From the NCBI GenBank assembly GCA_949130485.1, contig OX422197.1, positions 6,924,991 through 6,988,990 of the forward strand: DNA of 64,000 bases, read 5' to 3'. This stretch comes from Agelas oroides. Taxonomy: Eukaryota > Porifera > Demospongiae > Agelasida > Agelasidae. A program made the translations under genes and the position numbers. Positions 1-64,000 of the stretch are shown piece after piece (positions within the stretch are counted from its first letter, which is position 1; each line of letters begins with the position of its first letter). Under the pieces are notes generated by a model. That model made no database searches and was not told the origin of the DNA. It was given only the letters and a program-made list of their open reading frames with translations.

Positions 1-177
1 GCTGTTGTTGACATGGTTACAAAATGTGCCAACACTTAGCAATGTAAACAAACATCCTTGTTAACTTGTACACCACAAAGGTTTCTTCGTATCTTATTAG
101 AGCTTACATGTACATGTAAGCACTTCATGCTAACGATGCGACTGTGCCACTGTATGTCGGGTGATAGTATGAATTTG

Positions 178-524
178 TAGCCCCGTTCGTAGGCCTTCCC
201 CGCCTCTACTATTTGATTGCTTCCACTATGCAAATATTTACAGTACACAACAAACAATCTTGAGCCCTTGATTGTAATGTCTGTCCAAGGACTGGAAGGC
301 CTGAATGTTCACAATGCAGTGCTGATACAACTCATTGTTCAGTACACTTGAGACTGATTAACACAAAGTTGGAATTATAACAGTCAGGCACTGCCCACCT
401 TCTGTCTACTTGACGTTACATGACTTCACCATACATGATGAGATCTCCCAGGTTTTCCCCCTCTGTGTTAGCATACTAAAAGCAATCAAATACTGGAAGT
501 GGGGAAGGCCTGGGAACGAGACTA
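178..524. mobile_element. Old MITE copy, 9-bp-TSD group
   Basis: The left end TAGCCCCGTTCGTAGGCC and the right end GGCCTGGGAACGAGACTA form imperfect terminal inverted repeats. The flanking 9-mers ATGAATTTG and AGGAACTTG match at 7 of 9 positions, which fits a decayed target duplication. The interior resembles the copy at 29,284-29,720, for example around the shared stretch ATCTCCCAGG. No coding sequence is visible. Confidence 0.6.
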
Positions 525-1350
525 AGGAACTTGTTCATATTGCTACAAGTTATATATCTTACATGTGTGTTGTCCATTTGCTCGTGCAGTGTGGGAAATG
601 ATGAGTATACATTATATAGTGACGTGTGCTGATAGTGCTTGAATGTTTGAGGGGCTTGTAAATAGACCTGGCCTTCCCATCCATACACCATTTCACCTTG
701 CATGAGTATGCCACAGCAGGGTAAAGCAATATGGTTGTGTCAGTCAGTCAGAATAGAATTTTCAGCAGTTTTTTTTATGTTGCCGGAAGTCCCTGCACAA
801 GCTGTCCTCATACCCAGACGGCAAAATCACCATCTGCAGGATTGTGTTTACGTACACTACTGTATTTGCTACTATTTTTTTTTTGTTTGAAGAGGAAGGT
901 GTGTAGGGTAAGTGCTCTCCTGGGCACTTCTAGTTGTGTTGTAAGAACCAAATTTTCAGGGTTTTTTTAATATTGGAAGTCACTGCATGGACTGTCCTCG
1001 TACACAGATGGCAAAATCTTTGTCTGGGTATGAAACTGTGAGTGAAATGGTAAGACCCAGCCATTTCAGAATGTGTAGACTACTGCTTGCTACTAGCTAC
1101 GTGTTCAGTAGTTTCAAGAGATGGCTAAATGCTCTTCTATAGGCAGTAATTATCACAGTGAAAGAACAGTATGTGATGCTATGTTTGACTCCCACACTGA
1201 GATTACAAGCATGCAGGGTAGAATGTAACTCTAATGCCCGGCCTCCATTCAAATCAGAGACATCAATGTCAAATCTTGTGTTGGTCCATGTTGCTGGCTG
1301 TGAGTGTGCACCTTTTCATAGTAGCTATCATGCACCATGCCAGGTAGCCT
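525..1350. other. No gene recognised
   Basis: I see no convincing exon with splice signals here. Short open frames are present but resemble nothing I know. Missing N-terminal exons of the downstream coiled-coil/GTPase gene could lie here or beyond the left edge. Confidence 0.4.
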
Positions 1351-1874
1351 CATTAGTTCACGATCGTACTGATGCTCCCATGTAGTATTAGGTCCCGCTA
1401 GTTCACGATCATACTGATGGTCCCATATAGTATTAGGTACCGCTAGTTCACGATGGTACTGATGGTCCCATGTAGTATTAGGTACCGCTAGTTCACGATC
1501 GTACTGATGGACCCATGTAGTATTAGGTACCGCTAGTTCACGGTCATACTGATGGTCACATGTAGTATTAGGTACCGCTAGTTTACGATCGTACTGATGG
1601 TCACATGTAGTATTAGGTACCGCTAGTTCACGATCATACTGATGGTCCCATGTAGTATTAGGTACTGCTAGTTCACGATCATACTGATGGTCACATGTAG
1701 TATTAGGTACCGCTAGTTGACGATGGTACTGATGGTCCCATGTAGTATTAGGTACCGCTAGTTCACGATCATACTGATGGTCCCATGTAGTATTAGGTAC
1801 CGCTAGTTCACGATCATACTGATGGTCCCATGTAGTATTAGGTACCGTTAGTTCACGATGGTACTGATGGTCAC
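1351..1874. repeat. 45-bp tandem repeat, about 11.6 copies
   Basis: A 45-bp unit built around GGTACCGCTAGTTCACGATC repeats at exact 45-bp spacing (unit starts at 1381, 1426, 1471 and so on to 1831) with only a few substitutions per unit. Forward frames hit TAG (in GTAGTATTAG) in every unit, so it is not a coding repeat. It ends about 70 bp before the first coiled-coil exon. Confidence 0.95.
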
Positions 1875-1947
1875 TGCTTGATTACTGTGTGGTACTGTGT
1901 ACATGTTTATGGTGTGTACATGTTCCCATGTTCTCTCCATTTGTTAG

Positions 1948-1980
1948 CTGCTGAGACAAGACAGGAGTAGAGGAAGACAG
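1948..1980 (+). CDS. Exon 1 (first seen) of coiled-coil/Roc/death gene
   Basis: This 33-bp exon lies between a TTGTTAG acceptor and a GTATGT donor and reads LLRQDRSRGRQ in phase 0. It belongs to a chain of small exons (33, 24, 21, 42 bp), all multiples of three and all joining in one open frame. On its own it is weak; its support is the shared phase and direction with the following exons. The start codon was not found, so the gene may begin upstream of the window. Confidence 0.5.
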
Positions 1981-2120
1981 GTATGTGTGTGTGTCAGTGG
2001 ACGTAGGTTGTCCTTGTGTTCATCAGTGTGAGTGTTGTTGTTAGGCCTGCTGGTTGAGATGAACTGTGACCATCCATTACTCTGCTTCACCTGCTGCTCT
2101 GTTTCTTGTTCCTCCTCCAG

Positions 2121-2144
2121 TATGACCAAAGAGATTATTCACAG
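2121..2144 (+). CDS. 24-bp microexon of coiled-coil/Roc/death gene
   Basis: The exon is flanked by a strong acceptor (CTCCTCCAG) and a consensus donor (GTAAGT). It encodes YDQRDYSQ in phase 0. Its strict splice signals and length divisible by three make it a credible microexon that could be skipped without changing the frame. Confidence 0.55.
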
Positions 2145-2458
2145 GTAAGTACAATCAACAGTAGTTGATATTAGCTCATATTACATAGTGAGCAAAACTC
2201 ATACAGTGTGTGACTACTATGGATGGCAGATGCTGAGTGTTATGTGAAATTAGGCAGAAGAGAGTAGAAGCATGCAATGACCACATCAACATTCAAACAG
2301 CTAAGCACCTGGTTCAGTGTACGTCTAGTCAAAATAGTAAAAAGGAACGACCATGACAGTGCTTCTTATGGATGATGCTGATGTATTCAAGACCACTGGG
2401 TACTGTGTGTGTGGCAGACATTGGAACATGTGCAGACACATAGTTCTATGTGTTCCAT

Positions 2459-2702
2459 CATAGATAATAGAGCACTGAAACGGGATTGGAAACGGACAAA
2501 AAATTTACGGGCAAACTCGGGTCGAAATAGCAGTCCGCCAGAAGCCATTTGACATTCAGGGAAAGAAGAAACACACATAACCACCACTCTCGCACAGTCG
2601 TCTACTGCCAATGCAGTGTGCGTCAGATCACGTGACCGAAATGATGATTCGACGTAAAATTATTGCCGTTTCCAATCCCTGTTCGTAGCTCTATTATCTA
2701 TG
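2459..2702. mobile_element. 244-bp MITE with 7-bp TSD (CATAGATAATAGAG family)
   Basis: The termini CATAGATAATAGAGC and GCTCTATTATCTATG are inverted repeats, and similarity continues inward (GGGATTGGAAACGG against CCGTTTCCAATCCC). Perfect 7-bp duplications GTTCCAT flank it at 2452-2458 and 2703-2709. The same termini occur at 46,479-46,508 and 46,608-48,357. No transposase frame is present. It lies in an intron of the coiled-coil gene. Confidence 0.9.
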
Positions 2703-3022
2703 GTTCCATTACTTGCTTGTTATGTATGCAGTACCCGGCAGTTGACATCCAGAGTCCATTTTTATCTGTCTTGCTTCTGGAACTTGTCATATTTTACTGT
2801 CAGACAATTGAACTGCTTACTTCCACTTTGCTGAATGCTGGGACCATTTGAGCTTTGACCCCAATGTGTGGTTGTTGTGTGCTCCTACTCTCCCTCCACT
2901 TCTCTCATCATTGCATGCTCCTGACAGTACATACTGCACAAACTATTTTCATTATTTCATAGTGTCAGTAAACATTCAGCATTCTGCCATTTATACTGGT
3001 ACTTGAGAGGTTTGATGTTGAT

Positions 3023-3364
3023 TACCGTATAGCGGGTATTTTTCGTGGGGGTGTATTCTTCGTGTTTTTCTCAGTCGAGTGGGGTCCACGAAAAATTAAC
3101 CCACGAAAACGTGTGACTCGTATCCCCGTGCGTGTAGTTCTACAGACAGTTGTGTCCATGAAACATGTCACTGCTACAATAGCTATCCTGCCAATAATAC
3201 TGCACAACTCTCCGTTGCGATCTCTGGTTGCGAGCATCTCTTGGTGGATGTCAATATCGAAAATTTGCTTTCCGCGAAAATTTAACCCGTGAAAATTTTC
3301 CATAATACAATAGATCGTGGTTTCGCGAAAATTTTGCCCTGCGAAAAATACCCGCTATACGGTA
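3023..3364. mobile_element. MITE with TACCGTATAGCGGG termini
   Basis: TACCGTATAGCGGGTATTTT at the left and its complement ending CCCGCTATACGGTA at the right form inverted repeats of about 23 bp. Internal CGAAAA/TTTTCG-rich subterminal repeats are also present. The TA at each edge fits a mariner-type TA target duplication. The interior is open on both strands for 75-90 codons, which I attribute to palindromy and not to a gene. Confidence 0.85.
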
Positions 3365-3420
3365 CTAGAAAGACAGTATAGACACTTATGAACAGTGATG
3401 CAAGTGCTGAGAAATAAGTC

Positions 3421-3502
3421 TAAGGGAAACATCTGGGATTCAGCTGAGATTTGAACTCAAGACCTTCTGAATACTAGTCTTACCACTAAGCCACTGGGAC
3501 CC
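3421..3502 (-). repeat. tRNA-like SINE head
   Basis: On the minus strand the sequence contains an A-box-like TGGCTTAGTGGTAAGAC and a B-box-like GGTCTTGAGTTCAAATC at tRNA-like spacing. A second B-box-like GGTCTTGGGTTGAAATCCC occurs on the plus strand near 3608. I did not fold a full cloverleaf, so this is called a tRNA-derived SINE fragment, not a tRNA gene. Confidence 0.5.
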
Positions 3503-3984
3503 CTGGACAGGGGAGTAGAAGACAACCTACCTGTAGCAGCAATGCCTGGGGGCCTCAGCTGAATTTTGTTTGATTCACACTCTCCCTCAAGTATTTAGTA
3601 TTCAGAAGGTCTTGGGTTGAAATCCCACCAGGATCCCAGGTATTTTCCGTGGGTTTCTTTCTCACTCTCTCAGCACTTCCGTCACTATACTAGCACTCTT
3701 TTAAGTTGCCTAGTAGCTACCCCTCTCCCTACTTCATGTGTCAGTACAACTCTCCCCACATCCTTGTTTTGATACAGTCCTTCATGTGCCACACCTCCTG
3801 CATGTACTGGGGAGACACCACTGTACATTATTGGTAGGGGTGGGACAGGGGTGCAGGGTGGGGGGAGACAGCATACAGTGTACTACCACAGCTGAGTCAG
3901 TCTCCAGTGTGAAGGCTGAGCATGTAGATTGACTGTAGGTGTGGTCTAGGTAGTTGCATGCTAGGTAGAAACACCACTAACAAG

Positions 3985-4075
3985 TAGCCTCGTTCCCAGG
4001 CCACTCCCCCCTCCAGTGTTTGATGGCTTGCAGTGTTTTGTTTACATGGTAGGAGAGCCTGTGGAGGAGGCCAAC
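3985..4075. mobile_element. Solo end of 9-bp-TSD MITE
   Basis: TAGCCTCGTTCCCAGGCCACTC matches the terminus of the abundant MITE group. I could not find a matching opposite end nearby, so the element is truncated or rearranged. Confidence 0.5.
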
Positions 4076-4382
4076 TAACAAGAGTGCTTCCTTCTTCATG
4101 TGCACTGATCATACATCAGTCAGTATATAATGAATTGAAAAGTGCCTAACCACGCCCAACTTAGTGAGGTGGATGTTAACAACCCTGCACATTGGTGTAG
4201 TGTGAATTAAGATCATCATGAAGTGGGTATTGAGTGTGGTGTACTACATTTAATGTAAATTTTAGCAGGAATCTATTTTTGATTTTCCACAGGTAGATAG
4301 TTAGTTTCCACAGTTAGTTTCGTAGTTCATAGTGTCCAATTGCTTTCATTATCACAAAAGGACATACACTGTCTAGTACCAG

Positions 4383-4517
4383 TGGTACTAGTGCTGGTAC
4401 TTACTGACTCGGACACAACTGTTTGTTGGCCTCTTCTGTAGCTCACCAGTGGTACTAGTGCTGGTACTGACTGACTCAGACACAACTGTTTGTTAATTGG
4501 CCTCTTCTCTAGCTCAC
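4383..4517. repeat. Direct duplication of about 64 bp
   Basis: Two adjacent copies share GGTACTAGTGCTGGTACT, then ACACAACTGTTTGTT and GCCTCTTCT. They differ by small indels. No gene is seen in it. Confidence 0.75.
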
Positions 4518-4678
4518 TAGCCTCACTGCTGGTAAAGTAGAGGACTCCTTGAGGTATCTCATGGCAGCTGTAGTTCTGTCTGACATTACCTCTTTAGAAA
4601 ATATTTTACAACTGGCGAAACAATTGCATACAACCTGGCTGTGATTGATATGAATCATGAATTTGCTGACCTTTGAAC

Positions 4679-4931
4679 CAGCAGTCATTCATGTAGACTC
4701 ACATAACATTCTGCACATAAATTTCTGGCTTTAGGGTACGACGTGCTTGGCAGCTTAAGTGCCTTTGTAGTTTATATCGACAAGAGGATGATACAAGTGT
4801 TCCAGTAGTCATTCATGTAGACTCATACATTCTACACATAAATTTCTGACTTTTGAGTGTGACTTGTTAGACAGTTTGATGGTCCCTTGTCTGTAGTGTA
4901 TGAATAGACAATTGACAATGGGATGATACAT
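4679..4931. repeat. Direct duplication of about 125 bp
   Basis: CAGTCATTCATGTAGACTCA, a following CACATAAATTTCTG, and GGATGATACA recur in the same order about 125 bp apart. The copies are diverged, so the duplication is old. Confidence 0.7.
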
Positions 4932-5412
4932 GTACTGTTTCTTGTACATGTGTATTCTATTTAATGCTGACCGTGCTGTTGTTTGTGTCCTTGAACTGTA
5001 TCTAAGTTTAGTAATAAACTATTTATCTCTCCTCATCTTCTGTGCCCCCTCCCTGTGCTTGAGCTACCCTCTCTCCTCCTCTAGTTGCCATGTTTATTTG
5101 AGTCAAGACACACGTCTGACCAGACAATTACAAACTGTGTTTATAAATGTGGTAGCAAAGAACTTTGACCTTCCCTCAGTCTAATACCTGGACTACCTAG
5201 TCTGGGTATGAGACTAACCTTCCTGTGGGTCATGTAGCTGTTAGATACAAGTGTAGTGATACAAGGAACAGCCTTGATAGTGTCTCCTCAGCATCTCACA
5301 TTGTGGTAGGTATAGAGCAAGATGATCATGTAGTAAACAGTATATTGATCATCATGGTGTAAACAATGTGTGTCCCACTTGTGACCTAATCCTGCCTTCA
5401 TCTCCCCTCCAG

Positions 5413-5433
5413 AGGATACAGGACTGGTCACAG
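5413..5433 (+). CDS. 21-bp microexon of coiled-coil/Roc/death gene
   Basis: It lies between CCCCTCCAG and GTATGT and encodes RIQDWSQ in phase 0. The ending resembles the RDYSQ of the previous microexon (both end in Y/W-S-Q), suggesting small exon duplications. At 21 bp it is easily missed by gene finders. Confidence 0.5.
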
Positions 5434-5891
5434 GTATGTACTGTACGTGTGTGTTCCTCTTGTGTACTAATCAGTAGCAGTGTCATGGTAACCAACCACA
5501 AGAGTGTGGCTAATGTCATGGTACAATATTGTGACCCATTGTTCTAGTGAGTGTATCATTATGAGCCTTAGCGTGTGTAGCTAATTGACAGGGACTTCCC
5601 CATATTGAATACCATAATGTATCATGACACATAGAATGATATGGGAAGGGGTCTAGCTGTGCGTGACTTACTGGATCAGTACCTCTCTAGCAATGGCACA
5701 TAATAGACATTCAGCACACAGAAGTGAAGGAGTAGAGTATTTGGATTGATATTTCCCACCGTACACCTGTGGAATGTGATATTGGTAGTTTTGTATGGCT
5801 GTGTAGTTGTGGGACTAGAAATGTTGTGTGATATTCATTTCACGGTCATTGCCCACCTCCTCCTCTCCCTCTCCATTACCTTCCACTGTAG

Positions 5892-5933
5892 GTGAAGGAA
5901 GAGGCCGAGCAACGACAAAGAGAGCTGGAGGAG
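5892..5933 (+). CDS. 42-bp coiled-coil exon
   Basis: The acceptor is TTCCACTGTAG and the donor GTAAGC. It encodes VKEEAEQRQRELEE in phase 0, a highly charged helix with coiled-coil character, which continues directly into the KKLLEA helix of the exon at 13,857. Confidence 0.65.
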
Positions 5934-6119
5934 GTAAGCCAAGATTGTGTGTTAACAATGGTGTACTGGGCTGTACCCCACTTACACCTAGTTGGTAATT
6001 TTATGGTTCGATTTCAAGAAAACAATCAAAGTTAGTGTTGTTGAGAGTTTTGTGGCTTACTTTTTATGGTCATGGAATTATTCTACACAACTCGTGACTT
6101 TCTAATTAAAACACACTTG

Positions 6120-6357
6120 TGCCAGTCCTGGATAGAAACTAAATATTCTGTTGCATATTTTGCGCTCATCACTGAGTTTGAACCACTGTATTGTTGAATT
6201 ACCATTGAGAGTGGGGCTCATCGTAGGTGTATGAATATCTGATGTGTCTGTGAGGTTCATATGAGCCCCACCCTAGTGGAAGTTGTGCAATACAGCTCAT
6301 TGATCGTGGTGGTGCACTCAAAATACACAATGTACTAATATTTGAGAGGACTGCCAC
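6120..6357. mobile_element. MITE with CAGTCCT termini, copy 1
   Basis: The left GCCAGTCCTGGATAGAAACT and right AGAGGACTGCCA are inverted. An inner inverted pair, GGGGCTCAT and ATGAGCCCC, surrounds the centre. The copy at 7576-7828 shares the termini and the same GGGGCTCAT core in the same order, defining a family. Confidence 0.75.
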
Positions 6358-6898
6358 ATTTATGGTAGCTCAGTGCATAGTCTTGTGAAGCCAGACTAGG
6401 CACATGTGTGAGAGTCTGGCTTTGTGAGACTACTCAATGTCAGTACAGTGGCTTTCACGGTATGAGAGGGTAGAGACAGAGGTACACCTGTGGTGGTGGA
6501 TACCTGTTGTAGGAGAGGTGCTCGTGTGTACCAGAGAGCCTGGAAACCATGGCAATCCCTGTGGTGTTGTTCTATCAAAGTATACTGGTGTGATTGTCAG
6601 GGCCTTACCAAGGTGTTTCCCGCAAGGAGATAGACCATGTCTGCTCTGATAAATGTTGGCAGCTGACTTCATTAGTATTTGAACTGTACCATATGCGGGA
6701 GGGTTACAACTACACACACTAATTCATGTACCATATTAGGAACAAGATCTGGTTTAGGTCTAAATTAATGTCCACTAAAAGTTACCAACCATACTGTGTA
6801 TTGTTGAGGGGTGTTGGTGTGAGCCGTAAGGGTGTTACTGATACCATATATGGTACTGTGACAGTGTGACTCACACTATGTGTTAAACAAGTTTCTTT

Positions 6899-7036
6899 TA
6901 GCCTCATCCCCAGGCCCCATTTAAAAAATCAGGAATAGGGCCTGGTCACACTTGCAGAAATTCTTATACGTGTTGAGTCAGCTGTCTTGTTCAGTCACAT
7001 TTGTCCATTACCAATCACCAAGTTCTTGACCACGTG
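6899..7036. mobile_element. Truncated 9-bp-TSD MITE
   Basis: TAGCCTCATCCCCAGGCCCC and the following roughly 130 bp match the left end of the element at 27,264-27,718 (shared TTGTCCATTACCAATCACC-like stretch). It stops abruptly where the next foldback element begins. Confidence 0.7.
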
Positions 7037-7041
7037 AAATA

Positions 7042-7573
7042 TCCCGTAAGCACCCATAGAAAAATAGGCACCCTGCATGAAAAGGCACCCCGCATGAAAA
7101 GACTGCGCAATTGGTGGCAAACAGAAGTGAATTTACTGATTCGGCTTTTTCAAACATAGCGGCTAATTTTTGCCAGTGTCTATCTCTTCGATTGTAAGCA
7201 AACTATCGACACAAGATATAGACCAAAAATTTAGGCAAGGCCTCTTGACAAAATGTATCCAGGAGTTAGTAAAAACCTCTCACAGATTTGTTAGTTTCAA
7301 GCGCTTTACGTTGGTGGGTGGGGGTTGGCAATGATTGATCGATATCATATTGCTGACTATATCTCTGGTTGTATGTAGAAAAGCTATAAACATTGGACAG
7401 AAATTAACAGAAAAAGAACCTCTAGGCCTAAAATATATCACGACTAATCCATTCGCACACAACTGCACACTACCAGAAAATTACAAGCACCCCATCAAAA
7501 TAAGCACCCCTCGAGAATAAGTGCTAATTTCGAAAATAGGCACCGGTGCTTATTATCCTGATTTTACGGTATA
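7042..7573. mobile_element. Foldback element rich in GCACC motifs
   Basis: The left side has CCCGTAAGCACCCATAG and AAAATAGGCACC. The right side has GAAAATAGGCACCGGTGCTT and ends TGATTTTACGGTAT. The ends are roughly inverted, but interior similarity is low. A similar motif cluster occurs at 48,845-49,070. Confidence 0.5.
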
Positions 7574-7575
7574 TG

Positions 7576-7828
7576 TGTGTCCTGAATAGAAGCAGATCTG
7601 TTTCGTATTTCGAGAGCCTCACCATATTTGAAACACTGTATCACTGAACTTTCATTATGGGCGGGGCTCATACACACTTCATGGAAACATTAGTTATTCA
7701 TGCGTCTATACGAAGCACGTATGAGCCCCGCCCTTAAGGGAAGTTTAGTGATACAGCACTTTGAACACGGTAATGTGCTTGAAACACACAATGGAATGAT
7801 ATTTGATTTCTATCCAGGACTGCCACAC
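7576..7828. mobile_element. MITE with CAGTCCT termini, copy 2
   Basis: Left GTGTGTCCTGAATAGAA and right TTCTATCCAGGACTGCCACAC are inverted. The inner GGGCGGGGCTCAT/ATGAGCCCCGCCC pair is a 13-bp perfect inverted repeat, and CTGTATCACTGAACTT pairs with AAGTTTAGTGATACAG further out. It is better preserved than copy 1. Confidence 0.8.
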
Positions 7829-8783
7829 ACAGTGTTACCCTCCTCTTCCCCCCTCATTGTGTTCACTGTTTAGAGGTGTGTCATAATTAGGAAGTAGTTT
7901 GTACATTGTCATCAGTGCAGTACAAGTGGGTGTGGCAGTGAAACAGGCATTCATATCTGATGGGAAGTGCCTAAGTTCACCATGATCCATGTTGCAGTTA
8001 CGTTATTTATTTATTTTTAACCATCATGCTGCCGATAGTTAAATACATTAGACCATTCAGTGTGCCTGGTCACGTGAAGTAGCTTATTGGCCAAATTGTT
8101 AAGGGAAAGGGTTAGGACTAGGGTTAGGTTTATGGCTGGGGACAGAGGATGCATTTTTTCCCTCTGGAATGTGATTAACATCTTTGTCTTTGTTGGTTTG
8201 GTAGTCTCTTATGGGTATTCAATAAGATGACGTAGCCGCAACATGGATTGCGGTGAACGTAGCCTCTCCCATATGTGATGGTAGCAATAAGGTTGGTTGA
8301 CAAAGCATTTCACTAGCATCATTCCCAGGCCCTTCCCAAATCTAGTTTGATTGTAGAACAGAGAGGACCTGAAATAATTAATCACATGGGTGATGTAGAG
8401 GATAGAGAGAAGGTAGAGAGGACTTAGTGGAATGTAGGCAGATTGTCAACTGTGCCCACACATGCAGTTATGCAGTCATGTAGCTGTGTTCTGACAGGGA
8501 TCTGTTCTGGCAGTTTTTTTGAGCAGTGTAGTAGTGAAAGTTTGAGGAAAGCCCGGGAAGGTGCATTCTTAGGGTTTGCTGTCACTTTGAAAGCAATTCT
8601 CTAAAGGGTATGTATGGCATTCAATTTGCCAGGTAAGCGAGGACGTTAAGGTAATTTTCAAACTTTCTAGTTTGTGTACACTCACCCATGACTTGCCGTA
8701 CTACCAGACAATGCATTGTGGTCCTGTTCAGTCCCCGGCCATAACACTTTCGCAACTAACCAAGTGTAATTTGGACAAAACTT

Positions 8784-8972
8784 AGCCTCATTCCCAGGTG
8801 AGTGTCTGGGAATGAGGGTCAACAAAACAATCAATGAAGTGTGGGAAATTGCCCACATACAGTTAAGTTCTCTTCACCTGTGACATTTCTCACATTTTAA
8901 GTTTTTCCAGGCTCTCCCCTTTCTGTTCGGAAGTTTTCATTCACTTATGGAAGTGCCTGGGAATGAAGCTAG
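8784..8972. mobile_element. 9-bp-TSD-group MITE without visible TSD
   Basis: The left end is TAGCCTCATTCCCAGG and the right end CCTGGGAATGAAGCTA. The flanking 9-mers do not match. A second inverted copy of the terminus (CTGGGAATGAGGG) lies only 11 bases inside the left end. Confidence 0.6.
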
Positions 8973-9065
8973 CATCCAAGTACTGAATTGGAGTAAACTA
9001 CATGTGTGTCACCCTCCTTCCTCCTTCCCTCCCTCCCCCTCACCCTCACCCTCTCATCTCCGTTT

Positions 9066-9127
9066 GATTTTGTTGTTGACCCTCATTCCCAGGTGAGTGT
9101 CTGGGAATGAGGGTCAACAACAAAATC
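9066..9127. repeat. Perfect 27-bp-arm hairpin
   Basis: Arms at 9066-9092 and 9101-9127 are exact reverse complements, separated by the 8-base loop GTGAGTGT. The arm contains CCCTCATTCCCAG, the MITE-terminus motif, so it is probably a head-to-head MITE remnant. Confidence 0.9.
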
Positions 9128-9212
9128 AACAAAACACGGGTAATTTCATGTGCTTAAAATTGGCTCAGGAATATAATTATGATCTTAGCGTCAAGTGGAC
9201 CACAGAGCTTGT

Positions 9213-9362
9213 CCTACCTCCTCTCCTTCCCTCCCTCTCTCCTCTACCTCCCTTGTCCTTCTCTTTCTCTCTCACTCCCTTTCCCCCTCCTTTCTCTTCC
9301 CCCTTCCCCTCCCATTCCATCCTCCCTCTTCTCCACCTCACTCTTTCCCCCCCTCCCCCCTC
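9213..9362. repeat. Polypyrimidine (CT-rich) tract
   Basis: About 150 bases are nearly pure C/T on the plus strand. It is one of several such tracts in this intron (also at 11.5, 12.2 and 12.9 kb). Confidence 0.85.
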
Positions 9363-10194
9363 TGAGTGGCTAGTCCCATTCTGTCATACGACACATCATA
9401 TTGCCCTCCCACCTCATTGTGTTGTGTTTGTAGAGATGTGTTCTAATTAGAGAGTAGTTTACAGTACGGTTGGTGTGGTGTTGAAATCTCTCTTGGTATC
9501 ACATACACAGTCTTGGTATCATGGTCAGGATTTTTAGAAGGGAGGCACGTGTACCAGAAACCTGGGGGAGGGTGTGGCAGGAACCAAAGTGGTGTTCGTA
9601 CGAAACCCCTCACTCCCCTCTTCTTTCCTCTCTGTGGGCTCAAATCTACTGATGTCACTCCCACAACATAGAAATGATAGAATGTACATTCATATATCTG
9701 CCAGTAGCAGTGAAGTTAGTGGGATGGGATGGATAGAACATTTTATTAAGTACCCCAAATTTATAGGTAAATTTTCACATCCATTTGCCCCCACCCACCC
9801 CCAAAATTTTATTGCTAGATTACAAGTAAAGGATCTGAGCAGGGGCATAGTGAAGAATGATTGAAGGTGTTTCTGGAAACCACCTTTAGATAAAAAATTA
9901 GACACAAGTTTTACACTAGCAGCTATTGACATGTCGTCATTTGTTGAGTATACAAAGACAACAAGAGCTTCCTGAATGTAGCCAAAGTGCCAATGCTGTC
10001 CTTCCCTTCCAATCCCCCCACTCCCCCCCACTTCTCACAAGTTAAACAAAGGGAACATTGTAACTTCACATATATGAATGGAGGATGGGTTAACACAATA
10101 ATGTGCACACACTAAATCTTTTTCCTCCAGTAAAAACACTTTGTTGTGGAAAATATTTATGGGAAAGAATAATGGGGCAATCAAAAAAATTAAA

Positions 10195-10224
10195 CCCCCC
10201 CCCCCACACACACACACACACGCA

Positions 10225-10269
<45 letters not shown>

Positions 10270-10311
10270 CACACACACCACACACGCACACACACACACA
10301 CCCACACACAA
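10195..10311. repeat. Poly-C then (CA)n microsatellite
   Basis: A run of C leads into about 105 bases of CA repeat with scattered CG and CC interruptions. Confidence 0.95.
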
Positions 10312-10754
10312 ACACTTAAGAGATGCCTGTGTTATTCCTTTTTTTCAGCCAATTATTCTATTATTGAAATTGATTGCCCATTATTCTCTCCATAACTTAT
10401 CTCATTATTTTCCACAACAGTGTTTTTCCTGGTGAAAAAAAATTTAGCGTTTAGTACCTGGCCTGACTTGGCGTAGAAATAGTCTCACAGGTTAGACTGC
10501 GAGATTACACTGCAACAAAAGGCAACGATTGCTTACAGTAGAGCTACATTGATGTCAACGTTTCACTTTCTGTTTGGGGCAGACGGTGTTGGTGATTGAG
10601 CAAAGAAGGCTGCTCCAACTAACTCGTCTCTACACTCACACTCAATGTCATAATAGTGCAATCACGTAAGCATGCTGTGATCACATGACTTCAATATTGT
10701 TTTATTTCTGCATACTTTTGCCTGCGTATGAACTTTCCAAATAATGTGCATCCC

Positions 10755-11206
10755 AAACACACACACACACAGACCCACACACACAGACCCACACACACAG
10801 ACCCACACACACAGACCCACAACACACATGCAAGCACCCGCGCACACACGTGTACGCACACACCACACACACAACACACTCACATACACACACACCCACA
10901 CACATGCACACACATGCAGACACACCCACACACACGCACGTGTATGCACACATGCACACACACACACAACACACACATACACACCCACACACATACACAC
11001 ACACAACGCACATGTATGCACACATGCACACACCACACACACAACACACACACACCCACACATACACACACATGTGTATGCACACATGCACACACCACAC
11101 ACACAACACACTCACATACACACCCACACACATGCAGACACACCCACACGCACACACATACACCCACACCCACATGTACACGCACACACACACACATGCA
11201 CACACC
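10755..11206. repeat. Interrupted (CA)n minisatellite
   Basis: About 450 bases of CA-rich sequence carry recurring interruptions such as ACCCACACACA and ATGCACACATGCACACAC. The long open frames here (His/Thr-rich one way, Cys/Val-rich the other) are by-products of the dinucleotide repeat. Confidence 0.95.
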
Positions 11207-11490
11207 ACATGAAACTCTAGACCATTCCACTAAGTACCCGTTTGAGGCTAACTTCTCATACCTTATCGTCCTATGTGTGTCCACCCCTCCCTACTCCCTC
11301 CTTCCTCCCACCTCCCCTCCTTCCTCCCCTCTCCCCGATAAGCTCCATTAATTCCATTCCTGACTTAATTACCAAATAAGCACCCTAAAACTGCATTCCT
11401 TATTGATTTTCACTTGGGAACCAGGCTCTGTTTATCACGGTACCTTTGACCAACTTTTTGAATTTTCTGCACACGAGCTTGTCCTACATC

Positions 11491-11723
11491 CTGTCCCTGT
11501 CTCTTCTTCCTCCTCCTCCCCCTTCCTTCTCCCCTTTCTGCTCCTGCTCTCCGCTCCCCTTTCCCTTCTCCCTTTCCCCATCTCCTCTCCACCTTACCCT
11601 TACCCTACTTTTCTAGCATTTTTCTCAGGTTCTTTAAAACATGGTCACCTCCTTATCTCCCTCTTTTCCTTTCCTTCCCCTGCCCCCCTCCTCCCCATCC
11701 TCCCTCTTCCCCCTTCCTCTGCC
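11491..11723. repeat. Polypyrimidine tract
   Basis: CT-rich on the plus strand, with brief interruptions around 11,615-11,650. Confidence 0.8.
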
Positions 11724-11727
11724 CTAG

Positions 11728-11792
11728 CCTCATTCCCAGGCTCTCCCCTCGCCCCGGCAAAAAATAAAAACGCGGGGGGAGAGCCTGGTATC
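11728..11792. mobile_element. Short foldback with MITE terminus
   Basis: TAGCCTCATTCCCAGGCTCTCCCC is followed after about 30 bases by GGGGGGAGAGCCTGG, forming a snapback. The outer right end is lost. Confidence 0.55.
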
Positions 11793-12182
11793 GATTTGCA
11801 TGTGATATTGCGGCATGACAACGTCACAGCAATATTTGCAAATGTTGTGACGCAATTGTGTAGCCACGTGATAGGCTGACTCGAGCAGTGCTACTGAAAA
11901 ATTGAGCTACAACTTCGTTGGTGAGACTTCGGCATGGTTTAAACAGCAATGATGGCGGAGAAATACTGAGTGTGGAAGTAAGACTTTACCAATTTACTGT
12001 TACCATGGTCTGCTTTGAAAAGTATTGCCACAAAGCTATGGAGAAAGACTTTACTTTGTTAGCGCTACACTCTGGTGTACAAAATAAACTCACTACCACA
12101 TTTTAAAGCTCCAACATAGCTACACAACAAAAAACGAGCTGTAATAACAAACTCCTGACCTGAGAGTACTTCGCGGCTACTT

Positions 12183-12560
12183 ATCCTCCCTCTTCCCCCT
12201 TCCTCTTTCCTCACCCTTCCTACTCTTCCTTCCTCTTCCCTCTCCCTTTCCCCTTCCTCCTCTTCCCTCTCCTTCCCCTCCCCCTTTTCCCCTACCCTCC
12301 TAACCCTCTTCCCTTTCCCCTTTCTCCTCCCTCTCCTTTCCCTCCCTCTCTTTCCCTCCCTCCCCTCTCGCTCCTCCCTCTTCCTATCCCCTTCTGCTTT
12401 CCTTCCCTTCTCTTTTCCTCCCCTTTCCTCCCTCCCCCTCCCCCTTCTCCCCTCCCACTCTCTCTCCTTCCTTCCACCTCCCTCCCACATTTTCCTTCCC
12501 TCTCCCTTTCTCCCTCCCCACTCTTCTCCCCCTTTCATTTTCTCCTTCTCCCTTCCCTTA
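12183..12560. repeat. Long polypyrimidine tract
   Basis: Nearly 380 bases are almost only C and T on the plus strand, the longest such tract in the window. A Glu/Arg/Gly-rich open frame on the other strand follows from composition alone. Confidence 0.9.
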
Positions 12561-12876
12561 CCTATCCCTAGTCCTTGACAGATTATGCTATTTTATTGGC
12601 CTATTACCTTCATTCATGACTTATTCATTGCAATTTGCCCCATTATTCTCAATTATGCTTCTCCTAGAGATGATTGTTGCTGGTGGTGCTTTTATTGGCC
12701 GATTACCTTGAGGATTATGAGAAACACTAAAACATCACATGACTATTAGCTCTTTAATTGCATTCCTAAGCCAATTAAGCACACTAAAGCTGCATTTATC
12801 TCCCTCCTTATTGAATTTAACTTGAGGAGTAGCTTCATCATGATATGCAGTGACCAAATTTCAAATGTGAACACCC

Positions 12877-13125
12877 TCTCATTCTCTCCGTCTCCATCCA
12901 TTTTTCCTCTTCCCACCCTTCTCCTTCCTCCCCCTCCTTTTCACTCTTGTTTCCTTCCCTATTTCTTTCTCTTCCTCCCTCTTCTCTCTTTCCCTTCTTC
13001 CCTGCTTCTCCCCTCTCCCCCTCTTTCCTCTTGCTTCACCTCTTCCTTTCTTTCCTCCTTATCTGTCCCCCCTTTTCCCCCCTCTCCTCGTTCCTCCCCC
13101 CTGCTCCCTTCCCTCCTCCACAATG
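12877..13125. repeat. Polypyrimidine tract
   Basis: About 250 bases are C/T-rich on the plus strand, with few purines. Confidence 0.85.
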
Positions 13126-13856
13126 TTCTCTCTAAACCTTTCCAGAGTTGGGGTGTGTCATTTGGTTTGAATGATGTTCTTAATACTAATGCGATAACAA
13201 TATGAGACTTGTGTGTGCAAGTGTGACCCACTATGAACTATATCGTTTGGTGACATTGTGAGGGGGTGGGGTGTGTGGATGTACATATACTACATGGTCA
13301 GGGTTTTAGCTAAGGAAAAATGTTAGGAGTGGCAAATAGCAGAGAGTGTGCGGCAGTTTGCAGTATGCAAGAGTTTGAGAAGGGGAAGGTGTACGTACTG
13401 TGCCATCCTCAATTATTGCATATCAAGCATGGTACTAGCTGTAGTAGAAGTAGGATGTGGTTGATGTTAGTACTCCATTTATTCTGTTACTCAAATTACA
13501 CTCTTATCAAGCAATATCTGAGTCATAATATTGTGATGTAATGATATAGTCAATCTCTTGGAGGGAGAAGCTAGACTGAGGGGTAAGCTTCTCTTCCTCG
13601 TAGATACAACCCTGCTGGTACAGTTCACATGTTTATGGGAGTTACCAGCCTAAGCAAAGAGACCAAACATTGACACTAAAGTTTGGTTAATGGGAGGTTT
13701 CTCGTAGGCAATTCACCTCTAGTGTAACACTGGAATCTGGTGTTACTCAGAAAGTGGCTCATGTCAGTCCCTGCACTGCACAGATGTGTGACCACAAACA
13801 AACAGTAATTATTTTGAAGGGTCATGTTTTAGAGGTGCTCTTTGTTTCCCGTCCAG

Positions 13857-14013
13857 AGGAAGAAGTTGTTGGAAGCAAGTGGAAACTCGCCAGCAGAATT
13901 GATTGAGTTGGAACAAGAGATTAAGGAGGCTAAAGAGAGGCAAGAACAATGCCAGCAGGCGATAAATTCCTGCAAGGAAAAACTCCAGAGGACATCCAAA
14001 GAACAAGATGATG
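13857..14013 (+). CDS. 157-bp coiled-coil exon of Roc/death gene
   Basis: The acceptor is TTTCCCGTCCAG and the donor GTAAGA. The frame enters in phase 0 and leaves with one base over (GAT GAT G). It encodes about 52 residues beginning RKKLLEASGNSPAELIELEQ, with heptad-like spacing of Leu/Ile and many Glu/Lys, so it is a coiled coil. The leftover G joins the AA at the start of the exon at 18,662 to give GAA (Glu), which puts the coiled coil in frame with the GTPase. That junction is the main reason to merge the two parts into one gene. The protein family of the coil was not recognised. Confidence 0.7.
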
Positions 14014-14356
14014 GTAAGATAAATGAAATGTACCTGTCATGGCCCAGAGGCATATACATTGTACACACACAGAATTGTAGTGTTGATTAGTACTTGTACA
14101 ACTGATTATCTCACTAGCCCCATATTTGAAAATAAGCTAATTGGAGTTCTGATAGCTAGCACATACTGAACTTAACAACTGTGTATTGTTGGTTTGGACT
14201 AGTTTGTCTATTACCACTGCTGAATTTAACAATTATGAGAGAAGACTCATGACTATGTAGATTAGTACAAGGCATGCACTACATACATGTCCACAACACT
14301 GGTTTGACTGTTTGCATCATTTGTTATCCTATTTATACCAAATGGTATTAGACTAA

Positions 14357-14719
14357 CAGCCCGTTTACACTACGTAGCGGTACCAGTGGGATCGCTCCAG
14401 TTTGATCCGGGAAGTGTGTTTACACTGAGGGCGTTGTCAGTGTGCAACGGGATTTAAAACCGGAAAGTCTCCGCATCGGTCCAATTTGTAGCCATTTCGA
14501 CCAACACGTGCGTGGCAACCAGTCGCGTGTGCCCAACGGGTTCGACCTCATTCGATTGCGTTTACACCAGGAGCGGGATCGCTCCAGTTCGATCCAGTTC
14601 GACGGGGGTTGTAGGTCCTGTTTGGAGCGGTTCGGTGCGGTTCGGTTCGCGTTTACATTATGAGATAACTCGAACCGAGTTGAACTGTTTCGATCCAGAG
14701 CACTGGTGTAAATGGGCTG
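14357..14719. mobile_element. PIF/Harbinger-type MITE
   Basis: Termini CAGCCCGTTTACAC and GTGTAAATGGGCTG are inverted repeats, flanked on both sides by TAA (14,354-14,356 and 14,720-14,722). A 3-bp TWA target duplication is typical of PIF/Harbinger. The interior contains further GATCGCTCCAGTTCGATCC-like repeats and no transposase. Confidence 0.8.
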
Positions 14720-14722
14720 TAA

Positions 14723-15181
14723 GTTGGATTACATGGAATTGACAACTGGACATTGTACTAGATTGAATCCTAATACATTTTATCTAAATAGGGTAATAGA
14801 TAATTAATGCAAACCATTGGCTGTGGGCTAGTATTTGATGCACACCTTGTAATACTCTAATAGCCACCAGTTCTCCGGCAGCTAAGAGTCACTTTTGCTC
14901 TGAACGGAAGAGAGGGGACAACTTCGGTCCCAGCCAGCTTCCTTGGTTTAGAGTGCCCCCCTCAGTGTTGTTGTTGGAGTTCATTAAAGAAAAAGGGTCT
15001 GGGAGAACACTTTTTTCCTGCTAAAATGGTCCCCTCTGAAAATTTTGGGTTCCCTGTAGAAGTCTTGGGGGGTCTACAACTGGCTTGATATCTATACTAC
15101 TTTACCACTCACTTAAAATACCATATTAGATAGCATCATACACATATTTGTGATACAGTAACTAAAAATCAGCAAGGCGAA
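14723..15181. other. No gene recognised (intron)
   Basis: I see no splice-flanked open frame or repeat here. It lies in the intron between the coiled-coil exon and the GTPase exon. Confidence 0.4.
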
Positions 15182-15900
15182 ATGACTACTGCTTGCAAAC
15201 CAATGTGTTTTCAGGGACAGATATTAGGGTCAACTGCAACACAAAGTTCTGCATGGTACCAAGTCTTGCAGCATGCATGTGCACTCAATCTGTGTCCTAT
15301 GAATTTCAGGATGATGGCAGCAGCAGTATTTACCCCGCACACATGCGCAAGCGGTAAAGTGATTGGTCGTGTCCGTCTGTTGTCATCATTGTTGTTGTCT
15401 GTCAGCACAAAAACAGTTCTCCAGATCTGTGAAATTCTGCCTTGTCTGTGCTCTTTGCTAGATACACTCTACAAGCACTTAAAATCCTGTTGTTTGAGCA
15501 ATGGCATGCCTATTGACCACACCCAGGTACCTGGCCGCATGTTAATTAATGTACAATGTGAGCTGACGGTTTCAGTGTTTCTAGGGTTCACTATACAACG
15601 TGCTTTTGTGAGCCAATGGTATGTGCTGTACAGAGCTCTAGTTTGTCCTGTGTTTTAATCTTCAATCTTCTTTGACAGGAAACATTGTCATCTTTCCTTT
15701 TGTTTGGCATCTCCAAAGATGTCTTCTTATCTGTGCCTGGTCAAATAGGAACTGTTTGGGATTTTGCCCAAGAACCACGGCAAAAGCCACAGCAAACAAT
15801 CCACAGTCATGTTCCTGAGAGCATGTGTATAATTTTACTTGATGGTGTGGCTAATAGGGTAGTGATTTGTTGCTTGAAGTTGGTCAAGGGACATGGGTAG
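15182..15900. other. Unassigned open sequence
   Basis: A plus-strand frame is open for about 158 codons (15,182-15,658) and a shorter one follows. Composition is Cys/Leu-rich with no motif I recognise. Because decayed retrotransposon ORF1 on the minus strand begins just downstream, this may be more of that element, but I cannot show it. Confidence 0.25.
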
Positions 15901-17400
15901 AGTCTGTCATACATAAGAATATCATACATATGCACCTACTGGCTGGAATCCATCAGCAAGAGTCATACTCTTCAGTACAGATTGTGCCGCATCAAAGATT
16001 GCATCTGTAAGTCAAGCTGTCCTGCTTAACAAAATGTATCATGCTTCTCCAAGGTATAGTGTTTGGTTTAACCTGTTGCTGTTGGGATCCTGCAGGCTGG
16101 CCATGAGGACTGTGACCTTCTAAATCTTCTGGTATCTCCAGCAACATGCTTTTGAGAGCCACCTTTTGCGAAACATAGCCTGTTGAGTGGACTTGTTTTT
16201 CCTTTTCTGAGTGTTCTTGGTAGCATGATTATTTTCTTCTGTGGTTGATTCCTTGCTTTCTCATTTCAGCAACCAGTCTACACCAGTGCTTTCTCTCCTC
16301 TGGAGAGTGGTGTTCAGCTAAAAATAGCCTTGTCCCTCTGAGTGCTTTTGCTGATCTGAGCAATTGGAGCTTCTCTTCTGTCAACTTCAGCGTGACACAG
16401 GATCAAACATGTTTTTCCCTGTTCTTGCTCTCCTACATGGTGTGTTTCAGTAGGTTCAACTGCTTTTTGATAACCTCTACTACTTTGTCCTTGGCTTCAT
16501 TAACACTTCCCCCTCGTGAACAAGGTTTTAGTTTCTCTTTACCCTCTCTTTTCTTTTCTAATCTAGCTTGTTTGGAGTATAGGGTACCCACTTTGGAGTG
16601 CAGCAGCTCCAGCCATTGATCTTGGGCTCTATATGTGCTTAATTTTGTTTTACCTTATTCCCTTTTGCTTTGGGTCTCACGTCTGGTGTTCATAGTATGC
16701 TACTATGAACTTTCACACTGTGGCTTATAGTCCAGGGATGCAATCTTGGCTACTTGCTCATCTTTGTTTTTCTGTGAGCTGTTGGAGGATCACCTTTTCC
16801 CTATTTTTGCACCTAGCCTCTGCATCATAGATGTCTTGTTGTTATTTTAAAACCTTTTCGCTCAGCTCCAAGACTAGTAATATTAGAGCTTCTTTGTCAT
16901 TCCTTTGTACACATTTCAGAGATGGATTTAATTTCTCAAACACTGCTGTATATATTTCCTTACCTTCCTCTGTGTGCTGGGGCATTCTGTACTCACTGTT
17001 TCCATCCACTGGTATTTTAGTGTGCTCATGGCTCGAGAATGTGCTTGCAAAGCCAAGGGTCTCTGGAACCTGCCAACCTGTTGTAATCTCTGTTAGAGAG
17101 CTTAGCACACTTTGGGTGGAACCAGCATGTGAAGTCTTCTTCACAGAAGATCCCATTCCCTTTTGTCCTTCACTGGCATGTCACAAACACAACACAGATA
17201 AGGTCATTGATGTCTACAGGTTCCCCAAGCTCGCTCGCTCCGGTTCCAGAGCTCGTTGCTTCTTCTGCCATTTTTTGTTTCACAGCTGGTGGCTGTGGCC
17301 TGGCAGCCTTGCCCTTTGTTTGCCTTGTGCATCAAAACATGATGATATAACTGCATACATCATACTTAGGAAAGTATGCCGCAGAGTGCAGCCCTAAAAG
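15900..17400 (-). pseudogene. Decayed retrotransposon ORF1 (PHD-like, coiled coil)
   Basis: Reading the minus strand from about 17,400 down, an open stretch encodes a Lys/Pro-rich segment, then MAEEATSSGTGASELG, then a zinc-finger-like block with CEEDFTCWFHPKCAKL and DPWLCKH. That spacing (C-x5-C-x2-H-x2-C, then W-x-C) is PHD-like. A Glu/Lys/Leu-rich, coiled-coil-like region follows. At least one frameshift lies in the finger and several stops lie further on. PHD plus coiled coil is typical of ORF1 proteins of CR1/L2-type non-LTR elements. It is antisense to the host gene in its intron and not functional. Confidence 0.55.
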
Positions 17401-17657
17401 GCATCATCCTACTTCTTTTCATGCTAGACAGTTGTTGAAAGTCCATACCAGTATGACTATATATATGCTTGTGAGAACATTAACTTTTCAGCACCCCAAC
17501 ACTCCATTTTATGCAAGATATAGTTCCAGTCTACATTATGTTTTCAACACTTTGTAGTGTCAGAAGTTCAAATTGTAGAGCAGTATCAATGAGTATGTGT
17601 GTTCAAAGTTTGTGACAGGTGTGTGAAGTCTTAGTGGCATGTCCAGTAACTGCCATC

Positions 17658-18153
17658 CAGTACACAACCACTGGTAATTTTATGTTCATAACCTTATCTG
17701 TAACTCATGGTATAGTTACAGATCTCATGTGGATTGATGAAACCCTTTGTGAGTTAAGGCTGTCACACAAACCAGTATACATGTCTGTACACACCAAAAT
17801 TTTCATTAGAAGGAGAGATCGTATTCTTCACTCCTTTCTTGATTGTCTATAGTTGCTGAGTCAGTTTTAATGTTTTTTTTTTTTTTCAGTCCATGAAATT
17901 ATGCTCCACATGCATGTTCTGTACACAACCACTGGTGTTAGATGATCGCAAAGTTATCTGTACTCATGGTATAGTTACAGATCGCATGTGGAGTGATGAA
18001 ACCCTTTGAGTTAAGGCTCTCACACAAACCAGTATACATGTCTCTGCACACCAAAACTTTCACTAGAAGGGGTGATCATGATCACTCCTTCTTGGTTGTC
18101 TAGTTGCTTCCATTTTAATGGGTTTTTTTCAGTCGATGAAATTATGTTCCACA
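17658..18153. repeat. Direct duplication of about 250 bp
   Basis: Unit 1 starts near 17,658 and unit 2 near 17,920. Both run from GTACACAACCACTGGT through CATGGTATAGTTACAGAT, GATGAAACCCTTTG and CACAAACCAGTATACATGTC, and end with a T-run followed by CAGTC(C/G)ATGAAATTATG. The copies differ by substitutions and indels. Confidence 0.85.
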
Positions 18154-18263
18154 GGCATAGTCTGCTGCATCTGTGGTGTTATACAACTGCTTTCGGCCAG
18201 TCCAGATACATTTGTTTATGGTGCAAGGATACCATTAGTATTAGGACAGCTGGAATGCCAGTC

Positions 18264-18512
18264 TCAGCAAGAACGTACCATAAGCGAGGCAATCTTTGTA
18301 TCAACACAGCACACAACAAACTCTTTGGAGTTGTCTGCGGAAGTGGCCTCACCTTGGAATTGCCAATGGTGGATGATGGCATCAACGTAGTGTCGTAGAT
18401 CTTCTGGGAAAGTATTAGCAGCTTTTCTGTCAATGAAGTGAACTAGGGGAGTGGCATACTTACTGCTGAGGGCGTCATCAGAATACTGCCATCCATTAAA
18501 ATTTGTCAACAC
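18264..18512 (-). pseudogene. Minus-strand open frame, unrecognised
   Basis: A minus-strand frame of about 82 codons contains FIDRKAANTFPEDLRHYVDA and HHWQFQGEATSADNSKEFV. The composition looks like real protein, and a second open minus frame overlaps downstream. I cannot name the family. Its position inside an intron of a plus-strand gene suggests a mobile-element fragment. Confidence 0.3.
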
Positions 18513-18661
18513 AAAAATTTTTGATCATGCAATTTTACTTCTAATATCTCTCTAAGGCAGGCAACTATGCTAAACATTTTCTGCTGTACTTTACATGTAA
18601 TTAAAAAGTTTTACCTCAATTAAAACCTACAGTTTAGAGACTGTTATTTTTCTTCCAACAG

Positions 18662-20770
18662 AATCAAAGCGTTTCTTAGAAAAAGCATTGCGAAAAGGAC
18701 ATATACTAGCGCGCATGACAAAGTGTATCTTCACAGGATACGCTGGAGCTGGAAAAACGAGTCTTCTATGTCTTCTGCTTGGTGTGAAGTCGCCTACCGT
18801 TCGGTGTAGCACACCATGTGCTGAGAGCCCCATTCGTGTCGTTTCAGGGACTCGAATACAGTTACTTGGTGAAGGGTGGGTCAAAGTGAGCATTAAAGAG
18901 TTAGAGGAGATGGTGGCGAGTTACATACCAATCCTGTGCGACACTGTTCCAGATGAGGTGGTTCCAACTGAAGTGCGTGAGTCCCTCTTCCAACAACAAC
19001 AATCAAGTGATGTTACTCGGGATAAGGCTACACCCACCTCCCAAGATCAGGCTGGAACCACTTTCCAAGATTCAGCATCATCCATCTCCCTGGATCGGAC
19101 CACTAGCTCAACTTCAGATGCTCCAAAACAGGCCACTACTAGCTTACTGGATGATCTGGTGAAGCGATTGAATCAACTTGCCATGGAAAGCACCAAAGAG
19201 TCAGAAGAATCCAGAGATTTTAGTAATGCGAACTGGATTCACCTGATTGACAGCGGTGGCCAGCCACAATTCTATGACCTCCTTCCCATCTTCATTCGTC
19301 ACACCTCCAGTATTGTCCTTGTCCAACGACTCTGTGATCGCCTTAATGAGCATCCCATAGTCGAATACTATGATGAGGAGGGCAATCCCATTGGTACGCC
19401 ATACCGCTCTCTCTTCACAAACCTGGAGATTCTGATGTGCTTGACACGCGCAATGCACTCACATCCAACTGAAGGCAAGTATCCAAGGATCATGTTAGCT
19501 TGCACACACAGGGATATGGAGGAAAAATGCACTGAAACACGAGCTGAGAAGAACCAGACACTCTTCAAGCTTCTCCATCCTCTTTTTCGCAAAGACCTCG
19601 TACTCTATGGAGATGCTATGGAGCCCATTTTCCCTCTGAATACAAAAGAACCAGATGAAGAAGACAAGAGAGTTGCCAAGCTTCTGAGGCAAGCAATCGA
19701 GAGCTCTGCCTCTGATCCAGTCAAGATCCCACTTTGGTGGTACTTCCTGGAAATAGCCTTAGGAAGGCTAGCAGCTATGCTAGGCAGAAGAATCCTGAGT
19801 CGAAATGAATGTCTTTGTATAGCCCACAACTTCGGATTCCCTGAAAAGGAGTTTGACGCTGCGTTGCAGTATTTTCACCAACTCAATATTTGCCTTTACT
19901 ACCCTGACATACTTCCAGATGTGGTGTTCAGTGACCCACAAGTGCCACTGGACAAGGCCTCGGAACTTGTGCAGCATAGCTACAAACTCCAAGAAGGTAA
20001 ACAGGGCAAGAAGTCTGAAGGCCCACAAGAAGCTTTAGAAGCTGAGTGGCTGAAGTTTCGAGATCAGGGGATTGTTCAACTACGCTTTCTTGAAAAGTTT
20101 CCACAACACTACAGAGAGGGACTTTTCACTCCACCCGATCTACTCGAACTATTTGAACATCTTTTGATCTTTGCTCCCCTCACAAGCAATGAATACTTCA
20201 TGCCCTCACTGCTACAGATGCTCCCTCCTGAGAAGCTTGAGGAGTACCGTGCTCCCTACTCCTCACCAGCAGCTCCTCTTATCATCCACTTTCCTCATGG
20301 TTGGCCTCGTAGTGGAATCTTCTGCTGCTTGGTGGTGTTCCTGATCAACCACTGTCAGTGGCAGGTCTTACTTCCAGACACAGGATCTCCCATCCTCATT
20401 GCTCGAAACTGTGTCAAGTTTAGAATTCCCCGTAGCGCTTGCACAGTCATGCTCATCGATTCGTATGCTAATTTTGAGGTCCATATCAGTGCCCCATCAC
20501 CAGTTTGCCGCAAGATGTGCCCCACCATTCGAAACCTGATATTTGACGGGATCGATGCAGCTGCTACTAATCTTCGGTATAATAATTCAACGCCGCAAAT
20601 TGCCTTTATGTGCACTCACACTCACAGTGGCAATGGTCAGACTAGCAGCAGCAAACCAAGTATTCCACCACATGCAGCAACCATTACAGAAGACCAGGAG
20701 TACTTGGAGTGCACCATAGATGCACAGTTCGGAGAACTGACTGAGAGGGAGAAAGTATGGCTCCAACCAG
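18662..20770 (+). CDS. Roc GTPase plus COR-like exon
   Basis: This 2.1-kb exon encodes a Ras-of-complex-type GTPase followed by a COR-like region, expected to act as a nucleotide-dependent switch in signalling. G1/P-loop GYAGAGKTS is at 18,736-18,762, the G3 motif DSGGQ at 19,249-19,263 and a G4-like THRD at 19,504-19,515. Downstream, LWWYFLEIALGRLAAMLGRR and VVFSDPQVPLDKASELV fit a COR-like winged-helix region. G1 and G3 are separated by about 160 residues, far more than usual, including a Ser/Thr/Gln-rich stretch at about 19,000-19,150. The acceptor TTCTTCCAACAG ends at 18,661. The first in-exon ATG (about 18,715) is too close to the P-loop to be a convincing start, so an upstream exon is needed. 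The donor is CAACCAG|GTAATT with one base over, which matches the downstream exons. Confidence is high for the GTPase and moderate for COR. Confidence 0.85.
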
Positions 20771-20857
20771 GTAATTATAATAATAGCTCCTGCTGCATGT
20801 ATTTCATAAGATTCATGAGTGATGAAACTTTAGATTTCATGTATTTCCACTCAGCAG

Positions 20858-20932
20858 GTGCAGTAGTAACTCCACACACAGGACCCTCTCAACCTCCATC
20901 AAACCCTCCCTCCACTACAGTTGACAAACCTA
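20858..20932 (+). CDS. Optional Pro/Thr-rich linker exon
   Basis: A 75-bp exon follows TTTCCACTCAGCAG and precedes GTAAGC. It enters with two bases and leaves with one, so it can be included or skipped without frame change between the GTPase exon and the 21,349 exon. It encodes AVVTPHTGPSQPPSNPPSTT and VDKP. The tandem acceptor TCAG/CAG allows a 3-base alternative start at 20,855. The intron before it is only 87 bp and stays open, so intron retention is also possible. Confidence 0.6.
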
Positions 20933-21348
20933 GTAAGCCTCTCACCAGCTGGGTCCACTACAGAGTAGATACGTTAATTTATGAATACAGATTATTCCCC
21001 ATCACAGCTAAAAAGCCAACTCTAAGCCAGGAAGCTCTTGCAACGTTTTCATCTTTCTAGTAGTACCATGCTAATCTCATTCTTAAAAGTGGCAGACATT
21101 CTAGAGAGTTGTTAGGTTAACCTTAGGTGCAAAACTTGTGCTTGCTATCTCAGAATGGGTTCTTGAGTAGCTGGTATTACTGTTGTAATACAGCATATCC
21201 TTCAAGATGGTATTTCAAGCTTTAGGTACATGGACATATGAAGTCCAATGGGTCTATGGTGGTTTGCATGCATTGATAATCTGCACAAGTAAATTTAAAT
21301 TTATGTTACAGTTCTACCTATTTAAACACAATGTTATGTGTTTTCTAG

Positions 21349-21390
21349 GCACTGACTTCAAGCAGGCTGTGGACAGTACAACAATACTTG
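21349..21390 (+). CDS. 42-bp linker exon before death domain
   Basis: The acceptor is GTTTTCTAG and the donor GTAAGC. It encodes TDFKQAVDSTTIL with split codons at both ends. Its entry phase fits both the GTPase exon (giving Pro-Gly-Thr) and the optional exon (giving Pro-Ser-Thr), and its exit G joins AT of the next exon to give Asp. Confidence 0.75.
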
Positions 21391-21644
21391 GTAAGCTAAA
21401 TAGTCATTTAAGGGTAAGGGCAAAGGTTCTATAAGGAGTACATGTAATCATATCCTCTTTGCTTTCGAGGTTAATTTCTCTAACATAGTCTAGCATGGGT
21501 AGACCTTCCCCCAAGTCATATAAGGGTTAGGGTGGGAGTAAAGTAGCACTTACAGATTTAACATTATTTGAAGTTATGCACATGCAAAACGCTTACTGGT
21601 ATCTGCTTGCAAGTGGTTTATACATAATTTACTACCAACTTTAG

Positions 21645-21826
21645 ATGAAGATGATCTTCATGAGGTGAGGCAAGAAGTGATCGACCTCGCTGGGAAGTGG
21701 CAGGACCTTGGTAGCTCATTGGGTATCCGCATGTCAGACATGGAAGCCATCCAGGATGCCAATCCCCACTCACCAAACAACTGCCTAACGAAGACACTCA
21801 CACGGTGGCTGAGAAAAAATTACAAG
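21645..21826 (+). CDS. Death domain, first part
   Basis: The acceptor CAACTTTAG and donor GTAAAC bound 182 bp. It encodes EDDLHEVRQEVIDLAGKWQD, then LGSSLGIRMSDMEAIQDANP and CLTKTLTRWLRKNYK. The pattern of a W in helix 1, LG..LG, and L..(M/L)..W is typical of death-fold adaptors. It leaves in phase 0 into the final exon. Confidence 0.85.
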
Positions 21827-22251
21827 GTAAACACATGCTGTAGTACAAAGGAAGTAGCAGGGATCAGGCACTTCAAATGTCTGTACAAGACTTCAAAATT
21901 TTGGGTTCCAAGATAGAATATTGTGTGAGCAGTGAAGCATGTAAGTACAGCATAAGATTTGGATGTTATTAGGTTTCCAGCGAAATGTGCGAGATTTCAG
22001 TATGTGGCGACCCCTCAGCAAACTTGAAATAACACCGGTATGGGTAGTATATACTGAATACATTACACAGTAGGCAGTACAAAGTATACTGTTCAACAAT
22101 CCAAGCATCCCAATTTCTATTGGATTATCAAGCACAACAATAGATGCAATGCAGACGGAAATGTTTTGTGACCGACACTAGGGCATAAAAACTGACCTCA
22201 TCTGGTGCTAACATCATTTTAATTTAGTCCTTGTTTGCAAACTGTTTGCAG

Positions 22252-22365
22252 GTGGAGAAGTTTGGGAAGCCGACTTGGAGGAGACTGGTAGAAGCAGTAG
22301 AAGACCGTGTTGGGGGGAACAATCGTGAATTGGCAGAGAAAATAGCTCGCAAACATCCTAGTTAG
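22252..22365 (+). CDS. Death domain, last part, with stop
   Basis: The acceptor TGTTTGCAG lies just before GTGGAGAAG. It encodes KPTWRRLVEAVEDRVGGNNR and ELAEKIARKHPS and ends in TAG. The TW..L..A (helix 5) and N..LA..I (helix 6) spacing completes the death domain. An alternative donor inside the stop region (CATCCTA|GTTAGT) would join the open exon at 22,861. Confidence 0.85.
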   Translation: MEKFGKPTWRRLVEAVEDRVGGNNRELAEKIARKHPS

Positions 22366-22860
22366 TGACTACAATTCTCAAGTAGACATGTTGTCAGAGC
22401 TGATAGCATTTTATTTAGCTTTGTTCCATCTGATCATGTACATGTGTAAATTGTTGTATGTTTTTTTAATGGTTCCAAACACATACCATTTCTTGTGTGT
22501 CATCTACTGCAAACGCATGGTACACTGTAGCGAACTAAAGGATGTACACAAGCATGAATACAACATATACTTTATAATGAAGTGTGCATTGAGAATCACG
22601 TGGAATGGTTTGCCATGTAGAAAAGTAGCAAGCTAGGACCCAGAGAGGAAGTGCAAACAAAACACTTGGCTATTGGGAACACCTACACTGTATTTGTATA
22701 CAATGGTTGTACTTCCACCAGGACAAATTTAGAGATTGGGCCACCGGGAACAAATTGCATGAGATTAGGCTAAAAGTGACAATCACATGCATGTTGGGAA
22801 GTTAGTTTAATTGGGAAATTAAATTTAAAGTACTTAACTCTTGATCTTGTTACTTTACAG

Positions 22861-23009
22861 TTATTAACAATCCCTCACCTCTTGTGGCTGTGGTTGGTCC
22901 ATGGTACCATACGTATATGACTTGGTGCCCTCACAACAACAAAAGTTATGTACTGCTTGTACCTGCTCAAGTCTACAAGCTGGGAGCTCACAGAAGTTGC
23001 AAGATGTGA
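22861..23009 (+). CDS. Possible alternative terminal exon
   Basis: Following TTGTTACTTTACAG, a frame entering with two bases stays open for 49 codons, including INNPSPLVAVVGPWYHTYMT, and ends in TGA. It fits the leftover A from a donor at the end of the 22,252 exon, replacing the stop with a tail of about 50 residues. No domain is recognised. It could be chance. Confidence 0.3.
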
Positions 23010-24340
23010 AGGGAGTGGAAAGGGTATATAACTAGTTAAGGCAAGACTCAATTCTGTCCTACTTCAATAAGTGTGGTATTACCTAAGTACACAGTTGTGC
23101 TCCGAAATTTGCAAAGCAGATTTTGATGCCTAACAGATACCTCTTCAACCCTTTTCTGTTGTTGTTGAAAAGGAAGGGTTAGAGAGGACTGGGGTACATA
23201 ACCACTCCACCAAGTTACCAGCTTCAAGGTAATAATTACACATGTACACCATTAACCTTTGAATCCAGCGCTGTTGCCATGGCATTCTGGAAGTCATACA
23301 GTCACCCAGCAGCTGCAACAGTAAAACACGTCACACTGAAGCCAGTCTACCCAGCTAGCCCGTTCATCTTCTTTAGTTGTGTAAAAGGAGAAACAGAATC
23401 TGCTAGATAGTCTCCACTCATCAAGCAATAGTTACTCTCATAAATGCCGTACATACGTTTGTGACCCCATATGCCAATTATTAATACAGCTTGTCATATT
23501 GCTCCTCACATACGAAGAAAAAGGTCACAAGAGAAGTTCATACAGTCACTAGCAGAGCCACAACATAAATTAAGCCGTCACAAATTGTGACCCCAGTTGC
23601 TAGCATAATTACTGCACCTATGGAGTGACCATGCCTTAACTCATGTGATTCCACAGTACAAATAAATGTCTGCAGGGCAGAGGGGGATAGCTGCAGAGGG
23701 GGGGTAGCTACTATGTCAAGTGGTAGGAGAATCTACTTGCACATTAGGAATTGGTTGCTTCCATGTAGTTATGTAGTTGGTTCGATCCACTTTGCATTGA
23801 AGAGTTTCAGGTGAAACACAATAAGTGACTTCCCTAGATTGTCAGAGTGAACGAGTCTGACTTTTTCTTTGTTACAATGCCTCTGTTTCCACTGGTGACT
23901 CCAGTCTTTATCATGTTTCATACAGGGCTAGTCTAACACTGTCCAGCTATACTGTGTGCTCACTGACTATTCAGCATGTAAGATAATGGACTCTCAACAC
24001 AAAACAGGTTCGATAGACTGGTGTCCTCACTGTGACTTGGCCACCATGTTGCACCTGTAGGAATGACCTTTTGCAGTCACACAGGGAGGATACTGGAAGT
24101 GATCCACACTGAGGTAGAATGATGATGATACTTGTCTCCACACACTTCACTGACACAGTGCTACCACCCCACAAATTATGAAGATGCAGCCCATTCTCAC
24201 TTGGGGTCCTGGGGGAGTGGTTGGGGCTGAGAGAGGACCGCACCTCGCGGCAAGTTTGCTAACTACGTCTCTGAACTGAAAAAGATGGATCGTGGAGCCT
24301 TTCAGGTGGACGGCCGCTCGCATTTCTTGTGATGACGTTT
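23010..24340. other. Intergenic, no gene recognised
   Basis: This lies between the stop of the death-domain gene and the next candidate start exon. I see no convincing exon. A tRNA-like stretch is listed separately. Confidence 0.4.
23712..23800 (+). repeat. tRNA-like SINE head
   Basis: An A-box-like TCAAGTGGTAGGAGAATCT and a B-box-like GTTGGTTCGATCCAC occur about 50 bases apart, a tRNA-derived promoter arrangement. The cloverleaf is not convincing. Confidence 0.4.
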
Positions 24341-24357
24341 GTGGGTGGGGCTGCATG
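24341..24357 (+). promoter_or_regulatory. Shared 17-mer upstream of a start exon
   Basis: GTGGGTGGGGCTGCATG occurs here, about 130 bases before a candidate start ATG, and again at 32,996-33,012, about 35 bases before another. It contains a GGGTGGGG (CACCC-box-like) core. A promoter role is inferred. Confidence 0.3.
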
Positions 24358-24488
24358 GGCGTGAAATGGAACTGCAAAGCAGCTGCAAAAGGCAGAGAGT
24401 GAAGTTTTGTACGCGATCAGTGATTTGAGCCACTGGTGTGCAACGAGCATTCGAGCAACGCTGGGGCTGAAGAGGAGACAAGCTGAAG

Positions 24489-24497
24489 ATGGTGGTT
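24489..24497 (+). CDS. Possible short start exon
   Basis: GAAGATGG gives a good start context, and the donor GTAAGTG follows after only three codons (MVV). The upstream 200 bp is relatively CG-rich. It would begin a plus-strand gene whose next exons I could not place with certainty. Confidence 0.3.
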
Positions 24498-24838
24498 GTA
24501 AGTGTGTTTAGTTGGTTAGAGATGTTTATGTATTAAATCTGTCACAAGACACGACATGCAACTAGGCTTCCCATATTATACTCCTCATTTTCACATTTAT
24601 GCTATGTTTCACTGTTTATGATACGGTCTGTTTTATGCTTTTGAAGCTATCTTTCATTATGCTTAGCTGCTCTTGATTCCACGCAATTCACCAGTTAAAA
24701 ATAATCAAGAACAGTACTTGGTTTATGCTCAATTCCTGACAGCAATGTTTATGCTCAAATTAATGCTGGTATACTAATGCAGAACCCTACCTGTAACATG
24801 ACATCTCTGCTTCTTCTCACCCCGTCAATCAATCCCAG

Positions 24839-24892
24839 GTCAAGTGATGGTGGGCTGGAGGATGTGGAGATCTGGTCTGTGAGACTGCGGAG
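24839..24892 (+). CDS. Candidate exon, family unknown
   Basis: A 54-bp stretch lies between ATCCCAG and GTATGT. One frame reads SSDGGLEDVEIWSVRLR. Its entry phase does not match the three-codon start exon before it, so either that exon or this one is misplaced. Confidence 0.3.
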
Positions 24893-26063
24893 GTATGTGG
24901 AGGCATGGTATAACCCAGTATGCAGCAGTAAACAAGGCGTGGTCACTCTCCTATTAAATGCCGTTGTTGAAGAGCAGGATGTCCCCATGTGCATAGTTCC
25001 CCCTGGACATCCTACACTAGGGCACAATGTCCCTCCTAGTTGCAGAATGTCCCCACACACTCGGTATGCACGAGGATGCTGAACAGAGCATGTAGGGACA
25101 GGTGAAGAAGCACCATCCACATCATGCTGTCAGCATCTTCTGTCATAAGAGGTAAGCAGCAATGATTTTGCTCTGTCAGTTCAGGGCAGGAATGTTCACA
25201 GAGTTATGCATAAGAAAGAGCGGAAACCCAAGCTACAATAGCTTGTAGGTTGCAGGGTAAGCATTGAAGGCATCTTTCATCTGCTGATCTTGCGCCTTGT
25301 TCCCTGGCTCGTCTCCAGTTTCCATACTAACAGTTCTGCTATTGTATCAGGTATTGCAGCAAGGTGCGATGTTCCTCAATTGTCTGGCTCAAGCAATGAG
25401 TGTTTAATTGGTTTTGTCAAGAGCTTAACAAGCTGTTGAAGGATGTTCCCTTGCGGAAAGAAGGAGCTAGTAAAATGCTTAAGACTCTGACTGGTTACCT
25501 GTCTTGCTATGTTCTAAACTAAAGACTAGGATATTCTGCACTAAGAGGAGACAGTCTGTCCTAGGGCAGAGTCTCCAGGTGGACATCCTGCAAGAAGACA
25601 TACTGTCCCGGAGACATTTGGACGGGGGGACAACTTGCACTAATTGTACCATACTTAATGTTTGTGACTGGGCTTGTGGTGACTCCATATACCAAGAAAA
25701 TTGGCGTGGTCAACTGCATTGCTCAAAAAAAGCATCGTAATTGTTTGCCAAGTCATAAAATCACAAACGGCTTTTGCTCAAGTCGCACAGTCATCAGTAG
25801 CTTTAGCAGTGCGTGTAGTCACGGGGTCACAGTAAATTTGAGCGATCACAAATTATGACCCCAGTTACTAGTGTAAGTACTGCGGAGTGACCCACCTCTT
25901 GGTACATTAGCCCCATATGCTATATGGTGATTATACCAACCCTAAACACATCCTAACCCATATGAATCACTGTATAGCGTACAGAGGTGACACACTGTTG
26001 TTAATGTAACCCAGTCGCTCTCATTGTTCAAGGTGGATCATCGACCTAGTCTCGCAAGCCTGA
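24893..26063. other. No gene recognised
   Basis: Several open frames of 60-120 codons occur on both strands, with internal repeats of AATGTCC(C/T)-type motifs at 24,980-25,060. None has a recognisable motif or clear splice pattern. Confidence 0.35.
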
Positions 26064-26253
26064 CCTGAGGGGTCCACAAGTAGTATGAAATCTTACACAC
26101 CCTCCGCTGAAATCTCAGTTGAATCTTGAAATAACAAATAATATTCTAGACCTAGCAATGTCTGTATAGTACTAACTTGAATTTCCCCGGACTTTTCGCT
26201 GAAAACTCTGTTGAAACATTAATAATTATGACCTGTTGTGGACCCCTCGGCCT
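26064..26253. mobile_element. Foldback element with GAGGGGTCC termini
   Basis: CCTGAGGGGTCCACAA at the left and TTGTGGACCCCTCGG at the right form inverted ends. A related pair (CCCGAGGGGTCCG and CGGACCCCTCGG) occurs at about 50,992-51,292 inside the hAT-like element. Confidence 0.65.
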
Positions 26254-26885
26254 AAAGAAATCAACCCCAGCGTGGATCACTTCAATGTCACACACGGATA
26301 AGGGTCTGGTGACCCTTGACAAGTTTTGATGTACTCTGCAAGAAATTTGAGTTCAGCCAATCATATTGCAGTAGCTAATTACATAGTTTCACATAAATAG
26401 ACAAATACGGTAAACGAGAGTTTGTAACAATCTTGCTCTAAATTACTCAGCTACTTATTCCACTGTCAACTGTCAACTTTCCGCACTTCCCAAGTCAAAA
26501 GTTGATCATGTTCTCACATTAGGACCATGAGCTTGAGCTGCTCAGAATGTAAGCAACTAGTTCATTTCCATGTGTTCCATGTGCACACAAAATCCTGTAC
26601 ATCTGAATCCTGAAGAGAATCCTCCCATCTCTTCAGCTTCAAGTCTCAAGGTGTACTTTTCCCCTCGGTCAAGCATGTCAGGCAGTCAACTGTCTAGCTC
26701 ATGTGGTTAGGTCAGGGGGTCAGTACATTGAGATGAGTGTGGTCAAGTCTCATTTCAGACTCCATGTCTCCTTCACATCAACACACAATTTGTACCCCAC
26801 AACACCACTCCTACATGATATAATATAGACTAATATAGGTTAATGTGAACTTCCTCCAGTAAACATCCTCCCCCCATCTCTTCAG

Positions 26886-26939
26886 CTTCCACTGGGTAGC
26901 TTGCTGGTTGGTACACTGCAGAGAGGAGACTATGTGGTG
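26886..26939 (+). CDS. Candidate exon, family unknown
   Basis: After CATCTCTTCAG, the frame LPLGSLLVGTLQRGDYVVV reads to a GTGAGT donor (54 bp). A second donor (GTAAGC) 13 bases later would extend it. The alternating hydrophobic pattern looks like a beta-rich domain. No family was recognised. Confidence 0.4.
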
Positions 26940-27080
26940 GTGAGTGAGAGGGGTAAGCACATTCAAATTGAGTGCTAGCAGTAGCACAGTTCTACTGGGT
27001 GCTGTTTTCTAACCTCCAGATAAGACATTACCAGAGGGTTCACTTTCTATCTCTCTAATCTGTTAGTTGTGCTCAGTACC

Positions 27081-27843
27081 TAGTCTCATTCCCAGCCCAA
27101 TTTTTTGCATGTACTCTGCAGCCTTGTTGAAAAATAGGGTCTGGACACTTTCACTAGGAAACTGGGGCCTAATTATAAAGAGTATTGGCATGTTGCAACT
27201 TGGCAGCTAGTTTGTGGCTACCATGGCTTGCACTGATAATGTGGTATGCTTGTAATGAACACCTAGCCTCGTCCCCAGGCCCCACCCAAAAAATCGGGAA
27301 AGGGGTCACTTGCAAAAGTTCCTGTATGTGCTGTGTCAGCAGTCTTCGTTTGAAGTAGAGGAATCATGTTCGTCCATTACCAATTACTAAATTCTTGACA
27401 CATGAAAGTAGTAGACTTGTTCCAAGACCATTTGAAAATGGGACTGAGGCAAGCAGACTTTTCATAAACCTCGGATTTCAGAAACTTGGAGCGTAGTTAC
27501 GCTTGCTAGTCTACTACTCTTGCTTCACAGGATTTGTCTGTACTCACTCCGTAGCAAGATCTGTTCATCTACTCTGTCGTCAACCGTACCTGGCTACCAC
27601 GTGATCATGTAAGGCATGTATTGTTGCATAATATGCTGACTCAGCACATACGAGAAAGTTTGCAAGTGACACCAGGCCCCTTTCCTGATTTTTTGGGTGG
27701 GGCCTGGGGACAAGGCTAATGAACACCTACAATTACTGACGGTATGTCAACTGGCCCCAGTTTTCCTAGTGAATGTGTCTAGACCCTATTTTTCAACAGT
27801 GCTGCAGGGCGTGTGTAAAAAATTTGATCAGGGGACGAGACTA
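27081..27843. mobile_element. 9-bp-TSD MITE, outer element of a nest
   Basis: The termini TAGTCTCATTCCCAGCCC and GGGGACGAGACTA are flanked by perfect CTCAGTACC at 27,072-27,080 and 27,844-27,852. Matching inner arms (AACTGGGGCC near 27,170 and GGCCCCAGTT near 27,752) confirm the inverted repeat. Another MITE is inserted at 27,264-27,718. Confidence 0.9.
27264..27718. mobile_element. 9-bp-TSD MITE, inner element
   Basis: The ends TAGCCTCGTCCCCAGGCCCC and GGGGCCTGGGGACAAGGCTA are flanked by perfect ATGAACACC at 27,255-27,263 and 27,719-27,727. Its TIRs are about 55 bp long. It sits inside the 27,081-27,843 element. Confidence 0.92.
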
Positions 27844-27852
27844 CTCAGTACC

Positions 27853-27932
27853 TAGCCTCGTTCCTGGGCCACTCCCAGATTGTATCTCACAGCCGTGGAG
27901 ACCAATCTGGGAGTGGCCTGGGAACGAAGCTA
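27853..27932. mobile_element. 80-bp 9-bp-TSD MITE at a reused target
   Basis: TAGCCTCGTTCCTGGGCCAC and GTGGCCTGGGAACGAAGCTA flank a short interior. Its left duplication CTCAGTACC is the right duplication of the neighbouring element, and its right one is CTTGGTACC (7 of 9). Confidence 0.85.
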
Positions 27933-28780
27933 CTTGGTACCTTCTGTACCTTTGAGATCATCGTCAAATGGAAACAAGTTTATCGGACACAATTCTCTAA
28001 TTTAATGTGGTGTCACTGGTGTGCAATGTTTCAACTCAGTGAGAGCAGTTACACAGGTCACATGGTCTTGTACCATATTAATTGAGGGGCGTGTCACCCC
28101 AGTGTGTGTAGTGATTGCTGTTGTGTGTTGAGACTTCACACAGCAAGAACAAACCTTCGTGGCAATGTTTCAGCAGGAGAGCATAATAACTCTTCCTTCT
28201 GCTTTGTATGTCCTTACAGCACTCCTGGTTTCAGTCAGACCGCTGATGACAATGTCGTTTGAAGTACAAACAACAGCAGTTGCTACACAGAAACACTCAT
28301 TTCATCTGGTGTGCATTATTTCAGCTCTGGTGAGACCAGTTATAATGTACCTGAAATGGGACTATATAAGTATCACCATAGTACAAAGCTATACTGGAAA
28401 ATATCACCATTTTATTGCTGTTGGCTGTATTGTTACAAGTGCACAGTGTGAGTGGCAATGCCAAAGAATAAACAAGTGATACCTTTTATGGTACAACTTT
28501 GTACTTTGGTGATAATGATTTTAGCATACAACCTCCAATTCATTGTGTGTTCAGACGTACATGTAGCTCACATGAAAAATACAGGCTCTTATCAACTGTA
28601 CATACCTACACGGCTTCCCCATTGACTCCTGTACATTCATGTGAGACGTATGATAAAACTGGCATTGTACCTCTTCCTCCATGAGAAAGAGCCTGGGTAG
28701 AAGGTTATGATAAAACAAAGTGGTCTTGTTGATGGGCAGCTGCCCATTACCTTATATGAAAGTCTTCTGTCCCCACGCAG

Positions 28781-28809
28781 GAAAAGCAGAAGTCATCTGA
28801 GCCACTATT

Positions 28810-28811
<2 letters not shown>
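28781..28811 (+). CDS. Candidate short exon, family unknown
   Basis: GTCCCCACGCAG precedes EKQKSSEPLL, and the next GT is the start of a GT microsatellite. Support is weak: acceptor quality plus an open frame. Confidence 0.25.
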
Positions 28812-28846
<35 letters not shown>

Positions 28847-28849
28847 TGT

Positions 28850-28918
<69 letters not shown>

Positions 28919-28933
28919 TGTGTGTGTGTGTGT

Positions 28934-28997
<64 letters not shown>

Positions 28998-29010
28998 ATG
29001 TGCATGTGTG
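28811..29010. repeat. (GT)n microsatellite, about 200 bp
   Basis: An almost pure GT repeat with occasional GA or TT interruptions, ending GCATGTGCATGTGTG. Confidence 0.97.
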
Positions 29011-29086
29011 TTTGAAAACTACTTGTCTTGACTAATAAGAAGAGCCTTGCTTTCAAGCATAATGTGTGCAATTTGAATATGCTCCA

Positions 29087-29111
29087 CCCCCCCCCCCCCC
29101 CCCCCCCCCCC
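29087..29111. repeat. Poly-C run
   Basis: About 25 consecutive C bases. The length is likely unreliable in sequencing. Confidence 0.9.
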
Positions 29112-29283
29112 TCAATTTGTTGCCTCTGCACCAAATGGACTGCTTGTACAATAATGGGAACGAATACAAGACCTGGTGAAATCATCTCCGTCTGGAATAC
29201 CTCCTTATGAAGTTCTGTTCTTTTTTAAGCAGCACTTCTGGACAGAAATGCTTACACCAGTGTACCAAATCGATACATGTGTA

Positions 29284-29720
29284 TAGCCTCATTCCCAGGC
29301 TGTTCTCACCTCCAGTTCTTGAATCACTTACAGTATGCAGAAATGGAGGGGAAGGCCTGAGAGATTTCATCCTGTGCACTGTGATGTGATGTAGTAATAG
29401 ATAGACACACATGAGGGGTGGTGCCCAACGAAGAATCCTGAGGCCGTTCTTGTAATATTTTGTCCAAGAACTTGAGACTGTAACGTTTGAAAGACAGTGT
29501 CAATACAGCTCATTGTTCCATTGTTCAGTAGACTCTCGACTGATCAATGCAAAGTTTGTGAGTTACAATGATTGGGCACCGCCCCCATCTTTCTACCCTC
29601 TGTCTACCTGACATCATCACACGTGATGAAATCTCCCAGGCCTTCGCTCTCAGTTTTTGCATACTGCAAGTGATCAATACTGGAGCCAGAATACGCAAAA
29701 ATGGCCTGGGAATGAGGCTA
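29284..29720. mobile_element. 437-bp 9-bp-TSD MITE
   Basis: TAGCCTCATTCCCAGGC and GCCTGGGAATGAGGCTA ends are flanked by perfect ACATGTGTA at 29,275-29,283 and 29,721-29,729. The interior matches the old copy at 178-524. Confidence 0.9.
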
Positions 29721-30160
29721 ACATGTGTACAAGATTTTGGTACAATTAAGGCTCTGTTCCCAAATTGTGTTGATAGCAGTACCAGCTCCGTTTTAGGTAT
29801 TGCACTTCCCATCACACTCAATTTAGCCGTTGGTATTTCTGTTGCCACATGTTTGTAATGCAGGAATCACTTTCATCAATGGAAGTCCTCTTCCACAATG
29901 GTGCCGGGGAGAGAACTGATCACTTTGAAGTAGTTGGTAGAGCAAACATTGTTTATATATTCCCTGTTCAACTAGCTACCCCCTTTCAGGAGGAGCAGTA
30001 ATTTGGTGGGAATTCCCTGACTGTTTCAATGATGCATAAAACAAAACATGTTTCTTGACAATTCAACATTCAACACCAACTACTACACGTAAAAGAAGTC
30101 CACAATTTCCCTCTGTGTCTCTACCCACCTTGATGACCTGTGTGCTTTTCTGGTACCCAG

Positions 30161-30200
30161 AGGATTACATGAGGCTGGCTCTCTCCTCCAGACGGTGGGT
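30161..30200 (+). CDS. Candidate exon, family unknown
   Basis: After TTTCTGGTACCCAG, a frame reads DYMRLALSSRRW. Two donors are possible (GTGGGT at 30,195 or GTCTGA at 30,201). Only the second leaves the frame matching the next candidate exon. Confidence 0.35.
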
Positions 30201-30221
30201 CTGATATTTATGTGTAATCGC

Positions 30222-30404
30222 TCCCTCTCCCCTTTTCTCCCCCTTCCCACTCCATCCCTCATCTACTCTTCCCTCCTCTCCTCTCTCCCCTCCTCTCCTC
30301 TCTCCCCTTCTTACCTCTTTCCCTCCCCCTCCCCTTCCCCTTTCCCCCTTCCCCTCTCCCATTCCTCTTCTTCCCCTCTCTCCTCCCCCCTCCCCCTTCC
30401 CTAG
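30222..30404. repeat. Polypyrimidine tract ending in a splice acceptor
   Basis: About 180 bases of C/T run directly into CCCTAG, the acceptor of the exon at 30,405. Confidence 0.85.
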
Positions 30405-30463
30405 CTACCCAGTCGGCAAGCCCTTCACTCCGATTTTTCTGCTGAGCTGAAGTTGGAGGGAAG
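30405..30463 (+). CDS. Candidate exon, family unknown
   Basis: A 59-bp exon between CTTCCCTAG and GTATGT encodes LPSRQALHSDFSAELKLEG and leaves two bases (AG). These join the G starting the next candidate exon to give Arg, so the pair is phase-compatible. Confidence 0.5.
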
Positions 30464-30550
30464 GTATGTACACGGTTGACATGCATGCATGGTGGTCTCT
30501 AGCTAGTTCCCTGTTCACGTGTTATGTTGTGTGTTTCATTCTTACAACAG

Positions 30551-30635
30551 GGTAACTGCTATGTTCCACCGACAAGGAGACACGGACGGTGAAACTAGCC
30601 AAGATCCATGCAGACCAGCTCCTGGGCTCTGTTAA
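30551..30635 (+). CDS. Candidate terminal exon, family unknown
   Basis: After TTCTTACAACAG, the frame continues VTAMFHRQGDTDGETSQDP and ends in TAA. An internal GTGAAA after GGACG is a possible donor, so the exon could instead be internal. Confidence 0.4.
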
Positions 30636-30752
30636 AGGATGTTCACATGATTGCTGTGTACAGTTGGCTGGCTGACTTGCTGCTGGTATGTTTCAGCTGT
30701 ATTACACTGGTATTATGCAAGTAGCCTTGAGCCCAGGCACATTGGAGCAGGG

Positions 30753-31498
30753 CCGTAGCAAGGTATTTCAAGGTGGTGTGGCCAAAGTGTGCATACCACA
30801 TGTAGAATCTAGGGGGGTCTGGGGGCCATGCTCCCCCAGAAAAATGTTAAACTAGACGCTAGGAGATCGCTTCTGAGGCCATTGTTAGACCACAAATGTC
30901 ATTATGTTCTGCAATTCTTATCAAACAGAATTTCAATAGTTGCTACACATACACTCTGTGAGGTAGTGATCGCAGATTGGGCGTAACTTAGTGCACATAG
31001 TAGCTGCATATATGAGAGGCATACCCCGCAGCCAAAAAATTGCTTGGAGATCGCTGCTTAGCTGTGATCATCGGCAAGCAGGATTCTGTTTCACATTGCA
31101 TGAGTGTACTGAATGAGTAGCCTCGCTCCCAGGCTCCTGCCCAGCTTTCCGTCGCTGGCAGTACGTCACGTCCTGCAAACGATGGAAAGCTGGGGGGGAG
31201 CCTGGGAGCGAGGCTAGTGTTTCGGATTCTGCATATGAACTTAGCTGCGCGCTCGTGCTGCAGGCAGCACGGGCTTTGTCGCAGTAAGGAATGGCCATCG
31301 AGTAAACCCAAATGACTGAAAATCCTAACGCAACGTTACCATTTTTTCAGTGAAATTTACATGATCCGTTTTCCCAGACGGCTCAGCTTACTAGTTCTTA
31401 TACGTGTGACTTCATGTGTATTCAAAGTGCGCATGTGCACGTTCACGAAAAAGTGGTCGGGCCAAAACCCAACCAGCCCGACCGCTTGCTACGGCCAT
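30753..31498. mobile_element. Element with GGCCGTAGCAAG termini
   Basis: GGGCCGTAGCAAGG at the left and CTTGCTACGGCC at the right are inverted. GGCCGTAGC-type ends also bound the element at 45,268-45,755. A 9-bp-TSD-group MITE lies inside. No transposase frame is seen. Confidence 0.65.
31118..31216. mobile_element. 99-bp 9-bp-TSD-group MITE
   Basis: TAGCCTCGCTCCCAGGCTCC and GGAGCCTGGGAGCGAGGCTA are inverted, with CAGCTTTCC/GGAAAGCTG arms continuing inward. No matching 9-bp flanks are seen. Confidence 0.75.
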
Positions 31499-31565
31499 GT
31501 GGAGGTCCTGGAAACATGATTAGGAAGCAAATTTATAGATATCTATATACGAGGTTGTGATATAG

Positions 31566-31843
31566 GGGAGAGCCTAGTCTCGCTCCCAGGCTCTCTCCAC
31601 TGATCATGAGGAAGGTTAGGTGAGAACCTAGTCTCGCTCCCAGGCTCCCTCCACTAGGGAGGGTTAGGTGAGAACCTAGTCTCGCTCCCAGGCTCCCTCC
31701 ACTAGGGAGGGTTAGGTGAGAACCTAGGCTCGCTCCCAGGCTCTCTCCACTGATCATGAGGAGGATTTTAGGTGAGAACCTAGCCTCGCTCCCAGGCTCT
31801 CTTCACTAAGGAGGGTTAGGGGGAACCTGGAACAAGGCTAGTT
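31566..31843. repeat. Tandem repeat made of MITE ends
   Basis: Five copies of a unit of about 50-58 bp begin CCTAG(T/C)CTCGCTCCCAGGCT and end GGTTAGGTGAGAA. The array closes with GGAACAAGGCTA, an inverted MITE end. Terminal sequence of the 9-bp-TSD group has been amplified in tandem. Confidence 0.85.
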
Positions 31844-32285
31844 AAACCCAGTCTGAGAGTTGGTTAAACCCAGACTTTTTTTCATTCCGGATTTTGTGAA
31901 GCTGTGAGACAAAATCTGAAATGGAAACCTAGGTGTGAAGCTACCATTGCCCTCGATCCCTTGTGTACCCTTTCCTGCTTCTCACCTTCTCAGCTACTCT
32001 CTTTCTCTTTCCTTTTTCTCTCTTCCCATAGACAATAAAACAACAGAGAGGAAGAAGACTTATGGGATGAGGGGGGAGGAAAGAGCCCCATGATATTTTT
32101 GTTCTCTGCAGGAATGAAGTTTGAAATTCATTTGTACCAGGAACTGTCATGTCAACCCCCTGTCATTATGAAATGAATTGATGTAACCTGAGTTTTAATG
32201 ACCACATTTAGCTGTTGGAGGTACTCAATGTGAACTTACACTGGCATCACAAGTCCACAAGGAACTATTCCAAATATAATACCAT

Positions 32286-32716
32286 TCTGAAGAATTTCTG
32301 TTCGGTTGTCAGCATGCAGAAGTAAAGCCTAGTACGATGAGAACAAGCCAAAATATAAATGTGGACAAACACCAAATTCTATATTCTCTGCTTCTAACAT
32401 TGTGAAGAGTTTCTCTTTGGTAGTCAGCATGCAGAAGTAAAGTGTACAAAAAGATCCAGCCTGAGAGTTGAATGTGGACAAACACCAAATTCTATATTCT
32501 CTGCTTCTAACATTGTGAAGAGTTTCTCTTTGGTAGTCAGCATGCAGAAGTAAAGTGTACAAATATCCAGCCTGAGAGTTGAATGTGGACAAACACTAAA
32601 TTCTATATTCTCAGCTTCTAACATTCTGAAGAGTTTCTCTTTGGTAGTCAGCATGCAGAAGTAAAGTGTACAAAAAGATCCAGCCTGAGAGTTGAATATG
32701 GACAAACACTAAATTC
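32286..32716. repeat. 111-114-bp tandem repeat, about 3.8 copies
   Basis: GTGGACAAACAC recurs at 32,361, 32,474 and 32,585, and as a variant near 32,699. Each is followed by AAATTCT and then GTAGTCAGCATGCAGAAGTA. Confidence 0.9.
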
Positions 32717-32740
32717 TTCTCTGCCTCGATCCCATCACTC

Positions 32741-32825
32741 CAGTGTGTGACCCAGTAGCAAGAGCATCTCACCACCATTCAAGTCAGTCTCACAGGTTAT
32801 TAAAGTTTGATCCCCAGCAGCATGG
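32741..32825 (+). repeat. tRNA-like SINE head
   Basis: An A-box-like TGACCCAGTAGCAAGAGCATC and a B-box-like AAAGTTTGATCCCC lie about 50 bases apart. Confidence 0.4.
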
Positions 32826-33046
32826 ATATCTTAGTTTCTACTGACTCTGCAAAGAAAAGCCTTCAATCACATCCACCATTCTGGTGTCCCACAGATAATA
32901 ATTCCAATGCAGCACGAATATCTACACAATCCAGTTTGGAAAGATTGTTCCACTGCATGGATACGCATGCATGCAAGTCTGTCTGCCTCGATTGTGTGGG
33001 TGGGGCTGCATGATTAAAATTCCAACGTTGATTTGTTTACCCAAAG

Positions 33047-33466
33047 ATGGCGTCGGGAGGTGGAACTGGAGACAAAAGTGCACCTCCTCTCCCCGACCAT
33101 GCTGAAGCTTAGTCTCGCAAGCCACACCCTTCGCAGGAGAGAGGAAGGGTCTGGTCACGCTGCAACCATTGAGTTGTCGCCACGACAGAAACTTGTCGTG
33201 ACCAATCAGATCCGCGCTCTTCGTAGATCGCATCCGTTGTCATGGAGTACAATTACGTCACAATGTGTTTAGCGGATGTCAGCATCTTATTACCTAACCG
33301 CAATGTTCGATAATTGCGTTCCTCGGCGACAACTCGGTAGTTGCGGCGTGACCAGACCCTTCCTCTCTCCTGCGAAGGGTGTGGCTTGCGAGACTAGCTG
33401 AAGCTGATCCGAAAGGAGCTGACCCTAAGAAGCCTGTGAAACGTTCTGATTTTAAGTCAGGATGGG
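33047..33466 (+). pseudogene. Start exon split by a MITE
   Basis: CCAAAGATGG gives a strong start context. The frame reads MASGGGTGDKSAPPLPDHAE and is interrupted at 33,110 by a 287-bp MITE. Beyond it, the frame resumes with DPKGADPKKPVKRSDFKSGW and reaches a GTAAGT donor in phase 0. With one copy of the 9-bp duplication removed, the two halves form one open frame. With the insertion, the net change of 296 bp shifts the frame. The family is unknown; the Lys/Pro-rich N-terminus looks intrinsically disordered. Downstream exons were not identified with confidence. Confidence 0.6.
33110..33396. mobile_element. 287-bp MITE inserted in a coding exon
   Basis: The ends TAGTCTCGCAAGCCACACCC and GGGTGTGGCTTGCGAGACTA belong to inverted repeats of about 50 bp. 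Perfect GCTGAAGCT flanks lie at 33,101-33,109 and 33,397-33,405. The arms are nearly identical, so the insertion looks recent. Confidence 0.92.
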
Positions 33467-33539
33467 TAAGTGTCCGTAGCAGTATAATAGCCATATCAGG
33501 CATTATCGAGTGTTTTCATGAGCAAAAAGACTGTTAAGT

Positions 33540-33722
33540 TTGCTGGAAAGTATCGCTAAGCACCAGACCGGCAAGTTGCCAAAACGGACAAATCGTCTAT
33601 CTTCTGACTTTCTTTCTTCTTCTTCTTCTTCTTCTTCTTCTTCTGCCTCTCACCACGATAGCACGATAACGGCTGGAGCTTTTACAACGATTCAAACGCA
33701 AAACAACAGGATAAATCAATAG
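33540..33722 (+). CDS. Short transposon ORF with poly-Ser
   Basis: A 60-codon frame (first ATG at or near 33,540) includes SIAKHQTGKLPKRTNR and a TTC/TCT-microsatellite-encoded Ser run (about 33,610-33,644), and ends in TAG. The inverted copy at 45,985-46,115 preserves much of the sequence but has stops, so function is doubtful. Confidence 0.35.
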   Translation: MLESIAKHQTGKLPKRTNRLSSDFLSSSSSSSSSSASHHDSTITAGAFTTIQTQNNRINQ

Positions 33723-33983
33723 GTATTGCACCTGCCACTTATCGGTCTAAAAGAAAGAACTCAAACTTGTCGGCGATTCTCAGGTAATCTCACACTTACG
33801 CTAGCTGCTACACGCCATTTTGCTCAAATTAAATATTACTCATAATTACGTCACCAGGGTTCAACTGAGCACATGGTTCAGTTCGTAGAGAAGGTGAGAA
33901 TTGAGCGATGCAGTTTGCAAATCTGATTTCGTAGATCAGTTGACGTAGTTGTGCTGCACTTTACATCGAACGCAATATGCGTA

Positions 33984-34469
33984 ATGTCCGCAAGAAACGA
34001 GCGCAGTACAAGCAGAACTACCTGCGAAACAAAGGGGAAAAAAAGGCAAGCGTCCCGTAATAATTACTGGAAGGACCCGGAGAAACACAGGGCATCTTCC
34101 CGGGCGTCCTCCCATGCCTGTTATTGGAAGGACCCTGAGACGAAAAGGGCGTCCTCCCATGCCTGTAATTGGAAGGACCCTGAGACGAAAAGGGTGTCCT
34201 CCCATGCCTGTTATTGGAAGGACCCTGAGACGAAAAGGGTGTCCTCCCATGCCTGTTATTGACCTGAGACCAAAAGGGCATCTTCCAGGGCATCCTCCCA
34301 TACCCGTTGTTGGGAGGACCCTGAGAAAGGAAGGGCAGCTTCCCGCGTATCCTCCCATACCCGCTATTGGGAGGACCCTGAGAAAGGAAGGGCAGCTCCC
34401 CGCGTATTCTCCCATAGTAGTTATTGGAGGAACCCTGACAAAAAGAAGGGCAGCAGCTCGTATGACTAA
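33984..34469 (+). pseudogene. Decayed transposon repeat protein
   Basis: From ATG at 33,984 the frame encodes about nine repeats of the type YWKDPE-x-x-RASS-x-AS (for example YWKDPETKRASSHAC). A TGA at 34,260-34,262 sits at a 6-bp deletion, and the same frame then continues (WEDPEKGRAASRVSSHT) to TAA at 34,467-34,469. A second, overlapping frame (ATG at 33,977) carries a Lys/Arg-rich start, hinting at an early frameshift. NPEKKRAASRASY-type repeats are known from transposon-borne proteins of sponges and cnidarians; that family link is from general knowledge. Confidence 0.5.
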
Positions 34470-35289
34470 TTTGAAGGCTGCAAAAGCCAAGCTCAAGTGG
34501 TATAGACGGTACTATGCCAGCTAGTGTTTTAACCATCAAGTACTTCATATGACTTAGAACACTAGCCACTGATATTCAATTTCAAGTTTTATTGTCAACT
34601 TTCACATTTCAAATTTGCTTGTTATAGTCATTTACATGCATATAGTACACATACAACGTTTACTGCAAGTTGATGGTAGCACTTTGGCTGGTGTCTTCTT
34701 AACATCCTCCTTTTGTGTTGTGCCTGAGTCTTCATATTCCTCCAACAAAGCAAGTGGCAGCCTATTGGTAGCTTGGTATACTCAAACTCTAGTAGCACCG
34801 AGTCAACAGTGCATGGCTTCATTCCAAACTTCTGCACTAGAGGTGGCCACAGAACTGGCGGTTGTTCAGCTCCACAGACCCCTATGCGTTCGTTTCAAAC
34901 CCATTTAGACTATAGCTACTCACCATCAAACAGTTCTGTAATGGGGTCTTATGACTCAATACTCTGGTGACAGTCTATGGAGAGTTTTTCGGTGAACCCA
35001 TAGTAGTCCACGTGAAATGAGCACAGGATTTATAAGCTTGCATGCAAAGCCTTATTAAACTCATCTGCTTTTCACTTGGTTTTTAGGAGGCTTTGCTTGG
35101 ACTGTACTTCTAAACCCCCCGAAGTTTGATGTTTGGATTGACAATTTCACTTCAAAGCGTTTGAATTTATGACAATTCTTAGCTCTTTCTACTATCATAC
35201 TGTACACACCATGCATCTTCCCCTCGGCCTACCCTCCCATGTCACTTCTCTCTTACCATTCCTAAACCAAAAAAAAACAAAGCAAACAA

Positions 35290-36350
35290 GTCACAAAAAA
35301 GTTTTCTCAATGAAAACAAGCACATGTAGGGATGGAACCCTCAAAAACCAACCAAACAAGATAGGAACAACACCACAATACTTTTACACCATCCCTACAT
35401 CTTGTGCCATTTTGCCAACCACGTACACCACATAACTAAGTTTTTAGGGTTTGTGCTTTTAGTTTAGTTATAGTTAGTTTTTATTTAGAAAATACTTTTG
35501 GTTTAGTTTAGTTCTAGTTTCCCGGTTTTACAAAATTTTTTAGTTAGTTATTGTTTCAACCACTGAAACTCTAAAACCCCTTACTAAAAGGTATTTAGTT
35601 ACACTTATTGTTGAAAACAGGCTGTATTCTGTTTTAGTACAGTTACGGTTTCTTCTTGTACGTCCTTGGACGTTTTAGTTACAGTCCCCAAGTTAGCAAG
35701 AAATTTAAGTTGCACTTTTGGTTAACTAAATTTTAAAAAGGCCATACTAAAATATATTTAGTTAAAGTTATAGTTAACTAAAACAACACTGCACACCAGC
35801 TACACCCACAAACCAACAAACAACCTTTCTCCCTACAACTAGCTACCTACCCCACAAACCCTTCAAACACACCACCATATCGTTAACTACGGACCGACCC
35901 AGTACTGCTCACACCACAGCCTTCACTTACAAGACAACCCTTACCTGCCATGCCCAGCAGCTACAAAAGCCCACAACATACGCAACCCACTCCAACATGC
36001 CACACAGACTCAGCACTGATCTTGCATCCCACAGCTTGTACATATTAAACTAGCTAACCATGCCTGCCACACTCAACCGTAACAAAGTTACAGCCACCCA
36101 CAACACAACGCACTCTCCATACACAACAACGTGCACTACACACCCAGTACTGCTCGTTCCACAGGCTTCCATGCCCAAGACAACCCTTCTGTGCACACAA
36201 GTAACAAACACAATGCATAGTTGGCAAAATGGCACAAGATGTAGGGATGGTGTAAAAGTATTGTGGTGTTGTTCCTATCTTGTTTGGTTGGTTTTTGAGG
36301 GTTTCATCCCTACATGTGCTTGTTTTCATTGAGAAAACTTTTTTGTGACT
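35290..36350. repeat. 1.06-kb block with about 135-bp inverted ends
   Basis: AGTCACAAAAAAGTTTTCTC at the left and its complement at the right are the ends of inverted repeats about 135 bp long. They share CATGTAGGGATGG and CCATTTTGCCAAC. A shorter relative lies at 43,580-44,300. Confidence 0.85.
35435..35795. repeat. TTAGTT-rich dispersed repeat
   Basis: A/T-rich sequence with many TTTAGTTA motifs. Its right half (GGTTAACTAAATTTTAAAAA and GGCCATACTAAAAT) recurs at 51,118-51,250 inside the hAT-like element. Confidence 0.7.
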
Positions 36351-36354
36351 TTAT

Positions 36355-36655
36355 ATAAGAGATTTTCAAATAATGCACTCTTGAATTTATACCTGTTGTG
36401 GAGTAAGCACTTTCTCCAAGGAGTATAGTCAAAGTGTTTTACAGCTCCTGCAGTAGCAGAAAAGATGCCCTAGCTCACTTTCGCCGTTTTCAAGACTGCT
36501 ATTGCTACTCAAACAGTGATGTAATGTGTCATGTGACAAAATACTGCAACGTGATTGGACCGCACTATACAGTGTGGCGGGACACGGCTTGTATACCGCA
36601 GTTCACCACACCCTTCCCTCTGTTTGCGGAAGTGGGTCTGGGTTGCGAGACTAGG
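36355..36655. mobile_element. Partial MITE, TAGTCTCGCAAGCC type
   Basis: The right end CCCTTCCCTCTGTTTGCGG to GTTGCGAGACTA and the interior (ATAATGCACTCTTGAATT, GGAGTATAGTCAAAGTG) match the element at 47,352-47,646, partly in inverted orientation. The left terminus is missing. Confidence 0.65.
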
Positions 36656-37736
36656 AGGGTGTGTGGGTGTGACCTGCAAGACCATGCGTGTTGAACTGCA
36701 CCTCCAGCAAGGGATAGTCACATCTTTCCTGCAGAAGTAGGATCAAAATGAAATCAGACAATCAACGTACACTTTAAGAGCTTGCAAGGAATGATGACTG
36801 CCACTGACTCATGCCCAGTGCGTGAGACTTACACCCAATGTGTAGGTTTGTAGTCTCATGGGCAAGACTCTCCCCATGTGAGATTCTGGCCCATGAGAGC
36901 AGATCATGACAGATCAACAAGACCGTGACAGATCAACCAAATCAACAACATTAATTTTCTTAGGTACTGAAGGGGTGTAGCTACTATTTTGTCTTAACCA
37001 CTGAAAGAGTGACTATTGCCAATCAAGATGCTTGATTCTGGTTTCAAACACTTCTATAGGCAAGATGAAAGTCACTACCTGTCCTACAGTGTGGCTGTCC
37101 TAAAACTAGACTCTCCTTGTCCTAGTGGAGTTGATCCCTCATCATACTAGTCTCCCGTACATTGTGGCTGTCCTAGTGGAACGTCACTCTTTGCACTTGT
37201 TGTATGATCATTGACAGACTCTTGTAGCCCACACCTGGGGAAAATCAGGAGTGCCATTTATGGAAGCTAGGACAGAATCTGCTTCACCCTCAGAAAACCA
37301 CAGCATTACTTAAGCAATAAAAGAAAGAAATAAAGGAGAGGGTTATTTAGAGAGTAAAACAAGGATAACAGGAGTACAGACAAGGAAGGACATGCTATCA
37401 TTGTCACATGACATAGATTACATTCCATTGTGTCATGCACAATGATATTCATGGAGCTAGCTGACCTGTAACTGCTGCATGTGTGTATGAGTCAGATTGC
37501 TGGTCCAGTGGACCTCCCTCCCAGTGGCACACTCACACACCTACTGCCTGGGGAGGACAAACTGTAGCTCAGTCAGCCTTCCCTTCTGACAGACTCTACT
37601 AGTCTCTAGCGAATATGTTGGATCATGTGGTTCATGGCGTCCTCTGATATACTACGTATGGTTGAATAACATGTTGTGTAGAGTGGACACATGTTTATAT
37701 TGCTCACTGCCTCTCTCCCCCAACTGATTACCCCAG
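36656..37736. other. No gene recognised
   Basis: No supported exon or structured repeat is seen. A 38-bp minus-strand candidate for the aminotransferase C-terminus lies at 37,606-37,643 and is listed separately. Confidence 0.4.
37606..37643 (-). CDS. Very tentative KYAT3-like terminal exon
   Basis: On the minus strand, ATATCAG is followed by a 38-bp frame ending DAMNHMIQHIR and TAG. It would fit the helical end of an aminotransferase, and its entry phase needs one base from a preceding exon. That preceding exon was not found, so the link may be chance. Confidence 0.2.
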
Positions 37737-37769
37737 AGTCTCTCTCTAGTGGACGAGTGGAGCAAGCTA
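37737..37769 (+). CDS. 33-bp candidate exon, plus-strand gene
   Basis: Between ATTACCCCAG and GTAAGT, the frame SLSLVDEWSKL is open in phase 0. It connects in frame to the candidate exon at 38,042. Confidence 0.45.
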
Positions 37770-38041
37770 GTAAGTTTCTGACCACTCTGTGTTGTAATTA
37801 TCTGGTGTAGAAACACTTTTGTCCCCATCATAAATGATCACCATCACAATGGCCACACAGTGCCAGTGATGCTGGTGGCAGGAATGTGGGTACAAGTTAG
37901 CCTCATTCCCAGGCCACTCCCACCCCAGCTTTTGATCACTTGCAGTATGGGGGGAAGGCCTGGAAAGGTTTCACATGTGATATATACTGACACTGATGTC
38001 ACAGAGTCTGTAGAAAACCTTTCCAACCTGCTGCACTGAAG

Positions 38042-38204
38042 CTAAAGAAACTGGACAAACTCCAGATGAGAGGGAAGACTTACTTTGAAACAAAACTGCT
38101 AAGGCACAGCTGTGATAAAAGGCTTACAAAGTGCTTATGTGCTCTGTCCAGTGAGCCATCACACTTAGATGTTTCAGCACTTGTACCTCAGAACCCCTTC
38201 AAAG
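38042..38204 (+). CDS. Coding block inside MITE-like element, exon a
   Basis: After GCTGCACTGAAG, a phase-0 frame of 54 codons reads LKKLDKLQMRGKTYFETKLL, then CDKRLTKCLCALSSEPSHLD and ALVPQNPFK, and ends at GTAGGG with one base over. It is Lys/Leu/Cys-rich. I do not recognise the family. Confidence 0.45.
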
Positions 38205-38286
38205 GTAGGGTTTATACTTGTGATAGGTTTTATTCACTCAGTGCAGCTCCCAGCTGGCTGTTGTACCATCTTTGTAGCTGCAATAG

Positions 38287-38444
38287 AACGTGAGATACAG
38301 CTTAATGGCCTCCGATATTTTGAACAGCTGACATTTTGTGATGAGGGTGGTATGCATCTTCTTTGTATCCTCCTCACCAAGAGAATATCTCTGTTTGGAC
38401 AGTTGAAGCTACGAGAGTGTGTCGTACCTCGTGTTATGAAATGA
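38287..38444 (+). CDS. Coding block inside MITE-like element, exon b
   Basis: After TGTAGCTGCAATAG, the frame accepts the leftover G (giving Glu) and reads REIQLNGLRYFEQLTFCDEG, then MHLLCILLTKRISLFGQLK, ending in TGA. A donor (GTATGC after GAGGGTG) could end it earlier. Exons a and b join in frame. Confidence 0.4.
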
Positions 38445-38784
38445 CAGAACAAAACACAACAGGAAGCCTCACCCTAACTTCTGGCTATTGTCAAGTTCTT
38501 TTCTTCTTCCCACTTGATGTTGCATTACAAGTGAAAACCCTTCCAACCCTCCTCCTCTCCCATACTGCAAACCATCAAAAGGGATGGGCGTGGCCTGCAT
38601 GATAACGAGGCTAGGTTGAAGTGTTGTCAGTAGAGAACAGTTTCACAATTATATCTGCACATGATCATGTGGGTCCTGATTTGGTACCCACGTGATCAGT
38701 AATTCAGGGTATAAGTAAGTAAGTACCCAAGCCACCTCTTAGTTATTAGCTGCAGTGGACCAGTTAGCTAAGCTTTACACTGAC

Positions 38785-38971
38785 CGAGGGAAGAGGTGTC
38801 TGCCACCATGAAGTATGTTCCATCAGGGATGATGGGCATGAACCCCACTTCCCTCAGTACAGCTACCATCTCATCTCTGTTCTTCTCTAGCCCAGCCGGC
38901 ACCTCCATGAAGTAGCTCCCAGGTTGGCCCAGACGGGACGTCTCCAGCTCAATGCCCACAGCAACAGCCTC
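38785..38971 (-). CDS. KYAT3: KYAT3-like exon 11 (last one found)
   Basis: The minus-strand exon lies between CTCATTCCCAG and GTCAGT. It encodes EAVAVGIELETSRLGQPGSY, then VLREVGFMPIIPDGTYFMVA and DTSSL, with one base over. This is the large C-terminal-domain segment of kynurenine aminotransferase III. A full-length enzyme needs roughly 80-90 more residues, including the FVKWM and IRFCF region, and I found no exon for them between here and 37,000. The acceptor CTCATTCCCAG is identical to the MITE terminus motif. Confidence 0.85.
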
Positions 38972-39418
38972 CTGGGAATGAGCCAGAACACACAGAACTC
39001 CAGTCTCATTCCCAAACCATTTCACTTGTGCACACACAACACTGAAAGCAATCTGCACTTTTGTCTTCAGTCTAGTGTCATGCTAAAGTACTCTTGCTCA
39101 CCCTTGTTGAAATTGCACTGTTTACTACTGAACGCTAGTTTGTGTTGACATAGAAATCCCTGGGTCTGGGACGGAGACTAACAGAAAAGGACTCGGAACA
39201 CATTTAGTCTCAAGGCCATCCACATTAGAAGCATTCTACTGGGTACAAGGTTAGCACATTGCCAACCACAGCCCTTTCAGAGCATAAACAGTGGCTTCCT
39301 TGCTTGCAAATGGGTTTGGCCAGCTGTGTCTGTTACTAGCTGACTGACTTGCAGCTTGGCAGGACCTATGGTAAGCACTCTTGCCTTCTACATAGACTAG
39401 GGAATAAGTTCTGTTCAC

Positions 39419-39508
39419 CTGTATGGGAGTAATCATGGTGTAGCCTGTGTTGGCATTCACTGTCTGTAGGTGCTTGATCAAGTGTTCTGGACCTACTGAC
39501 CAGCCTGT
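39419..39508 (-). CDS. KYAT3: KYAT3-like exon 10
   Basis: This 90-bp phase-0 exon encodes TGWSVGPEHLIKHLQTVNAN and TGYTMITPIQ. It corresponds to the helix after the PLP-lysine region. The acceptor is CTCCATCAG and the donor GTGAAC. Confidence 0.9.
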
Positions 39509-39651
39509 CTGATGGAGGGGAAAGGGAGGGGGAGGGAGGGGAAAGAGAAGGGGAGGGAGGGAGGGAGGGAAGGGAGGGGGTAGGAGAGGAATCCAAGATG
39601 GTATCATATAAAAAGAGGGGAGACTCTGGAAGAAGACAAACACTGGCTAAC

Positions 39652-39729
39652 CTTCCATCCAGTTGCATTGAAGGTCTTCCCAGCACAGCCGACAGTGATT
39701 GGTCCTCTCCCACATCCCTGGAAGGGTGG
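39652..39729 (-). CDS. KYAT3: KYAT3-like exon 9 with frameshift
   Basis: Using the acceptor CGTGTAG, the frame carried in from exon 8 reads ATLPGMWERT. The downstream half encodes ITVGCAGKTFNATGWK, containing the PLP-binding lysine motif (AGKTF), but in a different frame. One extra base near 39,699-39,700 accounts for it: the exon is 78 bp, while 77 bp would give phase 0 for exon 10. A weak alternative exists. If exon 8 used a poor donor 13 bases downstream (AGT|GTAGCC) with the acceptor CCTTCCAG, the lysine frame is kept but the conserved PGMWERT segment is lost. Confidence 0.85.
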
Positions 39730-40143
39730 CTACACGGAAAAATGCTTGCCATGAACAGTAGCAGCCAAATACATCCTGTAACTTCTGGGCCAATTGCTGT
39801 CATGGCCTGATGAGGCCCACACAGTGAATACCTTTCCTAGGCCTGGATTTAAACAGGGAGCTGCGATTTGTCCATTGTTCAGGCAATGTCATTATGTGAA
39901 GCACATACGTTTGTCATATATGGTGGCTAAACACTGGTACATGTATCTTGTTACAGGATGCCTGATCACTGAGCTTGAGCTCATACAAATGAATAGGGCT
40001 CATTTCAGGCCGGCCTCACCTGTTCTTCATTCTTCAATGTGAGTTCACAATAATGCACAGAAACGAGAGCGTGTCAAAAAGCAGTTAGCTACTTCCTCGA
40101 TTTTTGCCACTCTGGGACAAGGCTACACTAGGCCCTCTCTCAC

Positions 40144-40264
40144 CTATTCTGATGTGCTTGTTCCCAGAGAATGCCATCCACTCATACACCTCATCACTGA
40201 CACAAATAACATCATAGCGTTTACAGAGATTAGCTATGGCCTCCAGTTCAGGTCTCGTAAACAC
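40144..40264 (-). CDS. KYAT3: KYAT3-like exon 8
   Basis: It encodes VFTRPELEAIANLCKRYDVI, then CVSDEVYEWM and FSGNKHIRI, with one base over. SDEVYEW carries the conserved Asp and Tyr that contact the PLP ring. Acceptor CAACAAAG, donor GTGAGA. Confidence 0.92.
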
Positions 40265-40369
40265 CTTTGTTGCGTATGCAGAGAAATGAGAGGAAGTCAC
40301 TCAAAAAGTTTGGGGGGGGGGTAGGTACCTTTTGCATACACACTAATTCCTGCATGAAGTAGAACGAAC

Positions 40370-40489
40370 CTTTCCAATTGGGTTATGTGGTGTGTTGATG
40401 AAGATCATCTTGGTCCTGGGGGAGAAGGCTGCCTCCAGCTCCTGTGGATCCAGAGTCCAGTCCTTGGAGGAGCCAGGATGCTTCCCTTG
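40370..40489 (-). CDS. KYAT3: KYAT3-like exon 7
   Basis: This 120-bp phase-0 exon uses the acceptor CCACTACAG. It encodes QGKHPGSSKDWTLDPQELEA, then FSPRTKMIFINTPHNPIGK. NTPHNPIGK contains the conserved Asn that binds the PLP phenolate. Donor GTTCGT is weak. Confidence 0.9.
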
Positions 40490-41494
40490 CTGTAGTGGTG
40501 GTGGAACAGCTGCAATGGTTTCGCAACCCAGGCAACACACATGGTGGTGGGTGTGGCCTGGAGACAAGGCCATCTTAGCTTCATCCCCAGGCTCTGTTCA
40601 GCTTTTTGTCACTTGCAATATCTTTCTGTACTGCTGAGACAGAAGCTGAGTGGAGGCCTGAGAACGGCACTGAGGTAGCCCTGTTCTAGTTCAGAACAAA
40701 GGGCAGTAATTCCCAGCTGGCTAGACTGAGCATGATGCTTCCAGACAGCTTTTAGTAGTAGCCACCATCACCCAGGCTAGCAGATCGAAGCTAGCTAGCT
40801 GGGCAGGATGCCACTTTAGACAACTTCACTGTAACAAGGTGTCGTTGAGAGCAAGCTGAGTTGTAGCCTCACAGTTAACCCCGAGTACTGGGAAGGGTTG
40901 CTCTTTACTGACTGAAAGTGCAGGGGCTTAGGGATGTGTTCAAGACGCTAGGTGTTACAAACACTTCTGTTTCTGAATAAGCCCTCAATGAAGAAGGCGC
41001 ACAACAAATTCAATGCACACTCATCGTGTGTCCTCCTCCACGGAAATCTTTAGTAAAAGGCGAAAGATTTATTCGCTCTGAAGGAAGACCAGAGTTGATA
41101 CGAGCTCAAAGCGCTGGCTTTTTATACCGCTACAGTGAACGAACCGATTGTGGGTTTTGCGGTGCTGCAAATTGGATTCATTCACACTTTATTAGTTCGT
41201 GAATAATCACAAAAAGACTATGAATAAACTTATGCTGCTATGAATAAATCAACAAAACCACACACAAGCTGTCGGGACATTGAACACAGAAACTGCCAGA
41301 CTGTTTAGCTGTCAGGCAGAAGCTGCCATTAAACTGCAAAAATAGTATTAGGTAACCTTTTTATAACACGTAGAATATGACAGTATAATTATGCTACTTT
41401 GCTATCCAGTAGGAGATGGCGATACTGCATGCAGGGAAAACAATGAACAACAACTCAAGTTGCAATAGCTAAGTTAGCCCTCCCAGCACTTTAC

Positions 41495-41581
41495 CGGTCG
41501 CAGTGGGAGGTAGACAGTCTTAGCTCCAGCCATCTTTGACATGGGAGTGTAGCAGTCGAAGAACGGCTCTATCAGAATCAC
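41495..41581 (-). CDS. KYAT3: KYAT3-like exon 6
   Basis: This 87-bp exon encodes [20 protein letters not shown] and KTVYLPLRP. The EPFFDCY motif stacks on PLP in this family. A partial copy of its 3' end and donor region lies in the adjacent intron at 41,723-41,757. Confidence 0.93.
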
Positions 41582-41904
41582 CTGCAGCAGTGACGAAGAA
41601 TTAGACACTCTGTCATATGGTTTGTAATCAGTGAAATTTCTCAATTTTGGTCAGCCCATAAAACAACAAATCCAGTGACCTTACCGTACCTATTAATCCA
41701 TATACAGTAAGAAAGGGTGGACCTTACTGGTCACAGTGGGAGGTAAGTAGAAGCTGGAGAACCAAGGCCCTCCCATGCATGTTTGCAGAAATATTCCAGA
41801 AACAACCCCACATCCAATGTCATAGCCATAGAGAAACCATGCAGCTTTGAGATAAAATCCAGGGAAGGTTTGGATATGGGTAAACTACCAGAATATGGTG
41901 CAAG

Positions 41905-41983
41905 AGCCTTGTACCCAGGTGCCACTCCAGGCCACACCCCTAGGAGCCGGGGTATAGGGAGGAGCCAGAGTACAAGGCTAATT
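41905..41983. repeat. Short foldback with AGCCTTGTAC ends
   Basis: AGCCTTGTACCCAGG and GAGTACAAGGCT are inverted, resembling a diverged MITE of the 9-bp-TSD group in intron 5. Confidence 0.55.
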
Positions 41984-42016
41984 AGATAGCTTTAGTAACA
42001 TAGACACGCACTGTAC

Positions 42017-42088
42017 CTCATCTCCAGGTTCCAGAAAAGCACGGGTGGCGTGTCCAAGAGAGGTATAGGCACCCAGAGTAGTGATAAC
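42017..42088 (-). CDS. KYAT3: KYAT3-like exon 5
   Basis: This 72-bp phase-0 exon encodes VITTLGAYTSLGHATRAFLE and PGDE. GAYTSL is the PLP-phosphate-binding loop. Acceptor CTTCTAG, donor GTACAG. Confidence 0.92.
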
Positions 42089-42152
42089 CTAGAAGAGTCA
42101 AGCATCTTCTCTGCTATCTTCTCTCTCTCTGAGCTGTACTGTTAGTGTTGGG

Positions 42153-42260
42153 TAACCTTGTTCCCAGGCCACACCCAGATTTTATCTCGCAGCCGTGGAG
42201 ACCCCGATTTTTCTCCATGGCTGTGAGATAAAATCTGGGAGTGGCCTGGGAACGAGGCTA
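42153..42260. mobile_element. 9-bp-TSD MITE in KYAT3-like intron 4
   Basis: TAACCTTGTTCCCAGGCCAC and GTGGCCTGGGAACGAGGCTA ends flank CCCAGATTTTATCTC/GAGATAAAATCTGGG arms. Flanks AGTGTTGGG and CGTGTTGGG match 8 of 9. Confidence 0.85.
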
Positions 42261-42374
42261 CGTGTTGGGGTCCTATTTCTTTATCATTCTCTCTTTTTTT
42301 CTCCCCTTCCCTCTCTTCTTCCCTCCATCCCTTCCTCCCTCCCCACCCCACTCCTCTCTCCTTGAGGCACAGAC

Positions 42375-42452
42375 CTCAGTCATGGGGTTGATCTCCCTTC
42401 CGTGAAGAATGCTATACATCTTCGCAAGTGCCTTCACTAGCCGTGGGTGACC
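42375..42452 (-). CDS. KYAT3: KYAT3-like exon 4
   Basis: This 78-bp phase-0 exon encodes GHPRLVKALAKMYSILHGRE and INPMTE. Acceptor CCATTAAG, donor GTCTGT. Confidence 0.9.
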
Positions 42453-42460
42453 CTTAATGG

Positions 42461-42568
42461 TGTGTGAGTGTGTGTGTGTGTGTGCGTATGCATGGGTGCA
42501 TGCATGCGTGTGTGTGTGTGTGTGTGATTTGCATGTGTGTGTGCATGTGTGTGTTTGTGCGTGCATGC
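42461..42568. repeat. (GT)n-rich microsatellite
   Basis: GT repeats with GCATGC interruptions lie immediately upstream of the exon 4 acceptor on the minus strand. Confidence 0.9.
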
Positions 42569-42690
42569 AGAGTATGGCAGTAGCTGTTAACAGGCCAGGA
42601 ATAAGGCTACTGTCAGTTGTTTTAATCCATTGTGAATCCAGGTAAGTCAAATAAACCATGTCCACAGAGGAGACGGTATTTCAGCTTTAC

Positions 42691-42783
42691 CTGGCTGCGT
42701 GTGTATTGGTTTAGGAGTGGCGTCTTGGCAGCCTCAACAAGAGCATCCACCACAAACTGGGGTGGGCTATAGTCTGGAAAACC
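42691..42783 (-). CDS. KYAT3: KYAT3-like exon 3
   Basis: This 93-bp phase-0 exon encodes GFPDYSPPQFVVDALVEAAK and TPLLNQYTRSQ. GQGFPD (from the previous exon) and NQYTR are family hallmarks. Acceptor TCTTTCTGCAG, donor GTAAAG. Confidence 0.93.
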
Positions 42784-43128
42784 CTGCAGAAAGACAAATG
42801 TTCTTATTGCACAGTAAGATATGATAGCATGTATCACACACCAACTACAGTAGAGAAAAGGACAACTAGAACACTAAAATTACTCTGAAATGACGATCTT
42901 GTGCTGCATTTTATGGCTCTAAGATGTTTGCAATTAGAGATTACACAAAACTAGCTATCTGCTTTATGAAAATCATTCGTGGCTCTCTTAGCCAAGTTCA
43001 ATTTGCTTATCTAGTCTCGTTCCAGCTTCCTAGGCCAGAATGAAGAGTGGGAAGAGGGAAGGGGAAGGCCTGGCAATGAGGCAAAGTGACACACTCTGTA
43101 AGAATGAGGAGCTAATATACTTGCTCAC

Positions 43129-43180
43129 CTGTCCAAGGTTCACAGCCTTAGTCTCAGCAGCCAGTGCTGTGAATTCAACC
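43129..43180 (-). CDS. KYAT3: KYAT3-like exon 2
   Basis: This 52-bp exon completes Trp with one base and encodes VEFTALAAETKAVNLGQ. Acceptor GCCTTCCAG, donor GTGAGC. VEFT.LA and VNLGQ are conserved in kynurenine aminotransferases. Confidence 0.93.
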
Positions 43181-43253
43181 CTGGAAGGCAGAACAGTTAC
43201 AGTAGAATGAGTACAATATGGTATTTTTGTTGGTTAAAGAGGCACATACGTAC

Positions 43254-43291
43254 CAGAGATTCTTATCGACACCATCCAGGCGCTTGGCCGG
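43254..43291 (-). CDS. KYAT3: KYAT3-like exon 1 (first one found)
   Basis: This 38-bp exon encodes PAKRLDGVDKNLW with two bases of the Trp codon at its end. KYAT3 is a PLP-dependent type I aminotransferase (kynurenine to kynurenic acid via transamination) and also acts as a cysteine-S-conjugate beta-lyase. An upstream exon with the start codon and any mitochondrial targeting peptide is required, because this one opens in phase 0 after CTCCCACAG without Met. I did not find it. The exons run on the minus strand, convergent with the plus-strand candidates at 37.7-38.4 kb. Confidence 0.85.
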
Positions 43292-43476
43292 CTGTGGGAG
43301 AAGAGAACCAGTGGCTCAGTTCATATGACTACATCAGCTACTCAAAAGAGCTAATTAGCAAGAAAGTATAACTCCAAATGAAAAAAAAAAGTTTGCTTGC
43401 ATGCTCTTTCCCATATGCACAGTAGCTAACAATATTTTGATGTCATGGGCCAAATTAGAGGGAAGTGAAAAGCTGG

Positions 43477-43549
43477 CAGTCACTGGGAATTCGGAACCCA
43501 GGGTACCTGGCTTGAGCCTGCCTGTGCTCTAACCATTGAAGCATGACTG
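43477..43549 (-). repeat. 73-nt tRNA-like sequence
   Basis: On the minus strand, CAGTCAT and GTGACTG pair as a 7-bp acceptor-like stem. GCTT/GAGC forms a D-stem with a loop of CAATGGTTA, and CTGGG/CCCAG forms a T-stem around TTCCGAATT. The anticodon stem does not pair well. The length is 73 nt. I read it as a tRNA pseudogene or SINE head, not a working tRNA. Confidence 0.4.
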
Positions 43550-43579
43550 CGGGACAACCACCAGCCTCCACAATCCTAC

Positions 43580-44300
43580 AAGTCACAAAAAAGTTTTCCG
43601 AATGAAAACAAGTGCATGTAGGGATGGAACCCTCAAAAACCAGCCAAACAAGATGGGAACGACACCACAACACATTCACACCATCCCTACATCTTGTGCC
43701 ATTTTGCCAACTATGTTAGTTGTGTGCATAGGAGGCAGTGGGGAGGGTAGTGCTGGGTGTTTAGTGCATGTTGATGTGCATGGAGAGTGTGGGTGGCTGC
43801 AATGTAGTTGCTACTGAGCATGGCAGGTATAGTCTGTCTTGTATGCAGAAACTGTGAGCAGCGCTGGATCTGTACGGTAATATTGTATGTTGGGAGTTTT
43901 AAGAAAACCAGGAGCTAGCTTTGAGACCACTTAAAGTTTATCTGTCATGTTGAGGGACAAGGAACACTGTCACATTCCCATGTCAATATGGTATGGGAAT
44001 GAGGATAAAGCAGCTCTAATCTCAAGTTATGTTGTGAAATTTTATTGCTGCTGAATGTGGCAGATATGGATTGTCTTTTATGTGTGGACTGAGCAGTACT
44101 GAGTACCGTGTTCATTTAGCAGGTGTGAATAGGCAAAGTGCATGTAGAGAGTTTTTTGGTGTGCATAGTTGGCAAAATGGCACAAGATGTAGGGATGGTG
44201 TGAATGTGTTGTGGTGTCGTTCCCATCTTGTTTGGCTGGTTTTTGAGGGTTCTATCCCTACATGCGCTTGTTTTCATTCGGAAAACTTTTTTGTGACTTG
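43580..44300. repeat. 721-bp block with about 135-bp inverted ends
   Basis: AAGTCACAAAAAAGTTTTCC and its complement at the right bound the block. It is closely related to 35,290-36,350 but with a shorter, different centre. Confidence 0.85.
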
Positions 44301-46150
44301 TTCCTGCTCTTTTTTTTTAGAATGGTAAGGAAGGCGAGGGGAAGATGCATGGTCTGTAAAGTATGAAAGCATAAAACTGTGTTGTTCACAAAGAAAAAAG
44401 AATCATCATATACATTCAAATGCTTCCAAGTGAAATTGTAAATTTATCTACAGGGTTTAGAAGCCCACATAAAACCCAAGCGCAAAGCACATGAGTTGTA
44501 TGAGGCTTTGCACACAGGCTTATAAATCCCATAGATCCTATAACGCTGTGTTGTCAAACTGATTTAGACTATAGCTACTCACTGTAAAACTGTTGCTGTA
44601 ATGGTGGCTTACAACTCAATACTACATGTATGTGAGCTCTGTGGGGATGAAGTCTGCAGAGAGTTTTTCGGTGAACCCAATAGTAATCCACATGAAGTGA
44701 GCGGGAGCTGAACAACTGCCAGTTTCTGCGACCGCCTCCTTTAGAGCGGAAGTTTTATGAATGAAGCCACCATTGACTTGGAGCTATTAACTAGTTTGAG
44801 GACCAAGCTGCCAATAGGCTGCTAATTGCTGCGTTGGAGGAATGTGAAGATTCAGGCACAACACAAAAGGAGGATGTTAAGAAGACACCAGCCAAAATGC
44901 TACCATCAACTCTAAGTAAACATTGTATGTAAACATGTACTATATGCATTTTCGTTGTAAACGACCATAGCAAGCAAATTTGGAATTTGAAAGCTGAAAA
45001 TAAATATCAGTGGCTAGTGTTCTAAGTTGCTAGCTAGTGTTAAGTTGCCAGCTATTATTTTAACCATCAAGTACCTCGTATCTATAGGATTAGCAACTGA
45101 CCAGATTACAGAATGACTTCAGCTATAGTCCAAACGGAAGTAGAAACTGCTGCACTTGCAATCTACACGCTTCATTTACAGTAGCTCTAGTAATACACAC
45201 CTTAGAATATTTCTCCAGGAGGCATGCACATTCCCTCTCTATGTTTTGCGTTATACCACCTGACCTCAGGGCCGTAGCCACCGGTCCGGTTAGTCCGGTT
45301 TCAACCGGACCACTTTTTCCCTCACCCATGGCTTGCTTGGCGTCGCCAAATAGGGCCAATGCTTGGCAAACGCCCATGGCGCGGGCACGCACACAGCGTG
45401 GTGACATGTTGCAACATAATACGAGATGGCTGCGAACAGTGCGAAAGACCAAGTCTTCCAACAATTTTCCGTTCTTCCAACTGAATGATCTGCGAAGGTG
45501 TGGCTTGTAAGATTAGCGAACATTCGGAAAAACGGGCAGAAAGGGTAGATGTTCATGCATGTAAAACCCTGTCGTCTGGCCTCCGAGAACCATCGTTTTG
45601 GCCCAAAAATGGTATCAGAAGCAACCTCATAGCCTCTAAATTTCCTGGGGGGGGGGGGGGGGGGGGGGGCATGCCCCCAGACCCCCCTAGCTGTTGCGTG
45701 CTTACGTACGCACCACTAACCTGACCACTCAAAATTTGATGGCTACGGCCCTGGGCTGTTGCAGTCTTCATCTTGTCACCGTAAGCTATATCTGAACACG
45801 TGCTCAGTTGAGCTTCCGGGGGCATAGTTTCTATGAATAATATTCTAACAAAATGGCGGTATAGCACTAAGCATTAACATCGGAGTGCTTGAGAATCACT
45901 GCAGAATAGTTCAAGTTCTACGAGAACGATAAGTAGTGAGTACAATACCAAGTGATTTATGCTGTTCTTTTGCGTTTGAATCATTGTAATAGCTTCAGCC
46001 GTTGTCGTGCTATCGTGGTGGAGAAAAGAAAGAAGAAGAAAGAAGAAGTCAGAAGATAGACGATTTGCCCGTTTTAGCGACTTGCCGGTCTGGTACTTTA
46101 GCGATGCTCTCCAGTGAAGTTAACAGTCTCGCTGCTCATGGAAGCTCATG
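44301..46150 (-). mobile_element. Composite transposon, right (inverted) copy
   Basis: Block C (44,455-44,545), block A (44,705-45,012) and the poly-Ser ORF region (45,985-46,115) match the left copy in inverted orientation, while block B (44,560-44,702) matches in the same orientation. The decayed repeat-protein region is absent. A hAT-like element at 45,268-45,755 interrupts it. Confidence 0.6.
45268..45755. mobile_element. hAT-like element with CAGGGCCGTAGCC ends
   Basis: CAGGGCCGTAGCCA and TGGCTACGGCCCTG are perfect 14-bp inverted ends. A 23-base G run lies at 45,647-45,669. No clear target duplication is seen. CCGGTCCGGTTAGTCCGG recurs inverted near 48,825. Confidence 0.7.
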
Positions 46151-46478
46151 GAGGCCTTTGACTAATCTAACGCAGACATTTCAAGTGTGTCATTTGTGCA
46201 CTTTTAATGTGGCCGCCATTTTTTTTTGAGGTCATCCCTACATATGGCGTACTACCGTACGCCATGATATACGTACTTCACACTGTACTGGATGCTCCAG
46301 TCACAACTCCTGGGGACCACCCAGTATGTGCTGTCTGATGGAGTTATTGATAGCATGTACTTATTCTCACAGGCCAGACTCTTACGTGGTTGGGGGTGGC
46401 TGCCAGGTTTTGCGACTAGACCACCTCTGCAGTATAAAAGAGTGTAAGGGCCGGTGGTTGCCCGGTGGTGTATCAAAC

Positions 46479-46508
46479 CATAGATAATACGAGTCTCTAT
46501 TATCTATG
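46479..46508. mobile_element. 30-bp minimal copy of CATAGATAATAGAG family
   Basis: CATAGATAATA and TATTATCTATG face each other with only CGAGTCTC between, and perfect 7-bp ATCAAAC flanks lie at 46,472-46,478 and 46,509-46,515. It is essentially two termini with nothing in between. Confidence 0.85.
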
Positions 46509-47340
46509 ATCAAACGTGCGTATATCAATTTTTAAAACCAGGCAAGAGGCAAGTGCCCTAAAGAAGCTGCTAAACGGACCACAGACAGCTTCTATATTAA
46601 ATATATCCATAGATAATAGAGCGTAACCGGGATTGGAAACATCTCAATTAACGCGGCCACTCCGCGTTACCGGAAGTAGTACTTCCGGTCACGTACATAA
46701 TGAGGCAAGGTGAGCGTGGCGGTACAGAGCTATGAAACCAGTGCGTGTTTATCGCGTCGGACGCTCAGACGCAGTGGTTTACATGCAGCTGGAGTAACTA
46801 CACTACAGCTACAAAAGATGGAGCACGACTAGAGAGGCTCCTCATGCATGTACACTGAAGTTGCAAGAGCACATAACAATGGCAATGCACTAATAAATAC
46901 ACACACTAATACACTATACAGTTGTACAAAGAAACTGCTAACAAACTCTTGAATGTTGAGTTGCCATGTACACAACCTCTTTGGCACTGAAAACCAGAGA
47001 ATTGGGTCACTGAAGCAGAGTCCACTGGATCAGAAGAATCAGTCATTGAGGGTGAGTGAAAACATAACATGGGCTTGGAATGCTGGGAGCGTAGCGATAA
47101 GTTTGCACCAGACTTGGTGGCTAGATATCAACTTGCTGTCATGGAATTGGTACTGTGAATGGTAATCATGACTGGCGGTTCCCTGCAGATACGGAGTAAG
47201 ATTGTGTTTCGTGCTTCATGTTTCCTCTCTTCTCTCTTGCCAATGCATGCCCAACTGAAATTGTCTCCCACCCATATCTGTAATGTGTACAGGGAGTGCA
47301 TACATGTAGCTAAGAAAACTAGTTACACAAAGACAAGAGC

Positions 47341-47707
47341 TAGTCTCGTACTAGTCTCGCAAGCCAGACCCACTTCCGCAAAAAAAAAAAGGGAAAGGTC
47401 TGGTGAACTGCGTACACAAGCGAAAGAGAGCTAGGACATATTTTCCACTACTGCAGGAGTTGTAAAAACACTTTGACTATACTTCTCAGAGAGCGTGCTT
47501 ACTCCGCAACGGGAAATTCAAGAGTGCATTATTTGAAATCTGGTTACGTCATCCAGCTAATTGCATTCTGGTGGGACACGGCTTGTGTATGTAGTTCACC
47601 AGACCCTTCCCTTCTTTTGCGGAAGTGGGTCTGGCTTGCGAGACTAGTCTCGTACCCAGACTACTTTTCAGCAGGCAAAAAAAAAAGTGGTCTGGAAACA
47701 AGACTAG
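47341..47707. mobile_element. 9-bp-TSD MITE, split by another MITE
   Basis: The outer element has TAGTCTCGTACCCAGACTAC-type ends (split at 47,351/47,656) and the right end GTGGTCTGGAAACAAGACTA. It is flanked by perfect GACAAGAGC at 47,332-47,340 and 47,708-47,716. Without the insert it is only about 63 bp long. Confidence 0.88.
47352..47646. mobile_element. 9-bp-TSD MITE inserted into a MITE
   Basis: TAGTCTCGCAAGCCAGACCC and GGGTCTGGCTTGCGAGACTA are the ends of a longer inverted repeat. GTCTCGTAC lies at 47,343-47,351 and 47,647-47,655, and this target is itself part of the outer MITE's terminus. Confidence 0.92.
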
Positions 47708-47757
47708 ACAAGAGCTAGGCCTACATCAAAAATGAAATGTCCATAATCTCTCCCCCA

Positions 47758-48056
47758 CAAACTGCTCCCCAAGAAAGTTTATGGCATTGTGTAATATTAC
47801 CATGCAATACTTTAGACTCAGAGCTTTCTTCTGAAATGTTCTAAACCAAAGCCATAAACCTACACTGAGAGCAACTGCTTCACAAACTTCTTTACCTACC
47901 GTAGGCTAAATACGGCAGTATAGCTTCTGTAACTGAAGGAAAAAATGTTTCTAGCATCACAAATTATTACCATGCAATACTTCAGACTCGGAGCTTTCTT
48001 CTGAAACGTTCTAAACTAAAGCCATAAACCTACACTGAGAGCAACTGCTTCACAAA
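47758..48056. repeat. Direct duplication of about 105 bp
   Basis: TTACCATGCAATACTT through AGCCATAAACCTACACTGAG and AGCAACTGCTTCACAAA occurs twice, about 180 bp apart, with few differences. Confidence 0.88.
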
Positions 48057-48635
48057 AGATTAACTAAACAGAGGCGCTCGTTTAAAGCTTTAAAATGACT
48101 ACACCAGAATCAACTATCAGACACAAATTTTAGTTCTAATTGTAGCGCAACCCTTCCCAAACCGCATAATACCCCCACAAAACTCACCAGCTTCAGTACA
48201 CTTCTCGCTTCTGAAGCTTTTTTGCTTGTCGGTCGGTCGCTCCTTCTCCCTCAAGGCAACCCACAGCTGCAACGCGGAGTGTCCGCGCGTTTAACTATGG
48301 AATATATGCGCATCACGTGAGATGTTTCCAATCCCGGTTACGACTCTATTATCTATGATATATCATAGTACATGTTTCTACTCTCGAGGTTTCGTCTCTC
48401 ACCGCAAGTTTTGCAGACGCCATCCTGGCTGTCCCAGATGTCTGCAGCTGCCTGCAGCAACAGATTCTCGCCCCGGAAACCCTCCACAGCAAGGATAACG
48501 AACTCCTCAGCATCATAGCTGATGAGTGACCTAACAATACCACAACAAGAGTGATCAAGCCACACCCTCGAGTCTCGTGCCCAGACCCATCTTAAATCTG
48601 GGAACGAGATATTAAAGTTTACTGTCTCGGAAATA

Positions 48636-48725
48636 TAGCCTCGTTCCCAGGCCGTTCCCGGCTCCAGTTTTGATCGACTGCAAGCGATCAAAACTGGAGC
48701 CGGGAACGGCCTGGGAACGAGGCTA
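48636..48725. mobile_element. 90-bp 9-bp-TSD MITE, very young
   Basis: TAGCCTCGTTCCCAGGCCGT and ACGGCCTGGGAACGAGGCTA continue inward as nearly 40-bp arms. Perfect TCGGAAATA flanks lie at 48,627-48,635 and 48,726-48,734. The arms look identical, so insertion is recent. Confidence 0.93.
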
Positions 48726-48844
48726 TCGGAAATACGTATAGACCTAATATTATTTCCGTGTTATTACCATTGACTTTAACCCATTCTGTACTCTTGCCTA
48801 CCGCGAAAAAGTGGTCCGGTTGAAACCGGACTAACCGGACCGGT

Positions 48845-49070
48845 GTCAAGTGAATATAGGCATCCCCAAAAATACGCATCCCGGGTGCCCGTATTCACGT
48901 GAATGTAAGCATCCCGACGCCTATATTTACGTGAATACGGGCACCCGGGTGCCCATTTTCACACTGAATATGGGCATTCCGCTGTGAAAATAGGCACCCC
49001 ATGCAAACAGTGAATTTTGCCCGTTTTAACAATGAGTATAGGCGTCCCTATGTAAAAATAGGCACCTAAC
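48845..49070. repeat. Foldback region with GGCACC motifs
   Basis: GGGTGCCCGTATTCACGTGA and TTACGTGAATACGGGCACCC form a near-perfect hairpin at about 48,893-48,951. Further ATAGGCACC/GGGTGCC motifs surround it. It directly abuts the truncated 5' end of the retrotransposon. Confidence 0.75.
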
Positions 49071-49071
49071 C

Positions 49072-49915
49072 CTCCCTCAGATCCCCTACATGAGCAGATT
49101 CAGTCCATCTCTGTTAAATTCTCTCTAAGACAAGTTGTTACTGCTCCTACCAGAGTCACACCCACAACCTCAACCGTCATTGATCATGTCTACTTGTCTG
49201 AAAACCTTGGCCTTTCCTCATGCAGCATTCTACCCCCACTAACTGGGTCCGACCATAACAGTGTTGCAATCTCCCTCCAACTTTCTCCACCTTATCAAAA
49301 GGCCACTCGTAGAAAAATCTGGTTATACAAAAATGCCGACTTTGAAACTGCAAACGACACTCTGCAGTGCATCCCCTCAGCCTTCTTCCCAGATGATGAT
49401 GTAGATGCCTTCTGGACTCAGTGGTTTGACTTATTTATGGCAACCATGGAGAAGTGCATCCCTACAAAGAACATCTCCTCCCATCGCAGATTGCCATACA
49501 TCACAAAAGAACTTGTTCTCCTCATTCGGAAGAAGGTACGCCTCTACAAGCAAGCTGTCAGGTTAAACACTACAAACTCTTGGCTCAAGTATAACAAAGC
49601 ACGCAACAGAGCCACCTCTGCCCTTCGAAAGGCCAAGCAGTCCTTCTTCACAAATCTCTCCAGTAAGATCCGTTCCCCAAAGGACTTCTGGTCAGCTTAC
49701 CATAAACTCTCACCGAAGCATCATAGGATACCAGTGAACCTTTCATATTTATCCCAAATTGCCAGAGATCCTAGTGAAAAAGCAAATCTTCTAAACCACT
49801 TCTTCTGTTCCTGTTTCAATGATAATACTCCCAGTATGTCACCCACTCCTACCCCTGCTCCCTCTGACACTCCAACCCTCTCAACTATTTCTTGTTCTGA
49901 GGAGGAGGTTTTCCC
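49072..49915 (+). pseudogene. Retrotransposon endonuclease C-terminus and linker
   Basis: The frame starts abruptly within an APE-type endonuclease: STVIDHVYLSENLG and TGSDHNSVAISLQL carry the terminal SDH motif. A linker follows with RRKIWLYKNADFE and TRNKARNRATSALRKAKQSF-like sequence (KARNRATSALRKAKQSFFTN). The 5' half of ORF2 is missing. A frameshift near 49,916 separates it from the reverse transcriptase. It is a 5'-truncated, dead copy. Confidence 0.85.
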
Positions 49916-50771
49916 ATGCATCTATTATCCACCTACAAGACAAGAACAGCATCTGGTCCAGATGGTATCTCAAGCATCATGCTGAGAAAAACTGCTACAT
50001 CCATCTCTTCAAAACTTACCACTTTCTTCAACCTTTCCTTGAGATTAGGAAAAGTACCTTCACAATGGAAGGTATCCAACGTTATTCCAATTCTCAAATC
50101 AGGTGACCCCTCCAATGCCAGCAACTATCGTCCCATCTCTCTACTCTCGCTTGTTTCTAAGGTCCTAGAACGCATCATCTTCAACCAAATTTCTCACCAC
50201 CTATCTATAAATCGCTTGCTTTCCAAGAGTCAGTTTGGTTTCAGATCTGGCTTCTCCACTCAAGAGGCACTCCTCTCAGTGACAAATGACTGGCACCAGC
50301 TACTATCTAAAAATCATCAGATTGCTGCAGTTTTCTTTGATGTTAAAAAGGCGTTTGACTCTGTTCCCCACACCCTTATCCTCCAATCTCTGTCATCTGT
50401 TGGCATCTCAGGACCCCTACTCTCCTGGTTTGAGGACTACCTTACTGGTAGGCAGCAAAGGGTTGTCGTGGATGGAGTCTCATCCCCACTTTCTCCAGTT
50501 ACATCAGGAGTCCCACAAGGTTCGATACTCGGTCCTCTACTTTTTATCATCTTCATGAATTCTATCAACTATCTTCCTCTTTCACCTGGTTCCAAACTCG
50601 TGCTATATGCTGACGATATTGCTCTCTACAGACCCATAAATTCTCCTGAAGACGTAAGCATCATTCAAGAGGACATAAACCAAATTCTAAATTGGACCAA
50701 AGCTCACAGCCTAACACTGAACTCTGCCAAAACTAACCTTTTACCAGTCACTCGCTCTCCCCGGCCAATTC
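49916..50771 (+). pseudogene. Reverse transcriptase of a CR1/L2-like element
   Basis: Motifs in order: SGPDGISSIML, FDVKKAFDSVPHTL, TSGVPQGSILGPLLF (about 50,500-50,550) and YADD at 50,606-50,617, the catalytic site. Then ALYRPINSPEDVSII and thumb-like sequence up to RSPRPIP, where a hAT-like element interrupts it. This belongs to the Jockey/CR1/L2 superfamily of non-LTR retrotransposons, copied by target-primed reverse transcription. Subfamily is uncertain. Confidence 0.92.
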
Positions 50772-51424
50772 CAGTGGCGGATTTAGGGGGGGTAAGGGGG
50801 GTGCAAATGCACCCCCCTTTGGCGGCTAGTAATGTATTTTGCGTACATAACTGCACGAGTCCATCAAATGATTATGCAGCAGTGGCATGTAGCAACAACA
50901 ACCAGGCACAGTTACACACTCACGTATCAGTTCCTTACTGATCTCCAGACGTTTGACTAGGCCTAGAGTTGCTTCGAGACATTCAGTTCGGCCCGAGGGG
51001 TCCGCCACGGCGCGCCTCGGCGTACGAGATTTCGAAATCCACTGGATTTCACGTGGACTTCGGATTTCAGAGTGGATTTCACAGTGGATTTCTGGATTTC
51101 AGTTTGGATTTCTGCCGACAGGTTTCTTCTTGTATGTTCTTGGATAATTTAGTTATAGTTCCCAGCTTAGCAAAAAATTTTAGTTAGTTGTATAGTTTTG
51201 GTTAACTAAATTTTAAAAAGGCCATACTAAAATTATTCTAAAACAACACTGTCGGACAGTGTACGAGATTTCTTTTGTGACGGACCCCTCGGTTCGGCCT
51301 TCCAGCTATATTGTGTATGAATGCGTTCACGTGACCGAAAGTGGGCGTGGTAACCCAAAAATTTCCGGCGCGCTTCGCGCGCAGTCACTGAACCCCCCTT
51401 TCTAAATTTCTAGATCCGCCACTG
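50772..51424. mobile_element. 653-bp hAT-like element in the retrotransposon
   Basis: CAGTGGCGGATTTAG and its inverted partner ending ATCCGCCACTG bound the insert, with AATTC duplicated at 50,767-50,771 and 51,425-51,429. Removing the insert and one AATTC leaves the reverse transcriptase frame continuous (658 bp, one more than a multiple of three, as the frames require). Inside are GAGGGGTCC-ended foldback sequence and a TTAGTT-rich repeat. No transposase is present. Confidence 0.88.
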
Positions 51425-51429
51425 AATTC

Positions 51430-52000
51430 CAATTCACCTCAATCTTGGATCAAATCCCATCCAAACTGTCAGCTCCGTCAAATACCTGGGTGTTACCATA
51501 ACACATGACTTGTCATGGAAAAGACATACACTCAATGTGATCAAAGCTGCCAAATCCCAGATTGGCCTTCTCCATCGTAAGCTATACCAGGCCACACCTC
51601 AAGCCAGACACGCCATCTACAAAAGTGCAATACTACCCAGACGTGAGTATTGTTGCTCAGTATGGGACCCTCACTCTACCACCCTTATCAATGAACTTGA
51701 GAAAACCCAAAAGTTTGCAGGGAGAGTCATCACCAAGAATTGGAACAGTGACTATGCCACCATCCTCAATGACTTGAACTGGTTGCCACTCTCCACTCGC
51801 CGCAAGATGCAAAAGCTCAAGGTCTGTTACAACATCTTAAATGATTTTTCTTGTATTCCATCAACCTCATTCACACTTCATCCCAGACCCTCACCACGCC
51901 ACCCACATAATAGAATTATTTTTATGCCACTCGTAAAAACTGTAGCTCACAAATCTTCCTTTTTCATTGATGTAATTTACCTATGGAATATACTTCGTCG
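51430..52000 (+). pseudogene. C-terminal part of retrotransposon ORF2
   Basis: It continues with VKYLGVTITHDLSWKRHTLN, IYKSAILPRREYCCSVWDPH, LEKTQKFAGRVITKNW and LNDLNWLPLSTRRKMQKLKV, the characteristic C-terminus of CR1/L2-like elements. It ends abruptly after DVIYLWN at the satellite junction, so the natural stop and 3' UTR are missing. Confidence 0.88.
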
Positions 52001-52622
52001 ATTAGTCGCGAATGCACGCGAATTTCCATTGACGGCACTATACTTAGATGCTGGGAAAGGATATATTGGCCGGCCTGTACAGCTTTGTGCGCCTTTTGCA
52101 CCGAGAAATGGTTTAGATTTTTGAACTCTTCATGCTCATTGCTTCTTGATAATATGCACCTTGCATTAGTGCAACCTTTGTACCGAGCTAGAATTAGTCG
52201 CGAATGCACGCGAATTTCCTTTGACGGCACTATACGGCGATACAGGGAAAGGAGATATTGGCCGGACTGTACAGCTTTGTGCGCCTTTTGCACCGAGAAA
52301 CGGTTTGCATTTTTAAACTCTTCATGCCCATAGCTTCTTGATAATATGCACTTTGCATTAGTGCAACCTTTGTACCGAGCTAGGATTAGTCGCGAATGCA
52401 CACGAATTTCCATTGACGGCACTATACTTAGATGCAAGGAAAGGATATATTCTCCGGCCTGTACAGCTTTGTGCGCCTTTTGCACCGAGAAATGGTTTAG
52501 ATTTTTGAACTCTTCATGCCCATTGCTTCTTGATAATATGCACCTTGCATTAATGCAACCTTTGTACCGAGCTAGGATTAGTCGCGAATCCACGCGAATT
52601 TCCATTGACGGCACTATACGGC
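52001..52622 (-). repeat. 192-bp satellite, inverted block (3.2 copies)
   Basis: The reverse complement of the satellite consensus begins exactly after the retrotransposon sequence at ATTAGTCGCGAATG. Monomers here are more diverged than in the main array, as expected for an array edge. Confidence 0.93.
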
Positions 52623-53144
52623 TATGGGATCGTCTAAGTTCACATAGCTCCATGAGGTTACATCATAAAACATCACATGGGAGTTCCCCGTGCCCACTAA
52701 ATAATCGCGATAACCCTCTTTCTACATAATTTAACTTAACTGAAAATTGTTCTGAACTAGCATGCATTCAGAGAGTATGCAGCATATCAAGGTAAAAGAG
52801 GCCAAGTAAGCATAATATCAGTAAGGTGAAGTAGTCAGGATGAAGGTATATATTCGTGGCAGTTGTTGAGGGAGGAAATCGACTGTACAGGACAGAGCTA
52901 GCCTCAAATATAAGGCTGCATGAGTACAGCATACTTGGTAAAGATGATCATGTGAGAGTACAAATATCATAGTCCATGAGGCCTAAATTTGGGCAGTGAA
53001 AGCATGTACACGGTAACTTCTTGTCACACACAAGTTGATCAAGATTTCAAGTGTCTGTGTGCATAATTTATTAGTACCATGGCAAACCTGCTGTGTACAG
53101 TTAGCTGTGTGCATTGTGAGCTTGAACTCAAACTATTCATGAGA
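52623..53144. other. Spacer between inverted and direct satellite blocks
   Basis: This unique-looking sequence has no recognised gene or repeat. Its first open frame continues from the satellite only by chance. Confidence 0.5.
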
Positions 53145-56100
53145 CAAATCCTAGCTCGGTACAAAGGTTGCACTAATGCAAGGTGCGTATTATCAAGAAG
53201 CTATGGGCATGAAGAGTTTAAAAATTTAAACCCTTTCTCGGTGCAAAAGGCGCACAAAGCTGTACAGGCCGGCCAATATCTCCTTTCCCTGTATCGCCGT
53301 ATAGTGCCTTCAATGGAAATTCGCGTGCATTCGCGACTAATCCTAGCTCGGTACAAAGGTTGCACTAATGCAAGGTGCATATTATCAAGAAGCTATGGGC
53401 ATGAAGAGTTTAAAAATGCAAACCCTTTCTCGGTGCAAAAGGCGCACAAAGCTGTAAAGGCCGTCCAATATCTCCGTTCCTTGTATCGCCGTATAGTGCC
53501 GTCAATGGAAATTCCCGTGCATTCGCGACTAATCCTAGCTCGGAACAAAGGTTGCACTATTGCAAGGTGCATATTATCAAGAAGCTATGGGCATGAAGAG
53601 TTTATAAATCTAAACCATTTCACGATGCAAAAGGCGCACAAAGCTGTACAGGCCGGCCAATATATCCTTTCACTGCATCGCCGTATAGTGCCGTCAATGG
53701 AAATTCGCGTATATTCGCGACTAATCCTAGCTCGGTACAAAGGTTGCACTAATGCAAAGTGTATATTATCAAGAAGCTATGGGTATGAACAGTTTAAAAA
53801 TTCAAAACCATTTCTCGGTGCAAAAGGCTCACAAAGCTGTACAGGCCGGCAAATATCTCCTTTCCCTGCATCGCAGTATAGTGCCGTCAATGGAAATTCG
53901 CGTGCATTCGCGACTAATCTTAGCTCGGTCCAAAGGTTGCACTAATGCAAAGTGCATATTATCAAGAAGCTATGGGCATGAACAGTTTAAAAATACAAAC
54001 CATTTCTCGGTGCAAAAGGCGCATAAAGCTGTACTGGCCGGCCAATATCTCCTTTCCCTGCATCGCAGTATAGTGCCGTGAATGGAAATTCGCGTGCATT
54101 CGCGACTAATTCTAGCTCGGTACAAAGGTTGCACTAATGCAAAGTGCATATTATCAAGAAGCTATGGGCATGAAGAGTTTAAAAATATAAACCATTTCTC
54201 GGTGCAAAAGGCGCATAAAGCTGTACTGGCCGGCCAATATCTCCTTTCCCTGCATCGCAGTATAGTGCCGTGAATGGAAATTCGCGTGCATTCGCGACTA
54301 ATTCTAGCTCGGTACAAAGGTTGCACTAATGCAAAGTGCATATTATCAAGAAGCTATGGGCATGAAGAGTTTAAAAATATAAACCATTTCTCGGTGCAAA
54401 AGGCGTACAAAGCTGTACAGGCCGGCCAATATCTCCTTTCCCTGCATCGCAGTATAGTGCCGTGAATGGAAATTCGCGTACATTCGCGACTAATCCTAGC
54501 TCGGTACAAAGGTTGCACTAATGTAAAGTGCATATTATCATGAAGCTATGGGCATGAACAGTTTAAAAATACAAACCATTTCTCTACGCAAAAGGCGCAC
54601 AAAGCTGTACTGGCTGGCCAATATCTCCTTTCCCTGCATCGCAGTATAGTGCCGTCAATGGAAATTCGCGTACATTCGCGACTAATCCTAGCTCGGTACA
54701 AAGGTTGCACTAATGCAAAGTGCATATTATCAAGAAGCTATGGGCATGAAGAGTTTAAAAATACAAACCATTTCTCGGTGCAAAAGGCGCACAAAGCTGT
54801 ACAGGCCGGCAAATATCTCCTTTCCCTGCATCGCAGTGTAGTGCCGTCAATGGAAAGTCGCGTGCATTCGCGACTAATCTTAGCTCGGTACAAAGGTTGC
54901 ACTAATGCAAGGTGCATATTATCAAGAAGCTATGGGCATGAACAGTTTATAAATACAAACCATTTCTCGGTGCAAAAGGCGCACAAAGTTGTACTTGCCG
55001 GCCAATATCTCCGCTCCCTGCATCGCAGTATAGTGCCGTGAATGGAAATTCGCGTACATTCGCGACTAATCCCAGCTCGGTACAAAGGTTGCACTAATGC
55101 AAAGTGCATATTATCAAGAAGCTATGGGAATGAAGAGTTTAAAAATACAAACCATTTCTCGGTGCAAAAGGCGCACAAAGCTGTACTGGCCGGCCAATAT
55201 CTCCGTTCCCTGCATCGCAGTATAGTGGCGTGAATGGAAATTCGCGTACATTCGCGACTAATCCTAGCTCGGTACAAAGGTTGCACTAATGCAAAGTGCA
55301 TATTATCAAGAAGCTATGGGAATGAAGAGTTTAAAAATACAGACCATTTCTCGGTGCAAAAGGCGCACAAAGCTGTACTGGCCGGCCAATATCTCCGTTC
55401 CCTGCATCGCAGTATAGTGCCGTCAATGGAAATTCGCGTACATTCGCGACTAATCCTAGCTCGGTACAAATGTTGCACTAATGTAAAGTGCATATTATCA
55501 AGAAGCTATGGGCATTAACAGTTTAAAAATACAAACCATTTCTCGGTGCAAAAGGTGCTCAAAGCTGTACTGGACGGCCAATATCTCCGTTCCCTGCATC
55601 GCAGTATAGTGCCGTGAATGGAGATTCGCGTACATTCGCGACTAATCCTAGCTCGGTACAAAGGTTGCACTAATGCAAAGTGCATATTATCAAGAAGCTA
55701 TGGACATGAAGAGTATAAAATACAAACCATTTCTCGGTGCAAAAGGCGCACAAAGCTGTACTGGCCGGCAAATATCTCCTTTCCCTGCATCGCAGTGTAG
55801 TGCCGTCAATGGAAATTCGCGTGCATTCGCGACTAATCCTAGCTCGGTACAAAGGTTGCACTAATGTAAAGTGCATATTATCATGAAGCTATGTGCATGA
55901 ACAGTTTAAAAATACAAACCATTTCTCTGTGCAAAAGGCGCACAAAGCTGTACTGGCCGGCCAATATCTCCTTTCCCTGCATCGCAGTATAGTGCCGTGA
56001 ATGGAAATTCGCGTACATTCGCGACTAATCCTAGTTCGGTACAAAGGTTGCAATAATGCAAAGTGCATATTATCAAGAAGCTATGGGCATGAACAGTTTA

Positions 56101-59100
56101 TAAATACAAACCATTTCTCGGTACAAAAGGCGCACAAAGCTGTACTGGCCGGCCAATATCTCCGTTCCCTGCATCGCAGTATAGTGCCGTGAATGGAAAT
56201 TCGCGTACATTCGCGACTAACCCTAGCTCGGTACAAAGGTTGCACTAATGCAAAGTGCATATTATCAAGAAGCTATGGGCATTAACAGTTTAAAAATACA
56301 AACCATTTCTCGGTGCAAAAGGCGCACAAAGCTGTACTGGCCTGCCAATATTTCCGTTCCCTGCATCGCAGTATAGTGCCGTGAATGGAAATTCGCGTAC
56401 ATTCGCGACTAATCCTAGCTCGGTACAAAGGTTGCACTAATGCAAGGTGCATATTATCAAGAAGCTATGGGCATGAACAGTTTATAAATACAAACCATTT
56501 CTCGGTGCAAAAGGCGCACAAAGTTGTACTTGCCGCCAATATCTCCGTTCCCTGCATCGCAGTATAGTGCCGTGAATGGAAATTCGCGTACATTCGCGAC
56601 TAATCCTAGCTCGGTACAAAGGTTGCACTAATGCAAAGTGCATATTATCAAGAAGCTATGGGAATGAAGAGTTTAAAAATACAAACCATTTCTCGGTGCA
56701 AAAGGCGCACAAAGCTGTACTGGCCGGCCAATATCTCCGTTCCCTGCATCGAAGTATAGTGCCGTGAATGGAAATTCGCGTACATTCGCGACTAATCCTA
56801 GCTCGGTACAAAGGTTGCACTAATGCAAAGTGCATATTATCAAGAAGCTATGGGAATGAAGAGTTTAAAAATACAAACCATTTCTCGGTGCAAAAGGCGC
56901 ACAAAGCTGTACTGGCCGGCCAATATCTCCGTTCCCTGCATCGCAGTGTAGTGCCGTCAATGGAAATTCGCGTGCATTCGCGACTAATCCTAGCTCGGTA
57001 CAAAGGTTGCACTAATGTAAAGTGCATATTATCATGAAGCTATGGGCATGAACAGTTTAAAAATACAAACCATTTCTCTGTGCAAAAGGCGCACAAAGCT
57101 GTACTGGCCGGCCAATATCTCCTTTCCCTGCATCGCAGTATAGTGCCGTGAATGGAAATTCGCGTACATTCGCGACTAATCCTAGTTCGGTACAAAGGTT
57201 GCAATAATGCAAAGTGCATATTATCAAGAAGCTATGGGCATGAACAGTTTATAAATACAAACCATTTCTCGGTACAAAAGGCGCACAAAGCTGTACTGGC
57301 CGGCCAATATCTCCGTTCCCTGCATCGCAGTATAGTGCCGTGAATGGAAATTCGCGTACATTCGCGACTAATCCTAGCTCGGTACAAAGGTTGCACTAAT
57401 GCAAAGTGCATATTATCAAGAAGCTATGGGCATGAAGAGTTTAAAAATACAAACCATTTCTCGGTGCAAAAGGCGCACAAAGCTGTACTGGCCTGCCAAT
57501 ATTTCCGTTCCCTGCATCGCAGTATAGTGCCGTGAATGGAAATTCGCGTATATTCGCGACTAATCCTAGCTCGGTACAAAGGTTGCACTAATGTAAAGTG
57601 CATATTATCATGAAGCTATGGGCATGAACAGTTTAAAAATACAAACCATTTCTCTGTGCAAAAGGCGCACAAAGCTGTACTGGCCGGCCAATATCTCCTT
57701 TCCCTGCATCGCAGTATAGTGCCGTGAATGGAAATTCGCGTACATTCGCGACTAATCCTAGTTCGGTACAAAGGTTGCAATAATGCAAAGTGCATATTAT
57801 CATGAAGCTATGGGCATGAACAGTTTATAAATACAAACCATTTCTCGGTACAAAAGGCGCACAAAGCTGTACTGGCCGGCCAATATCTCCGTTCCCTGCA
57901 TCGCAGTATAGTGCCGTGAATGGAAATTCGCGTACATTCGCGACTAATCCTAGCTGGGTACAAAGGTTGCACTAATGCAAAGTGCATATTATCAAGAAGC
58001 TATGGGCATGAACAGTTTATAAATACAAACCATTTCTCGGCACAAAAGGCGCACAAAGCTGTACTGGCCTGCCAATATTTCCGTTCCCTGCATCGCAGTA
58101 TAGTGCCGCGAATGGAAATTCGCGTACATTCGCGGCTAATCCTAGCTCGGTACAAAGGTTGCATTAATGCAAAGTGCATATTATCAAGAAGCTATGGGCA
58201 TGAAGAGTTTAAAAATACAAAGCATTTCTCGGTGCAAAAGGCGCACAAAGTTGTACAGGCCGGCAAATATCTCCTTTCCCTGCATCGCAGTACAGTGCCG
58301 TGAATGGAAATTCGCGTAGATTCGCGACTAATCCTAGCTCGGTACAAAGGTTGCACTAATGCAAAGTGCATATTATCAAGAAGCTATGGGCATGAAGAGT
58401 TTAAAAATACAAACCATTTCTCGGTGCAAAAGGCGCACAAAGCTGTACGGGCCGGCAAATATCTCCTTTTCCTGCATCGCAGTATAGTGCCGTGAATGGA
58501 AATTCGCGTACATTCGAGACTAATCCTAGCTCGGTACAAAGGTTGCACTAATGCAAAGTGAATATTATCAAGAAGCTATGGGCATGAAGAGTTTAAAAAT
58601 ACAAACCATTTCTCGGTGCAAAAGGCGCACAAAGCTGTACAAACCGGCAAATATCTCCTTTCCCTGCATCGCAGTATAGTGCCGTCAATAGAAATTCGCG
58701 TGCATTCGCGACTAATCCTAATTCGGTACAAAGGTTGCACTAATGCAAAGTGCATATTATTAAGAAGCTATGGGCATGAAGAGTTTAAAAATACAAACCA
58801 TTTCTCGGTGCAAAAGGCGCACAAAGCTGTACAGGCCGGCAAATATCTCCTTTCCCTGCATGGCAGTATAGTGCCGTGAATGGAAATTCGCGTGCATTCG
58901 CGACTAATCCTAGCTCGGTACAAAGGTTGCACTAATGCAAAGTGCATATTATCAAGAAGCTATGGGCATGAATAGTTTAAAAATACAAACAATTTCTCGG
59001 TGCAAAAAGCGCACAAAGCTGTACAGGCCGGCAAATATCTCCTTTCCCTGCATCGCAGTATAGTGCCGTCAATGGAAATTCGCGTGCATGCGCGACTAAT

Positions 59101-62100
59101 CCTAGCTCGGTACAAAGGTTGCACTAATGCAAAGTGCAGATTATCAAGAAGCTATGGGCATGAAGAGTTTAAAAATACAAACCATTTCTCTGTGCAAAAG
59201 GCGCACAAAGCTGTACAGGACGGCAAATATCTCCTTTCCATGCATCGCAGTATAATGCCGTCAATGGAAATTTGCGTGCATTCGCGACTAATCCAAGCTC
59301 GGTACAAAGGTTGCACTAATGCAGAGTGTACACTATCAAGAAGCTATGGGCATGAAGAGTTTAAAAATACAAACCATTTCTCGGTGCAAAAGGCGCACAA
59401 AGCTGTACTGGCCGGCCAATATCTCCGTTCCCTGCATCGCAGTATAGGGCCGTGAATGGAAATACGAGTATATTCGCGACTTATCCTAGCTCGGTACAAA
59501 GGTTGCACTAATGCAAAGTGCATATTATCAAGAAGCTATGGGCATGAAGAGTTTAAAAATACAAACCATTTCTCGGTGCAAAAGGCGCACAAAGCTGTAC
59601 GGGCCGGCAAATATCTCCTTTCCCTGCATCGCAGTATAGTGCCGTGAATGGAAATTCGCGTACATTCGAGACTAATCCTAGCTCGGTACAAAGGTTGCAC
59701 TAATGTAAAGTGCATATTATCTAGAAGCTATGGGCATGTAGAGTCTAAAAATACAAACCATTTCTCGGTGCAAAATGCGCACAAAGATGTACAGGCCGGC
59801 AAATATCTCCTTTCCATGCATCGCAGTATAGTGCCGTGAATGGAAATTCGCGTACATTCGCGAATAATTCTAGCTCGGCACAAAGGTTGCACTAATGCAA
59901 AGTGCATATTATCAAGAATCTATGGGCTTGAAGAGTTTAAAAATACAAACCATTTCTCGGTACAAAAGGCGCACAAAGCTGTACAGGCCGGCAAATATCT
60001 CCTTTCCATGCATCGCAGTATAGTGCCGTGAATGGAAATTCGCGTACATTCGCGACTAATGCTAGCTCGGCACAAAGGTTGCACTCAGAATGCAAAGTGC
60101 ATATTATCAAGAATCTATGGGCTTGAAGAGTTTAAAAATACAAACCATTTCTCGGTACAAAAGGCGCACAAAGCTGTACAGGCCGGCAAATATCTCCTTT
60201 CCCTGCATCGCAGTATAGTGCCGTCAAAGGAAATTCACGTGCATTCGCGACTAATCCTAGCTCGGTACAAAGGTTGCACTAATGCAAAGTGCATATTATA
60301 AAGAAGCTATGGGCATGAAAAGTTTAAAAATAGAAACCATTTCTCGGTGCAAAAGGCGCACAAAGCTGTACAGGCCGGCAAATATCTCCTTTCTCTGCAT
60401 CGCAGTATATTGACGTCAATGGAAATTCGCGTACATTCGCGACTAATCCTAGCTCGGTACAAAGGTTGCACTAATGCACATTGCATATTATCAAGAAGCT
60501 ATGGGCATGAAGAGTTTAAAAATACAAAGCATTTCTCGGTGCAAAAGGCGCACAAAGTTGTACAGGCCGGCAAATATCTCCTTTCCCTGCATCGCAGTAA
60601 AGTGCCGTGAATGGAAATTCGCGTAGATTCGCGACTAATCCTAGCTCGGTACAAAGGTTGCACTAATGCAAAGTGCATATTATCAAGAAGCTATGGGCAT
60701 GAAGAGTTTAAAAATACAAACCATTTCTCGGTGCAAAAGGCGCACAAAGCTGTACAGGCCGGCAAATATCTCCTTTCCCTGCATCGCAGTACAGTGCCGT
60801 GAATGGAAATTCGCGTACATTCGCGACTAATCCTAGCTCGGTACAAAGGTTGCACTAATGCAAAATGCATATTATCAAGAAGCTATGGGCATGAAGAGTT
60901 TAAAAATACAAACCATTTCTCGGTGCAAAAGGCGCACAAAGCTGTACGGGCCGGCAAATATCTCCTTTTCCTGCATCGCAGTATAGTGCCGTGAATGGAA
61001 ATCCGCGTACATTCGAGACTAATTCTAGCTCGGTACAAAGGTTGCACTAATGCAAAGTGAATATTATCAAGAAGCTATGGGCATGAAGAGTTTAAAAATA
61101 CAAACCATTTCTCGGTGCAAAAGGCGCACAAAGCTGTACAGGCCGGCAAATATCTCCTTTCCCTGCATCGCTGTATAGTGCCGTCAATGGAAATTCGCGT
61201 ACATTCGCGACTAATCCTAGCTCGGTACAAAGGTTGCACTAATGCAAAGTGCATATTATCAAGAAGCTATGGGCATGAATAGTTTAAAAATACAAACAAT
61301 TTCTCGGTGCAAAAAGCGCACAAAGCTGTACAGGCCGGCAAATATCTCCTTTCCCTGCATCGCAGTATAGTGCCGTCAATGGAAATTCGCGTGCATGCGC
61401 GACTAATCCTAGCTCGGTACAAAGGTTGCACTAATGCAAAGTGCAGATTATCAAGAAGTTATGGGCATGAAGAGTTTAAAAATACAAACCATTTCTCTGT
61501 GCAAAAGGCGCACAAAGCTGTACAGGACGGCAAATATCTCCTTTCCCTGCATCGCAGTATAATGCCGTCAATGGAAATTTGCGTGCATTCGCGACTAATC
61601 CAAGCTCGGTACAAAGGTTGCACTAATGCAGAGTGTATACTATCAAGAAGCTATGGGCATGAAGAGTTTAAAAATACAAACCATTTCTCGGTGCAAAAGG
61701 CGCACAAAGCTGTACTGGCCGGCCAATATCTCCGTTCCCTGCATCGCAGTATAGTGCCGTGAATTGAAATACGAGTATATTCGCGACTTATCCTAGCTCG
61801 GTACAAAGGTTGCACTAATGCAAAGTGCATATTATCAAGAAGCTATGGGCATGAAGAGTTTAAAAATACAAACCATTTCTCGGTGCAAAAGGCGCACAAA
61901 GCTGTACGGGCCGGCAAATATCTCCTTTCCCTGCATCGCAGTATAGTGCCGTGAATAGAAATTCGCGTACATTCGAGACTAATCCTAGCTCGGTACAAAG
62001 GTTGCACTAATGTAAAGTGCATATTATCAAGAAGCTATGGGCATGAATAGTTTAAAAATACAAACAATTTCTCGGTGCAAAAAGCGCACAAAGCTGTACA

Positions 62101-64000
62101 GGCCGGCAAATATCTCCTTTCCCTGCATCGCAGTATAGTGCCGTCAATGGAAATTCGCGTGCATGCGCGACTAATCCTAGCTCGGTACAAAGGTTGCACT
62201 AATGCAAAGTGCAGATTATCAAGAAGCTATGGGCCTGAAGAGTTTAAAAATACAAACCATTTCTCTGTGCAAAAGGCGCACAAAGCTGTACAGGACGGCA
62301 AATATCTCCTTTCCCTGCATCGCAGTATAATGCCGTCAATGGAAATTTGCGTGCATTCGCGACTAATCCAAGCTCGGTACAAAGGTTGCACTAATGCAGA
62401 GTGTATACTATCAAGAAGCTATGGGCATGAAGAGTTTAAAAATACAAACCATTTCTCGGTGCAAAAGGCGCACAAAGCTGTACTGGCCGGCCAATATCTC
62501 CGTTCCCTGCATCGCAGTATAGTGCCGTGAATGGAAATACGAGTATATTCGCGACTTATCCTAGCTCGGTACAAAGGTTGCACTAATGCAAAGTGCATAT
62601 TATCAAGAAGCTATGGGCATGAAGAGTTTAAAAATACAAACCATTTCTCGGTGCAAAAGGCGCACAAAGCTGTACGGGCCGGCAAATATCTCCTTTCCCT
62701 GCATCGCAGTATAGTGCCGTGAATGGAAATTCGCGTACATTCGAGACTAATCCTAGCTCGGTACAAAGGTTGCACTAATGTAAAGTGCATATTATCTAGA
62801 AGCTATGGGCATGTAGAGTCTAAAAATACAAACCATTTCTCGGTGCAAAATGCGCACAAAGATGTACAGGCCGGCAAATATCTCCTTTCCATGCATCGCA
62901 GTATAGTGCCGTGAATGGAAATTCGCGTACATTCGCGACTAATTCTAGCTCGGTACAAAGGTTGCACTAATGCAAAGTGCATATTATCAAGAATCTATGG
63001 GCTTGAAGAGTTTAAAAATACAAACCATTTCTCGGTACAAAAGGCGCACAAAGCTGTACAGGCTGGCAAATATCTCCTTTCCATGCATCGCAGTATAGTG
63101 CCGTGAATGGAAATTCACGTACATTCGCGACTAATCCTAGCTCGGCACAAAGGTTGCACTAATGCAAAGTGCATATTATCAAGAATCTATGGGCTTGAAG
63201 AGTTTAAAAATACAAACCATTTCTCGGTACAAAAGGCGCACAAAGCTGTACAGGCCGGCAAATATCTCCTTTCCCTGCATCGCAGTATATTGCCGTCAAA
63301 GGAAATTCACGTGCATTCGCGACTAATCCTAGCTCGGTACAAAGGTTGCACTAATGCAAAGTGCATATTATCAAGAAGCTATGGGCATGAATAGTTTAAA
63401 AATACAAACAATTTCTCGGTGCAAAAAGCGCACAAAGCTGTACAGGCCGGCAAATATCTCCTTTCCCTGCATCGCAGTATAGTGCCGTCAATGGAAATTC
63501 GCGTGCATGCGCGACTAATCCTAGCTCGGTACAAAGGTTGCACTAATGCAAAGTGCAGATTATCAAGAAGCTATGGGCCTGAAGAGTTTAAAAATACAAA
63601 CCATTTCTCTGTGCAAAAGGCGCACAAAGCTGTACAGGACGGCAAATATCTCCTTTCCCTGCATCGCAGTATAATGCCGTCAATGGAAATTTGCGTGCAT
63701 TCGCGACTAATCCAAGCTCGGTACAAAGGTTGCACTAATGCAGAGTGTATACTATCAAGAAGCTATGGGCATGAAGAGTTTAAAAATACAAACCATTTCT
63801 CGGTGCAAAAGGCGCACAAAGCTGTACTGGCCGGCCAATATCTCCGTTCCCTGCATCGCAGTATAGTGCCGTGAATGGAAATACGAGTATATTCGCGACT
63901 TATCCTAGCTCGGTACAAAGGTTGCACTAATGCAAAGTGCATATTATCAAGAAGCTATGGGCATGAAGAGTTTAAAAATACAAACCATTTCTCGGTGCAA
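53145..64000 (+). repeat. 192-bp satellite array, about 56 copies, continues beyond window
   Basis: Monomers of 192 bp carry landmarks ATGGAAATTCGCGT, CTAGCTCGGTACAAAGG, TTATCAAGAAGCTATGGGCA and GGCGCACAAAGCTGTAC. Because 192 is 64 codons, most monomers show a 63-codon frame from ATGG to a TGA overlapping the next ATG (CCGTGAATGG); where CCGTCAATGG occurs the frame runs into the next unit. Some monomers contain in-frame stops (TCATGA near 54,538, 55,890 and 57,034; CATTAA near 55,515 and 56,280; GAATAG near 58,970), so coding use is not supported. One monomer near 60,085 has a 3-bp insertion. Confidence 0.97.
59000..63874 (+). repeat. Higher-order duplications within the satellite
   Basis: A marker monomer with GCATGCGCGACTAAT occurs at about 59,088, 61,395, 62,163 and 63,507. 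The spacings are 2307, 768 and 1344 bp, i.e. 12 (plus 3 bp), 4 and 7 monomers. Runs of distinctive variants from 59,000-60,300 reappear in order at 62,075-63,375. Confidence 0.8.

Follow-up and report, generated by a model that had tools for sequence, protein, structure and literature searches.

The 64-kb stretch of the Agelas oroides genome analyzed here (the window) carries three repeats measuring 244, 30 and 1,750 bp, and the question arises as to what kind of transposon they belong to and how a copy as short as 30 bp came into being. It is very probable that these repeats are non-autonomous elements of the P superfamily and that the 30-bp copy, along with most of the similarly short copies ("minis") present in the genome, is an excision footprint of a P-type transposase.

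Three copies in the window

The presence of three copies with a common terminus and perfect 7-bp flanks, which was reported in the first-pass annotation, was confirmed: the ends are CATAGATAATA / TATTATCTATG and the duplications are GTTCCAT, ATCAAAC and ATATATC. The same annotation had the terminus followed by (GAG) on all three copies; the terminus stands, but (GAG) does not hold for the left end of the 30-bp copy, the right end of which reads GAGACTCGTA and the subfamily of which differs from those of both neighbouring copies. The features are as follows (duplications from the sequence and the window scan).

2452..2458 (left) and 2703-2709 (right), no strand: 7-bp target duplication GTTCCAT
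2459..2702, + strand: 244-bp non-autonomous copy, E1/E2 subfamily, left end GAGCACTGAAAC, right end GAGCTACGAACA
2482..2489, + strand: subterminal GGGATTGG box of the 244-bp copy, 23 nt inside the left end; mirror CCAATCCC at 2672-2679
46472..46478 (left) and 46509-46515 (right), no strand: 7-bp target duplication ATCAAAC
46479..46508, - strand: 30-bp mini, putative excision footprint of the E5 subfamily (GAGACTCGTAACC ends), as read from the sequence
46601..46607 (left) and 48358-48364 (right), no strand: 7-bp target duplication ATATATC
46608..48357, + strand: 1,750-bp non-autonomous copy, E4/E3 subfamily, left end GAGCGTAACC, right end GAGTCGTAACC
46629..46636, + strand: subterminal GGGATTGG box of the 1,750-bp copy, 21 nt inside the left end; mirror CCAATCCC at 48328-48335, 22 nt inside the right end

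A scan of the window for inverted repeats beginning with CA (10 nt with no more than 1 mismatch, span 20-6000 bp) and bracketed by 7-bp duplications gave exactly three matches, which are the three copies, and none in the reversed window; the identical scan with 6-, 8- and 9-bp duplications gave 1, 2 and 0 matches, respectively. The six exact 11-mer matches in the window are the six ends of the three copies. Since 25 matches were found versus 19.0 expected when 2 mismatches were allowed, only the exact ones are informative here.

The ends of the 244-bp copy recur, in identical or near-identical form, on copies of 598-1,500 bp elsewhere in the genome, and a 1,747-bp relative of the 1,750-bp copy was identified at G000:C1:14513504-14515250 (L061). 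The 1,750-bp copy contains no transposase frame, nor any frame of at least 130 aa. In the 30-bp mini, roughly 11 nt from one end (46479-46489) meet roughly 21 nt from the other (46488-46508), and the two pieces have a TA microhomology in common; the GGATTGG box is absent from both its ends. The mini was assigned to E5 by visual comparison with the ends of this type on a 6,165-bp copy in L063.

Family ends and long copies in the genome

The CATAGATAATAGAG end was found at 374 + 394 places genome-wide, as compared with 1 + 2 for the reversed pattern. In the 12 paired long copies (10 elsewhere in the genome and the two in the window), the 7-bp duplication is perfect in 11 and shows a single mismatch in one. 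The first-pass annotation was right to see here a transposon family that duplicates 7 bp of its target, and the genome-wide check which it proposed, pairs of ends with 7-bp flanks, also bears this out in the minis (41 perfect out of 51). The target consensus is RTNNNAY: among 44 distinct duplications, both strands pooled, T occurs at position 2, A at position 6, and G or A at position 1 in 80% of the cases each. The GGGATTGG box (GGATTGG) is present at all 24 ends of the 12 paired long copies, 20-25 nt in; in the genome-wide box search, the sequences were read for 36 of 365 places.

A P-type transposase in the same genome

The P-type transposase domain PF21787 has 48 matches in the Agelas oroides genome and none in the 14 control genomes. 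One copy carrying it (G000:C2:19467839-19472410, 4,572 bp) has the terminal inverted repeat CATAGATAGTAGAG, identical at both ends and differing from CATAGATAATA at 1 of 14 positions, along with the 7-bp duplication GTGACAC and the GGATTGG box 22 nt in. Its frames match the RNaseH_N domain, the GTP-binding insertion and the RNaseH_C domain (PF21787, E 6.2e-27; PF21788, E 2.3e-6 and 2.3e-5 in two frames; PF21789, E 7.9e-7), as well as the Drosophila P transposase 6p5a (phmmer, E 2.7e-7). In a comparison covering 3.4 kb, three copies of this element proved to be 99.3-99.4% alike. As regards the autonomous member called for by the first-pass annotation, a P-type transposase (a predicted gene) does lie between near-identical CATAGATAGTAGAG ends; none of the copies read is complete with both a transposase and exactly the CATAGATAATA ends.

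The window family belongs to the P superfamily, the domains being read in the CATAGATAGTAGAG-ended relative. Its ends begin with CA(T) and form terminal inverted repeats (CATAGATAATA / CATAGATAGTA). Of the 7- or 8-bp duplications expected in this superfamily, the 7-bp form occurs in the long copies, the transposase-bearing copy and the above 41 minis, and the 8-bp form in none of 50 minis. The relative has the P-type RNase H core with the GTP-binding insertion and the RNase H C-terminal part. Neither the scan of the open frames nor a C2CH pattern search in the element's first 1,500 bases revealed a THAP domain, the gene model being incomplete.

The transposase relics L070 and L087 have a common end, CATAGATAATATATGCACGGAA, followed by the box; no second end was found within the flanking sequence examined, and a 351-base end query from L087 recovered only the two known copies. 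No recognisable end was found in the sequence examined at the transposase loci L076, L077, L079 and L082. The 6,165-bp copy in L063 was rejected as an autonomous form: judging by eye, it contains two frames, one of 1,214 aa that resembles an endonuclease-reverse transcriptase and one that is PHD-like, which we take to be a nested, CR1-like non-LTR element.

Number, size and flanks of the minis

The 30-bp copy struck the first-pass annotation as remarkable, but it is not unusual: exact 11-bp ends spanning 22-52 bp were found at 236 places genome-wide (control, 0). Overlapping places are counted separately in this figure, and minis changed within the 11-mer (one in L005, for example) are excluded. 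Sister termini give a further set of 133 places. By size, there are 74 places at 34-39 bp, 60 at 40-45, 27 at 46-47 and 25 at 48-78 (11 of them at 48-52); the 64 at 22-33 bp were obtained by difference (236-11-27-60-74). The density thus falls about 14-fold past 47 bp, from about 11.5 places per bp at 34-47 to 0.8 at 48-78.

The minis listed amount to 50 of the 236, 50 of the 60 at 40-45 bp, 50 of the 74 at 34-39 bp and 50 of the 133 with sister termini, the last three sets by place only, apart from one sister-terminus sequence. In all, 92 minis were read, namely 50 loci, the window mini, 23 of the 25 at 48-78 bp (C17:315638 and C10:9030490, each of which contains a smaller mini, were omitted) and 18 of the 27 at 46-47 bp (the other 9 were already among the 50 loci). 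They comprise 76 distinct sequences, many of which are near-perfect palindromes. Among the 51 minis with flanks, the 41 perfect 7-bp duplications include 34 distinct ones; in 3 of the remaining 10, a single mismatch accounts for the failure (by eye). In the CATAGATAGTA family, 13 of the 50 minis listed are exactly 33 bp long according to the place listing, of which duplications are not a part; this excess may be due to copying along with a host repeat.

End retention and the origin of the minis

The minis usually retain their ends up to the box. The GGATTGG box is lost in 89 of the 92 read and kept in 3. Our end-match table is limited to minis in which each end matches over 15 nt or more, a length that one side of the window mini does not reach. 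The longest unambiguous ends retained are 22 nt in E3, 21 in E4, 23 in E1 and 24 in E5, with the box at 22, 21, 23 and 24, respectively. The exceptions are E2 ends of 39 and, twice, 24 nt (box 23), E3 ends of 30 and 23 (box 22), and an E5 end of 25 (box 24). In unambiguous minis, retention reaches only 23 nt in E6 (box 26) and 22 in E10 (box 24). The same limit of 24 nt is seen at an unpaired E5 end in L063; two further unpaired exact ends, in L006 and L059, lack the box and are not accounted for. The junctions show microhomology or filler. An exact 23+23 joint is present in 10 minis read (two sequence variants) and an exact 24+24 joint in 2.

Interrupted gap repair, that is, aborted synthesis from the sister chromatid, which yields internally deleted P elements, might also have produced the minis, and the existence of transposase-less copies of 244 to 1,750 bp, like the 3 minis keeping the box, would fit this process. 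It predicts ends of any length, however, whereas nearly all the minis read stop at the box or within 1-2 bases of it at both ends, which makes this origin extremely unlikely.

Post-insertion internal deletion by hairpin extrusion of a long inverted repeat, or by replication slippage, would account for the palindromic minis, and the inverted-repeat arms of the window copies are indeed 34 and 37 nt long and 88 and 86% alike. Such deletions give no reason why both ends of the minis usually stop at a family-specific place 21-24 nt in, and explain neither the drop beyond 47 bp nor the fillers at the joint; we consider them very improbable.

The minis might instead be mobile themselves, as two-ended units of 22-48 bp making their own 7-bp duplication at each insertion. 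In line with this idea, perfect duplications are frequent, one 46-mer and a variant differing from it by one base occur at 5 places each (4 of those of the variant with one common flank), and the site of one mini is empty in 15 repeat paralogs. However, the variety of the sequences points to numerous separate origins, the recurrence of 46- and 48-mers is expected from simple fill-in and blunt joining (23+23, 24+24), the box is almost always lost in minis and always kept in the paired long copies, and the AAAG variant of the 46-mer also ends a long copy (L004). There is very little likelihood of the minis being mobile units.

An excision footprint is likelier than either of the explanations given by the first-pass annotation for the 30-bp copy, a minimal mobile unit or a hairpin-mediated deletion, because the minis number in the hundreds, their ends usually have family-specific stops and their junctions resemble end joining. 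The P-type transposases of this genome would insert elements by a 7-bp staggered target cut, giving the duplication RTNNNAY. At excision, one strand would be cut at the end of the element and the other about 21-24 nt inside, near the GGGATTGG box, as the ceiling on footprint length suggests, leaving a donor site with both 7-bp duplications and a single-stranded tail from each element end. The gap would then be sealed by end joining, through fill-in and a blunt joint, through a short microhomology or with filler, and the footprint that remains would be a short palindrome, in most cases 22-48 bp long. The 30-bp copy (46479-46508) would be one of these, left by an element with GAGACTCGTAACC ends. 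We infer the pairing of the transposases with the subfamilies on which they act.

An excision origin is the best reading of the mini sequences, no site having been seen in both the long and the mini state. Two flank searches, with 40 candidates scored in each, yielded no locus with a long element in one copy and a mini in a paralog: that from L046 gave 4 mini copies with one common flank, 15 empty sites and no long copy (40 of 1,236 candidates scored), and that from L015 gave 6 places where a host repeat carries the mini along (40 of 595). The derivation of the 30-bp copy from a longer one, which the first-pass annotation had also envisaged, seems right in substance on the strength of the genome-wide minis, not of a long state at 46479-46508 itself.

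Whether the inner cut is placed by recognition of the GGGATTGG box and not at a counted distance from the end, with tails of 21, 22, 23 or 24 nt depending on the family, so that several hundred natural scars record both the chemistry of the transposase and host end joining, is a more tentative proposal, the chances of which we put just short of even. The 17-nt stagger of P elements is known to be unusually long, and a variant with a longer, box-guided stagger is directly testable. If these readings are true, one reference genome amounts to a natural cleavage assay in which the footprint ceiling gives the position of the P-type inner cut without any bench work, and the junction types report on germline end joining across evolutionary time. 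A very short "MITE copy" flanked by perfect target duplications can then be an excision scar, which bears on insertion counts and on claims of minimal mobile units. No report of a genome-wide set of P-type excision footprints was found among the titles and abstract openings in the part of the literature covered.

Comparison with known systems

Although the first-pass annotation considered 7-bp duplications uncommon among superfamilies, they are known in at least one case, that of Galileo, a Drosophila element of the P superfamily with long, internally repetitive TIRs (PMC2775673). Its consensus GTAGTAC is similar but not identical to the RTNNNAY found here, and the likeness is based on the duplications, not the transposases. 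Zebrafish Pdre2 / THAP9, the Pdre2 end of which reads CATACCTGTCAAC, also has a P-type transposase, CATA... ends, subterminal inverted repeats and internally deleted relatives, but differs in its 8-bp duplication, its end sequence and the presence of a THAP domain (PMC10983969).

The Drosophila melanogaster P element (end sequence CATGATGAAATAACATA; PMC2895639) shares with the present family the CAT...ATG ends and an RNase H-type transposase with a GTP-binding insertion (PMC7776569, PMC2895639). Its transposase cuts 17 nt inside the element end (PMC7776569), and its tabulated excision junctions keep the 8-bp duplication and up to 17 nt per end, with microhomology or filler (PMC2895639, Table 1). 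The two systems would thus have in common a strand cut well inside the element, and footprints in which the two target duplications and a portion of either end survive, with microhomology and filler. They differ in that the duplication is 7 bp long here and 8 bp there, the THAP domain was not found here, and the cut here, probably about 21-24 nt in as against 17, seems to track the GGGATTGG box. The Drosophila footprints are laboratory products, whereas those described here would be fossils preserved in a reference genome.

Window copies and their relatives in the genome

The first-pass annotation had described three transposon copies surrounded by perfect 7-bp duplications (GTTCCAT, ATCAAAC, and ATATATC), and this description was borne out.

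2459-2702: 244-bp copy
46479-46508: 30-bp copy
46608-48357: 1,750-bp copy

Scanning the window for a 7-bp duplication combined with an inverted repeat starting with CA gave exactly these three matches, and none in the reversed window. In the 259-Mb genome, the 14-mer CATAGATAATAGAG had 768 matches versus 3 for its reversed form, and the subterminal motif GGATTGG (the box) occurs 4-24 bases after CATAGATAATA 184 + 181 times, as against 0 for the reversed pattern. The 7-bp duplication was perfect in 11 of the 12 paired long copies read and showed a single mismatch in the remaining one.

The window also carries the following features.

47352-47646: inverted-repeat element of ~295 bp nested in the 1,750-bp copy, with ends TAGTCTCGC and an apparent 9-bp duplication GTCTCGTAC at 47343-47351 and 47647-47655 (by eye)
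40980-41097, minus strand: U5 spliceosomal RNA gene (88.9 bits)
18601-21060: ROCO-like 819-aa open frame with P-loop-like GYAGAGKTSL (by eye)
49062-52124: non-LTR reverse transcriptase-like frames, starting about 700 bp to the right of the 1,750-bp copy (by eye)
51964-63874: frames with many repeats of FKNTNNFSVQKAHKAVQ and similar motifs, apparently a large repeat array

Superfamily and transposase

PF21787, which covers the RNase H segment at the N-terminus of P-type transposases, has 48 matches in the genome versus 0 in 14 control genomes. A transposase-bearing copy surrounds one of these matches.

G000:C2:19467839-19472410: 4,572-bp copy with duplication GTGACAC, both ends opening with the same 14 bases, CATAGATAGTAGAG

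Its frames give hits to PF21787, PF21788, and PF21789, and their closest solved structure is the Drosophila P transposase (6p5a). In a comparison spanning 3.4 kb, three copies of this element agreed to 99.3-99.4%, which places movement or duplication of the family in the recent past. Two more transposase relics begin with CATAGATAATATATGCACGGAA plus the GGATTGG box. Galileo, which belongs to the P superfamily, generates 7-bp duplications with the consensus GTAGTAC (PMC2775673); the A. oroides targets are also 7 bp long, and their consensus, based on 44 distinct duplications, is palindromic, with T in second and A in sixth place (80% each) and a mean match to GT...AC of 2.59/4 vs. 1.0 for window 7-mers. 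On the basis of the Pfam matches, the 6p5a relative, the shared ends and box, and the Galileo-like targets, the window copies are classed as non-autonomous members of the P superfamily. Two points qualify this: the 4,572-bp copy differs from the window-family ends at 1 of 14 end bases, and a THAP domain was looked for without success in its open frames and, as a C2CH pattern, in its first 1,500 bases.

The 4,572-bp copy sits within a structure with TAGTCTCGCGGAGC ends and the 9-bp duplication GGCTTTTGT. On its minus strand, opposite the transposase gene, there is a 336-aa open frame (loci L064/L101), possibly a second gene of the element; the 285-aa part scanned had no Pfam match.

Short palindromic units

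The 30-bp window copy is one among hundreds of short units (minis): exact 11-bp ends face each other within 22-52 bp at 236 genome places, and the related termini CATAGATAGTA of a sister family do so at 133 further places (control 0 in both cases). Among 51 minis with flanks (the 50 listed of the 236, plus that of the window), 41 have a perfect 7-bp duplication; an 8-bp duplication was found in 0/50. Flanking 7-mers are clearly unlike in L014, L017, L018, L027, L031, L033, and L040, L017 and L018 sharing their flanks, as expected from exchange between copies or flank loss.

Mini lengths show a ceiling: 64 places have 22-33 bp (obtained by difference), 74 have 34-39 bp, 60 have 40-45 bp, 27 have 46-47 bp, and 25 have 48-78 bp (11 of these 48-52 bp), each bp of length accounting on average for ~11.5 places between 34 and 47 bp and for 0.8 between 48 and 78 bp. 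Of the 50 minis listed for the sister family, 46 do not exceed 44 bp, three measure 47 bp, and one 48 bp. Exactly 33 bp is the length of 13 of these 50, which may reflect host-repeat spread or a preferred joint.

End retention and the box

The minis were compared with their parents one end at a time, 92 minis being read in sequence and the others known by length alone. GGATTGG is present 20-25 nt inside at 24/24 ends of the 12 paired long copies, and was kept in 3 of the 92 minis. Taking box position as the nucleotides before GGGATTGG and retention as the longest unambiguous end piece, retention was found to track box position, with exceptions.

Box position and mini end pieces by end-sequence subfamily
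E1: box 23; 23 nt
E2: box 23; 23 nt, two at 24, one at 39
E3: box 22; 22 nt five times, 23 once, 30 once
E4: box 21; 21 nt
E5: box 24; 24 nt three times, 25 once
E6: box 26; 23 nt at most
E8: box 24; 23 nt
E9: box 21; 21 nt
E10: box 24; 22 nt

Retention 1-2 bases past the box edge can be due to chance. An unpaired E5 end at about position 3405 of L063 (G000:C2) stops at exactly 24 nt and may be the remainder of a footprint whose other end is largely gone; two other unpaired ends (L006, L059) lack the box, at odds with the pattern. Guidance of the proposed inner cut by the box is favoured, not proven, since the E6 and E10 minis fall short of their box.

By eye, the window 30-mer begins on the minus strand with CATAGATAATAGAGACTCGTA, the first 21 nt of E5 (reference GAGACTCGTAACC, the ends of a 6,165-bp copy in L063), while its last 11 nt or so come from the opposite end, TA being common to both pieces; its ends are not the same as those of the 244-bp and 1,750-bp neighbours. 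The 6,165-bp copy (L063 3601-9765, G000:C2; intact E5 ends, duplication GTTAAAA) contains two frames, one of 1,214 aa that is endonuclease-reverse transcriptase-like and one that is PHD-like, which probably mark a non-LTR element nested within a P-type element.

Origin of the minis

That the minis are themselves mobile units seems very improbable, given the 76 distinct sequences among the 92 read, which indicate that they arose many times independently. A true insertion site was recognised for one mini, where 15 paralogous repeats run across with a single target copy; this fits insertion and excision of a long element and, equally, insertion of a mini. Two flank searches, with 40 candidates scored in each, showed no mini site in the long state.

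Most minis, the window 30-mer included, are very probably excision footprints. Exact 23+23 joints occur in 10 of the minis read, which fall into two sequence variants, one of them with four minis that have a flank in common; exact 24+24 joints occur in 2. The other joints show a short overlap of both ends or a filler, which measures 1-24 nt in the better assigned minis, reaches 38 nt in a single mini of poor assignment, and repeats TGAAAC at C7:803178. According to PMC7776569, P transposase cuts one strand 17 nt inside the end; by analogy, the mini size ceiling would mark an inner strand cut ~21-24 nt within the element end, a position read from the products. Products of experimentally induced P excision in flies (PMC2895639, Table 1) have the anatomy of the minis described here: a duplication on either side and, between the two, as much as 17 nt from each end with microhomology or an insert.
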